From Morchella semilibera (lineage: Eukaryota; Ascomycota; Pezizomycetes; Pezizales; Morchellaceae), in contig CM018603.1 of NCBI GenBank assembly GCA_009192285.1, forward strand, positions 5,887,613-5,951,612: a DNA stretch of 64,000 nucleotides, written 5' to 3'. The position numbers and the translations under genes are program-made. The notes beneath the pieces are model-generated. The model saw only the letters and a list, made by a program, of their open reading frames with translations, was not told where the DNA came from and made no database searches. Shown one piece after another: positions 1-64,000 of this stretch (its first letter is position 1; every line of letters begins with the position of its first letter).

Positions 1-530
1 CCACGCCTAACGTTGCTGGAACCCCAGCCCGGCTCCGTAGCGCCCCTCACTTACCTCATAACTCGCACAAGATCACAAGCAATACGATTGACTCTGTCAC
101 TACCCCTCATTGTTCGCCAAGTTCAAGTCCTAAAAACAAGGACAATATAAGAGTGACACCCTTCCCAACCACCATCTCATTTTCTATATCTTTCCCCACA
201 TTTCTATCTATCCTGCGATTCCTATCATTAGCCCTTCTTCTTATTGCTTTGGGGCTTCAGTTCTCCCACAAACCTTTTCTAGACGTTCTTCCCCGTCCAA
301 CATCGAGGCTCAAACCCACCCCCACACGGCCTGTCCCCCAAGAGATTTTTGGGAGTAAGAGTACTTCAGCAGCCTCATCAACCCCAGAAACTGCTCCAGA
401 AAACATATCAGGATTTGCAATTTGCAGACCTCAGAAGAACTATCAGAACGATCTAGACCCCGAAATATATCCAGATATCCCTCATCAAACATTCATCAAA
501 GGGTTTAAAACTTCAGTAGAAACCAACCAC
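1..530 (+). promoter_or_regulatory. Promoter and 5' leader region of the glucokinase gene
   Basis: No gene is seen here. The DNA is pyrimidine-rich on the plus strand, as is common in fungal leaders. A frame open from 153 into the glucokinase first exon has no in-frame ATG before 531, so I read it as untranslated. No TATA box or operator can be named with confidence. Confidence 0.4.
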
Positions 531-2269
531 ATGGGATCAAACATGACTTTAATTGAGAAAGCTAAGTCTATTGCTGCGGAGTTTGAGTATACTCCAGAGC
601 AAGCCAGAGCAGGTGTCAAGGAGTATCTTCGATTGATGGGTAAGCTCTGAATTGATGTGTCCCAGGGTTAAAACTAACTGATCTGCTTGAAAGACGTTGG
701 ATTGAGCAATGATGGCGAGGCTATGACGATGATCCCAACTTATGTTACTAAGGTCCCCAACGGCACGGAAGAGGTAACACTTTCACGTATATTGCGAATA
801 AGATCTCCTTATCATTGTTTCTAACAATTCTCTAGGGTGTGTATCTTGCTGTTGACCTTGGTGGTACCAATTTCCGTGTTTGTTCCATCACCCTGAAGGG
901 CGACACAACCTTCAAGATCCAGCAATCCAAGGTCGCCATTCCCAGGTCCTTGATGGTCTCTGACTCCAAATCACTTTTCTCTTTCCTTGCAAAGCACATT
1001 GCCGAGTTTGTCAAAGAGCACCATTCGGACCACTTCGCTGAAGATGCTACCCACCACCTCCACCTTGGGTTCACATTCTCGTTCCCTGTGGATCAGAAAG
1101 CTGTCAACAAAGGATATTTGATCCGCTGGACCAAGGGTTTTGATATTCCTGATGCCATTGGAAAGGATGTTTGCGCACTTCTTCAGGCCGAAATCGATAT
1201 TCTCGGCCTTCCTGTTGTCGTCGCTGCTTTGGTCAATGACACTGTAGGAACTTTGATGGCGCGTTCATACACCTCACCTGGAAAGACTGGAACACTATTG
1301 GGCGCTATTTTCGGCACCGGAACCAACGGAGCCTACGTCGAGAAATTGAGTCGGATAACAAAAATGACCAAGCCTGACGCTAACGTAGGAGAGTATGATA
1401 AGTCTACCGGTGAAATGGTCGTTAACACTGAGTGGGGTAGCTTTGACAATGCCATGAAGGTTCTCCCGGATACCCCATATGACCGTGCTCTTGATAAGAA
1501 CAGTGTCAACCCTGGTATCCAGATGTTTGAGAAGCGTGTTTCCGGTATGTTCTTAGGCGAGATTCTCAGAAATGCAGTTTTGGCGTTGAAGGAAAGCCAC
1601 AACATATTTTCCGCGGCTACTATCAAGAAAGATTCGGCCCTCTACACTCCTTGGTCCCTTGATACTTCTATCCTATCATACATCGAGGCCGACGAAACTC
1701 CAAACTATTTGGTTACTCGTGAGACTATCCAGAAGGAGCTGGGGGTTTATGGAACCACCATCGAGGAGGCCGAAGCAATCAAGATCATCGTACACGCCAT
1801 CGGGAAGCGTTCCGCTCGTCTTTCGGCTGTCCCTATCGCTGCCATTGTTTTAGCAACTGGCAAACTTGGAAGCAATCCCAAACCAAACACCCAAGGCGCC
1901 GAAAACCCGGGTGCGGGTGACCTCTCATTCATTGAACAGGGTATTAATTCCATCGTAACAGCCGTCTTTGGTAAACCGGATTCCGCTCTATTGGTTGATA
2001 CGCCACCTCCAGCTACTACCGGCGAATCACCCGTAAAGGCTGATAAAGCCATCTCGGAGGAAGATATTATCGATATCGGTGTCGACGGTAGTGTGGTCGA
2101 ATTTTACCCTGATTTCGAGGTTCACTTCCGACAAGCCCTCCGAGACATCCCGGAGGTTGGAGAAGAAGGTGAGAAGAAGATTAGGATAGGAGTTGCTAAG
2201 GACGGGTCCGGTGTCGGTGCTGCATTAATTGCGCTCGTTGCTTACAAGATGATGAACAATATTTCATAA
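531..2269 (+). CDS. glkA: Glucokinase (fungal GlkA-type hexokinase family)
   Basis: ATP-dependent phosphorylation of glucose to glucose-6-phosphate, the first step of glycolysis, in the cytosol. Exons are 531-639, 694-773 and 836-2269, giving 540 aa, close to the usual fungal glucokinase length. Both introns (54 and 62 nt) are GT-AG and keep frame. Visible motifs are the phosphate-binding loop LAVDLGGTNFRV (about aa 67-78), the sugar-binding strand LGFTFSFPV (about 140-148), VNDTVGTLMA with the catalytic Asp near 198, and GTGTNGAY (about 223-230). The C-terminal adenosine-binding stretch ends GSGVGAALIALVA. The overall sequence resembles fungal glucokinases more than the regulatory hexokinases; that subtype call is from memory of the family. 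The start at 531 has a good context (CCACATGG). A second in-frame ATG at 543 is possible. No breaks are seen. Confidence 0.95.
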
Positions 2270-3556
2270 GTGGATGTGACTAATTTATGGTTTTCCTTTC
2301 TTATTGGATGGTGGTGTATCTTTGGGGGATTCTTTATAAGGATCTCGCTGGGCATTTTTTTTTTTCATTCGAATATCGGGGGCTGTGAGTTGGTTTTATT
2401 GGGGTTCTCGATGTATTCTTTTGTAAATATTCGAAACACTTTATGTATTTCTGCCTTTGGTTTGGCGGAAACACGGAAAATGATGACTTTTTTTTTTTTG
2501 ACTTCCTGCACTGCTCGTCAGTTACTTGTGAGGCTTTAGAGTCATGTCCGATGAACGCAAACCGTGGATATAAAAGGGTGAACACAATCCGGCAAGTATT
2601 GTTTCCCATAGTGATGAATGTATTGTATAAGGTGTTGTGGAGGGAGGGGGAGGGGCCATATTAAGCTCTCGAGGTATCAGTCTGACTACATAAGCTTAGA
2701 TCCAATCAACACGAATGGTTACCAGACTAGCAGTGACGCAACAAGCTACACGCATGAAGCGAAAGTACGTATAGTATATAATGATTAGCTAGGGCCGATC
2801 ATAATCTCTTAGCTCTAGACAATTAATATCGGGGGTATCGAACAGTACATATAGATCAGATCTAAAGCTTACATGTATGTACCAACTTGTCACACTTTTA
2901 GTTTTGGTTTTTTGCAATTGAGGGGAATGACTTGAATGGGCACCTTACCAACAAACTTATCGCTGCACAAATCATGTCTCACTACCCCCTAAAACCACAA
3001 ACATACATACATGTATATACACAGCAACTCAAAGTTTGTACGTGCTGACGGAAGTGCCTACATACTTCGGGTGTAGGGGTAAGTGAGAAGACAGGCTTCA
3101 CGCAACCTTGGAAGAGTGGTGTCTTCCCACTTACCCCTACACCCAAAGTACATGCACCGTTCTAGCTATTCTTTAGCCGCTATACCTTTAGATTTCGAAA
3201 GCTTATACTGAACGCTAATTAACAGTAAATTGGTAACACGGTGTAATAATACCTCTACCTAAACTACATGGTAACACCAGTGAGCCTCCCAACCAAACCA
3301 ATATATACCATACCGAAATGGCCTTTGAGTTGCACGCGTGTATGAGTCAATCAATACCGGAATGCTCATCCACGAGTGATATTGTATGATTATATTTGTG
3401 TCAGCCAAGCCTTTTAAAGAGCCGCATAACCTAAGATTCATGCCGATCACTTGGTCGAGTATCTTTAATTCGCCAACTTTCTAGCTAACCCTTCACCACC
3501 AACTCTTTTAGCTATAGTAGGAATAAAATCAATCCGTACATCCACACTACCTTACG
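2270..3556. other. Intergenic region, glucokinase to TRIP4-like gene
   Basis: No gene is seen. The first 400 bases are T/G-rich and probably hold the glucokinase 3' UTR. The region carries TACATGTA at 2870 and 3008 and an imperfect inverted repeat at 3064-3149. The last 100 bases are probably the promoter and leader of the next gene. Confidence 0.5.
3064..3149. repeat. Imperfect inverted repeat (29-bp arms, 28-nt loop)
   Basis: The left arm (3064-3092) contains GGTGTAGGGGTAAGTG and the right arm (3121-3149) contains CACTTACCCCTACACC. The arms pair at 27 of 29 positions. It could be a miniature inverted-repeat element or a transcribed hairpin. No transposase or clear target-site duplication is visible. 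Confidence 0.75.
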
Positions 3557-5192
3557 ATGTCCGGCTCTCTTCAGTCATGGGCTCTCCCCCGCCTTAAACC
3601 TCTCCTACCACTCCCCGAAGAAGACCTTCTTCAAGCGATAACTTACGCCTCATCTCTCCCATCCGCAGAACGAGTCAGCTCCCACTTTAAAGTACAGTTC
3701 ACTCTCGCTTTTTACCCACTAGAAAACCAACAGCTAACCAAGCCAGGACTTTCTCGGTGAATCCCCAGAGTCACTGTCGTTTATCTCCGACTTCAATTCT
3801 CGCCTGTTTCCCCAGGCATCACAACCCACGCCAACCCCGCCACAACCACAAGGTAGTGATGGCCCCTCTGCGTCGAAGAAGAAGAAGGGGAGACAACCGA
3901 TTGGAAAGTTCGCCCAGGCACCCCGCCAGGTGGAAGACCAACCCACAAATGCAAGCACCGTCTATATTAAGAAGGAACTTGAGGATGATGAGTATTATAC
4001 CGGCCCCAGTAGGAATCCACGGACACCCGCCCAGTCCCAGGATCCTACCCCGACTGCTCCGCAGCCTGTATCAAATCCGCCTAAATCAATCGGAACACTT
4101 ACCTCCGACCTCAGGAATGTAAAGACGAAGAAGGCAAAGCCACAGCAGCAAAAAGTTGTTGTAACAGGCGGAACCTCTATGCGCGGCGTTTCAAAGGAAC
4201 TTGACGACCTTGAGTCGGCCCTCCGTACTCTCGAGATGTCAACCAACCCGACAATTACCACAGAGCGTCGTAAATGCTCCTGCATGGGTCTAAAACATGA
4301 AGTTTTTGCTGCTGCGCCTAATTGCCTTTCCTGCGGAAAAGTCATCTGTATTAAAGAGGGTCTCGGTCCATGTACATTCTGTAATGCTCCGCTCATAAGC
4401 TCGGAGGATATTCAGTCTATGGTCCGCGCGCTCCGTGAGGAGCGCGGAAAGGAGAGGATGGCAGTAAATGCGGCACAGAATAAACGTGCTGACGTTGCCA
4501 AGACACCAAAGCCGTTCTCTGGAACTTCGAGCCCGATACCCAGCGGTGATGAAGGAGATGGGCTTAAAAAGGCTATGGCACACAGAGACAAACTGTTAGG
4601 CTTTCAAGCAAATAATGCCCAGAGAACTAAGATTATTGATCAGGCAGCGGACTTTGAAACACCAGTCTCAACAGGGCTAAACCCATGGGCGAACCCACAA
4701 GAACGCGCGCTACAATTGAAGAAACAACAGAAGATCATGCGAACGATGGATTGGAATGCCAAAGAAGATTACGAGAAACGACGGGTAGTGGTCGCCATTG
4801 ACCTAAAGGGAAGAAGGGTAGTGAAAGAGATGCAAGATATTGCGCCTCCAGAGATAAGTAGTGATGAGGAGGAGGAAGTAAGCGAATACGATGAGAGACT
4901 AGAGAGAGGTGGTGCACAAGCACTTGCAGTAAAAGATAGAGGGAAAGGCATAGAAAGAGGAGGCCAGTACGCACGGAACCCACTCCTAAAAGGAATGATC
5001 AGGCCTAAATACGACAGAGCGGCCGTTGACGGAAAAGGAAAGGAAAAGGAAACAGACGGCAACATCCCAAGGACCTGGAGAAGGGTGCAGGATGAGCTGA
5101 AAGATAACGAGGACGTCATCCTGGACGGAGGTATTTACGGAGGAGAGAGAGCTGAGAGAGGGACTGTAGGAGAGGAGCCTGCTTGTGGGTAA
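3557..5192 (+). CDS. rqt4: ASC-1/TRIP4-type zf-C2HC5 protein (Rqt4-like, ribosome quality trigger)
   Basis: Homologues (human TRIP4, yeast Rqt4) belong to the helicase complex that splits collided ribosomes in ribosome-associated quality control and bind ubiquitin. Exons are 3557-3691 and 3747-5192 (intron 55 nt, phase 0), giving 526 aa, near TRIP4 size. The N-terminus has the family's short helical region, with LLQAITYASSLPS followed across the splice by FLGESPESLSFISDFNSR. A Lys-rich, low-complexity stretch follows. The C2HC5 zinc finger is at about aa 222-257: CSCMGLKH, then NCLSCGKVIC, then GPCTFCNAPL. It ends with a basic segment (ALREERGKERMA). The charged C-terminal half contains NPWANPQERALQLKKQQK. 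The TAA-containing alternative frame at 3723-3737 confirms that the intron is needed. The family call rests on the zinc finger and the FLGESPES motif. Confidence 0.88.
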
Positions 5193-8100
5193 AAAAAAAA
5201 AAGACTTTGGTATCTAGGTCATTCTTAAAGAATAGTAGTACAGGTATACCACTCAATGGAGCAGCCGTGCTAAAGGCTTCCAAAGTTTTGTATAAAGCCG
5301 TTCTAGGCAGTACTAGGGGATTATCCATATCGAAAGGTTAAGGTTCTGTGATGGCTGGTAGTTATATATCAGACATAACAGCCCATTCAAATCATTATTA
5401 CCTGTACTAGCAACCTTAAAGTAAGTATATGTATTTCAAATATCCACTAGCCAGTATAATATATAACTACAATGGATATTTACGTAGATGAAGGGTGTAT
5501 ATAATCGAGAGATATAGGCGCAATATGTGAACTTGGTTTAGTATACTCCGATGCCAAACGGAAAAGAGTCGCTCCCCGCCGTGTTTGAGTCTCCTCATAT
5601 ACATGTACCGTATGGCTCAGAATAGGCTGGTGCTGAAGGCGATTATGTGGCACGAGTACGTGTTACTATTATAACTTCTTTACTAGTGCTAATCGTTTGG
5701 TTGAGTCTTGTTATAACGTAGGCCCGACACTCCATGAACCGATATGCCAGGGAACTGTCCATCCACGGACAGCTATTCGGGCAAATGTCCACCTATGAGT
5801 AGGTGTGACTGGGTACTAAGTACATGTATCCATCACGGGCAGAGATTCAAACATACATTCTCAATCCGCAAGACAGTCACATTAGATACCGTTTCCAAAC
5901 CTCAACGACGCCACATTACGCTATAATCTATTAGCTATTGCCTATATATAAATGCATTTAAGTCATACCATCAAATATATACATGTACCATCAGAAGAAT
6001 CTTAAAGATACATACATGTAATCTATCAGGTGCCGGTGTTCTTTTCGGTAGACACCTGCCCGTTGCGTTGTCCGTCAGATAATAGAAAAGAGCCGAACGG
6101 CCAGAAAGTGTTCGTGAATAGACTACAACAATGCTATACCAGTGATGGTGAGTTTGTTTGAACCCTTCGACTACTCTCGTCATGTCTGTCGGCCTCGAGA
6201 TGATAGAGATGGAGAGTTCTGTGAGATAGAATAGAGACTGCAAAGAGTGTCGCCAGCCAACCGAGCGTATTCCCCACGGATAGGATCAGAGCAGAAACAC
6301 AAATAATTCGATACTACATGTATTCAAGAATGCCAAGCCCTAACATACCTCCAATCCCACCACTCCTGTTATTTTATGGGAGCATGTCTACACTACATGT
6401 ACTGGATATGATTACTGATGTAAACAAAAAAAAAAAAAAATCTACACTACATGTAGGCAAGGAAGATATACCGAGTGATATTTCATGAAGTGCCCCCTCC
6501 CCCCCTCCCATGCGCCGTTGCACCGCTTCGAGATAGAACAAGCCACTGGCTTCAACAAGGCATAGCAGTGTAAAAAGGAGTAGCCGATCGAAGTTTAAGC
6601 AGTTTCGATCCATCACGGTGCTGATACAAAATCCCCGGTACCCCAAACTACACCTCCGAGGAAATCCTCCCCGGCTTCAATATGGACAGATTTAACCTAC
6701 ACCAAGTCTTGCAAGTTCTCCCTACGCCAGGCCTATGCTGGTGGGCAGGCAGGTTCATGTTAGATGTAAACTGCATGTAGATTTTGTGCCATCATGGGAA
6801 TTGTGTGGCTTAGCAGCATACGCCAAAGACCGTGCAATGCTGCCGGGGTAACACTACCGCTCGATCATCCCGTCTGGCTGTGGCCTTTGTTTAAACCATG
6901 TATCAATCCATGTACCAAGCGCTTTCTACTCCTACAGTAACTCTCACCTCCGGTGCGCCCTTAAATTTTACTACCAGTGCTACTGCACACCGGCTCGGTG
7001 AACATACAACAACCACACCCCTTCTTCTCCATATGCAGTTCTCTATATAGGTGCTGCATAGTAGCTAGGCTTTAAAGAGGATATGGCTAAGTCCAGATCA
7101 ATACATGTATGCAGGGTTACTTTTGGGCTTGGGGAGATTAAATAAAGCTATCTTGGGTCCTCTGGACATAGAGTGAGAATTCGTTAGCTTGGGGGCAAGG
7201 AACAGATAGAGTCAATACGGCAGGTATATATAACTTGACCTGTTGGCCTGACTTTATTGGTAACTGTGTGGGCTATCTGCTTAACTAGTAGCACTGAGAT
7301 CTAGATCCCTTATGACACGAGTCGATTTATTTTCTACATATTCTTTGGTTATCGCATACTACAAGTAAACAAGCCGCCTAGGCCTGAACGGTTACCTACT
7401 TAGTTACGGCAAGTTATAAAAAACGGTTTTTGGCACTGGGCAAGTAAGTACCCAGTGATTATCGACTTATGCGCTATCAATCCCAACAGCGAAGTCTTTG
7501 GATGAACTCTAATCTGGTGAATCTATTATGAGTGAGGCATTTAGCGGCCTCTAGCATTTCTATATGTAACTTCCCTTAAAATATAAGTGCCGCCTGTAGT
7601 ACCCAACCCAAATCCGGCTTGCAAATACCTGACCTGTTCAAAGGTTGTGCTCAGCACCTTCGAATGGATTTTCAAATCCTCTAGAGTTCCAACCTTAATT
7701 GTCTTTACCGGAGGTACTAGTTGTGGATTCACTACATAAAGTAATTAGTTGGAGGCAAATACAACATTGTACTTGTGTGCATTACATATTCACATGGGGC
7801 ATTGAATATCACAGCTTTCGCTTGGCCACGGTCAACATAATCAGTTGCTTTCTATCTGCCAGGCGATAAGCTTGCCAAGATTGCCCATGAGTATAAACCC
7901 CAAGCGAATTCATCTTTTTTTTTTTAGCAAACAGTCAATCCTAATGAGATACAACTCAAAGACATCATCTACTGTCAGCGCCCGGACCGGATGCAGGTCC
8001 ATTGCTACTCCTAAACACCACTTACACACTATGTGGGTTTATGGCCAAAGGAAGCATTACAAAATGCCCCCCGGTAGTGTAACTTTCCAACGCGGAATTA

Positions 8101-9795
8101 TGTAGGTACAGGTACATTGCTCCTGAACAAAAAAAAAATGCCTCACGGCATCAAGCCGCGACTGCTATTTATGTCCGTAGACATGCTTTTTTTTTTTGGT
8201 CGAGATCACCAACGCCCAAAGCTTTCACCGCCTGGCTGGCTTGAGAATTTGAGGCGGCCCTACATGTACCTACATGTACTTATGACCCTTTATCATATGC
8301 ATGGAATCTGCGTACATATCCTGTGCGTGCTCAACGTGGATATCCATACATACATGTATCCATACATGTATGATACAAGCTTTAAACGGCTGTTTTTTTT
8401 TAACGAGCATTATATGTTCTTTAGTGATCCATGGTCGCGGTAAAGATTTGGTCTTTGAAGACGGGTCCTCGGGGTCACTCTCCAGAAATGACCAGAAATT
8501 GTTACAAGTTTTGTTATTTGGACGATTTGAATCTTGGCCTCCACCAGGTCAGCGCAATCGATGCAATCGAGAGAATCTACTGAAAATCCAAATTAGAATA
8601 ACGTCAGCCTGCACTGTTAGATGTTTTCTAAATATCTCAGGTCTGCAGACTACATCGTGTGGACGGCGGTGGGCGCATGGACCATGTTCATCTGGGAAAA
8701 ACAACCAGGGCCCTTCCCCGTCGTAACCGCTGCGCGCGGGTGTGGAGGAGGCGGGTGGAGGAGGTCGAAAATCGAAGAGGAACCCTTAACTGGGGGCCAC
8801 TGGATCCACATGCATTTAGCCTCATCCTATTTGTAGTACATACTCCTGCGATGCATCTTGCGACGTCAGGGTTCCGGGAAGTCACCAGCCAGTTAGAGGC
8901 ATTTCTGGATTATTCCACAGGCCGAAAGGAAATAAAAATCCAGTGTGGTGCCTGCGTCCGCCGTATCGCACTCTATCGACTGGCTGTATGTAGTAGTACT
9001 GGTATCTCTAGCCTCTCTTGAACCGATTGTAACCATTTTGAAGAGATACAGCTGAGTACCTGCTTCATAGGGATGCTCGTACAGACAGACAAAAGCCCAT
9101 ACATCATCGTCGTAATATTAATCCCTTCACGTAGAACAGGAATGATAAAACAAAAATGCAAATATGATTTATGGTGTGTGCGGGCGCCAATTACAGCCCT
9201 AGGGCATTACGCCACAACTACGTTGTTCCTGCCAGCCACATGGACAGGGTCATCCGCTCTCAAGCAGCTCGCGCTTCAGTTCACACACCCCAGAGATGAC
9301 GACAAGCTGCCGATCTTCCAACCCATGATGATGTTAGAAGAAAGTACCTCCTGTTTTTATACAACAAAACCAATTCTTGTTCGCTCGGAGTTTGGTTTGC
9401 GGGTGAGGGCTTTATCTCTATCTCCTAGATCTGCTCCTACCAAAGGTCTCTATTACGATCTTCAGCCACTCATCTAACGCTCGGTAGTAAACCGATAAAG
9501 TGTGCCTATTCAGCTCGCAACCCCAGGACAAAAGTGTCGGCCCAAAAGGCATATTTTAGAGCTGTCGCGCAACAGGAGGATTCCGTTTGAAAACTCAACC
9601 AGCCCAGCATTCGGTAGATAGATATACATGTATCTGGCCACGGGAGCAGGAGTCACACAAGTAGCAGCAGGTCAATAATCCAGACAGATAACCCCCAGTG
9701 CTCCTTCCTAATGTAAACCCCATCCAACAAACTTTTAGGAAGTTATTGACAACCCTTCTTTGACGCTACCACAGGCACCAAAATCAACATCTTAG
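5193..9795. other. Intergenic region rich in the TACATGTA palindrome
   Basis: I find no convincing gene in this 4.6 kb. It begins with an A11 run just after the stop codon. TACATGTA occurs at 5600, 5821, 5980, 6013, 6315, 6394, 6448, 7102, 8261, 8271, 8351, 8363 and 9625. A GC-rich patch at about 8640-8810 is open and might hold a relic exon (residues such as VGAWTMFIWEKQPGPFP), but nothing joins to it. The ATG-started 134-codon frame at 9073-9477 has no recognisable features. Confidence 0.5.
5600..6455. repeat. Cluster of seven TACATGTA palindromes
   Basis: TACATGTA begins at 5600, 5821, 5980, 6013, 6315, 6394 and 6448. The base before the octamer is A, C or G in every copy. Spacing is irregular, so this is not a tandem array. 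See the finding on the genome-scale pattern. Confidence 0.85.
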
Positions 9796-12700
9796 ATGCC
9801 TCTATCGCATAAACATACCATGCCATTGCGCACCATTGTCGGAACAAAGGACGAAGGGAAAGAGCACGATAAAGAAAAACCAATAGAGATGGATGAAGAC
9901 GAATCAAATCACAATACCGCATTTTCAAAGTCGGCCATCGTTTCTGCCATCCGTAAAACGATAGCAAAATACACCATCAGTCGCCCCCATTCTCCTGTAA
10001 ACTCACGTCCACCTGTAAGCCATTCACTTCCTGGAGCAACTTGGCCTTATCTAACTCACTTTTATCATAGTCCCCCGGCCCCAGGAACTCAACCGCCTCG
10101 GATGAGAGTCCGGATGAAGACCAAACCCCCAGGCCGCAACCAGTAAAGCCTACGACCGAAGTCAAGCAGCGCCCTCCTCTAAGGACAAGCACAGCCTCAA
10201 GAGAGCTCAAGAAGGAGGATTGTCGAAGAGACTCAAGCAAAAATCACATCTCCTTCGATATACCTCCCCCTCCGCCAGAGTTGTTATCCTCTCAAGACCT
10301 AAATGCCCTATTTTCGGGCGCACCAGCCTTTTCTATAATAAAAGAGGGTAACGAAACTCCTGAACCGAGGGTTTTCTTTCCATTTGACGATGAAGACGAT
10401 GAAGAGCTAGAGGAGCTATCAGATTGCCCGCCTATCGCACATCCGGCATTCTCTCTCTGCACATCAAGGCCTCACAAACCCTTGAATCCAGACGCTAGGG
10501 GTCGTAGGGCCAAGGATGATTCGGATTTGGAGGAGCTTGGAGGGGGAGTAGAGGAGGAGCCGAGCATGCTAAGCTTTATGGGTCTTGAGCCCGGAACTTG
10601 CGGATGGGAGTACTTCATGATGTATCCCGTGGGAGACTTTGCTAAGACAGAAGATAACGAGGACGATGATATTGACGAGATTGATGAGGGTGGGCGAGAA
10701 AGAGGGAGAAGAGGGAGTATGGGCAATGGAAAAGGCGGCATTCGAAGCGTAGAGACGGACTATATCGTTGAGAGGTTGAAGGAGCTAGGAGAGTTTTGGA
10801 ATGAGCGAAAACGCAAACGAGCACAGGAGGGCAACTCCATTATCAATGAGATTGAAAGTGCAGGAAGATCTAAAGGGGTCTTGGGCAAATACTCCTCGCT
10901 TGAGCTATACACCCAGCTCTTTACTAGGTTACTCTATCCGCCTACTCGAATCTCAACGGAAGATTTCAACGATCCGTATAGCTTAAAGGTACAAGCTATT
11001 GCATTGTTAGAAACCCTTGCAATGAAAAGATTCTGGCTCGACTTCAAGGACCCGCATTGGCGGATCCGCATCGGTCAGATCCTGTGGGGGAGAAGACCAA
11101 ACTACCGAGGCGACAATAGCGATGACGAGGAAGACGAGGAAGACATTGCCTCTGAAAGAGACGCGGAAAAGGTTTGGCTTCTACTCCAAATTCTCCTCTC
11201 ATGTGAATTGGCAGTCAGGCTGGACGTTTTGTTTGGTGATGATACCGTCGAGGTTGTAGACAACCAATCTGTGGAATCAAAAGAGGATATGTGTAAGAGG
11301 TTCAAGAAAATTGGGACGAAGAAGGTCGAATGGGATATACTTTTGGCGCGGAGATGGCTGGATAATGTGCAGATAATAGACGACGAATCTACAGCAGAGA
11401 AGGACATTACCAGCCTGGCCCCCCCAGCATCTGAGAGAAGGGGTTGGTTCTCCTCAAGAGCCACCCCTCCTTCGCCGCCGCCAGAGATAGACGACGGAAA
11501 CGGTGTAAAGTCATATGAGGCCTTAATATACCCCAGGAACCTAAATCGACAATTCTCTGCATTGATCTACTTTGCCAAATCACTTCAGTGGCCCCAAATC
11601 GATACATTATCACAACAACTCCAGGAAAAGATTCGATCTGCTTCAACCCTATCAACTCCGTCACAATCTATCAACGGAACACCTCTAGCAACGCCACTTT
11701 CTATGATGTCTGCAAACTCAAGCAGCTATTTCCAGGCTTTTGGGCGTCCAAGGAGGATACAAGAACTAGCATCAACCTCCGATACTCCATCTATAATGAC
11801 CAGCAGCAGTTCAATAAGAAGTTCGGTGTTGGCCAAGACGATGGGATCTGGTGGTTGGCTTTCGAGAACATTTTTTTCGGGGCTGATACTACCTGGTGAA
11901 GGGTTGCCACATTTCCTGATTTCCACGTTGCTGGAAAACGACGTTAGTGCTGTTGAAAGCTTGGGTGACAACTCGATACTTTATGCCGGGTTCCAGTATG
12001 AAGGTTTGACCTGGTGGAGCAGTAACTGCATCGTCGGGAGAGTGATAGCGGGCCATGGCGGATCTAAGGAAGTTGGTGGATGGATTGGACCATGCTTGGG
12101 TACTAAAGTACCCACCGAGAATGGATTGGTATATAAACCAGTCGCAAACGGGTGGCTAAACATCTATTCGCTCCTACCAGAAGATGAGGGAGAGGCTAGA
12201 GTTTTAAAACCGCGCCTGGTGAAGGAGGAGTCAAATCCACTTGGCACAAAGTACAAGGAGTCAAAAGGCATCTTGTCTAGCGATTTGTCCATGCCTAGCG
12301 ACGAGGTTATCCTTGGGGAGAAGGTTTTGTTGGAAAGGATCCTCCTTGTGGAACCACCTCGAGAGGACGATTTGGATTTTGAGGCGGAGACCCCCACCAA
12401 GTACGATGTCGAGTTGCACTTCCAGCTTGGCGAGACGGAAGAGCTTGCAGTCAGGCTTAAGCACGAAGTCTTTTTCATCACGTCATTCCCCTGTCTCGAC
12501 CCACCGTCAAGCTTCAAAGATACGAAGAAAGGATCGGATGAGCATACGATAAAGAGAGCACATCCACTACACAAAGAATTCAACTATTCCCTGACTTCAA
12601 TAGAGTCTCTTGTACGAGAGGGTGACGACGAAACTAGGGACAGAAGCCACATCCTTGTTATCGAGGCGGGCGGTGAGGGTAGAGATCGAGAAATCCTTGC

Positions 12701-12824
12701 AAGAGCTTGGTGCTCGGAAAGAGGGGTTCATGCTATTATTGGCGGTAGAGTGAGGACTTGTCTTAGTTGCTGCGTCAGAGAAGCCAAGGCGTTAGGTGTT
12801 GATGTTGTTATTCGCGTTGGGTGA
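9796..12824 (+). CDS. Conserved fungal protein of unknown function (about 990 aa)
   Basis: Exons are 9796-10014 and 10071-12824. The 56-nt GT-AG intron joins frames in phase 0. I recognise the layout of a large uncharacterised Pezizomycotina family but know no function. Its hallmark is PPPPPELLSSQDLNALFSGA at the start of the main region, followed by an Asp/Glu-rich patch (FDDEDDEELEEL), a Gly-Cys segment (MGLEPGTCGWEYF) and a helical part with LYTQLFTRLLYPP. Next come WRIRIGQILWGRRP and LLLQILLSCELAVRLD. A Ser-rich linker precedes SGGWLSRTFFSGLILPGEGL and GLTWWSSNCIVGRVIAG. It ends LSCCVREAKALGVDVVIRVG. There is no signal peptide and no clear membrane helix. The start could be 9796 or 9820 (the latter in the better context, ACCATGCC). 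The frame is intact over 2.7 kb. Confidence 0.85.
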
Positions 12825-14363
12825 TATCCGAAGCTTACCCCCAAATAAAGGGCTTTTTTTCTTCTTCTTGTTTTCTTTTCCTTATTTCTTCTTCCTCCTT
12901 TGTTTTACAGTGCATACACGAGCACGGCTTTATTCTATAATCTTTTGGCGCCTGGTTTCTCTTTTTTCCTTTTTCTCTTCTCTTTAGTTTGTATTTATTA
13001 TTCAACAAGTTTCCTTGGGAGCGAGCGGGGGCTGTTTGTCATGTTTCCTTCAGATTTAATCAACTATCTCTTCTAGTGAAATAATTTTGGGAGAAGGGGG
13101 GGGGAGATAAATTGGGTGGGTGGGTGTTTAATGTACTTAAGCACTCTCTATTGACCGACCTGAAAGTGGAGGCTGGTTAATATATTTGGCGATGGGATGT
13201 GAGGCCAATTTACTAAAAGCGCGAGTGATCGCCCATGAGGGAGGTTCCTGCTCGTCATAGATTATCACTCGGTTACATTTCCAAAATTACTTCAAACGAT
13301 GTTTATCCTAAGCAGGTGTTCTTTCTCAACCCATGACTAATTATAAGTAAATGGACAGATAGACGGTTAACTCTTTATATAAGCATCCTTCAACCAAGTC
13401 ACTTAACGATCTCGCCCCTCCAAGTACCTTCTCAACACCAAACCTCTTTACCTCATCAACCCCCTTTTCAAATGTCTCGATATATATACAAGACGATCAT
13501 CAAGCGGACGTACTTGAGAGACGCCGTCTATGGACATCATCATCATGTCAACCATACCATATACCCCACACCATACACTGCTCAGTGAGGCGTCCAATTT
13601 CTTGACGAAATACTGAATTCAGTCATAGAAGAGGCAAAGGCATGTGTGATCCGTCCCCCACCTCCCCCCCAAAAAAAACCTCTCAAAAACGAATGATGGG
13701 GCGTACTGACGTGACCCTCTTTCTATCTTTAATTTTTCATGTGCACCACCTCTCCCCTCCTCCTCCTCCTCCTCCCCCACTCATACTCACCCACACACAC
13801 CGCAGATCTCGCTACAGTCATCACTCAATTGTGACATGTCGTTCGTCTCGTCTAGTCTCGTAATTCTAATTCTTCCTTGTTTTTGCTGTGCGGGTAGTCT
13901 CGCTCGGTCGGTTCCACTGCAGGCTGAGGGACTCGGCAAAAATGCTCTCTCTGTTCAGAATCCCACCGGATCACACACATAAAACTTCGGTGATCGCAGC
14001 CGCGACACAAAACTACACTACTTACTGCACTCCCTAATTCACCCCACCCCCTCTGGCCCGGAGTTCCGAAAAGATGAGGCCAAAACCAACCCCGTACCCA
14101 CCGTCCCATGCTTCCTACCCTCCCTGTATAAGCTACAAACCCCGTAAGGCCCCCCAGATACATTTAACTATCAACAACGGTGGGCGTTCCGGTGTCCAGA
14201 CAGACTTGCTCACGATCACGCAACTGTCCCCGCTAGCACCGGCGCCACTCCCGCTGGCTGATTACCCGGCGCATACTTACCCTACCCACCCACCGGTCCT
14301 CCATGCGAAACGACACCGGACCACGCCGCCGTCGCCGCCGCAATTGAGCAAGGAAAAAAAAAA
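12825..14363. other. Intergenic region between the unknown-function gene and the small membrane-protein gene
   Basis: No gene is seen. A T/C-rich stretch follows the stop at 12824 and is the likely 3' UTR. (TCC)n and CACACA tracts lie near 13750-13805. The last 300 bases are C-rich on the plus strand and probably form the promoter and leader of the small gene at 14364. Confidence 0.5.
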
Positions 14364-14753
14364 ATGTCCACCCCACTCCTCAAGCGCCGGACCATCATCC
14401 TGACGGGCGCAACGGCCGCCATCACTGCCGTGGGCGCGTTCACGGGTGCGCAGTTGAAGACGGATGCGGATAAGAGGGCAGTTGTTGAGGAGTGTTTGGA
14501 GGCGAGGATTGAGCGGTAGGTCTCTCTCTCTCTCCCTCTTTCTTTCTTTATTTGTATATATATAATTGTTATTATTATTATAATTATCGTTATCATTCGA
14601 TCTGGTGTTTGGGGAAGGGTGGGGCTAATTGGTCGGATGGGTTGCAGGATGAAGCTGTATCGTGAGGGACTGGTGAGGCGTAAGGTGGAACTCGAGGCGA
14701 AGATTGCGAGATTGCGGGACGGTAATGGGGGACGAGATTATCGCTTAGGTTAG
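14364..14753 (+). CDS. Small membrane-anchored coiled-coil protein (85 aa), function unknown
   Basis: Two exons, 14364-14515 and 14648-14753, are joined by a 132-nt GT-AG intron in phase 2, giving 85 aa. The intron begins GTAGGT and ends GTTGCAG; without splicing the frame stops at once (CGG TAG). The N-terminus is MSTPLLKRRTIILTGATAAI, a basic start followed by a hydrophobic Ala/Gly/Thr helix to about residue 30. A charged helix follows, with heptad-like spacing (ARIERMKLYREGLVRR, then VELEAKIARLRDG). The basic N-terminus, single membrane span and coiled coil fit small fungal mitochondrial or ER membrane proteins, but I cannot name one. Exon GC content is clearly higher than that of the surroundings. 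The start lies in an A-rich context just after A10, which is unusual but acceptable. Confidence 0.7.
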
Positions 14754-16062
14754 GAGTAGTAAAAGTGTTTCTTTTTTCCTTCTTTTTTTAAGGAGTTGAA
14801 GTTTTCCTGGCCCAAAAACCAAACATTTACTGCGCATAGAATGATCGACTGACTGACTGACTGACTTGACTCTTACACTCACACCCATATTGATTGGCCC
14901 CATTAAGCTGTAGCCCAAAAATCATGAAAACCACACACGTGGTCGCTCTGCTCTGCTCCCTGCTTACTCTGCCTGCATGATATTGTGAAGTGAGTAAAAT
15001 CAATCCATATGGCCATCGATCAATGAATTCCGCTCTTACTGCTGTTGCTGGAGCTCGAGTAAAAGTACATGTACGCTTCTCTACAGCCCCTTCACTGGAG
15101 TACATGCGTGCACTTGGGTCCTATAAGTAAGCCCAATAATAAAACGTGCACAAAAAAAAAGCACAAGGCCAGTCGGTCAGTCCGGCCGTATCGACGCCGG
15201 GCCGCTGGACAAATAAGATTGTTCTCCCACTCACAGCTCACTCACACACTCACTCACTCACTCGGGCCCGGAATCGCTTGCGAAGCGAAGCTGCACGTAG
15301 CTAAGCTTAAGCAATAACTACATAATTATAAAGACTCGCACAAAACGGCAACTAGAATGCACTTTATCAGATATTAGTCAGATTCGACGAATTAATCTTT
15401 GCAAATACCTAAAGTACACTTCTTTTTAAAGGTGAAGTTGCGGATGCAGGAGTTGTTGTAGAGTACCTAGCTAGGCAGAGTTGACAGTCACCCTCCTCCT
15501 CCCCCCTTCTCCTCTCATTAAGTTACACACATTCACACACACACACACACCACACACAGCCTTATCTATGGAGGGAGGGCCAGGAGTATGATAGGGGACT
15601 AGCTAGGACTGAAAAAATATTCCTTACACTGCGCGTGCCCGATACCTCTACCATATACTAGTAAATACCTCCAGGCAGGCGTATACCTAATCCTACTCTG
15701 TATCCCCCTGGTAAATTAAAGTCCGTCGGGGCTAACAGCGCCCCCAATCTAATAGCTTCCTCTAAGTGTGCAACTTTGTCATATTCTGAGTAATACACAT
15801 GCATGTATATTTGCTGCGCGTCTTCTTTACCTCCGCCAAGAAACTTACCACGTGACCTCTAAACACTTAGTCACGCCCAGCCAACGAACGAACGCCCTTC
15901 ACGGGATATCACTCGATATCTCGCCTTCCACCGTTTCTCTATCAGCTAGCTCACATTCCAGCGGAACATACCGGGCGGGATATTAGAGATTGGGCCGCTG
16001 GAAGGTCACTTTTTTATTTTTCCTGTGCCGCCTGCTCCACCTCAAACACAGAGAGCAATACA

Positions 16063-16405
16063 TACATGTACATGTACAATGTATATCTGGAGGTATGACT
16101 CCCCCCTAGATAACTATGTACATGTACATGTACATAAGCTAGCATGGCAGTAGGTGTACCCCTATGGTTCACGCGCGGTGACACACCTGCTGTTGGCGGG
16201 TTTAATCTTAGATATTGTGCGGCCCGAGGCGCGCGGGGATATCTTGAGGGTGGGGGAGGGGGGTATGAGTCACTCGCTGGGTAAAAACAAGGTTCTTGTG
16301 TGGCCTAAAGGTAAAAACTAAACTATAAACCTCCTAATCTACATAATCTATCCCCAATATGCTACTGTGAGGGAGAGAGAGAGAAAGGAAAGGAAGCTAC
16401 ATGTA
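16063..16405. repeat. Dense TACATGTA cluster with overlapping copies
   Basis: Copies begin at 16063 and 16069 (overlapping), 16119 and 16125 (overlapping), and 16398. The overlapping pairs create short tandem ACATGT runs. More copies follow at 16620, 17042, 17247 and 17324. Confidence 0.85.
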
Positions 16406-17509
16406 CGGACTGACTGGTTGACTGGCTGGAACTAGCGGGCGAGCGAGCGAGTAAGTGAGTAAGTGAGTCACTCGTATATAGCAACAATTGCTGGTGGCGC
16501 TATATAGCGATACCTATCTCATTCTACTTGCTACTTGAGATTAGAATGAGACATCACATGGCCCGGGGTGGCGGGGATCTTCTTTGTGGGAGAGTCGAGC
16601 ACGTACTACCATATTAAAGTACATGTAAGCCAGGGACCTTGGCCTGATTCGAACCCAACAAAACAAAGGAGTTTGTCAACAACTGTGTGCCAGACAGCTA
16701 ACCTTTTGATGTCCTCTCACTCTAACCTGGTGGGCACGAGACACTGCTAATCCCCCCCCCCCTCCCCCAAAACCCACCCGCCACAAATGGCCCTTTACGC
16801 TCAGTACCGGCTGGCCGGCGGTATAGCATAGGTTACAGTACCCTCTACTACACAGTGCCAGTGACGCTGACCTGATGGTGGCCAGCGCCGCTAGACTCAC
16901 AGCATGTAATCGTGCGGATACATACACACACGTACACGGTAACAACCCTTCATGTGCTGTATGCCTAGTTGGGTACCATGTGTGTATATGTCTATATCGG
17001 GAGGGTACACGATCTGCCGCCAGAGGTGGTGATATACAAAGTACATGTAGGTATCATATTCGAAAGCCCTATATAAAGCTAGGTTCACGGTTTGTTGCCG
17101 GATTAACCCCTACCCCCACCCACCCCACCCGGTACAGTTGTGTGATACCCGAAGAGATCGAAAACCTTTTTTGCCAGAAAACCTCAAACCACAGACTTTA
17201 GCTTTTACGCTTGACCACAGAGTCGATCATGCAATGCATATATGGCTACATGTATACACCCTTAATTATTGTTACTCACTCTCTATGTAAACTAACTAGG
17301 TTGATTTTGGTTTGCTTGACGTGTACATGTATGTTACACGTATGATTATGGTTTGTATCCGAACTCTTAGAGTTTGAACCCGGCCACAAATAGCTTTGTA
17401 TACGGGGATTAATTGTGCAGTGCCTGAGCATGAGGTCACAATCTTCTTAAGATGAGTATTATTGCCACTAGTGCTTGTGGAATCCATTTTTAGTTAAATT
17501 ATTATATAA

Positions 17510-17656
17510 GCAATTAGACCGTGTGCACCTGTGGCGAGCACGTACCTGTGCCGGGCATCTTAAGGATCTACTACAAATGATGGCCTTTATTATGTGGATT
17601 AGATAAGATGCTCGGCACAGGTACATGCTCGGCACAGGTGCACACGGTCTAATTGC
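17510..17656. mobile_element. MITE-like element: 53-bp inverted repeat, 41-nt loop
   Basis: The left arm (17510-17562) starts GCAATTAGACCGTGTGCACC. The right arm (17604-17656) ends GGTGCACACGGTCTAATTGC. The arms are complementary at 50 of 53 positions. Inside each arm a unit around GCTCGGCACAGGT is present twice, so the arms carry a short internal duplication. The size (147 bp), AT-rich flanks and lack of coding sequence fit a miniature inverted-repeat element or a foldback. No target-site duplication can be assigned with certainty. Confidence 0.7.
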
Positions 17657-20600
17657 ATATGTAGTTGCAGCACCCAAGCGAAACTTCGTAGCCACATAAT
17701 GGCTAATACTTCCAAATAATAATAATACTATCATAGGCGAAAACCTGATAGCGTGGTTGAAATCAATGGTTTGTGTACTGAGCAATTAACAGGGGGAGAA
17801 AAGGAAACAATTAGAGCCGAGAAACAGACCTTGATCCCCTTCAATATTCCCCATGATCTTGCTTAGTCTATGATCCGAATGGGTCCGTTGCCGATTTATT
17901 AGTAACTAAGAGTAACCAAGCTCGTACCCCTCGCTTCTAGAAGCTGCTTAAGCCGGTGGATATTGCGCATGCTAGATCTTCGAGTGACCATTCATGACCT
18001 CCTCCTCCTCTGTTGCCCCCGGCTTACGCCCCCCACCACTAACGAGGAGTTTTCATAAAGTGCAAAACCAACCCCCTATCAAGCTACCATAGGTTTTGAA
18101 AAATAATATCTCCGACAGACGCGTATTATAACCATCCCGTTTCGGATAAATGGCCAGGGTGGCGTAGCTTACGCGGCCCTTTTTTCCCTCTCTCGCTACC
18201 AAAGACACTTTATAGTAGACCCACTTGAAGAGATTCCCCCTCCCCTTTTTTTCTAGCCTTTTCAAAGTGTATAATTATTTGTTGACATGTACAACTGAGC
18301 CCCAACTGCCGATCATTCAAAATCACTCGGCTTGGTAGCTGCTAGTGTAACCCGTTCACTGCTGCCGAGTTTTCTTTCTCCGATCCGACTCTTTTGGCTG
18401 TAGTTGTAACCTCTCAAAATTGATGGTTTCGTATCGCCAGATTTCGGGCATGTAACCGCTGAGGCTGTGTTGGGCCTTGCAACAACAAAACTCGTCAGCG
18501 ATGAACCTCTGGCAACAACCCGTGTGCGTTGCGCAGTAATCACAAACCGTAAGGCCTACGTACCTCTCTTTCTATTGAATTGACAAAGATAATTATTTAG
18601 ATATACAGCGATGCAATTCTTGCTTCGCCTCGTTATCAATTAACTCATTGGTGGTCTTAAAAGCCGTAATTAAGGCAGTCGTGATGTACGTTGCAGATCA
18701 AGGCCGGAGGTTGGTCCATGAGCCACTACCTACATTTATGTAGATATGAAATCGATCAGATAGTACAGTTCAGGCGTACCATTAATCCCATCTAGGCGTC
18801 CCCCCTGATCAGGGTAACTTTGTGCTCCAAAACACTACCAAAAAAAAAAATCCAATGATAAAATCGACAGAAAATTATCTGATCAGCCTTAATCCTTGAA
18901 TCAAGGTTTCCGGTGCTTACTCTACCAACCACCCCACAATTTATGTAATTATCCACGCCCTGTCTTCCCATGGTTAGCGTAAGCACATAGCACTCAGTAT
19001 CCAAATCCCGGGCCCAGAATTCGATATTCCGTCAGGCAAAGGCCCGTTTCAAGCTCAGTGTAAAACCGCAATACTTTAAACCAAGAATATTATGGTACCT
19101 CTAGGCACAGAGTCGACCCACATAGTACAACATCGGAAGCGCAATGAGCCGGTAAAACCCGCACTCCCTTATACTAAAACAAAAGTCAGGCCTGTGATTT
19201 TTCCAAATCCAAGACCATGCAGGTTGGCCGTTTCGTTTCCTACTCTGGAGTAGATAGGTTATGAATGCAAGCAACCCTTGGACACTCGGGTGCGTTAGAT
19301 GAGCGGGGTAAACTAACGATACATGGAGCCATTTGCGGTGAGAAATGAGAATCCAGAGCCAGTCGTTGTGCCCGTACGCCGGTATGTGGAGTAGAGTGGG
19401 CACTGCACGAGATCTACTTGTGCAGTACAAAAACAGCGAGATCAGGGGACAAGAGGTAATCCTTCCCCATATGAGGTCCTCACGAGACGATTTGGAGAGG
19501 GAATCCGGAAAAAAAAAATTGGAAACCCCTAGCCTTGAGCATCTCACGATGTTTTAAACCTATCAGCACCAAAAACATCAACGTAATATTAGTTTAAGCT
19601 TAGAGGTTCCTTTCGACAGATTAGATTAGAGCCTTCCCTCGACTGACGTGATTGTGACTCTCAATTCCCTTGCCCACTTATATTCAAACACCCGGCTCTG
19701 TATCCCGAATACGACCACTAACAAAAGCAAAGGCAATTATGCAGGTTCCTTACCTAGCGGAAGTAGAGTTGATAGTCAGTCAACTCTGATCAGTCTATAT
19801 TCTCTATTTGCTGACACGGAGTGAATGTTTATCTTTTACCAAAAAATGCGGCTGAGGAGAGAGAAGAGAAAGAGATCCAGAGGAGAGGAGGTTAATCTGT
19901 GACGCATACTTCAGTCAGTGTTGGTGCTAGGTATCCATGCTCACCCTCACCGTATCGATACGGAGAGAGTCACGGGGAGATAACCACTTATGTAGCCACC
20001 TATTAGAGTGAGTACGTGCAGGGTAGGGCGGCAGGGATGAAAGTATGTAAAGATGGGGGCTGAGAGAAAAAAAAAAAGCAGAGGTGCGGCTCGAACCGTA
20101 CTGGCCATGGTACACCAGCGGCATCATTGTCGAGATGAGAGAGCCTCGTTTAGTCTGTCATAATTACCATCAGCAACCCAACCTGAGCCTTAAAAGCTGC
20201 CTATCGGCTGTTACCTATTATACCTGTGTGCTACAGATCATGTCGATCTCGGGAACAGCACACTGGAATCTGGAAAGCTTCTACATATGTATTGATTAAT
20301 TGAGTAGCTGCTCATGAGGTGAGCAGGAATAGCCTTTTGGGCCTCCATCCGCGCCACTGCCATCGATTATTTGTATATGTCACTAATTAACCGAACAAAC
20401 CGGAGAAATCTATCGCAAAAACAAACCAAAATCCCTCGATGATATAAATTTAGGTTCAGATGGGCAGCAATATGCCCTTACATCATGTCCGCTCGTCAGG
20501 CATGTAACCAAGGGCAGTCATGTGAAGTACGGTAGGTATTCTACAGCAAGGCGCAATCCTTAATTGCTGAAGTTCTTACCCGCGGGATAGCCACTTCGGA

Positions 20601-23600
20601 CTAGAGGATACAAGATCATGAAGTGCAAGAAGAAAATTATGATGTTTTTGCTGCTTCGCCTTGTATCTGCGCACCTTAAAACGTGTCGTCACGTGCAGCA
20701 GGGAGAGAGCCAGGAAGCCGGCCCGCACAGCGAACCGAAGATATGGTAAACAATCGCTATACCGGATGAACTTTGAAACGTGACACCAGTATCTGCTGGA
20801 ATATGCGCTCTAGGTACTCAGATGTCAATGCACCACCAGTAGGTACAAACGATAGTCACGCAATACTTGAGATTTGCGAAGATACTTATCAGTAAGATGA
20901 GGAGTAACGAGATTTTGGGCCGACCGCGTGTCCACCAGAAGCATGTATGTACTCCCGTCATGAGCTGAAAATGACATGAACTTACTGAAGGGGGAAAGTC
21001 CAATTCGGCATTCTGTCTTATTTCTCCTCAGTACACGTTCTTACTCCCATTGTAGAAATTGGTGGTAGATTGTGGCGAAACAAAAGACAATTACCTGGGG
21101 TGAATATGAAGTACATTGTCTCTAGATATTGTTTGTGACAAGTTCTGACTCGATATGCCAATCAATCAGGCGTTTTAATATAATATTATAATTAGGCAGA
21201 CTTCGCTCCTGTTGGCCGGCGATGTGAGCGATGCGAATTTCATAGAGAAATGGGTCGCCAATCGATTTTTAAACTCTCGTTATTGGGGAGGCACCTTCCG
21301 AGATCTTTTTCAACCTTATTAAGTATTTGGAAAAATGCCAGGCTGTGTCGATGTTTACATTCAAAAGTAGATGTTTCTAAGCCACTGCTGAGCTTAACTT
21401 TTCTAAGCCTCAAATGCAGTTTATCCAAGGGAGTGGGTGATCTTTGAAGCCACAGATGTGGCTGCAAGCACGATGACGTTATTTTTTTAGCTCTCATTGG
21501 GCCAATAAAATGAGTCAACGACTTAAATTGTGTTTTATTGGCTAGAGAGAGTCATCGACGTGTTTGGGTCTAGATAAGTTGCGGTTAGTCAGTCTAGGTT
21601 TTTTATTGGCTCGCAGTAGTCGGTAATACATGTATGTGCGTTTCACAGGAACACCCACCGAGTCCTGTCCCGGGGCACCGCAGTTCCTTAACGAATCTTC
21701 AAAGTGCTGAACTTACTCTGGGAATTAGTGACTATGTGAGGCTCCTTTTAAGACCTCCACTCCAGGTCCCACACCTTATCCCGGGGGGAGTTAGATTTAG
21801 ATTTAGAGAGACTAGGACCTTATGTTTGTTATTTATTGTTGCACGTAAACAACATCAAAATAGGCAAGAGACAGTAAGAGACAGTATGAGAGGCTCGGGG
21901 CCTAGCATCCGAAAACGGCTAGATGGGCGGGAGCACTGGATTGACGCAACCACAGCAGCGCCAGACACACAGCCCATTTTCACATTTTCACACTTTCCGA
22001 CCAAGGAAGAGAAGCCAAAAAAACAGCCTTTTCCATCGTGTGAAAAGAGTCATCAGTGGAAAGTGCAAGGAAAATGATTGGTTCCGTATATCTTATGCAT
22101 TGCTGTGTGTTACGGATCGCTGATTTGGCAAGGGTACTCAAACTCTGTGCTGCCAGCCCCAAGACCTACATACCTACCGACCGGCAAAGTTCAGACAGCA
22201 AATGGCAAATATGCAGCACGATATGAGCTCACAGTAAAATGCCTACATACCTACCAAGAAGGTTCCCTACGTCTCAGCTCTCAGTACAGGAATGCGAGAT
22301 AACTTAAGTGATAAAACGTTCGCAAAGAGAGAGAAGGGATTTCTGTTACGACATTTATAAGATCCGTTCGGGTCTCTCTGTGGAGGACTGTCTATAATCT
22401 CGAGTTTCTGGTTGTGCCTGGCTGCCTGTGGTATAGGAGATAAAGCAGCAGGGTGGGAAGGGTGTAAGAAGTACACAGGATGCAGTGTAGAGAGAGGTAG
22501 AGAGAGGAATGAGTTTGAGCGGTGTGGTGTGTGGGCGGGCAAAGGGTTACTCATCGATCATAACCCCCGCCTGGCTCAGAACAAAACTAAAGGCTTGCCC
22601 CCTCCCGCGAAAGATACCTTTTGATCTCTCTCGTCAGTCAGTCACACGCAATAATGAGCAGCTTTACAGATTTCCCGAAAGAATAGATACAGTTCCGGTT
22701 CTGTCACTCCACTCCCCGCTCAATCTGAATACCATTGCTTTGTCCAGCTGTCCGCTCTCCCCACATTGTCCGCAATCTCCCCACTCTATTAATTTCAGCA
22801 TTCCATTTCTTCACCGGAGTGCCCTAAAGAAACGGAGGGAGAAGAAGAGGAAGTCAGTTTTCTCCGCCGACGTCCGAGACAACGTACATTCGGACTCATA
22901 CCTTGTCCCCCTGCCCCGATAAAATCTGTCATCGGGCACTTTTGCCACCAGCCCCCTCCACACACACACACTCACTCACCCACACACCCCTCCCTTCCCC
23001 TCCAGATCACTCGGCGTGCGAGCTCATAGTTGCTCACCACTTGGGTTACTCATTTTTACCATACTCCCTCTTTGTTCCGTTGGTGTTTTATATAATTCCC
23101 CTACCTCAGCCGCCGCATCAACCTGCTACACTCAGCACTCAGCTGGGACCTGCATCCAATCGTCCAAGTCACCATTCTCTTCATTTGCCGCCGCATTATC
23201 ATCATCAGAACCATCATCATACCACCGTACCTCAGGGTCTCAAAGCAGAAGTCCAGTCAGTAGCGCGTTTGTCGTCTGCGTCCCTGAAGTAGGGCCCCAC
23301 ACTACTGCCTATTAGCTGAGTTAGCCTGTGCCACAACCAACCCAGCTGGTCCTGACTCTTTCTCAACCAACGCCCCTGATCTCACTTAGTCAAGACTCAT
23401 TTCGGGATTCGACCTGTCTCACAACCCTCAGCCATTTACAAAAACACACATCATTACCACCGCCGAAAACTTTCTTCCCGGGTCTGGGAAGTATCACAAT
23501 GTGTTCTGTGAGTATTACTAGCATCGCCGAAGGATCTCCAGCCACCACCTCACCCGCCCGTTTCGCCACCGTTACTTTCACTACATATTCTATTGCTATC

Positions 23601-24490
23601 GATGCTATTGCACTGTCATAACTTCTAGCTACCATCAACAGTTTTTTTTTTATATATCTTCCTGAATAAATACATCTTCGCCTAATCGGATACATTTTGA
23701 GGAATCGCGTTTGGTTGTACAGACGGCGGGTTGGGAAATTTTGCCGAAAATTCTGATTTTTATTTTTATTTTATTTTTTATTTTTTTCCTACTGGAGTTT
23801 CTATCGGAAGGAGGTAACGGATTTTTATTTTATTTTTTATTTTGGGTTGGGATCGCTATTTCACTGCAACCTTTATATTTCGACAGTCAGAGAGCAACTT
23901 GACGGTGTCCATTTCGAATACAGTCATATTTCAAGATAAGCTGCGCTGGGCAAACCGTGGAAGGAACATATCTGGTATTTAACAACTGGGCACCATATCA
24001 ACAAACGGAAGGAACAGCAAAAGGGAAAGGGAACAGCAAAAAGGAAAGGAAAGGGATTTTTTTCAAAAAAAAAAAAAAAAAAGAGAGAGAGAGAGGGGGA
24101 AGGAGAAATTTCTTCGCTATAGTACCAACAAGCGACAACACCGCCACTAGAGTCACCAGCAGCCACTTTTATGAGAAGGATTCTCCCTTGGTCGCCACTC
24201 AGCCCTACGCCACCCTAGATCTATTTGAGTTGACACAGCTCGGCTCCGCCGTCTGCTCAGCCATTTACTAGTCACTTACCTCGCCATCTAAGTCACAAAA
24301 CACATCACCCTTCCACTCATTCACACAACTGAGATCGACCTACTTTCCTGAGATTGTCCCAAGATTGTTACTCACAATCTGACCTTGAAGACGGAATAAG
24401 GATTCTGATATTTATCTCGGCTTTTCTTTAGTTTTATTTGTTTCTTCTCTGCAACATCTCCTCTCAATTCTTGTGTCTCTATCCAACAAT

Positions 24491-26639
24491 ATGACCCTGG
24501 ACCCCACCCCACCCACCTATACCTTTACGAAACACCCTCATTATCCCTACTCACCAGCAGCGTCTATCGCGTCCACCGCCTCTTCGTCTAATTCGTCCGT
24601 TTGGTCTGTGGCAACCGCTTCCTCGAATGCCACATCTACTACTTCTAGTGCTACCATAGACGGACTTACTGCACCAAACACTGCTATCATCACACCTCTT
24701 CCTACACGAAGTACTTGGCCAAAGAACTCTCACCCCATTGCCAGGAATCAAACAAGTATTAAAGTAAATGATGGACTACAGCGTCATCCTCACCCGCCTC
24801 CAGTTCCCACTCCTGCAGAGGTTGTACCAATTGAACAGAGACAAAATCCGCGAAGGACCAATCGCTTAGTAGAAAACGCAAATGCAGCGGGATGTCCCGT
24901 GGACACTACCTGCCCTCTCCCACCCGTTCCAACCCTCCAGCGCCAAGCTGATCGGAAGGTCAATTTTGTCGACAATCTTGTTGGTACGTACAAAATCTGG
25001 GTCAACAAAAATTTAATTAAACAGATAAATGCAGAAGCTAAGTTAGATGAACGGCGATTTTAAGACTCTGCTGCCCAAATAGTTGAGACAATATGGCCAC
25101 CTCCAAGACTTGGAGCCTGCGTAGCTGCTCCAAAAGACAAAGTACTGCCGTTACGCACTTTTATACAGGAGACACTCCGTAGGTCTAGGACCAGTTACTC
25201 AACTTTACAGGTTGCATTATATTATCTCATTGTTATCCGGCCTCATCTCCCCCCGCGCGACTGCGATATCAATAATATGCCCCCTGAGGAGGCACAGTTG
25301 ATACGCGCAAAGCAATGCGGAAGAAGAATGTTCCTGGCTGCTTTGATTCTAGCATCAAAATATCTTCAAGATCGGAATTACTCAGCTCGTGCATGGAGTA
25401 AAATATCTGGATTGAATACGCTGGAGATAAACATCAACGAAATGGCCTTTTTGGATGCAGTCAACTGGAAACTTCATATATCTGAAACGGTTTTTCAAAA
25501 ATGGACGGATCTTGTACTAAAGTATACGTCAGACCACACACCAACATCGATGTCTCTTTTGAATACATCCCCATGGATTGATGAAGAGGAAAGGAAAAAG
25601 GAATGGTGCGGCTTAATTTTTAACACTTACTCCGGATTTGACCGAAATCGAGTCACCCTCTGGAGGACTCAAGCATTGTTCGGGGGATGAAGTTGCTATG
25701 GAATCTTTTGATAGGGCAATGGCAGCACCGCAGTCATCAGTTCAACCGGTAGCTCCCCTGGCCCCTTCTTCTTCTTCCCCTCCCCGGACTTTTGAGCATT
25801 CGCTCAAGGGCTGTCATACATTCAACGCGCTACAGCAACCACTTCCAAAAACTGCTCTGACAATTTTTCCGCCCCAGTCGCTTCGGTCATCGTCATTGGC
25901 ACAATCCTCTAGTCTCGATACCCCTGCAGTGGGCATTGTTTCTGGAAATGGGATGGCGCCACCGACATCTACCGCTACCTCCGGTAGCGCTATGGCCATG
26001 GCATCTGTTGTACATGTTGCGCAGAGTAACATGATTTCTGGCTCTCAGGAAAACTGGTCATTTATCACTCGCAGGGGACCTGGAGCACCACCCATTGTGG
26101 GCGCGTGTCCATCTCCACGTCGGAGGTCGTCTCTTTCTCATATGATGAAGGTTTCATCACCAGCCCCCGGATCTCCCAGTGGGCAGCCTTTGAGATCATC
26201 AATTTGTCCTCTCTCGTCCCGCAAGTCACCCATGTTTAGTTCAAAGAAGCAGAACAATGATTTTAAAACTAGCAGCCCTCGATTGCATGGATATAGACAC
26301 TTGGCGCCATGTGCCTCTCCAAGCTCGCACGACGCAGCTATGAGCCTGAACATGCTAAAGGATAGTTCCTCGCCTTGCTCAACTGGCAGTACTACACCAA
26401 CTAGTTGTCCGGTCCTAAGCCGGAAGCGTAGTTATGTAGCAAGCTCACTAGTCTCCGCAGCTGTGGAAGGACATACTAGTGTTACCCCAAAATTTAGCTC
26501 TCTGTCGGGATTTGCTTCCCCCGCCGTTGCGACTACAATGGCTAGCCCAAACATTGACAGAAGCAAAAGATTGAGGTGTGCAGTAGCTGGAGGAAAGTTA
26601 GGAATTATGGAAATTCCAGTTTCCCAAAATGTGCGATAG
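24491..26639 (+). CDS. PHO85-type (Pcl1/PclA-like) cyclin, with a one-base frame break
   Basis: Pcl cyclins activate the Pho85-class cyclin-dependent kinase in G1 control and, in moulds, conidiation. Exon 1 is 24491-24983 (Ser/Thr/Pro-rich, about 164 aa). An 81-nt intron (24984-25064) restores NFVDNLVDSAAQIVETIWP, the family's entry motif. The cyclin box follows, with LRTFIQETLRRSRTSYSTLQ, CGRRMFLAALILASKYLQD, AWSKISGLN and EMAFLDAVNWKLHI. At 25616-25622 the frame must move by one base: the upstream frame gives EWCGLI, and the family's C-terminal motif LTPDLTEIES lies one frame over. A T5 run with one T too many explains it. The second frame stays open to 26639 (Ser/Pro-rich, ending KLGIMEIPVSQNVR). 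With the break ignored the product is about 688 aa. The start at 24491 is the first in-frame ATG. The exact cyclin subfamily is inferred. Confidence 0.82.
25605..25625 (+). other. Frame break in the cyclin gene
   Basis: The upstream frame (codon starts at 25604, 25607 and so on) runs on for about 20 unrelated codons. The downstream frame has a TAA at 25614 and is open only from 25617. The sequence between is ...GGCTTAATTTTTAACAC.... Removing one T fuses EWCGLI directly to LTLTPDLTEIES. No GT-AG pair keeps the LTPDL motif. Confidence 0.7.
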
Positions 26640-28797
26640 GCGGTCCAGCCCTTGGACCCTGATAAGTCCCAAAATGGAGATCCATTATATACTTTTGGAA
26701 TATTGGGGTCAAAGTGGAGGAAAGTTTTTTTTTGGCTAGTGGGGTCAACGTTCGGGGGTATTTGTGCTTTTGGTTTTTCTTTCGTTTATTCTGCTTGTCA
26801 TCGGACAAAAAGGTGTTTGGCTCTTTACTTATTCCTGTTGTCTCTATATCTCCTGTTATGTATTTGTTCATTTTTAGTTCTATGTTCCCGTCTGATTCGA
26901 CGAAATGGCGCTTCGAGATCCCCCCACGAAGCTCCATCTTGTATCTTCACAGACAGACACATCCCATCACATCATATCAGATACGAGAATGACGAATCTC
27001 AGGTCTCAAAGAATCATTGGCCCAATCCAATCGATTGGTCGAACGAGCGGACGAATGATTGAGATGTACACAAAACGGTGGTTTGGCCGATGCATGTCGA
27101 GTGATGCTTTGTGCGTCAAGCACACTCAAAGAGAGCGAGTGAGAAGTCATGGTATAGTTAACCGCGCGTTTAAGAGGGCGTGCCTTTTTCTGATTGAATT
27201 TAGATTCGATGCCTGCCTGTGGCGGTCTTTTTTTTATACACGCGTTCGTTGTGAACCGCTGTATCTCCTTCTCTGATTAATTTGGGAAATAAATGACACT
27301 TCCTAGATGTGTGACCTGTACCTTTTACCGCATAATCAGCCCGCCGCTGTTATCAAAAATCACACAGACCCACATAGCTTACAGAGAAGACAGGATTAGC
27401 TAAGTCTGGTATGTGAGCTACACCAACCTTTGAGATTACCAGTTAGTCATGGATTCTCACTTTAGCTAGTCGGTGAATGACGTCGAGTGATCGTCTATGA
27501 TTCGTGACACAGTCATCGAGTCAAATATCCTGACTGGGAAAAGGTTTGAGGTAAGAAATATGAGTCATATTACCTATAGGTAAACCGATATTAAACATAT
27601 ATCAGGTACCCTAATATGGTGGTTTCTTGGCTGTGTGGAACAGTTTGGTGGATCCGTACCGAGTGATAACTCATGATTACAATGATAATGACTCTAGCAC
27701 TAATAAAAATCAACATCTAATATGCTATGATTGTGATTCATTCTCGTATTCGTTCCAAAGCTCATTATATTGGACTAAGTATTTAGAGGGGCGTAAGCCC
27801 TATCATGACTTTCGACCTATTCCGCTGTTAGTATTGATCGGTTATCCCAACTCATTTAATTTTTTTTAGTGTATTACTAATTACTATAAATAATATTTCC
27901 CTACTCCAGTCACAAGGATTTAATCCGCAGTCTCGATTAAATAAAAATCTTTTTGTTTTTAGGCCAAAGTGATTACTAGAGGATTAGTCAAGGGTTCAGA
28001 TCTCGCACTATTCTGGAATAGTGGTCACGATTGAAACAGTAATCTTCCCCCCCCCCCTCTCCTTTCACACTAGTGCATTTCCTTCGTCAACCGCACGAAA
28101 AGCAACACCCCAATTTTACGCACTACATGCAGCGAACAACGGCGGCTCTTGAAATCCGGGGTAAACTAGCGCGTAGAGCCTTTTTTTTTTCGTATGTTTG
28201 ATACCTAGCCCATCACAATCTTAGATATCCCCATCCTTTGTAATATTAACGACGTTTGGCAGCCTCGAGACGCGAATCATGTGGTAGGTATTATATATAG
28301 CTGGGCTAACTAGTACCGCTCTAGGATCGAGCAAAAGGGCATGCCGATTATGCGTCCTATGTCTCGAGCCACAATTTTACTACTGCGGTCTGTACCTATC
28401 TCTCTATCTTTAAAACCAGTCTCAACAGCTAAGCAGTAGGCAAGTTCCGAGCCCTGCTTGAGCTGAGCTTGCAGTTTTGATTTGAGCCTGATGTATTGCT
28501 GACTAAAAGCGTACTAGCTCCAGAAACCCAGTTTTACCGAGTCTGGCCGAGACAAATGAGCCATGATTGAAAATCTCCTAAATGAGAATCTTAAGACCAA
28601 CGATCCTAAGATGATCATACCGTTATTCTACAAAGATGAGGGTGCACGGACATGTTCAACTGGGTTGGTGGTATGTAAATTGCGATAACAATCGACGGTG
28701 TCGGATCCTCCAATTGTAGCACCGCGGGAAGGCGTATGTGGTATTGTTATTGTGATGTGACGGCTTTGAGGTGCAAGTATGTATGTATGTGCCAGAG

Positions 28798-28856
28798 TAC
28801 ATGTAAGTATCCTAACTACATGTATTCTATGTTACGTACATGTAGCTGTACATGTA
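28798..28856. repeat. Four TACATGTA palindromes in 59 bp
   Basis: Copies begin at 28798, 28817, 28837 and 28849. Spacings of 19, 20 and 12 bases put the first three at close to two helical turns apart. That is suggestive of a protein-binding array, though it may be chance. Confidence 0.85.
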
Positions 28857-31800
28857 AGGAAATTATCGCCAGACAATGCTATATTTGACGATTGGACATA
28901 AGTAGAGGTGAGAGAACGTTACTCAAGTCATTATGACATATACTTTACTCAGCGGTTGTGCCCTACTGGGGCTCATGCCTAGGGGCACTACAATCAATGA
29001 ATCATGAGGGAGCGTGCGATTCATTATCCCTTGAAGCATTTGCATAGCTCACGCTTAATACGGATAAGAGCGGTTACCCACATCTCAGTAGTGGTACTAC
29101 GTATGCACCTACAATGCAGGCCTATGACATAAGTACATAGCCCTCACCCCTATTTCACGATATATTTCAGGAGTAATACCGTGTTTGTAGAGTAAATAAC
29201 TAGGGTTAGGTGTCTGAATCCCGCCAGGGGCAGAGGATGAACGGCTAGGTACAGCACTGTCTAAGCTTGGTATGCTGTTGGAAATTGACAAGTAGGGATA
29301 TTGTTGCTTTCCTTTTGACACTTTTTTTTTTTCGTCTCATATCTCGAGGTGAGACATTACGCAGGAGGAGCGGGAATTTTATTTCAACACACGATTGATT
29401 AAAAACGGAGGGGTTGATCTTTGGGAACTCGGGAGAGATGGTTTAGCCAATAATGTTGTAGACTCAAGTCACACTTACTTATTTCCTGTTAAGCGCTTCT
29501 TTTGATAATATATGTAGTTAAACAAAACAAAACAAAAATCACCGGAGTACGCATATGTAGTGTAGGTACATTTACATGTGCATGGCGTGATGCTGTTGCT
29601 GTTTTTTTATTTTATTCTAATCTTGATTTTGGATGTCTTAGAAACAGCATACCATAACTACATGTACACAGTGAGTGGAGCATGAGTAAGGTCCTAATTT
29701 CGGCTTACGGGTTTTTTGACAATAGGGTGTATTGTTCGCTCTTTCGATTATGATAACTAGTCCTTATCCGGTATCGCCCATCTCATAATGCCCAGCAAAA
29801 CCTCAATTGCTTTTGACTGTATATCACCCGCCGGGAGAGAATCGAGGAAAACGCATCTGTAAGAGGAAACCCGCGTTAAAACTGGAGGGTGGTTGACGGT
29901 GGAGGAAGAAACCGAGGTTTTTTTTTTTTTTTTTTTATTATTATTATTTATTTTTATTTTATTTTTCCCCCCTTCCTCCATCTGCTTTTACTTTCTTGTT
30001 TGATCAGAAATTCCAAGTGCGACGTGACGTGATGCACAGAATCGATTGATGGATCAATCACGAAATTCACAAGAATTCCTAAAAGACCCGCATCCCATTC
30101 CCATTCCCCATTCCATCGATCCATCCGTCTATCTATCAATCCATCCATCCATCCATTAACCATCCATCATTACCCTATGTCATGCCCCATAATAGAGCTA
30201 GTTTCTAAAGCAAGAGGTAAGAAAGATAGTAGAGGGAGGGAGTCGGGTTGAAATTCCTCCGGGCCTGTGGTTTGCCCTTCTGGTAACTAAATTAGTGTAC
30301 CCCTGCCCTGCCCCGCATTGAGGTTCAGGTGATTTCCGGTCAGAGAGAGTGATAGGTGTTACAAATGTCACGCTAGGTTATTGGGATGCAAGGGAAGGAC
30401 GGTAAGGTACCTCTCTACTCAGGTCCAAACCGTTTTGTGCGTACGCTGAAGTAGGCTAAATCTACTAGGTACTAGTTGAAGGAGGTAGGTATGCTGTATG
30501 GTACAGCTTTGGGGGGCTTGTCTTGTTCAGTTCAATCTCAGCCCTGCGAACTGAAGCGAAAACTAGGCTCAATCTGGGGGGGTTATGGGGTGACCCCTTC
30601 CTGAGAATCAAAAGATGGAGGAAAGAGAATTCGATTGATGGGAAAGGCCAAGACAAGAGATTGGGGAGGGCGGAGGGGGAGTGTCTGTGCACTCGATGCT
30701 GCTGCAACTCTATCACGCGAACAATATCGCGTATGTAGGTACTTTATTGTGCTCTATGAAGTACCTCTTAGTATATCCTTATACTAAATGCTGTACCTAA
30801 ATGTGTATAATTTACTTATTTACATTAACGACTACGGGAGTAATCTCAATTCTGCTCGACCGATATCCCTGTATAATGATGATGATATATATAATGATAA
30901 TAGCACTACAGTACACGTGTGGCCATCATCATCTTTAGATCACATACCGCATACATGCGGACTGGGCTCCGAAGAGCTGAACTAGCACAGTGCAGTCTGA
31001 TATACCTCAGGCTTCATTGTGCAGCTTGTGCCAATATTGATCAGCCTTAACTACGTGTACTACTACTCTACTCCTAATTGATTTGATGTTTTGAAACGGT
31101 AAAAATCAATCAAGCAAAAAGAAAGTAGAAAACTATCAAAGCACCACGCCCCCCATTCTCTCCCCCAAAATTCTTCCCCCCAAAAAAACCCCGTGGGAAG
31201 CGACAAAGAGGCTGGCATATTGCGGGACGGAAATTCGATGACCCGGGCTAAGAACGGTTAGGGAAGAAGCGGGCAGAACAACACAAATTTCGAACTAACA
31301 CATGCGCTCAATCGCATCTACATCTTTGCGCTGCGTTTGAGCAGACAGAAAGTCTACCCGAGTGATTAACTATGATCACAGTTTACCTTAGTAGTGGAGT
31401 TTATGACACGAAAGAATGTCTATATTTAGTACTAACTGCGGTAGAGTAATAGAGCTTGCCCTGCATCTCAATGGCTGTGGTGCGAAATAGACTATCTTGA
31501 TGCACTAGGGGAAATGGCGGGGCAAGGCTAAAACCTCCCTTTCCAAGGTTTTTTCTTTCTTATCCCTTCGATCTGTATTTTTTGAGTCGTCCTCCATATC
31601 GCCGGCTGTGGTTGTCGCTGACATGTAGGTTGTGCTCATTGCAGTGCGGTCTTAGCCCAGAAGTTCAAGCTTATCTCCCTAGCGCACTGCTTAGATCATG
31701 TGAGTCTATAAATCCCTTAATAGACCCCTCAGATACCCAAGGGTTTTTTTTGGTCACACGTTGCACATGCCGTGTAAGATATGTATCTCATATGTTTACA

Positions 31801-34110
31801 TAAATGGGAATTGTAGCTGTAAAGAAAAGAGCCACTTAGGGGCAACCGGCTGATCAACTGCGCAAACAACTCAAGTAGAGAATCATTCCAAATTACTTTT
31901 GTTTTAGCTAGGTACATGCATGTATATATACATGTACTATGTAGGTACATGTATCTAGGCACTTAAAGTACCAGTATGTTTTATCAAAACTCTCTACAGG
32001 CTGTGTTGGTTTGATTAATGGGGTTCTCCCGTAGGTGGAATTAAAGTCAAGTGGCTATGGTAAGAGCAACAGAGGCTAAAGCTCAAAGTGATCCTAGCTT
32101 CACACAGTTCACAGTTCACGAGGAGGCAGTTGGTATGTAGTGGATAACTCTGTTCGCGCTCAAATCTCAATCTGGATCCGTTCCAGTGGGCCCTGCGAAT
32201 CTGCCCTAGCGTATTCCTGATTCGCCATACATACTTGCTGCCTCATGCAAGATTATGGCCAAGTTTATGGTTGCTTCATATGGAGAGACCTAGGGAGATA
32301 AACCCATTTGCCTGGTGGGGGCATCTCTGTGCTCCCCTCTTTCTCTAACTGGTGTTATCTTGTAAACAGCACTCTCAGCTGGTGTCACAAATTACGTTAC
32401 ACATCAGCGGCTCGCGGAAGTTTCCGTCTGAACCACCATCATCGCTTAAGTCTCATCAGCAGCCAACAGGAACCGCATGTTGGGCCTGCTCTACCAGCGC
32501 TATCTACCGAAGGTTAGTTTAGGTTGCCTAAAATAGTTGCTGTGGGGAGCATTTTTGGTACATAGCCAAGGACTGAAAAAGCTGACCCTGATTTTGGGGA
32601 AACTACGCTCACCAGTTCAGTGCCAGTGTAGAGGTATCGCGAGTATGTACCGTTAGGGAGGGGAAAGGGGTACCGGTATGTTCTCCCTCGAGCTCTTCAT
32701 TAAGCAATAAACTTACAGCCTTGTCTTGTACCACATTATTTAGGACTGCCCAAAACCATTCAACAAGACCATCCGGCTATCCTTCCCTCATGATCTTTCA
32801 TTGGCATTTCTGTCTTTGTCCTCTGAAAAAGTCTCGCCACACAACAGTACCTGTAGTAGTTAGCAGTCTGTTAACCATCGCCCGGCAAAATAAAAAGAAA
32901 AATAAAGGAGGGAAACAACCTCAAATGAAGCTGCCAGTTTAATGTCAATCAACTTCCAGAGGGGGGTCCGGAACAATCCCAGGAAGATCGCCACTGGGAT
33001 TCTTTTTACAAATCTAAGATCGTCAGAAACCTAGCACCAAGCTTTCAATCTTGTCTTTTATGAGTTCCAGCCCCATGATGCGACAGAATGGTGGACAGGG
33101 CAGGGTGTGAAATTTTCGAGTTGCAATGCCTCTGGCTAGTTACTCTGGGACTTAACCTGAAATTTTAATGGTTTCATGTTGGCTCAGAGGATGTCTCCAC
33201 TCTGGCTCGCCAAAGTGAGAGGGGAAGAAACCATGTGTACACAGACTGTTTTTCTCCGTTGGGTTATAGTTATGATTCAATTAGGTTTCTTTCCAATGCG
33301 GCTGGATAGGTAAAAATGGTGATTGTACCACATTAGAGCAGAGTATGTACCCATGCGCAAAATTATTTTTCCGAATAAACCCTTCTTTCAGCGGTATCGC
33401 GGTATTCTGGCCGAAACCTGCATGATATGAGGTGTCTGTCGTTTTTTCGCCCCCCCCCAGCTCCCTCGTCTAGAAAGTCACTGAAGATGCGACGTTGAAC
33501 CAGCGGCTTCCCGCTTGACTACTAACCATATATGCTTTGCCGAGGCGCATGTGTGGCATCTGCAAGTCAACCCTTCCGCGTGGCATTCTAGAGTAGGGTC
33601 TTTTGTCTCCTCCCCACCTCTCACTCTCCACTGTCTCCTCCACTCTTCTCCGCGCGGAGATCTGGATTCTAGGCCACGTTGTTTTATCGACTAAACACTT
33701 TGAAAAAAAAAGCGAACAACAAACGGTCGGGCGGTGCAGTGTGCAGTAGTGTGCATTTGCAGAGAGGCCAATTCCGTTACAATTGGCACGTTGGGACCTT
33801 CCTAATATATAATCCCCAGATTCCCCAATGAGGGGGAAATCCCTTTAGAACCATACCCGGTCCAGTATCATCAGGTTGTTAACTGTGGTTCTTATTGGAC
33901 CTGCTGGGGAAAGAAGATAATGCTTTATTTATCAGCGAGACATAGGAATTGTCAATGCTTAATTTAACCGTATCCTTGGACCATCGGCCCCACAGTATGC
34001 GGTGTTGATCTAGACCCTCGGCTGTGCTGTTGGGCCTTAGGAGAAAGGTGGATTAGAGGTCGGGTGCTCGTGGATCAGCAAATCCTTGACGGTTGGCACT
34101 ATTGTCACGT

Positions 34111-34296
34111 ATAGGTCTACCTCTGCTATACCGAATGCCAATAAAGCCACAAATCTGCTATTACGGACAGGTTTTGTGATCCGAATTTCAATTTCACATA
34201 GAGGATATGGAATTTATCTGCTGTACCGAATAATTTGCTGTATCGAATGAGAAATTTTGGAATATGCAGGTTCGTTATAGCGGAGGGAGGCTGTAC
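34111..34296. mobile_element. Degraded Pogo/Fot1-like MITE (about 185 bp)
   Basis: The left end reads CTACCTCTGCTATACCGAA. The reverse complement of the right end reads CTCCCTCCGCTATAACGAA. They match at 16 of 19 positions, and both are preceded by TA within a few bases. Two further internal copies (GCTGTACCGAAT, GCTGTATCGAAT) act like subterminal repeats. The CCGCTATAACGAA type of terminus is common in Tc1/mariner-Pogo elements; that link is from general knowledge. No transposase frame is present. Confidence 0.55.
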
Positions 34297-34379
34297 TCTA
34301 CATCGAGCCCTACTCTAGCATCGATCATGTATCCTCAGACCAGTACCATATTAGCAACTGACACTCAGAAATTACACTG

Positions 34380-34597
34380 AAAAGACTGCAGGTCCTTATG
34401 ATGGCGTGTTGAAATTTACTGAAGACCAAAAGCCTTCCATAGGTTTTGTGATTGTCGGGGTTGACACCACCGACGTCGTCCAGGAAAAAGATATCAGAAA
34501 TCTCGGAAAATTTGCCACACGCTTAAATCTACCCAAAACCACCATAACAAAAAATTTTCCAGTCCGGGCGCCCCATGCAAAGCTCGTCATGAATTAA
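34380..34597 (+). pseudogene. Exon-like open island, possible gene fragment
   Basis: A plus-strand frame of about 72 codons runs from an acceptor-like CTGCAG (34386-34391) to TAA at 34595. It reads like ordinary protein: GFVIVGVDTTDVVQEKDIRN, then LGKFATRLNLPKTTITKNFP. I do not recognise the family, and no upstream exon with an ATG could be joined. It sits directly after the decayed element, so it may be a captured or orphaned exon. It may also be chance. Confidence 0.3.
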
Positions 34598-37500
34598 ATT
34601 GCATCGTATACTTGTAGCCGCTAGCCGAAGCGGAAGACAAATGTCATACCACGAACTAAGACCACCCAACTTGATAAAGCCCCTCTTTTGAGAGTTCTGC
34701 ACACTCAGGGCCCGATGTTCACGATGTTCAGGAGCGCTATAGTATAGCTAATGGTAGTTGTAGAGGTTATAGGACTAATCTATCCCGAATAGAGCGTACC
34801 TACTTATCCACCTACTATTCTGATGCAATTGCCTAATGGAATCATTAAATCATTTTCGGTCTGTGCTAGGTGATCAAGATCTTGTACATGTGCATTCTTA
34901 CCACTGGGTTTAGGATGATGGTAACCGTCAGAATGGGATTCCAGAGGTTCGTTACCTACAGACACTTTACGGAGGGCACCCGTCGAGAGCCACGTGGGGT
35001 TAATAGGTACTGTCAGTGCCAAAGGTTTGGGGTAGCTTAACCCAGCCCCTTTGGTATGAAAGAGGATTAGGAACTCGGTTGAAACAGGAGCTGCAGTAAA
35101 TCCAAGCGACAAAAGTCTACCCAAACTAACTTTTGACGTCCCTACCCTCGCGCCCAATTACCGCCACATCGCTTTGTGTGGGGGTTATGGCGCAAGTGAA
35201 GGTGGGTCCACCAAAGTTTCACGCGCGCATGTAAGATGCGTGCCTGAGCTCCAAAGCAGCACGGTGATAACAAAGTGGGCCCTGGCATTAGCAACCAGCG
35301 TATATGCTTGTATTTACAACAGGGGTTCAAAGGCCAATTGATGCGAGACATGAAGTCTGTGTTAAAAGTTGCAAGCTGTTAATGAGAAGTTATGTAGTAT
35401 GTAAAACGAGGTAATTAGGAATATGTCCCTAACCCTCGGCCCCTTAAATGGGAGCATTAAGAGTATTGGTATTTGGAATTATCTCGTCAGAAGCCGGCAG
35501 CGTAGATGTTCATTATATTGATACCCCGTACTATGTTTGATCCGTGCTGTCGTGGCTTCTTTGAAGATATCGATGATATCGGTGTTTTTGGTTCATGGGG
35601 CCGAAGTGCAAGACATAGTTCGACGTTTTAGACGCCCATTTTGTCTGTGGCAAAAAAGATGTCGTATCCCCACAGTGATAAAAGTACTAACAATACATGT
35701 ATGTTCTACGCGGGAAGACACTGTTGGACAAGGATGTGAGCCGCAGTGATGGGATTGGTGGCTTGAGGCGGTCTGTCGCAATCCCTTGATTTGACCGCCT
35801 TCAAAGCGTATCGGATCGAGAGATGCTACACCACCTAAATTGCCGAATAAATTTGATTTGTGCATGTTGGGGTGGGCAGTATCGAAGCTTTCGGGGGCGT
35901 TCGGCTTTTCCCTTGCACCAGGTAGTTGGGATGATGTTCACCAACAATCAAGGTTAATAGTAATCCCAGTTGGAACACTTTATAGCCCCATTGGAGCTGT
36001 GAGACATGTCTTAGATGTCGCTACATGGTCGGTCTTCGGGCGGCTTGGGAGGACATGGCGCATTCAAACTTCATCATAGGGGGTTTCTTTAGCAGAGGAG
36101 AGGAGCACCATGGTTGAAAGGATAAAATAATGATCGAGGGCTCTGTAGATTTTGGTTGCCCTACTGCACATGGTGTCTAAGACTACACATTATCTACCAT
36201 AATTGGATATACTTGACCCCAGAAATCTCACAGCCCTTCGTACAGCCGCCAGCTATCCCGAGAAGAGTTATGTAGGCTAGAAACCACACAATATCAGTGT
36301 CCCTGGTAGATTCCCACCGGTGAACCTACTTACCGGGTCGGGGATTTCGTGCAGCACCTCTACTTTCGTTGGTTATGGCCTAAGAACTCGCTTTCTATAG
36401 CATTTCTGGGACGGTATCTATGTTTTACTTTTTGCTAATCGTCCTTCACCCCCTTTACCAACGTTGAATTCACAACCAGACCCTTGTCTTAAATTAATTC
36501 GCCTAATCGAGACAATCTGCTTTCAGGCAACGTTTTATAGCCTTTGTTCAGTAGTTGCACATGAGTCCATGTGAATCAACCCGTTTATCCTATCGCGCCC
36601 AGAACAAACATTAGTCTAGATGCTCCCGTCAGGCATATTAAAACTGTTCTTTTTTTTTGCAAATGAACTTTGATGGATGCAAAAGCTGGAAGTCCCGTCT
36701 TCACCGCTCAAGAGATCTAGAGCTCAAGATAGTACAAACGATATCTCTACTCTAGTCAGCTTCCTGTGTTGTTTATCGTCCCATCTGTAGGATCAGACAT
36801 TACAGGCCGGTTATTTCTTTTTCCCTATGGGCACAGCGTCCACTGGATTTTTTTTGACACTGTCATTCGCGTGGTTTATGCGTGGCACTAAACCCGTTTG
36901 CGGAAAACGACCTGGGGGAGAAGAAGTGGGGCAGCAGCAGCGGGTGCGTTACGGCGGATCTGGATCTATTTGATGAGTGACCCCAGCAAATTCAGCGCTC
37001 ATCCATGATTTGACCGTCGGGGAGGCCGGGAGGTACCCAGGCAAAAGGAACAATTTTCGGTTGTCTGGCCAATCAAAGGTGGGACATAACAAAAAAAAAG
37101 CAAAACAGAGACATGTTTTCATCGAAGAATGTCTCAGCTTTTTCTAAGAAAGAAATTTTGCATGCGTATAAGCGAGCTTCCAATTGGGAAAAGATTTATC
37201 CAATTCGCGGTCACGAAAAGGTTTGTACCTACAAGTCAATATGCAGGAAGCAAAGAACAAAGGGTAAGATCTATCTTGGTGTCTCGTGTCGTCTCAGTGC
37301 CTGGGCTATGGTGGCTAATGTTTGTTCGACTTGGATGAGTTGTGCAGAGAAAAATAAGATCCTCTCTCCCTCTGAGGACCGAAGTGGATTCTTAAGATGA
37401 ACAGCCCAAAGAAAGAAATCGCACAGCATATGAGCGTTCCACAAACACAAACTCCGGAGAAAGAGGCACACTATGTCCACGTTGTGTAGAGTACTATACT

Positions 37501-38506
37501 TTACTTTAGTTACCCTCGTCTAGAGCATGAGGCCTTTCTGAGACATGCAGTCTCACAGCCATCGAGCAGTGGCCACCCCCCTCCAACTGTTGACCACCAA
37601 TCACTGCCCATCCCAGTAACCTAATTCACGCCATCCAGACCCATCCGCCATACCCAATCTCGCATAGTCAGGGACTCCGCAAGCGGTACGTCCCTGCAAA
37701 GGATTTGCTCCTCTCGGCCACCTTACCTTCGCATCTGCGCATCGCACGCAGGTGAATGGACTGGGAATGAGGGGCCTAGATTTGAACCTGTTGGTGGGGT
37801 TACCCCCTTTCTGTTCTCCGTCAAAGCCTCTAGAAGAGTTTATTTCTCCTGATATATGTAGGTATGTGGTTTATCTTATGAGGAAACTCAAATACTGATG
37901 CTTATAGTTGAGTAGTGGATATAGGCGAATGTTTCTGTCATTCGCCCCATCGTTGTGTTCACCATCGTGCTCTCCTGCCTTTGATTATCAGATATGGTGT
38001 GGATGGGTGTATGTAAATTTTAGTTGCCTTTTATGAAAATTTACTTTTTTGTTTACGCTCAGCCCTTTCTTATGTGTGGAGCTTCGATTTATTAATTTAA
38101 CTTACCCCACTCCCGCTATTAAGAGGCTTGAAAAAGGTACATATATGTATCCTTCATTACCTTATATCTCTATCGATTATAATATCCAATCCCATACATC
38201 ACATCCTTTCATTTAGATCATATAGATCTGACCATCTTCAAGCGCAGTCTGACCCTCAATTGGATCATTGATCAACCGCTGGGATAGTTATATCCAGATA
38301 TTGATTGGGAACCACGCGACTCGGCTGTTCCCATCAACATCAATCACCTGCTTTGCTGCCTGTCCTGTGCAGCGGTGTGTTCAAGACGCGCCAGTGCGAC
38401 CCGTGAACCCAATACCGCACCATTCGGGCTGTTGTCTCACTTCACAAGTCAATTCAAGCCGAGACGCTACGGCAAAGGCCAGGGGGAAGACCAAGCCGTC
38501 TGCTCC

Positions 38507-38511
<5 letters not shown>

Positions 38512-38540
<29 letters not shown>
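38512..38540. repeat. Poly(T) tract, 29 nt
   Basis: A T29 run lies about 1.2 kb upstream of the FlbC-like coding region. It could be a nucleosome-excluding promoter element or simply a simple repeat. Confidence 0.8.
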
Positions 38541-38542
<2 letters not shown>

Positions 38543-39486
38543 CTCCCAACCCTGGTCTCTTCGATTTTGAGATCCAGTTCGAACCCCCTGTCTCTGCAGC
38601 CTTTCCCTCCAGCCCGCTTTGAGCTAAGACTTTTTCTGTCTTGATAGAAGGAGGTGCATTATTACCTGGAGAGGGGGGTAGCTTTCTACGCATATCTTTC
38701 GAGCGAAGAGTGTGAGAGAGAAGGGCGACGGACGATTTGCAAGAATAATTGCGCTTCGTGGGAAAAAAAAAATACTACCGTCGCGCGCGCGGCCTGTCAG
38801 CTTTACCATTTTTTTTTTTGCTTATTTTGCTTTTTACGTTCCATATCTCCCACCCTTCTGTTTCTTGCCCCTACTCGAGTCTCTTCGCCCACATCAGGTT
38901 TTGTTCACTTGACGTATATATCTCCTCAGAGGCGCTCTTGGACACGTTTTTCTCCAGCCATTCCCGACAGCCATCATAAAGCCTTCAATTCAGCCCTTTC
39001 AATTACTTCTGCAAAGAACCTTGGCTGAATAAACCCTCTTGCGTTACCCAAAATTGCAGAGGTTTCTCGTTTAACAAAAAAAAGCGGAGTGGTTCCTGTC
39101 TCGATACCATACCTTCGGGCCCGTTGCTTTCTTTCTTGTAGATCACTCACCAAAAGGCTTGCTGCTTGCACGGCAGGGAAGAAAACGTGGTGATCGTCGG
39201 CCTCTTGCTCTCTTCGGGCCAAACATCAACAATTACTACTACAATATCCCAATTCTTCCCATCCTCATTTTACTTCAATTCGACTACTACATTCCCCCTG
39301 TTTTGGCTATTCTAAATAATTCTCCCACAAAACTATCCAACTTCAACTACTCTAAACAGTCAAATCTACCCAGTACAACCGCCCATCATTAGGTAGTTTA
39401 CCACTCAGCACCTCCACATTTTCTCCCTTGCTTGACGCCCTTACCAATCTGGCGGGTTGTACCGCTGTCTTCCAATATTATCCCTA

Positions 39487-39527
39487 ATGTGCAATGTGCA
39501 ACATAACATATAACTGACTTGATGTGA
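39487..39527 (+). promoter_or_regulatory. Cluster of three minimal uORFs in the FlbC-like leader
   Basis: The only ATGs between 38148 and 40151 lie here, at 39487 (8 codons then TAA), 39494 (7 codons then TGA) and 39522 (ATG TGA, a start-stop element). All end before the main frame opens at 39714. Start-stop uORFs are known to stall or divert ribosomes. Whether this DNA is in the mature leader is unknown. Confidence 0.4.
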
Positions 39528-39725
39528 CAGGCTGTTGCACGATTTTTTTTTTTTTATAAAAAAAAGTGTCTCATTTATATTTTGCTAGCACATAGACAAC
39601 ACCAACTCCCCCGCGTCTACCTAGCATAACATTTGCACATTACACAGTATACCTTGAGAGCATTTGCCTCAGTATACTCCACCTACAAAATCCCTTCTAA
39701 GGGCTTACTCTAAACAACCTTCACC

Positions 39726-41455
39726 ACGGCGACCCTCAGCTTCCCCCCGTTCCCACGGGACAATTTTTACCCTCCTCAACTCTTTATACCACCCACTCCT
39801 CAGTCATCCTATCCATCACCTACCCTTAGTACGGCAGACAAATACTCGTTGCCCTCCCTGGATCCCTCCCAGGGCCAACAAGCCCATTATTGGGGAGGTT
39901 CTACAGGGGCTTCTTCAACTGCGGGTTCATCTCACTCGGTCCTGGCCCCTTCGTTAATATCTAATACATCCCCCTCGAACTCCATCTCATACCTTCCCCA
40001 GTCAACGCCTTATACCCTTACATCTTCGACGACTAGGACCCTTCCTACTCCACCAAGTACCAGTGACGCAGACACAAGGCCTTTCTCACAACAAGGCCCT
40101 CGTGAAGAATATTCCAACGTGGCGGTAACACTAGCACAAGCTTCTTCATTAATGAGTACCCATGAGAGTGGGTCGAACATTTTGTCCACATCTGGGCTTG
40201 CTGCGCGAAGACAACAACAGCCACTACCCCAGTTTCATTTAAACACAACTAGGGCACCTTTCTCATCCTTCGGGAGTGTATTAACACCACCTCCAGTTGG
40301 ACCAAATGAGATGACAAGCCCGATGAGTAGTGGTGCAAGTAGTGTTAGCACGGTATCAACCATGACTTCGTTTTCGCCTGTCGGAGGGTATTGGACTTCG
40401 CCTTCAAATACTGCATCTTATGGATACAACTCAGCGCCTGCAAACCCACAATACACTTCAAGTGCGTCAAATCCTGGTTTTGGTGGTATTAGAGGGTTTT
40501 CCGGCAATGGCGGGCCTCTTGCCATTAATAGAGGAAATAGCAGACCTTCTAGCCCCGCGAGTAGTGAACTAGTCGCCCAGTCAACGCACTACGAAAGTAC
40601 AGCCTCGTCTTTCGCGGGTGGTATGCCTATGACAACGGGAGCTGGCGTGCATCCAATTTCTGCTTCAGCAGGATCAGGGCTACCATCGATAGGGCAAGGT
40701 CCGGGTGTCCATGGTTATCCTGCTGCTTATGCATCAGCTGGGTCCACATCACACCCGCCAATAAATAGCCAGCCTCAGCCCCAGGACCCTTATTCACCTC
40801 AGGGTTCGCTACCACCTCCCACACCTTCTCAATCATACTACGGCCAACAACACAGCCCTTCTTATACGACATCTCCTCCAATTCAAATGTCGGGCCCCCC
40901 CTCAGCCGGTCGTTCATTCCAGACACCTCATTACCCCCCGCTCATCCCACTTCAACCCAACTATAAAACACCCTATCCCTCTCTTCCGGGAATGGGTGGT
41001 CAGGTCATGGGACCTGGAGGTATGCTGGCCGGTCATCCGCACGCAATGATGTCGCACCACCACCATCAACAACAACAGCAGGCAGAGAGGCCTTACAAGT
41101 GCGATCAGTGCCCGCAAAGTTTTAATAGAAACCATGACCTCAAAAGACACAAAAGGATACACCTGGCAGTAAAGCCTTTCCCTTGTAGTAACTGCGAGAA
41201 AAGCTTCAGCAGAAAAGATGCCCTCAAGGTACGGATATGATCCTTCTACATGTGGCACCTGAGTACTAATCGGTATTATAGAGACATCGTCTTGTGAAAG
41301 GCTGCGGAAAGGCAGATGCCCAGAACAGCACAAATGCGCGGGATCAAGATTCGAAGCAATCGCCTTCAAGTTCCCCAAGCAGCTCAAGGGTTTTGAGTAG
41401 CAATCATGTGCAACAGTCAAATCCCAGTACTTCCTCGATCAAGCTCGAGCGGTAG
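39726..41455 (+). CDS. flbC: FlbC-like C2H2 zinc-finger transcription factor
   Basis: FlbC-type factors activate conidiation genes in Aspergillus. Exons run to 41228 and from 41282 to 41455; the 53-nt intron contains a TACTAAT branch motif and splits the second finger (KDALK, then RHRLVKGCGK). Finger 1 is YKCDQCPQSFNRNHDLKRHK; finger 2 starts FPCSNCEKSFSRKDALK. Upstream is a Ser/Pro/Gln/Gly-rich activation-type region, with a His/Gln tract just before the fingers. The start is unclear. The frame is open from 39714 (TAA at 39711) and reads as protein from there (YSLPSLDPSQGQQ, TRTLPTPPS), but the first in-frame ATG is 40152. An ACG at 39726 lies in an excellent context (TTCACCACGG) and is used here as a provisional start (558 aa). 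From 40152 the product would be 416 aa. An unseen upstream exon is the alternative. FlbC assignment rests on the finger sequence. Confidence 0.75.
41229..41281 (+). other. Intron of the FlbC-like gene
   Basis: GTACGG donor, TACTAAT branch-like motif, TTATAG acceptor. It interrupts the second zinc finger after Lys (phase 0). Confidence 0.85.
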
Positions 41456-43479
41456 CGCTTTATAATCCTCGGCCAATGGGGACTGTAAACTATCTCTTTT
41501 GTCTACTATACCATTCTTGTTTTTATATTGAGATATATTTTTCACTCGCACCTACCTTTTGTTTCTTTTGTTTATTGGAGAGGTCAGCGCGCTATGATTG
41601 CTAGTGAGTTTTATCGTCCGATGGCATTTCTGCAGCGAGTCGGTGTTAATTTCTTTTGTTAATTCCCCATTTTTTTTTTAAATTCAAACTCAAGGCGGCT
41701 GAAGTCATTTGTTTCGGCATTTGTTTTGTTATAGGTGTTTTCTTGGGCGGGGTTTCTTTTTGGTTCATATTTCCTTGCATTTTTCCTCTTGGGAACTATT
41801 AAGGGTCTAATAATCTGGCTCTGTGGATATTTTTAGGTTCTTTTTTATTGAGGCGGTTACGGGCCTTCGCTCCTACGTGCGGGGCGATGTGGGGTGAGTG
41901 ATTTGATGGTGTTGTTGTGCTTTATATCGGGATTGGTTGGGATTGGTTTTCTCTCGTTTTCCCCTTTTGTTTTCATTGAAGGGATACTGTTTTTATACCC
42001 TTTCTTATTCTCATTTGTTTTTGTGGGACGCTAACTGGAGGCCGGATCTTATCGACGATGAGATGTATTGTAAGATTACACAATGGATATAAAATGAAAA
42101 TAAACATTAGATCAGCATTATATTAAACAATTTCTTTGCACATGATCCTGGCTCGTAAAATTTGGTTTGAGAGAATTACGTCATTGCTGAGCTGCAAAGT
42201 CCTCACTTGTCCCAAACTACTGTACAAAAAAGAGGGGTGGGATCTCTACGGTATCCCCGTTAGTAATGCGGTGAGAATGGTAAGAATTAGGTACAGTAGC
42301 TCATGTTGGTTTAACTTACTATTCGTTACTAAATGTAAATTCCGTAGTGATTCCACCCAAATCCCCCATACTGTACATACATAATGTGCTACCCACTGAG
42401 AATGCTATTCTCTGGCAGTTAAGTGAAGGTTGTACCTGTGGTACGCGTCGGTAGCTTTGACTGTTTTTTTTCTCTTTTTCTTCCTTCATATTGATGGTTT
42501 TGCAGCGGCGGCAAGGTACTGTACAGGTGCAGCAACCATTCTTAAGGACATAGCCGTCAGGTAGGCATGCGGCTCTATCAAGGGATCTGGGATCTGCATC
42601 TGATGAATGGACGCCTTACCAGGTTTGGCTTAACAGTACCTTTTCGCACGTGGTGATAACGGGTGATCGACAGCTTCCCTGCTAGGCGAGAAGGAGGCGT
42701 TCATGGCGAAATAAACAGCCCATTCCACAAGCCCAATTGTGAGCCCCCTTGTAAGTCCCCTTGTAAGTGCGAGAAAGGAAGTCCTTAGGACCAAAGTTTA
42801 TTTACAGTACTTGCTGTACCTGCCTGCTTTTTGGATCCGGCTGCTGTGGAGGTTTGATCTTTTTTTTTTTCTTTCCTTTTTTTTTTTTTTTTTTTGGTAC
42901 GACTTCTACACCTTCAACCTTCCCCTTCCTTTCCACTACACCTCATCTCATCCATCTGTCTTTCCCTCTCCACCTTCTCCACCTTCCCCACGCTCCTTCA
43001 TCTTCATCACGACATTTTGTCCCCACAGTCCCTTCCTGCCTCTCTTTTGCATATCTTCAATCTTTGCTGAACCCGTGGCTCTTTTTCTTCATCTGTCTCT
43101 AGTTTCCCTCATTACACACCCTCTATCCATCGCATACTTTTTTGAGGGAAAGAAAGTCTATCAGCTCTTGTTTACTCGTTATATCCTTTATCTTCCAATT
43201 TGAGTTTGTTGCCGGCTCTGTGTTTAGAGTAACGTGTTGTCTACTGATTAAACATCCTCGCCCTTTATCATTCGAAGTCTCCTTGGATATCCGATTTTAG
43301 CGTGATTACCTTGATTGTTTGCAATCAGGCGCCTCTAGTCCATCATATCTGTGCTCATTTCAGGAAGAAAAGGGTTATGTTAGTATTTCCAGAATTACAG
43401 TCTTGCCATGATGGTTTCCGAACTTTACTGACATGACATACTGTTGTTGAGTTTTACAAAAGTCGAGCGTTACTTTGAA
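41456..43479. other. Intergenic region, FlbC-like gene to kinase gene
   Basis: No gene is seen. The first 600 bases are T/G-rich and fit a 3' UTR. From about 42850 to 43110 the plus strand is a T and C/T-rich tract, which looks like a promoter or leader of the kinase gene. A short direct repeat of CCCCTTGTAAGT lies near 42745-42770. Confidence 0.5.
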
Positions 43480-46400
43480 ATGGACTCACTTTCTGGGAAT
43501 CGAGGAAGCCTTACTAGTCCTAGTCGGGTTATGCGCCCACCATTGCAGGATACTACAGTCACTACGAACAATTATTCCTCACCAACGCCAGCACGCTATA
43601 TTTCGAAACCACAGTCTTCGAGAAATCCAAGGCCGCATTCCCAGTATAACCAACGGGATGAAAATTCCTATTATGCCGATCCTCAATCCGAAAGTGGCCC
43701 ATCAGAGGGATACCACCCTGATAATTCTACAGCCACTAAGGCTAATGAAACTTCTTCAACCCAGAGGCCCCAACAACCTCGAAAGCGAAAAGCACAAGTT
43801 GGACCATGGGTCCTTGGCCGAACACTGGGAAAGGGTAGTACTGGGAGAGTTAGGCTCGCTAAGCATTGTGAAACTGGCCAGCTTGTTGCTATCAAAATCG
43901 TCAGCAAGGGCAATAATGGAGGTAACCAGGGCACGCAAGGGCTGGTCAACTCCTTGCCACAGGGGTTAGAACGCGAAGTAATTATCATGAAACTAATCTC
44001 CCATGATAATGTAATGGGATTATGGGATGTCTGGGAAAATAGGGGGGAACTGTGAGTATTAAGAAGTTCGAGTGATAGTTTGTGAAAATAATTTCTAATT
44101 GGCTGTGTAGTTACCTTGTTCTGGAATATATCGAAGGGGGCGAACTCTTTGAATATCTGACCCGCCGTGGGCGCCTTCCTGAAGATGAGGCAATGAAGTT
44201 CTTCCGTCAGATTCTTTCTGGTCTTGATTACTGCCAAAATTTCAATATCTGTCATCGTGACCTTAAGCCAGAGAATCTCCTCCTGGATGCACATAACAAC
44301 ATCAAGATCGCAGATTTTGGAATGGCTGCCTTGCAACCCCAGGGGTCTCTTTTAAATACTCCATGTGGATCCCCGCATTATGCATCTCCTGAGATCATCT
44401 CTGGGAAAGAGTATGATGGAGCAAAATCCGATATCTGGTCCTGTGGGATTGTTTTGTTTGTTTTACTCGCAGGATTCCTCCCGTTTGATGATGACAATAT
44501 CCGTGATTTATTGAATAAAGTTATCCGTGGCCGGTTCACTATGCCTCGGGAATTCTCAATCGAAGCGCAAGATCTCATCTGGCGTATGTTGACAGTTGAC
44601 CCAAAGGCACGTATCTCAATGGCACAAATTTGGAAACATCCGCTCGTCAGGAAGCACGCGCCCATCGACCCACGAACTGGCCTCGAGACGGATAGAGGAC
44701 CTAAGCCACCGAGTCCACAAGATATTGGAAGACCCGTAAAAAACCACAAGGATATTGATCGTGAGCTTCTGAAAAACTTGGGGACGTTATGGCAAGGTGT
44801 TAGAGAGAAAGAGTTGGTTGAAAGGCTGTTAAACAACATGTGAGTGTTTCTGCCTTTTCTTCGCCCCTACTGCCTCTTTGCCCTATTATCGCTGTTGCCT
44901 TGCCATCGGCAACATTACCGTTTTCATTTCAGCATTTCAAGGCAGCCCACATCTGCATACAACTCCAGTTGTGTTCCTTCGCTCCCCTGTGCCGGCACCC
45001 GGTGACTGGGTTTGTGTTGGGCCGTGCGCGTTCTACATCTCGTACGACAGGAAACGGGAGGATCGAAATTTAGTTTCCATACCGTTGCAATAATATATTA
45101 TATGCATCTCGCTATAAGAGTAAAGCTAACTGATATTTGTTCTGGTACAGGTTCAATCAGGAAAAGGTTTTCTATTTTTTGTTACTCGAGTACCGGAAAC
45201 AGCACCTTGAGAACTATCCCGGAACCGAACACGCCCCTGGCAATCCTGGCCTCAATCAACATTCTGGATCTTCTCTTCAACCCCCAAAATCCATCACAGG
45301 TCATGCACAGCAACACGGCTCTGGTAACGCTGCGTATCGTCACAATCGACAGTATCAAAACGAGCCACTTGGTACCGGAGATTATCGCCCAAATACAAAA
45401 GGGAAAGGTCACGCAACCGAGTCCGATGATCGCATCAAAGACAATAATCAAAATCTGGGCCCAACACATCATTTATCCCGCGAGCGATATACCAATAACA
45501 ATGATTTAAAGTACCGGAGATCAGTCTCGCATTCGAAGGTTATTGCTTCTAGGTCGTCACTCATCAACCCAATGCGACACTCTAGTAGGGGCAGTGGAAG
45601 AAGAGGCCACCATTCCAAAGCTTCCTTAGTGAGTTATATGAGTAGTAGCCCTTCAGCATATAGGTCTGTGAAGCATTCACATAGCAAAAGGCATGTGAGC
45701 TTTAACCACCATAGACCGACTAGCAAGGGGAGATCACGGTTAAAGCTCGCTGCCTGTGATAACGTTGACCAAGACGTCTGGGTCGATGAAGATAGCCGTT
45801 TCGATCGAGAGGATACTCCAGAGTTCCGAGAACCATCTGCAGCACTGCTTCCGAAATCTAGAGGAGAATATGTCATCGGAAACTCTGCAGTTGCCGATCA
45901 CCAAGCACCTAATATTCGTAATACTAACACTGGCGGTGTGGTAGTCTCAAAGAACCGTATGTCATTTACGAGAGAGAAGGAAGAGGCCGAACGAAGGCGT
46001 AAGGTCAGTCAAGAACTTGAAGAGGCCTGCGAGAGGGCATTCAATAGCTCCGTTATTAGGTCTTCTCTCACAAGTCTTTCGAACTATCCGGAGTCTTGGA
46101 GATGTTACTGTCGATCATGTCAGCAGTGTTACTGATGCCAGTAACTCTCCAGAAACTGTCGAACATGCAACCGCATCTACACAAACCGACTATTCTGGGA
46201 GTTTTTTTGGCACAATCAAACGGAAGTTACCAAGCCCGCCTTGTGGATCATCAAATTTGAACCATAATGATGGGAAACATACCTTATACACACTCAAGGA
46301 TGATGGTGAAAGTTCAAAGAACGGTTGTCTCGACGCTGTCATTGAACATCTTGATCGACTTATGGATTCATCGGCGATTATCAATGGTTCTGAAAGACTT

Positions 46401-47735
46401 CGTGCCGTATCACAGGGTGGCAAGCCGTTGAATATGGGAGGGCTTCCAATAAACTCGAGGGACCACCCAAACCTGATGGGGAGATACTTGGATGAAGAGG
46501 AGATAGGCCACCAAAAGCATCTTCTTACCCGTGCGAACATACGAAATGTGTCTACACCCAACCCTCGAAGAACTTCGGATCTCATAGGTCATGATACAAA
46601 ATCAGCCTCTATAAGCATGAATGTAGCGCCACTAAATATCCGACCCAGGAGCACCGCTAGGAAGCTGCATTCGGATTTATTGGAGAGCAAGAAAACAGCC
46701 TGTATCATGGATGAGGCATTCAAGCCTGATAGCATCACATCCGTACAGTTTGAGGGGCTGGCCGCGCAAAGAGGGGACTCCCATGATGGAGACAAAAATT
46801 CAAAAGGCAGCAATCGTAATTCGTTATCGAAAGATGCGGGCTTGTCTGCCCATGAGGTGGTTGGTAAAGACATGAAAAAGAAACGATCTTTTCTGGAAAT
46901 ATTTACTGGAAAGAAAACTGCCAAGGATCTCAAGAATAGAATCAGATCCGTTGATGGTCATTCGGAAACTACGGGTACTGTGGGCACCCGCGAGGGTCAT
47001 TTAATCGGAATAACCAATTCAGAGAAAATAACTTTTGGAAAGCGTTCAGGAAATGCGCTGCGTCGTTTCGTTAGCCGTGATGTAAAGAAGGAAGAGTTTG
47101 TTAGTGAACGGACCGAACCATCAAATCTTTCACTTGGTAAGTCCATCAACCATTCCACCTCAACCTTCTGCTAACTTGAGTAGTTGAAGGGGATAGTTTG
47201 GGTCGTTGTCTCTCCCCTGTAATTGATAGAAGCGAAGAAGAGCAAAACGATGTTTCAGGCGGTCAAGACGAATTCTCGAGAGTTATGGGTCAACGTAGCT
47301 GGTTCTGGAGGTTTTTTAAAGTCAAGCCTGCGAATCGTACTATCCGGTTCAACATCTCGGCCTTCCAGTGTCGTAGGGAAATTCTCAAGCTCTATAAGGA
47401 TTGGCTGACACATGGGCTGGAGGTCGTGGAGGATGATCGCAAAGGCCTTATCCTTAGGGCCAGAGTAACGACCCCAAATAGTGTGTATTCTTCTGTTTTC
47501 CTATATCCTCCGAGGGCGTACTCTAACTGTGCTCTTCATATTCCTAGGTCTCAACATCAAGGAGGTAGCTTTCGTTGGTGAGATTCGCACTTACAGTGGT
47601 AGAAAAAAGACTGGAACAAGCGTCGTCCACTTCACTCAAGAGAAGGGGGCTGCGTCCTCATTCAACCGTGTTATGGAGGAAATCATCCTCGCCTGTGGCC
47701 TAAAGGGCCTACTCGTGGAGAACCTTCGCGAGTAG
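43480..47735 (+). CDS. Gin4/Hsl1/Kcc4-family (Nim1-related) Ser/Thr kinase, with a frame switch
   Basis: This family couples septin organisation and cell shape to mitotic entry at the bud neck or septum. Exons are 43480-44051, 44111-44839, 45151-47136 (frame break inside), 47184-47480 and 47548-47735. The kinase domain (about aa 109-370) has GPWVLGRTLGKGSTGRVRLA, VAIKI (Lys near 139), ICHRDLKPENLL (HRD near 239), ADFG (near 259) and YASPE in place of APE. The family extension NQEKVFYFLLLEYRKQHLEN follows the second splice. A long Ser-rich middle includes VSQELEEACERAFN. The C-terminus (REILKLYKDWLTHGLEVVED, then LNIKEVAFVGEI and FTQEKGAASSFNRVMEEI) fits the fungal KA1 membrane-binding domain. 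Intron 2 is 311 nt, the others 47-67 nt. Within 46017-46135 the frame must shift by one base. Allowing that, the product is about 1256 aa. The exact paralogue is not resolved. Confidence 0.88.
46017..46135 (+). other. Frame switch inside the kinase gene
   Basis: The frame with VSQELEEACERAFN stops at TGA 46133-46135 after an odd Cys-rich tail (CYCRSCQQCY). The frame open from 46017 gives a normal-looking stretch (SLGDVTVDHVSSVTDASN) and continues 1.1 kb. One extra base explains it. Alternatively an intron at 46060-46123 (64 nt, ending CATGTCAG) would keep phase, but its donor GTCTTC is poor. Confidence 0.65.
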
Positions 47736-50700
47736 AACCGAAAAGCATGAATAGTACCAGTGTGTTGAGTTTGTTGTTGTTGTGGCCTCTTGGGACCCTG
47801 CTTTCTCTGGAACTACGGGCGGTATTTCGGGATGCTACTCCACTACGTCGGTATTAACGGAACGATATCACTAAATCAACTCACCTCACTATCCCTTGCT
47901 CTAATACCCAGGTGAATCACAAGTTAACCATTCAAAAGAAACACAACAAGGTGTCCCAAGTGCCCTTTACGCTCATTTTTAACCCAATATTTGTTGACAT
48001 CTTTAGTGTACAGTGATTCCCCCTTATAGTCATTTTCGTTTCCAAACCTTTCCTTATCTTGTTTACTACGCGCGTATCTTTATAGGATTGATTTTTCTAA
48101 TGGTTATGTTAATTATCTTTTTCATAAGCACCTCGTACGGTGTACGTTATCACTGATTACTATCTGTTCTAGTGGAAGGGGGAAGTTTGTTCCTCGCAAA
48201 TCTCAATTACTTACTCATACACCGCTGCTTTTTGTGACCTCGTTTCGTTTCGTTTGCAAATACGTGTAACATCACAATTGATCTTTGTTGCTGATCTCAA
48301 CACAGATTGAATGGTAAAATCAATCATGACCGTGCGTCGAAAGGAATTACACATAACATAGCTCCATCTAGCTCGAGCCTTATTTCCTCTTCATTCGGCA
48401 AAACCTAACTAATACCTTGTAAGAAAGAAGCAAAAGCCAAGGGCACGCTTGTGTTGACGTGTGAGCAAGGAACACGTTGGAGCAGAGTGGTTTACGAGTG
48501 AGTATGTGGGTCGATCTATCCTGTGACTCGATTATCTTTTGTTAACACGTAAGTGGGGTTTTTCAATAGTGTCTGTGAGTGGAGCGAGAGAGCTTGTACT
48601 CTGTATAGAAGATAGAAAAGTTGTCAACGAACCCTCTTCTGCTTGGGTATCAAGGACCCGTGAATTTTGGTTAGCAATGTTGTACCCACTAACTAGCAAA
48701 CCCCTATCCATTAGTTCGCTACCCAATCCCGGCGCAAAGTTCAGGCCTCTGACTAGTTTTGCACACGAATCACGAGCCGAAGAGATAGCTTGACTCGGCT
48801 CGGCTCGTGGGATTTGGGCCTGAAAATTTTGAAAACCGGGTTTGCGGGCTCGAACCATGGTATAGCGAGGGATAGATCCCCCATAATACTAGGCCAGCAA
48901 TAACCCCACTAACAGGCAAGACCTCGTTCATACTAATCATACTAAACGCTGAGGTCTGAGCGGATTTATTTTTTGTTTTAGTAAATGTTTCTACCTCACC
49001 GTTAGTGAAAGTCTATCAATATTAGTGCCAAAAATCCGTACACCGCCTCCATCTCATTTTGCGATTGCCGTCGTCGTCTCAAGAGATATCTCGCGAAGCC
49101 ATCGTGCCTCGCTTTATGCAGATAAGTGGCCTCTAGGTACAACGCATTTGCAAATAGATGCGTGCACTGCCTACATGTGGGCTCGAGCTTTTCCAATGTG
49201 TCTATACTGGCCCATGAGACCTTGGCATATGACCAATCTCTAGTTTATATGCTCTGTGCGAATCATATCACCTTCACTACGGTGAATTCCCTTGTAGAGC
49301 GAGGGGTTCTTACCACGGCGTAAGAGACTAAGACTAACTCAGGTAAGTCCACGCATTGTGCGACTCTGATGCCTACTTTTCTGCCTAGAGTGACGATAGT
49401 GGTAGATTGATCCCCATGGCGCAATCAGATCAGGAGGGGCCGTGCGTTTGTCAGACCTTGTTCTAGCCCTGGACATATGTGTATGTATGCAACGAATACC
49501 GGTTGATTTATCTCCGATTCTATGTAACTACACATATGTGTTATATGTGCGCTGGCAGTCTGGTCTGGCGGTGTCAACCGCAGACGCCGCCGGAAATCAC
49601 GGATTGCTACTATATCGGAGGCTAAAGAAGCTTTTGATCTTTGTGGTATGGCATGCATGTGAGGCACGGAGGTATGTCGACCAGGATGGTAAATGGACGA
49701 CAGGGTATTTAATGTTGAGAAGAGGGGTGGAAGAATTCTGAAGGAGGGGCGGGTACTCTATAACGATGGGGGGAATAGCTAGGGGTTAGTTGTGTTCAGG
49801 GCTGTGCGGGGATGCCAGTATGTGCTGTCCACCTATTGAGACCTAAGAGCATGCCGCTCATTTGTAATTGGGATATCTGGACACCTGCACAGGCAATTGG
49901 GCTTGCAGCCAATGAATTGGCGTTGTTAAAGTGACGTTCAGTGAGGTGACAAATTTCAGCTGACTTCCTATGTCATTTCTTGGGGTACAAATTTTCGACT
50001 GCAGCGTTTTTCCCCCGAACGGTTCAGCTATGACCCATCGGAGAGGATGCGTGTACGCACCTTGCTGTAGAGGCACCCGTGAAGATATTCACTGCTCGTA
50101 TTGGGGGTATATCATTATTAGTTAGATTACATAGATGCATATGTGCGGTCCTAGCTTCCTTAGTAGACTGTAAACAAGGAGTAAATACTTACAGATGTTT
50201 CTCATCTGCTTCTACAGTATCAGGAGGATCATGTTCGCGCCTGATTTTCCGGCGGGTTCTCCGCGGGGCTAGTAACGCAGATAGCGTCTTAAGTGAATCC
50301 TTTTTTGCGCTCAGAGCAAAAAGTAGAGCTTAGGATAGACATAACTAAAACAACATATGGCCATAACATTTCGGCCCACTGCTTTGTAGCTTTGTTTTGC
50401 GCTGGACTCGCTAAAGGAAACATCTAATCGAGCTGTAAGTACAGCTAGGGACTCAATTGATCTAGAAGGAATCAAACCTGTCACGGACCGGTCTCTAGAC
50501 CCGGCCACGCACGTTTCCATCGCCCGGTTCCACAGTGGGGCATTTAGCAATTTTAGTCCAAAATCAGATGTTAATTGTTAGTTAGTGGAGATTAGTGAAC
50601 TATTAATGTAGTGCCAGGGGCCTGGGCAAGCATAGCGCCCAAACATGAGTTATCGTGGCCTATTTTATCAGTACAGAGGGGTTGAGTGAGAGTATAGTTT

Positions 50701-51237
50701 GAGCCGCCAATGTCATCTCTAATATAATAAATACTCAGCTAGACATAAGCATTTTTTTTTTGCAGGCTTTGAACTTTTGTATGTGTGAGATCTTAAATAA
50801 GTGAGGCTGTGTGGCTACTGTGGCGTTGGGTGTTCCCCCGCGGCAAATAAATGTCATTTTTTAGTTCTAGTAGCGACGGAAATTCCGCCCCCTCATTTTT
50901 AGCCTCGTGACTTTATGGAGGGGGTTCATCCCAAACGCGACGATAAGCCGTTGGGCCAAAAACCGGGAATGAGGAGCTTGAAAATCTTGGGGCGAGGTTT
51001 GGGCTGCCTAGTCGAGACTAGTTATAACTACCGTCTATAATAGGTGGACGAGGGCGGAAATGGGACGGAAAGGACTAATATTGATGCCGGTGCGACCTGT
51101 TTGCACTAGGAGAGTTGTTTTGTGGTTTTCTGTTTGGCGTCGATCGAAGAAATTTTTAAAACATTCTTTGGTGCTCTAACCCCACATCGTCCGAGAATTG
51201 TTCGGCGAGAATTTTCCTCTGATCAACTCTTGACCAG

Positions 51238-51652
51238 CTAGTGGCAGGAAAGTTTTCTCCCTCTTGTTTGGCTTATGACTGACAAATTTGTTGCTCTCCG
51301 ATAGGTGAGCTCAGGCTTCTTTGAGAAAACAACTCTACTAAAAGATTCGGAAATAGCTCTTGAGGAAACGGACTCTAACCCTATTGTGAAGGCCCAGGAC
51401 CAGTCAATATTACAATTGGGAGGAAAGATTTCTTGACTGGAATATTTTAGGCTAAAAAAGGGGATATGTTTGTGTTTTTTTCTCACCTTCTCTCACGCCT
51501 TTTAATTGTAACGAATCGTTGCTCAATTCCCAAACTCCTGGTTGACTCCATGAACGCCGATCACCTTCAAACGCAGAGAGCTTCCGCTGTTGTGCTGTTG
51601 TGATTTTTTTTCGCACAGAAAATGCTTCTATTCTCTTGAAACGTGGCCCCAT
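51238..51652 (-). CDS. Candidate small two-exon gene (about 100 aa), unknown
   Basis: On the minus strand an ATG at 51652 opens a frame (MGPRFKRIEAFSVRKKITTA..., ending LKGVRE) to a GTGAGA donor after 51487. A TTAG acceptor before 51374 continues in phase (SVSSRAISESFSRVVFSKK, ending RGRKLSCH) to TAG at 51238-51240. The 112-nt intron and the phase match make a clean two-exon model of 100 aa, rich in Lys, Arg and Ser. I recognise no family. A chance join cannot be excluded. Confidence 0.3.
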
Positions 51653-52019
51653 CAATTTTCTTAACTTTGGTCGTTGTATATGTGGTTGCTACCGAGGCTG
51701 AACTTGTCCGAGTGATGGCGTGTGCAGTAGAGCTGGGTTGTGTCCATTAATATTCCCCAGCCCAATACAGAGTCACTCGAGGAGGATAGCTCTGGCTGTG
51801 CCGGGTGGTTCCGATCATGCGCTCATAAATATTCGTTTCGTGCTACATAAGAAAAACTCCTTTGCCCGCTTTCCTATGGTTATTGCTGTTATTATCGGAC
51901 CCCCTCTCTAGGAATAAAAAATTGATACCAATTAGTTTAATGTTTAGTTTGGTTATGTAGCACACCTTTAATATAGAATCATCATAGCCGTTGCGCTAAC
52001 CCCGCTCTATGTCTTTTAA

Positions 52020-52296
52020 ATCATACGAACTGTACTCCTATTCTGTCAGTGCCGGCCAACTCAGAATGATTGCGTTACAGCCCAAGATCTGGACCCGTAC
52101 AAATTTGACAAGGTGAATGGAGTCGACCCTACAAATACCATCCCCCTCAGGAGCCCCGGAAGCGGCAATTGTGACAGCAATAATGATCGCCGTCACAAGA
52201 CCTCCCTTGGTACTATCGAGTCGTACGGTGGTGCCTAGCTACCCGTGTTCGCAATTCGACGTTTCCACAAGCCTGGGAAGATTAGAGAGGACCATG
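52020..52296 (+). other. Exon-like open island, possible relic
   Basis: Two overlapping plus-strand frames are open. One runs from an acceptor-like TCTGTCAG at 52042-52049 to TAG at 52236 and contains DLDPYKFDKVNGVDPTNTIP. The other starts at ATG 52117 and reaches a strong donor-like GTGAGT at 52297. The patch is more GC-rich than its surroundings. Neither frame matches a family I know. Confidence 0.25.
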
Positions 52297-53087
52297 TGAG
52301 TGATACACGCCGGCCATCATAAGGCAAGCGGGGGTGGTAGAGAGGAGGTGGGATGCAGGAGAGGCAGACAGACAGACGAACGAGCATGGGGGGGGGTCTT
52401 TTTTTTTCCCCTCCTCTCCCTCGCTCTTTAACTAGTGGCGGGAGGACGAAATGGAACAGCTGCAACGTAACGCATATGTATGCCCAGTGGGGTGCGTTCT
52501 GGGGTGGAAGGGAAGGCTGACTGAGAGACGTTAATTAGAGTGTATGGATGTCTGTGTACCTACTTAAGTACATGTAGATAGATACATAGGTGTACTATGT
52601 ACTTTGTAGGTACTCTACTTCGTGTAGTGCTCTACTATCATTAATAACACCAAGCATTATAAGTGTTCAGAGCACGCACCCGAGATTTGATTGGCCATGA
52701 TGCACATTGCGAAACATTTCTTTCCCCTCCCAGCCCAAACTACAGACGAAAAAAAGAGCTTGGTTTAGCGATTGCTCTTAACTACATACATGTATTACAA
52801 CTCGGGTATTGTAGTTGGAACCGTAAGCCGGGTCCGTTGCATGCATTTCGTGCGTGTTTTTCCTTTTTTGTTTGTGCTTCCCTCCCGTGAATTCCCTGTT
52901 TCCTACTGTTTCCTTATTTTTTTTCACCCCCCCCCCCCCTCCCCTGGTTTCTGGTGCGTGGGTGGTAACTTCATGTTGCCCAAATGGGGCCATCTCTTTA
53001 ACATTCCAAACGCAACGACCTGCCTTTATCTTTCTTTTTTTTTTCTTTCTTTTCGTCTGATCTTTGCCTTACTCAGCTGTTTAACCA

Positions 53088-53300
53088 ATGAACCTGCCGA
53101 AAAGCTCTGGCCGGTCCAGCTATGTATGTTCTTATGGTGCACCATACCACGTTGCTGCCGTACGTGCTCGAACCAAACCCGCTATCCCCTCATTGGATGG
53201 TACTACCGTACCAAAAGAAATGGTAAATATTTTAGACATTGACCGATTCCGCGAAGCGCTTATAAAACCAGTTACGTCTGAGAGCATAAACAAAAAGTAA
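53088..53300 (+). CDS. Candidate short ORF (70 aa), unknown
   Basis: The ATG at 53088 has a good context (CCAATGA). The frame runs to TAA at 53298-53300 and contains PAIPSLDGTTVPKEMVNILD. Composition is protein-like and there is no low complexity. No family, signal peptide or conserved partner is visible, so this is only a candidate. Confidence 0.25.
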   Translation: MNLPKSSGRSSYVCSYGAPYHVAAVRARTKPAIPSLDGTTVPKEMVNILDIDRFREALIKPVTSESINKK

Positions 53301-53947
53301 ATAACGATAAACATCTTTTGTTTTTTTGTTTTTTCCTTCCCTCTTTCTTTCCCCTTTTAAAGAGATCCCATAGAGGGGAAACCATTATGCAGTAATGATA
53401 ATCACGAATTTTTTTTGTGAAGCCCCCAAAAATAAAAGAATGTGGTGATATCAAGCTATCAAAGGACGGAAACGACAGAATAAAAGACTGTACAGAGAGA
53501 ATATATAAACATCTGAGTAATGAGGGTAGAGAAAATTCAAAGGCAGCAACTACGGGCTAAATGATCAAAGATAAAGATATATAAAAAAAAAAGACGTATA
53601 AAAAGCCAACAACGTAAAGCTGATGTTGCCCTCAATAAAGGAAGTCCCCAAATCTCGTTCTATGCAGATACTGGCGTTATCATCGCGGAGGGAAATGCAA
53701 ATCGGCAAAGCCAACTGAAAACATGAGAAGAGAAGACGGAAAAAAGCCACTAGAAAACAACAGCCCGTAAAAAGATAGAGAAGGAAAAGAAAGATGAAAC
53801 TGATACAAACTATAAGCAAGAACGATAAAGCAGCATTTCAATTCACATGTTTGTTAGAAGCCCCAAACTCAGTAGGACCCTACTACACACGTGCTGCCTG
53901 TTTTTTTATATAAAAAAAAATACTTGGAGGATTCGTGGCAAACAATT

Positions 53948-53949
<2 letters not shown>

Positions 53950-53997
<48 letters not shown>
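53950..53997. repeat. Poly(A) tract, 48 nt
   Basis: An uninterrupted A48 run lies about 170 bp beyond the stop of the Zn2Cys6 gene, which reads it as poly(T). It could be a retroposed tail or an expanded simple repeat. Its length in an assembly is uncertain. Confidence 0.85.
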
Positions 53998-53999
<2 letters not shown>

Positions 54000-54170
54000 C
54001 AATGACAACGAAGATGAAAGACAATGAAATTATGCATAATTAATAAACAGGGATTTGACATGCCAACCTGGGACACAATTCAACCTGTACCGTTGGCAGC
54101 TTTGTACCGAGGATCGCAGGCATGGGTCCTAGAGGTCAAATCAATCCTAGCCTAGGCTGTGCGCACAAAA

Positions 54171-55714
54171 TCAAAGCCCTGACCTCGGCCTGAGTTTGTC
54201 CAACATGTCCCCATCCGCAGCAGACCGTTGATTATTCCGATTCGTGATTTGCGACTGGGGCCCCGGGTCGATCAGATTGGACATCTGCATTGAAGGAATG
54301 GGGTGGTTGCTCGGGTTGCTCGGGTTGGGGCCCGAGGACGTAGGTCTCGGTGGATATTGCATCGGCGGGTGGAACGGATGCGGCGAGCCGCTCGAGCGAT
54401 CACCCGGGGAATGGTATCCTACAGGTGACCTAGGTCGCTGCTGGCCCGAATTTGGGCCAGAGCTTTGCGCCTGCGGATAGTAATTCCCCGGGATTGATGG
54501 CGGTGGACCCTGACCGTAACTTTGGCCTTGGTAGGCTGGCGGCGGTCCAGTCGCTGCTGGTGGTGGTGGGGAATACGCGGGATGAGGCGGTACAAGATGG
54601 GACGAAGGGGAGGGCGGGTCATTCCGGCCGTAGCGATTTGGATAATCACCTGCGGATCCACGCCTCGGGTGGGAATGCGATTGGCTTGGATTCCCAGATA
54701 CGGGAGGCGGTAGAAGCGGTGAATGCAATTCTAGGCTCCTGTTTCGCTCTGCTGCATCGTGTATGGCCATTCGCTCATCATATGGATGATTGTATGCCGG
54801 CGGAGGGGGATGGCGATTAGATCCACCAGGACTAGGTGGGCGCTGGTATTGCTGCTGCGAATGGAAATCTATCGAGGGCGGAGGCGGGGGAGGGGGCAGG
54901 CAATTGTAATTCGCGGGGAGTGGCTGGCCGTGTGCTCCGTATAATATCTGCGAAGACGCTCTGCCAGTTGCACCACGACCAAACGCCGCATGGGCCGGCA
55001 CAAACGCTTGGGTCTGCGAGGAAACTGGCGTAAAAACACACTCTTGGTTGAATCGTAGGCAGTTGGCGCATCTACCGTCGGGGGAGGACTCGAAGCCGGA
55101 ACAACGAATCTTGAATATATCAGCATCCAAGATCTGAGTTAGAGATTTGAGCACCTACCTTGCGCCTCCGGCAGTATCTACACGCAATTGCTGTTCTTTG
55201 ACGGGGGGCTGGCTGTTGGAATCCCGCAACTAATTGATGAGGAGGTATCCTGTACGGATACATCTCAGCGTATGACATGTTTTGATCTGGGTTGTGTTCG
55301 TTCCCTTGGTGTGATTGAGGTGGGGGCGGAGGCGGGGGAGGCGGGGGTGACTGTCTAGAATGATGAGGATGATGCTGTTGGTGCTGAGGATGGTGTTGCT
55401 GGGGGTGGAGAGGATGCTGTTGAATATGGGGGTGGTGGGTACTCTGCACGGGGTGGTTATTAGTGGGTGAATTGGGGGGGGGGGGTATAAGTGAATCGAG
55501 ATTGAAATTGAAGTTGAAATTAAGATTGAGACTGTAACTAGAGTGGACTTACAGGTGATGCTGAGGCTGATTGTTCCGAGTATCGTTGTCTTCGGTGGTA
55601 GCTGTCGGAGGTGTCTTCTTCTTCAGACGATTGCCCACCGATGTTTTCACGGTCTTCCTCTGACCACTCGTTTTGATGGGGATTGTTGCCGCTGGGCGGG
55701 AGATTCCAGGACAT
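54171..55714 (-). CDS. Zn(II)2Cys6 binuclear-cluster transcription factor
   Basis: A nuclear DNA-binding regulator. Exons on the minus strand are 55714-55553 (54 codons), 55443-55159 (95 codons) and 55109-54171; introns are 109 and 49 nt, both phase 0, giving 461 aa. Exon 1 starts MSWNLPPSGNNPHQNEWSEE. Exon 2 is His/Gln/Pro-rich and ends in the first half of the cluster, AIACRYCRRRK. Exon 3 continues IRCSGFESSPDGRCANCLRF, then NQECVFTPVSS. All six cysteines are present with the spacing C-x2-C-x6-C-x10-C-x2-C-x6-C. The splice falls inside the cluster, at Lys. The rest is Pro/Ser/Gly/Gln-rich to the stop. No fungal-specific middle homology domain is seen, so this belongs to the short group of such factors. 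The target genes are unknown. The start at 55714 is the first ATG of exon 1. Confidence 0.87.
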
Positions 55715-55931
55715 TTGAAGCTCTGAGGGCAGGTGGCTGAGTGAGGATGGGATGCAGCGAGTTTAAAGGAAGGTCAAGCCCTGTTTTGCGGGAGCATGGC
55801 ATGCAGGACGCTATAGGATGTCTGTGAAACCTGACGAAATAGAAAGGAGCCGCGTGGAAGAGAGCCGGGGGGGGGGGGGTGGAGGCAGCTGATCTCGGGA
55901 ATGTAAGGGCCCGTTGGCTCCCGTCAGAAGG

Positions 55932-55959
<28 letters not shown>
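55932..55959. repeat. Poly(A) tract, 28 nt
   Basis: An A28 run lies about 220 bp upstream of the Zn2Cys6 start codon, where it reads as poly(T) in the gene's sense. It is a possible poly(dA:dT) promoter element. Confidence 0.8.
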
Positions 55960-55962
<3 letters not shown>

Positions 55963-55985
55963 AGGATGCAATGGGGTGGATGGGG

Positions 55986-56064
55986 GTTGTGATTGTGGTT
56001 GTGGTTGTGGTTGTGGTTGTGGTTGTAGTTGTGGTTGTGGTAGTTGTAGTTGTGGTGGTGGTGG
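55986..56064. repeat. TTGTGG microsatellite
   Basis: About a dozen copies of TTGTGG with a few substitutions. The long valine- or threonine-rich frames over it are artefacts of the repeat. Confidence 0.85.
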
Positions 56065-56881
56065 AGAGGGTTGGATTGGAGGGGGGTGTGGGGTACCGCA
56101 ATGGCAATAGCACGGGGGGGGGGGGGTGGGCGTTGGTAGTAGTGGCGGTGGTAATGATGATATGCACCGGTATATGGGAGTGAGTGAGTGAGTGAGTACG
56201 AGTATCTATCTATGGTGTGGGTGGTTATGTGGGTGTGGGTGGATGGGGTAATGGGCGTCTGGGTGGATGTGGGTGGGTGGATGGGTGGATGGGCGGAAGG
56301 GAGGGAGGGAGGGAGGGAGGGAGGACGGGTGCTCAATGTTAATCAACAAGGCAAATGTCAATCAACAAGGTCAAAGTAAGGCAATATAGGTGATGGGGGC
56401 GTATGTACTATCTATCGAGGAGGGGGAGGGGGGAAGAGAAGTGACCAGTGTTGAATCCGTGATGGTGGTGTGGGTTTCTTCTTCTTCTCCGTTCTGTTCC
56501 TATTCTGGCCCTTGATCTGACTGGTGCTCTCCCTTCCTACTGTTGGCTGGGGGATGGATCAGACAATCCCAGAGACGATGATGGGATGACGCTGGAACCG
56601 GAGTACCGGGATAGACAAGAAGCCTTAAGTATCAAATCAATCACCTTTTTTTTTTCCCTTCCCTGGAGAGCGGGAAGAGCGGGCTGTCAGGGTGCAGCGG
56701 GTGGATTGCAGGAGAGACAGAAGCCGTGCAGATGGGACGGATCAACCTCAGCGGCTTCCGTTATAATTATGTGAGACTCGACTCGAATCGGGGGTAAGAA
56801 AGCGGTCAATGGTGATTCGAGACTTGTTTCGAATTGTCTCTCGTTCTCCTCCACCTTTTCTATTTAGCTGAATGTGTAAAA

Positions 56882-56912
<31 letters not shown>

Positions 56913-59494
56913 TAAAGAACACTTGCCTGTTTGGCAGGTGGTGGGGAAATGGAGGGGGAGGGGAGGGGAGGGGAGGGGAATGGGAAGGGGGGGAGGGGAA
57001 CGGGAGGGGGGGGGGGGTGGGCGTGAATTTTGGGTTGTTGATAGTGGTACGGATGTAAGCAAGATGGGGGAGGGGTGCGATTTTTGGGGTGGGTAGCGGC
57101 GCGCAAGAGGAAGGGAGGGGACAAGGGGATCAGGTAGTAACAACTGTTAGTAGCAGCAGTAGTAGTAAAATAGTAGTAAATAGCAGAAGAGTAGAGTAGT
57201 GGTCAAGTGCTCACCGGCGCAACAGAAAGAGGTAGACCCGGTAGATGCTGTTGCAGGGACCAAAAGCCAAAAGAGCCTCCCCGCCGCTTAGATTATCCCT
57301 CCTGCAACTGAGATCACAGTGGGAGAAGAGGTTTAAGGGTGATAAAAAAAGGAAAATCAGGACTCTCTCGGAGGTGAGTGGACAGGAACAACACCGCGAA
57401 AATCAGAAGCGGCCAGGTACCGGTGTCTGTCCTTTGCTGGCGTAATCTTTTGGCTTCACTACACGGTTCCTAACACTGCAGCTGTCTTGTCCTCCTTAAG
57501 CATTAATAGCGCTAAACCAATCCTTGCCTCCCCACAGCTGTGTGAGAATTGGTTGGCTTATCCGCTTACGGATCCTAGGCGAGATTCGTTGACTTTTTCC
57601 CAGAGTCCCAGAGATGGAGAGAGGTATGATGCAGAGTAGGTATGCAGAGTAGGTATTAATGTGACCTGATCACGACCACGACAGATGACGGGGATTGGTG
57701 ACCTTCTTTGCTCTCCCGCACTCTATGATATGCACTTCACTCCAGAAGACTACCCAAGTAACAAAAAAGATTATCCACAACCACAACAATAATAACAGCC
57801 AACAGAAGTAGTAACAGGAGAAAAAAACCCGGACAGTAACGTATGTATGGCACTCTTCTGTCCTGCAAACGTCAACGGCCGGCCAGCAAAAATAGTAAAG
57901 TAATAAAAGCAAGGCACAGTAAGACAGAAACAGTATTAAAACGACAAAACAGGTGGATAGATATCCTATGGGATAATAGTGATAATAATTATGCAGTGCT
58001 GCAGAAACGGGGTTGCAAATAATAAAAGGGACGACACCACTAACACAATGCACGCCAATGGAATCCGACCTCCCCGGTGGTACTTGGCTGGTGCCGGGAT
58101 GACTTTCGTCTGATTCTGCTGTTAGACAGAAAATCCCCCCCCTCCACCTATGGTTACAATAAGTTGTCGACTACCAGTAGAGTAAACAACAGTCAAGAAA
58201 GAAGAAAAAAAATGTGTTGACCGGATACAACAGCCTCGTATGAATGAGTGCCTGTGTGGATGGAGGAGGAGGAAGAGGAGGAGGAGGAGGGCAAAAAGAG
58301 GTGTATGGTGTTTTGGACCTAGGAATTGGCTGTATTCTTTGAACTCTTAGTCGCTTAAGACGAGGCTATGATGACACTCGGCGGGCGGGTAGTCAACATA
58401 CATGCTAGGAACGACCAACGGGGGTGGATAGATAGCTGTGTAAACACTGGTGCATGTACAGCACGCCGAGTGAAGGCTCGATCAATCCTTGCCGGCTGGC
58501 TGGACAGAAGGTCCTACCTGGCCTGGCCTATTGGCAACTTACGATCTGATCGGAAGCAGAAGGCGAATGTGAAAATGAAAAATTCTACTGATTAAAGCGG
58601 GGGAACCAGCTGATGCGAGAATGAGGGACGATAAAGAGAAGCTTGACGCACCCACCAAGAATGAGCAAAAGGGGTGAGGATGGAGTGAAGACGTTGGGGC
58701 GAGGTAGAGGATGGAAGGTGAGGGGGGGGGGGTGAGAGATGGCAGCAGCTACGTGCCTGATACAGGGCTTTGAGTTGGCGGGTTTGTGGGTCAAAGTCAC
58801 GTTCAGGGAAGTGAGACAGTTTATCTCCAGGCATACTAGAGGAGTATCAAGAGGGGAAAAAGAAATGACTAAGGCCGGCTGGACACGAAAGCAGTTCGTT
58901 AACTCCCCCATGACTGATCTTTTGGGACAGCACTCTCCTCCCATAAGATGGGAAACTACAATTGGGAAATCAGAGTTCGGCCACAGCTCACAACTTACAT
59001 ACGTGAATGCCATTGCTCTGCTCAACAGCCTGCATCCCGATAAAAGCGGGTGCCATGGGCTGCTGCTGGTGATGGTGGTGGTGGTGGTGTTGAATATACC
59101 CGTAAATAGGCGCATCATGTAGCTAACTTGTAGGACGTGAGTAAGTAAATAATTATGGCAATTGCAAATCGTGAAACATGCAGACACTTCTATCTTCCAA
59201 GTGAGGAGGTCAAGAGAAGGGATGGAAAGGTTATGTTAATGGTTGAGACCCTTACACTCCCGAGACGGGGCATAGGGGAGTGCAGGCGTCATAGATTTCC
59301 TGAGAATATAACCATTGGACCTGCTTATCGCAACTCATGTAGGCAATCCGGCTGTTGGAGGGGGGTGAGCATGGGGAGGTATAGTAGTACATACTCAGGG
59401 CAAGGTGCGCGGTTGGCTAGGCAATTACACCCGGAGATGCGGGTCGAACGTGTTTTGGGGGGGTTCTCCATGGGTCCAGCACGAGAAGACAAAC

Positions 59495-59562
<68 letters not shown>
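59495..59562. repeat. AAT trinucleotide repeat, about 22 units
   Basis: Pure (ATA/AAT)n. It creates poly-Asn, poly-Ile and poly-Leu frames that are not genes. Confidence 0.95.
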
Positions 59563-59565
<3 letters not shown>

Positions 59566-59991
59566 CGCACGGGGGTATACCGATGTCACTGTCGATGATT
59601 CGGTTCTGTTGAGTAGCCGCTTGTAGAGTAGAATTAAAGTAGGTACTCTGTGGGTACTCTATGTATAGAGGTACAAATCGTTAGGCTTACTACATGTACT
59701 GTCCTTAACCCCAGCGGTTGGAGGTTAGGGAGGTCGTGATGTGCGTTGTTCATCAACGTGCAGACGGAATGCACATGCTCCCGGGCTTTGTGCGATCACA
59801 GCGATCTATCTTGCACTTCCGAAAACCAAGGGCAAAAGGTTTGAGCCATTGATGTCACCAGTCATGTGGACATATGTACATACTTTAACTCAATGGACTC
59901 TGTTCATGTAGAGAGAGTACTATTACGTGCTCAAACAGGTCTACAATATATCATGGACAAGGCAAAGAATAGTAATACAGATTAATTGAGC

Positions 59992-60057
59992 AATGCAGCA
60001 ATGCAGTAATGCAGTAATGCAGTAATGCAGTAATGCAGTAATGAAAGTAATGAAAGT
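59992..60057. repeat. Octamer tandem repeat GCAGTAAT
   Basis: About six copies of an 8-bp unit, starting with a variant GCAGCAAT and ending in two GAAAGTAAT-like variants. It sits between TACATGTA copies at 59691 and 60066. Confidence 0.85.
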
Positions 60058-61252
60058 AGGACATCTACATGTAACTATTCTTGAGACGTCTTCGTGGCCC
60101 ATTAGATACATGTAACTTTGCTCCTTAAACGTCCTACATGTACTTAGATACATGATGGTATAAATAAGTCTTGCTTACACGAACCAAGCATCTAAAACAA
60201 CAATATAATCTAGGAATTGTACTACTACACTTGCTTGTACGAATTGATCAAACGATGGGTGTGGGAGTGCGTCTGACTGTTGCTAAGTCATGGAGGATCA
60301 TTCAGGACCCTGAATCTCCAACCAGCCAATTGTTAGCCCAGGTCAAGTAAAGCGAGCGGGTGAGCAACACTGATGCACCCGAACGAGCAATAGTGCCACC
60401 GATTCCCGTTCCCAGCTGAGCTATCGAACATTCTGGCAAAACCTTCCCACCTGCAAGGCTCCCCGCGTTTCAATCTTCTGCAGAAACGAAACCCATCAAA
60501 TCAAGAGAGCGGCCTCAGCCTCCAAACGTGTTAGGCGATGTACGGGTGTTGGGCCGGCTTAGCAGCACACACAACCCCACTTCGTGATCAAGCGAGCGAA
60601 TATTACGCCGTAGCATTCATCCAAGGTATTGCCGCGGCTTCCTCGGTACTCAACTTGAGATCCTCTTCTGGCCAATCGTGGCAAATGCTTGACCCCGTCT
60701 GCATCTTGTGCCACAAAAAAATCCCATTCAGTGACGGGCCGCCCCGTCCAGAGTTACAGAACCAATGGAGACATGTAGAATTCATTCTGCTCAAGCTCTA
60801 TGCTGCATATCACACCACATGCCGAATAAGTCACTGGATCATACGACAAAAAAAATAATAACGAAAGGCGGTCCATAGACAATACTGTAAGCATAAATAT
60901 ATCTCTTCCTCACTACTATGTATCCAGTTTTGTTACTAGTACCGTATCCATGAGGAAATAAGTATAGAATCCAGGTAGAAAAACGGTCCAGCTTAACCAT
61001 AGTCGGATTTTCTACACCCCCCCCTCCAAAAAAATAAAAATCGTAAGCGTGAAAAAAAAAATCCGTACGGCAAAGACCAGGATGGATGACTGAGGGACGT
61101 CAGAATTCAGCATCTTGGTCCAAGCCTCCAGAAAATCAGGTCGATGTCCGTGCGTATCCCGTGAAAGAGGAGACTGGCTTTCGCGTCCGGCAGTACCCGA
61201 CGCAACCTTGTTCGATAACCGCAATCGTACCCACGTCGACTAGTTACCAGCA

Positions 61253-63948
61253 CTACATATCCTCTTCCCCGCTAGCAACAGCATCTTCCCCATTCGAAGA
61301 TTCCGCGTTAATGTCCGGCATGACGATGCTGTTGAGATAACTGATCTACAACAGGGGTACAGACAGCTGTCATTTAGCTGCCTGCCGAAACAAAATAAAA
61401 AGTAAAGAATTTTGTGTACCACGGGGATGATGATGCACAAGACCACCATGGAACACTGGAAAAAAGAAAGGTAAAATAAAAAAATAAAACGACAAGGCAG
61501 GAAGCTCAAAACCCCATGAAAAGAAAAAATAAACGACTTACAAAGGGCTCCATGCTTTTGAGAATTCCGGCTATCCTCTGAACAACATCATCTTCAGTAA
61601 CTTCTTTGTCGGTTAGCTGTTTCCCAAGCGTATAGCTCCTAAGCCCAGCATTTCGATTTCTTTATGACCCTTCGGGTAATTCTGGAAGAAGCCGATACAA
61701 TACGACCTTTGTCAACAATATACCATCCACTGTTAACTGGTAAAATAAAAACCGGAGGGACAAGACATCTTGACAATACGAGAAGCGGGTAATATGGGCC
61801 AAAAGGCAACACGCATACATAGTGGTATTCACAGGATATCAAAGAAAAAAGAAGTAATGAACCGCCCGAGGAGCAAACGCGATAAACATTGCAATGAGGA
61901 CTGCTACGAGATGCAATGGCTTGTGGAGTATTAAAGAAATAACTGGGTACAGGATACTCTTTCCAGACTAGACAAGCTGATCCGAAGATTATATTCGGGG
62001 AGACCAGATGCAAAATCCCCTCCGAGACCAAGAACCAATCGTATCGCTACTGTTTTCGGGAAAATCTTGTCGTCAAGAGAAATGACGAACCGAATGCACC
62101 GTAGATCTCTTATGGATCTAAATCCAGAGAGCCGGGGCACAGGAGAAGGGAAGGTTTGAAAGACAACCGACGGGTGATTGAGTTAACAAGAAAAAAACTT
62201 ACCTTTGGCGCGGTTTTCAAAGCGTCCTCCTTATTTCCCTCCACGAACGCTTGGACGGCTTTTCGCTCATTATCACCCGCTTGGACACCAAAAAACTCCT
62301 TGGCCAGCTCCCCTAGTGAGTATACTTTTAATCAATGTTGCATCGAAGTAAGTTGAGCGGTTGGGCTTCAGCACGATAGAGTCCACCTCCTGCGTAATTG
62401 TGCATTCCTAGTTAGCTTTGAACTCCCTTTCCGAAAGGAAGTCGTCGACAAGGAGTATTAAAGGTGTCGAGAATTTTTAAGAAAAAGCAAAGAGAGGGAA
62501 AAAAATGAAAAGAAAAAGCAAAAAACGCAGTTCCCCGGATCGTACCTGGAATAAAAATTTCGAAAAAAAAAAAAAAAAAAAAAAAAAACGCGACGTGGAC
62601 AATCAAACCACATGGTCGTCAAAGGAAACACGGCCAGGCAAGCGTATCCAAAGAGCCATGGCACACGAACATGCGAGGATAGAAAAAACAAAGAAAGACA
62701 TGTTACTTGCTTCAGACCAGTCTACGTCAATCCTGGTCGAGGAAAGAATCGGTGAGATCAAGGACCGTGGACAATTGACTTGGGCGCAAGCGCTGAAGCA
62801 TGAGGAAAAGAAAAGAAAAGAAAAAAACGAAAAAATCGCTCAATAGAGTTTGACAACAAGCGATCGACACATACCTACGAATGAGTTTCCAGGCTGTATT
62901 GGCAAGAAATAGCATGCGTAGGGACCCTTTTTGCCCGTCCGCAACCTGCATTAGGACAATATTAGAAATAATTCATCCTCATCTCCATATTTCCAACCAG
63001 CCAGTGGTCTCCTCTGGATCATCAATAGCCATAATTAAGTGGATTGAGCCACGTCGTATTCGGGTGTATTGGGGACAACAAATAACGATTGAACGGTATC
63101 ATTACCATGCAGCAGAGAAATAGGTCTTTCAATAATCGGACGGTTAGTAAATGTGTTTCTGGCAACTCAAATTTGCCAATGGTAACATATCACAGGGCAT
63201 TAATAAACAGAGTAAGGTAAGCCCCACCTTGTAAGGTGTTCGATCATTGCTGAAGCGGATATCTATATATCCGGAGAATCTATTTCGTTGCATAACTTTC
63301 ATCAGCTCAACATAAACAATGGGTCCGAAGGGTGTTAATATCCAGTCCTCGTATCGACAGGACTATTTGGCCCAACATTAACACAACTACATCATGTGAG
63401 ATACAGCGCATGCAGATACGCAATTGGGAAGTAGATGCAATCTTCTAACCAAGGGAAACCCATCCAGCGACCCGGGGATAGTTGGTCGATCAACCGGATA
63501 AGAAAAGCAAGTATTCGAGGCTGAAAAGAAGCAAAATCATAGCTTCAGGTAATATTCGGGACAGGGCCTACCAAATCTTTGATTGGTAATTCCGGGATTG
63601 TGCCATCCACTTCTGTAATGATTGATTTGCTCAATGTTTCAACGAACGATTCGGAATCGGATTTGGCGCTCTTAAACAGGCCGCCATTTTCTGCAACGGG
63701 AACGCTTAATCTTCTTACTTTTGGATATGTATGAGGCGTAAATGGATCTGGGATCTAACTGGATACGCTCCAAGAAGAAATTGATATATATATAAAAGCA
63801 ATTATCGTTCCGCGGAGCGCGGGCAGAGCGTAGAGCCATACCATTAAACCAACGATCATTATTCTTTGCTAGATCTGCAGTTATTGGTATAAGATCAGTA
63901 ATTGATACATCTTACTACCCACTTACGCCTAATGTCGGCATTATAAAT
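61253..63948 (-). CDS. DUF2461 (TIGR02453-type) protein, many-exon, 5' end outside window
   Basis: Recognised from conserved segments spread over short minus-strand exons. Exons, 5' to 3': 63927-63948 (tentative), 63842-63874 (LAKNNDRWFN), 63572-63690 (SESFVETLSKSI, IPELPIKDL), 63228-63279 (DIRFSNDRTPYK), 63106-63125 (TYFSAAW), 62875-62945 (LRTGKKGPYACYFLPIQPGN), 62203-62389 (GGLYRAEAQPLNLLRCNID, then ELAKEFFG and DALKTAPK), 61542-61682 (KEIEMLGLGAIRLGKQLTDK), 61253-61345 (ISYLNSIVMPD, acidic end GEDAVASGEEDM). These follow the family's motif order: NND-WF, DIRFS-D-TPYK, FSAAW-R-GKKGPYA, GGL, FFG, GKQLTD-EV, YLNS-VMPD. The family's function is unknown to me. Two frame problems occur: one in exon 63228-63279, and a stop right after CNID at 62328-62330. 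The gene may be a recent pseudogene or carry sequence errors. The start codon is beyond the right edge. Confidence 0.72.
62563..62588. repeat. Poly(A) tract, 26 nt, inside an intron
   Basis: An A26 run (poly-T in the gene's sense) lies within the 485-nt intron 62390-62874 of the DUF2461 gene. Confidence 0.8.
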
Positions 63949-64000
63949 CTAATGATAAGCAGGCTATCTAAGCTCTTCTTAAAACCTAGATCAAAGAACT

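Follow-up and report, generated by a model that had tools for sequence, protein, structure and literature searches.

The window, the whole 64-kb stretch of DNA that was analysed, carries 40 exact copies of the palindrome TACATGTA together with a small hairpin element and a longer, MITE-like hairpin, both bounded by TA (Table 1). All 40 positions given for the palindrome in the initial annotation are exact, and the interval from 35.7 to 52.5 kb, which it had described as empty, contains no copy. The right flank of the small hairpin element reads TA-CATG, and by eye the element resembles the H90 family of MITEs.

Table 1. Putative scars and hairpin elements in the window.
Feature	Position	Strand	Match
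Putative TACATGTA scar	2870..2877	.	exact match
Putative TACATGTA scar in TACATACATGTA (TACATA form chained to TACATGTA form)	3008..3015	.	exact match
Small hairpin element, TA...TA bounded	3063..3150	.	arm ends 1 mismatch in 16
Putative TACATGTA scar	5600..5607	.	exact match
Putative TACATGTA scar	5821..5828	.	exact match
Putative TACATGTA scar	5980..5987	.	exact match
Putative TACATGTA scar in TACATACATGTA	6013..6020	.	exact match
Putative TACATGTA scar	6315..6322	.	exact match
Putative TACATGTA scar	6394..6401	.	exact match
Putative TACATGTA scar	6448..6455	.	exact match
Putative TACATGTA scar	7102..7109	.	exact match
Putative TACATGTA scar, cluster of four 8261-8370	8261..8268	.	exact match
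Putative TACATGTA scar, cluster of four 8261-8370	8271..8278	.	exact match
Putative TACATGTA scar in TACATACATGTA, cluster of four 8261-8370	8351..8358	.	exact match
Putative TACATGTA scar, cluster of four 8261-8370	8363..8370	.	exact match
Putative TACATGTA scar	9625..9632	.	exact match
Putative TACATGTA scar	15066..15073	.	exact match
Putative TACATGTA scar, first of overlapping pair TACATGTACATGTA (one TA probably re-hit)	16063..16070	.	exact match
Putative TACATGTA scar, second of overlapping pair with 16063	16069..16076	.	exact match
Putative TACATGTA scar, first of overlapping pair TACATGTACATGTA	16119..16126	.	exact match
Putative TACATGTA scar, second of overlapping pair with 16119	16125..16132	.	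exact match
Putative TACATGTA scar	16398..16405	.	exact match
Putative TACATGTA scar	16620..16627	.	exact match
Putative TACATGTA scar	17042..17049	.	exact match
Putative TACATGTA scar	17247..17254	.	exact match
Putative TACATGTA scar	17324..17331	.	exact match
161-bp hairpin, MITE-like, TA both ends	17503..17663	.	
Putative TACATGTA scar	21627..21634	.	exact match
Putative TACATGTA scar, cluster of four 28798-28856	28798..28805	.	exact match
Putative TACATGTA scar, cluster of four 28798-28856	28817..28824	.	exact match
Putative TACATGTA scar, cluster of four 28798-28856	28837..28844	.	exact match
Putative TACATGTA scar, cluster of four 28798-28856	28849..28856	.	exact match
Putative TACATGTA scar	29659..29666	.	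exact match
Putative TACATGTA scar	31929..31936	.	exact match
Putative TACATGTA scar	31946..31953	.	exact match
Putative TACATGTA scar	35694..35701	.	exact match
Putative TACATGTA scar	52569..52576	.	exact match
Putative TACATGTA scar in TACATACATGTA	52787..52794	.	exact match
Putative TACATGTA scar	59691..59698	.	exact match
Putative TACATGTA scar	60066..60073	.	exact match
Putative TACATGTA scar	60107..60114	.	exact match
Putative TACATGTA scar	60135..60142	.	exact match

Genome-wide, TACATGTA occurs 22,206 times in 56,756,124 bases (56.8 Mb), or once per 2.6 kb, versus 3,723 copies of the reversed control word ATGTACAT. Part of the assembly, ~5 Mb (about 9%) as judged by eye from paired matches, perhaps consists of duplicated haplotigs, and the genome count is therefore likely to be somewhat inflated. 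In a sample of 254 kb, made up of the window and 19 stretches of 10 kb of which two (L019 and L020) overlap almost fully, the excess first noted in the window holds against a third-order Markov background, with 97 copies for 4.96 expected. By z score TACATGTA is the top 8-mer of this sample (z = 58), followed by AAAAAAAA (z = 49), the next palindrome being TATATATA (z = 22). The copies are clustered, with 10 pairs at most 20 bp apart in the sample, and the overlapping pair TACATGTACATGTA occurs 501 times genome-wide where 8.7 would be expected for one fixed offset. Near-identical subtelomeric duplicates that were compared showed no difference in TACATGTA (6 versus 6 and 1 versus 1 copies).

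Exons being unannotated, stop-to-stop frames served as the proxy for coding DNA in 244 kb of the sample (L020 dropped), which hold 93 copies. None of these lies in frames 300 aa or longer, which cover 16.7% of bases, one lies in frames of at least 200 aa (26.4%), six in frames of at least 150 aa (35.8%) and 26 in frames of at least 100 aa (57.1%), in agreement, as far as this proxy for exons reaches, with the initial description of TACATGTA as lying outside coding DNA. Among comparison words, frames of at least 200 aa contain 215 of 952 CATG, 15 of 61 TACATC and 2 of 14 ATGTACAT; they contain 0 of 57 TATATATA, and absence from long frames is thus not peculiar to TACATGTA. Frame length replaced a poorly trained codon-usage model, which assigned no more than 10% of the sample to coding DNA and placed 0 of 97 copies there.

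The flanks argue against the body of a single repeat family. A long common flank is absent over the 97 copies, as initially stated, and on this ground we reject remnants of one repeat family as the source, in keeping with the earlier view that the copies do not derive from the body of one transposon family; there is, however, a weak flank of the form TAnn-TACATGTA-nnTA (T 0.48 at -4 and A 0.57 at -3 in the 254-kb sample), which that description had missed. The near-absence of a preceding T is true of the window (1 of 40) but does not extend to the other side, where A follows in 6 of 40; with both sides pooled in the 254-kb sample, T stands at -1 in 13%, A in 0.35 and G in 0.30. No copy of the window falls in any cross-match within the sampled sequence. 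The copies look like the few bases left by excisions, rather than one family's body.

MITE copies served as traps for such events, and 108 copies of five families were compared by pairwise alignment within the element cores (16,103 aligned bases). Four contain TACATGTA, in each case as an insertion at TA. Two are exact gains of 6 bp, at GGCCA^TAGTTC (L047) and CCA^TATCC (L071), where most sister copies read TA; a diverged H90 copy in L027 has gained 7 bp, with an extra G, and the copy in L113 has gained 7 bp relative to the reference, or 6 bp relative to the GTAGTTTTTG state of L097 and L109. The L027 and L047 insertions lie at one common TA and may not be independent events. Inside these MITE copies 0.3 would be expected by chance and 6.3 at genome density, and with four observed, insertion at this rate can explain a large part of the genome-wide total. 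The rule has an exception in a 2-kb repeat of L014, where one TACATGTA is set apart from three relatives by scattered substitutions with no insertion; some copies therefore have a different origin, perhaps chance. Other forms also occur at TA sites, with TATGTA (L063, L072), TACAATATGTA (L054) and TATATA (L062) at one TA of H90, and TATATGTA in family A in L027. We reject the 1.67-fold enrichment of TACATA/TATGTA as proof of minor scars, because other TAnnTA words are enriched too.

Candidate source elements are resident in the genome. The predicted transposase of L114 (366 aa) resembles Sleeping Beauty over residues 138-366 (E 1e-34), and the alignment keeps three acidic positions, presumably catalytic; those of L115 and L116 have 368 and 389 aa. 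In all three, DDE_3 and Tc3-type HTH domains score above cut-off, and their elements have TIRs reading TA-CA...TG-TA; they are 3 of the 4 DDE_3 elements read, and no TIR was found in the fourth, L117. At E 0.001 the genome has 69 DDE_3 and 96 DDE_1 matches, counts that include exon pieces and haplotig doubles, and several of the 69 are open. A 113-bp MITE with an L114-type end (M113; ~38 loci listed) reads TA-CA...TG-TA, with the target G-TA-C, in 21 of 21 copies read. As this target is unlike most scar flanks, M113, L114 and similar families are rejected as the main source. A TACAGTCGC-ended MITE (L012 and relatives, about a dozen copies) has looser flanks with no T at -1, closer to the scar flanks than the M113 target is, on the 17 sides read, an unclear one having been left out. 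MITE families A, B, C and H90 are without CA...TG ends and are rejected because their own ends would give other scars, words that are few in 244 kb (TACCGGTA 1, TACTAGTA 6 and TAGATCTA 8, the last two 2.5 to 2.8 times expectation). An 897-bp inverted repeat (L017:6586-7482) that looks like a CA...TG source is likewise rejected, being single-copy except for a MITE within it and a single 70-base match.

On the evidence of these sequences, TACATGTA is very probably the footprint left at excision by cut-and-paste transposons of the Tc1/mariner kind, which target TA. An incoming element would duplicate the TA at which it inserts and on leaving would be cut two bases within its 5' ends, the 2-nt offset being the likely one; a CA...TG-ended element would leave CA and TG between the two copies of TA, and end joining would seal TA-CA-TG-TA. 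One visit would turn TA into TACATGTA with a gain of 6 bp, excision being the likely maker of that gain. Scars would accumulate in non-coding DNA because insertions into exons would be selected against, and the 40 copies of the window would have arisen as the trap copies did. The genome presents MITE copies with the gain at TA, variant scars, resident elements with matching CA...TG ends, transposases of the superfamily with Tc1-type domains, and MITEs sitting on scars. Of the readings offered in the initial annotation, a biased insertion process is the one that the four traps favour, whereas a binding site or a HIP1-like mark is a poorer reading. Resident copies number tens to hundreds, so that some 20,000 scars would require a great deal of activity in the past.

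Scars also appear to receive new insertions. All 8 family A MITEs that were read at both ends sit in a scar, at least one side being perfectly CATGTA or TACATG; CATG as the family's own end is less fitting, as the other side differs in 6 of the 8. The same position is seen for 7 of 34 H90 copies, 5 of 21 M113 copies read and the L115 element; of GTAC sites, 6.2% would qualify. By these counts scars are favoured landing sites. Landing at TG-TA-CA would cause a visited TA to be visited again, and repeat visits to one TA would give TACATGTACATGTA, TACATACATGTA and clusters; the excess of overlapping scars suggests self-seeding hot spots. More tentatively, and with rather less than even confidence, we propose that TA-CA and TG-TA are preferred, so that each excision leaves two better targets, scars breed scars and each visit adds 4 to 6 bp to growing, clustered islands. 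In this manner selfish elements would change which words make up non-coding DNA, and they may imitate regulatory motifs, among them the Phytophthora 'promoter motifs' TACATGTA and TACCGGTA.

A transposase might also produce the 6-bp gain without excision of a whole element, for instance through an insertion that aborts or through repair of cuts at TA that carries in CA/TG. In favour of this route, resident CA...TG elements with a fitting target taste are few; we nevertheless consider it improbable, given that suitable CA...TG elements are present and that TA-CATG-TA is known to arise in Tc1 when the whole element is excised, as cited in PMC3520976. Still less probable is that TACATGTA binds a protein of high abundance, such as an Irx-like (Homeobox_KN) homeodomain factor, and is kept by selection in regulatory DNA, as has been proposed for Phytophthora motif-1. 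The exactness of the palindrome, its clustering and its near-absence from long frames would suit such a site, and PMC3520976 places TACATGTA upstream of 12,070 Phytophthora genes, where it is correlated with expression, and cites it as the preferred Irx site. Neighbour words bear on both sides of the question. Genome-wide, CACATGTA (changed at the outer position) occurs 3,654 times versus 1,569 for its reversed control and TGCATGTA (second position) 5,179 times versus 2,668, a similar excess in the two classes, as neutral decay would give; in the 254-kb sample they are unevenly enriched, at 0.71 and 2.8 of expectation, contrary to the even genome-wide decay and more in keeping with a binding site. 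Against binding stand the apparent one-step origin by insertion at TA in 4 of 4 MITE copies (the L014 case may be substitution) and the 501 two-base overlaps, on which two dimers could hardly fit together, and a bound protein is superfluous for explaining the count. A HIP1-like mark, written and maintained by a repair or methylation system, would share the over-use of one palindrome, but is scarcely credible for a word with 0 of 93 copies in frames of at least 300 aa and 1 of 93 at 200 aa, gained in MITEs by insertion at TA and not by base substitution.

Excision scars are usually studied locus by locus. If the footprint reading is true, scars have made one 8-mer the top over-represented word of a genome sample, and past transposition becomes countable, mappable and datable even where no element survives. 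Over-represented palindromic 'promoter motifs' may then be scars, Phytophthora TACATGTA being a direct case, and the MITEs that sit in scars point to a feedback loop, linking excision to insertion, that is open to test. Footprints of this kind are already known; we found no literature report of one at such scale.

HIP1 is spread through cyanobacterial coding DNA. The likeness to it drawn in the initial annotation, a single palindrome greatly over-used, is weak, since TACATGTA hardly occurs in long frames and, in the traps read, results from insertion. HIP1 (GCGATCGC) is tied to methyltransferases (PMC4390886). Phytophthora motif-1, or M93, is the same palindrome and is very abundant in upstream DNA, but is taken there as a transcription factor site (PMC3520976 and PMC3597505); the former paper weighed a footprint origin and then set it aside, and the latter lists M94, TACCGGTA, beside M93. 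M94 would be what a CC...GG-ended TA element leaves. The likeness to Tc1 of Caenorhabditis elegans (IS630-Tc1-mariner) extends to the same eight bases, the gain at TA, the TA duplication, the minor form TATGTA known for the Tc1 footprint, and source elements with CA...TG ends and a DDE transposase. The difference is one of scale, in that taCATGta, the Tc1 footprint as cited in PMC3520976, is described in that passage as rare in C. elegans, whereas here the same word is present in 22,206 copies, is clustered and is used as a landing site.

The window contains 40 copies of the palindrome TACATGTA, each at the position that the initial annotation gave it; the genome (56.8 Mb, 23 contigs) contains 22,206, compared with 3,723 for the reversed control ATGTACAT. 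Its over-representation was upheld against a Markov background in a 254 kb sample that joined the window to 19 further 10-kb stretches (two of them, L019 and L020, almost fully overlapping), with 97 copies against 4.96 expected under a third-order model, the highest z among all 8-mers. The reported absence from definable coding exons found support with long open frames as a proxy: with L020 dropped, frames of 300 aa or more (16.7% of the sample) contained 0 of 93 copies, those of at least 200 aa (26.4%) 1, those of at least 150 aa (35.8%) 6 and those of at least 100 aa (57.1%) 26. This rarity in long frames is not peculiar to TACATGTA, because TATATATA was also absent (0/57) from frames of at least 200 aa. 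Proteins in the window include a PF08613 cyclin and, by eye, a Zn-cluster-like stretch, which suggest that the DNA is probably that of a filamentous fungus. Other palindromes over-frequent in the 254 kb were GCTCGAGC (13 vs 2.6), GCTTAAGC (9 vs 1.8) and GTACGTAC (9 vs 1.6), and ATCACTCG and CCGAGTGA were likewise in excess. Five fetched stretches with repeat nests (L013, L014, L022, L016 and L026) together held 5 TACATGTA in their 50 kb, where about 20 are expected at the genome mean; one of the nested repeats, of 634 bp, has 40 scored copies that are 88-100% alike. Contig pairs C9/C10, C12/C13 and C21/C22 share identical stretches, with changing offsets between paired matches; identical stretches span 9,842 bases in L019/L020 and 5,551 bases in L029/L030. 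Judged by eye, the paired contigs are apparently haplotigs, perhaps 5 Mb.

Whether TACATGTA originates by base substitution or by insertion was the key question. A comparison of the sample with itself, together with searches of the genome, identified MITEs, which are dispersed, small, TA-flanked and carry inverted repeats, and 108 copies of five families were aligned over 16,103 bases: H90 (35 copies, one of them, in L027, diverged), B (10), A (21), C (21) and M113 (21). H90 is a 90-bp near-perfect hairpin with a target of mostly GTAC, represented by L009:4815-4904 and 33 fetched copies (L034-L066). Four TACATGTA lay within element bodies, and all four were insertions at TA.

Copies of TACATGTA inside MITE bodies, compared with sister copies
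Copy (family)	State with TACATGTA	State in sisters	Difference
L047 (H90)	GGCCA-TACATGTA-GTTCTGG	GGCCA-TA-GTTCTGG in most	exact 6-bp gain
L071 (B)		CCA-TA-TCC	exact 6-bp gain
L027 copy (H90)	TACATGTA plus one extra G	TA shared with L047	
L113 (A)	TTAG-TACATGTA-GTTTTTG	TTAGTGGTTTTTG (common) or GTAGTTTTTG	7 bp vs TTAGTGGTTTTTG; 6 bp vs GTAGTTTTTG

At the L071 site only L069 (+3) departs from TA among nine other B copies, and the GTAGTTTTTG state of family A is present in L097 and L109. Five H90 copies (L047, L054, L062, L063 and L027) have insertions at one inner TA of the element, where the variant states are TATGTA (L063), TATATA (L062) and TACAATATGTA (L054); TATGTA also occurs in family B (L072) and TATATGTA in family A (L027). 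Next to the TATGTA gain in L072, a CTAG-like 4-bp gain was seen by eye. The remaining insertions consist of tandem or homopolymer gains, differences between subfamilies and unclear cases (L069 +7, L110 +8, L072 +8, L066 +6 and L059 +6 among them). Family C (about 160 bp, inverted ends of 45 bp; L017:7125-7286 and L074-L093 among its loci) held no TACATGTA within its 21 copies. As four copies were seen, against 0.3 expected by chance and 6.3 at genome-wide density, insertion at this rate can explain much of the genome count. The rule is not without exception, because in L014 a 2-kb repeat contains one TACATGTA that differs from three relatives by scattered substitutions. In the self-comparison none of the window's own copies fell in a comparable repeat; on the evidence of MITE bodies in other parts of the genome, traps in which an origin could be read, we infer that the 40 arose in the same way.

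TACATGTA is most likely TA-CA-TG-TA, the scar of excised Tc1-type elements that insert at TA. An element that starts with CA and ends with TG would, when cleaved two bases in from its 5' ends, leave CATG with TA duplicated around it; taCATGta is cited as the Tc1 footprint of C. elegans in PMC3520976. The genome contains 69 DDE_3 and 96 DDE_1 transposase matches, including exon pieces and haplotig doubles. Among six elements read, terminal inverted repeats bounded TA-CA...TG-TA were found in the DDE_3 elements L114, L115 and L116, none was seen in L117 (DDE_3), and L118 and L119 (both DDE_1) end differently. The L114 product (366 aa, DDE_3 and Tc3-type HTH domains) aligned to the transposase of Sleeping Beauty (E 1e-34) and retains the acidic catalytic positions. 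The Sleeping Beauty scar is three bases, and TACAGTA/TACTGTA showed no clear enrichment in word counts of the sample. M113, a MITE with an L114-type end, is bounded TA-CA...TG-TA in 21 of 21 copies read, out of at least about 38 loci. Most scars have flanks that do not fit GTAC, the preferred target of M113, H90 and A, and the main source of scars is therefore probably another family. A MITE in L012 (ends CAGTCGCC...GGCTG; 17 matches, about a dozen copies) targets TAs without T at -1 on the 17 sides read, one unclear side being dropped; it is nearer to the scar flanks, but this is far from proof of a source.

Scars in the 254 kb sample lie in a weak symmetric flank, TAnn-TACATGTA-nnTA, and T is avoided directly outside them, in agreement with the rarity of a preceding T noted initially. 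TAnn was present on 60 of 186 sides (32%), compared with 9% for all TAs, and TACA was the most frequent form (12 vs 1.5 expected). Elements also land on scars: all eight family A copies with both ends readable (of 21) sit in a TA of a TACATGTA, as do, counted by eye, 7/34 of H90 (6/20 in a first batch, 1/13 in a second, L009 not) and 5/21 of M113, against a baseline of 54/868 GTAC sites in the sample (6.2%) that would qualify. The Tc1-like element L115 likewise lies inside a TACATGTA. Since a scar presents TG-TA and TA-CA, excision may make better targets than those used, and might thereby form a self-seeding loop. Such a loop would account for overlapping and clustered scars: ten pairs lay within 20 bp of each other in the sample, and the genome contains 501 overlapping pairs TACATGTACATGTA, where 8.7 would be expected at a single fixed offset and the reversed control numbers 90. 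The window also contains a perfect (ATA)22 array (59495-59561), a GGTTGT array (55985-56064, 89% matches) and a AATGCAGT array (59992-60052, 94% matches), the last shortly ahead of a TACATGTA cluster.

Decayed scars were sought as one-base neighbours. Genome-wide, CACATGTA (3,654 vs 1,569) and TGCATGTA (5,179 vs 2,668) exceed their reversed controls, alike at outer and second positions, as neutral decay would give. This test is weak, because it covers two of twelve classes with the reversed word as a rough control, and because ratios to Markov expectation in the sample were uneven and based on small numbers (CACATGTA 0.71, TGCATGTA 2.8, TATATGTA 2.6).

Among the papers listed in the literature searches, mostly outside subscription journals, we found no report that a fungus over-uses TACATGTA, and none in which excision scars dominate the word counts of a genome. 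Work on Phytophthora (PMC3520976 and PMC3597505) reads TACATGTA as a factor site, and the former dismisses a footprint origin there on abundance and conservation. In PMC3597505, TACATGTA (M93) is listed next to TACCGGTA (M94). Both share the form TA-xx-yy-TA, and M93 and M94 of Phytophthora are putative excision scars.
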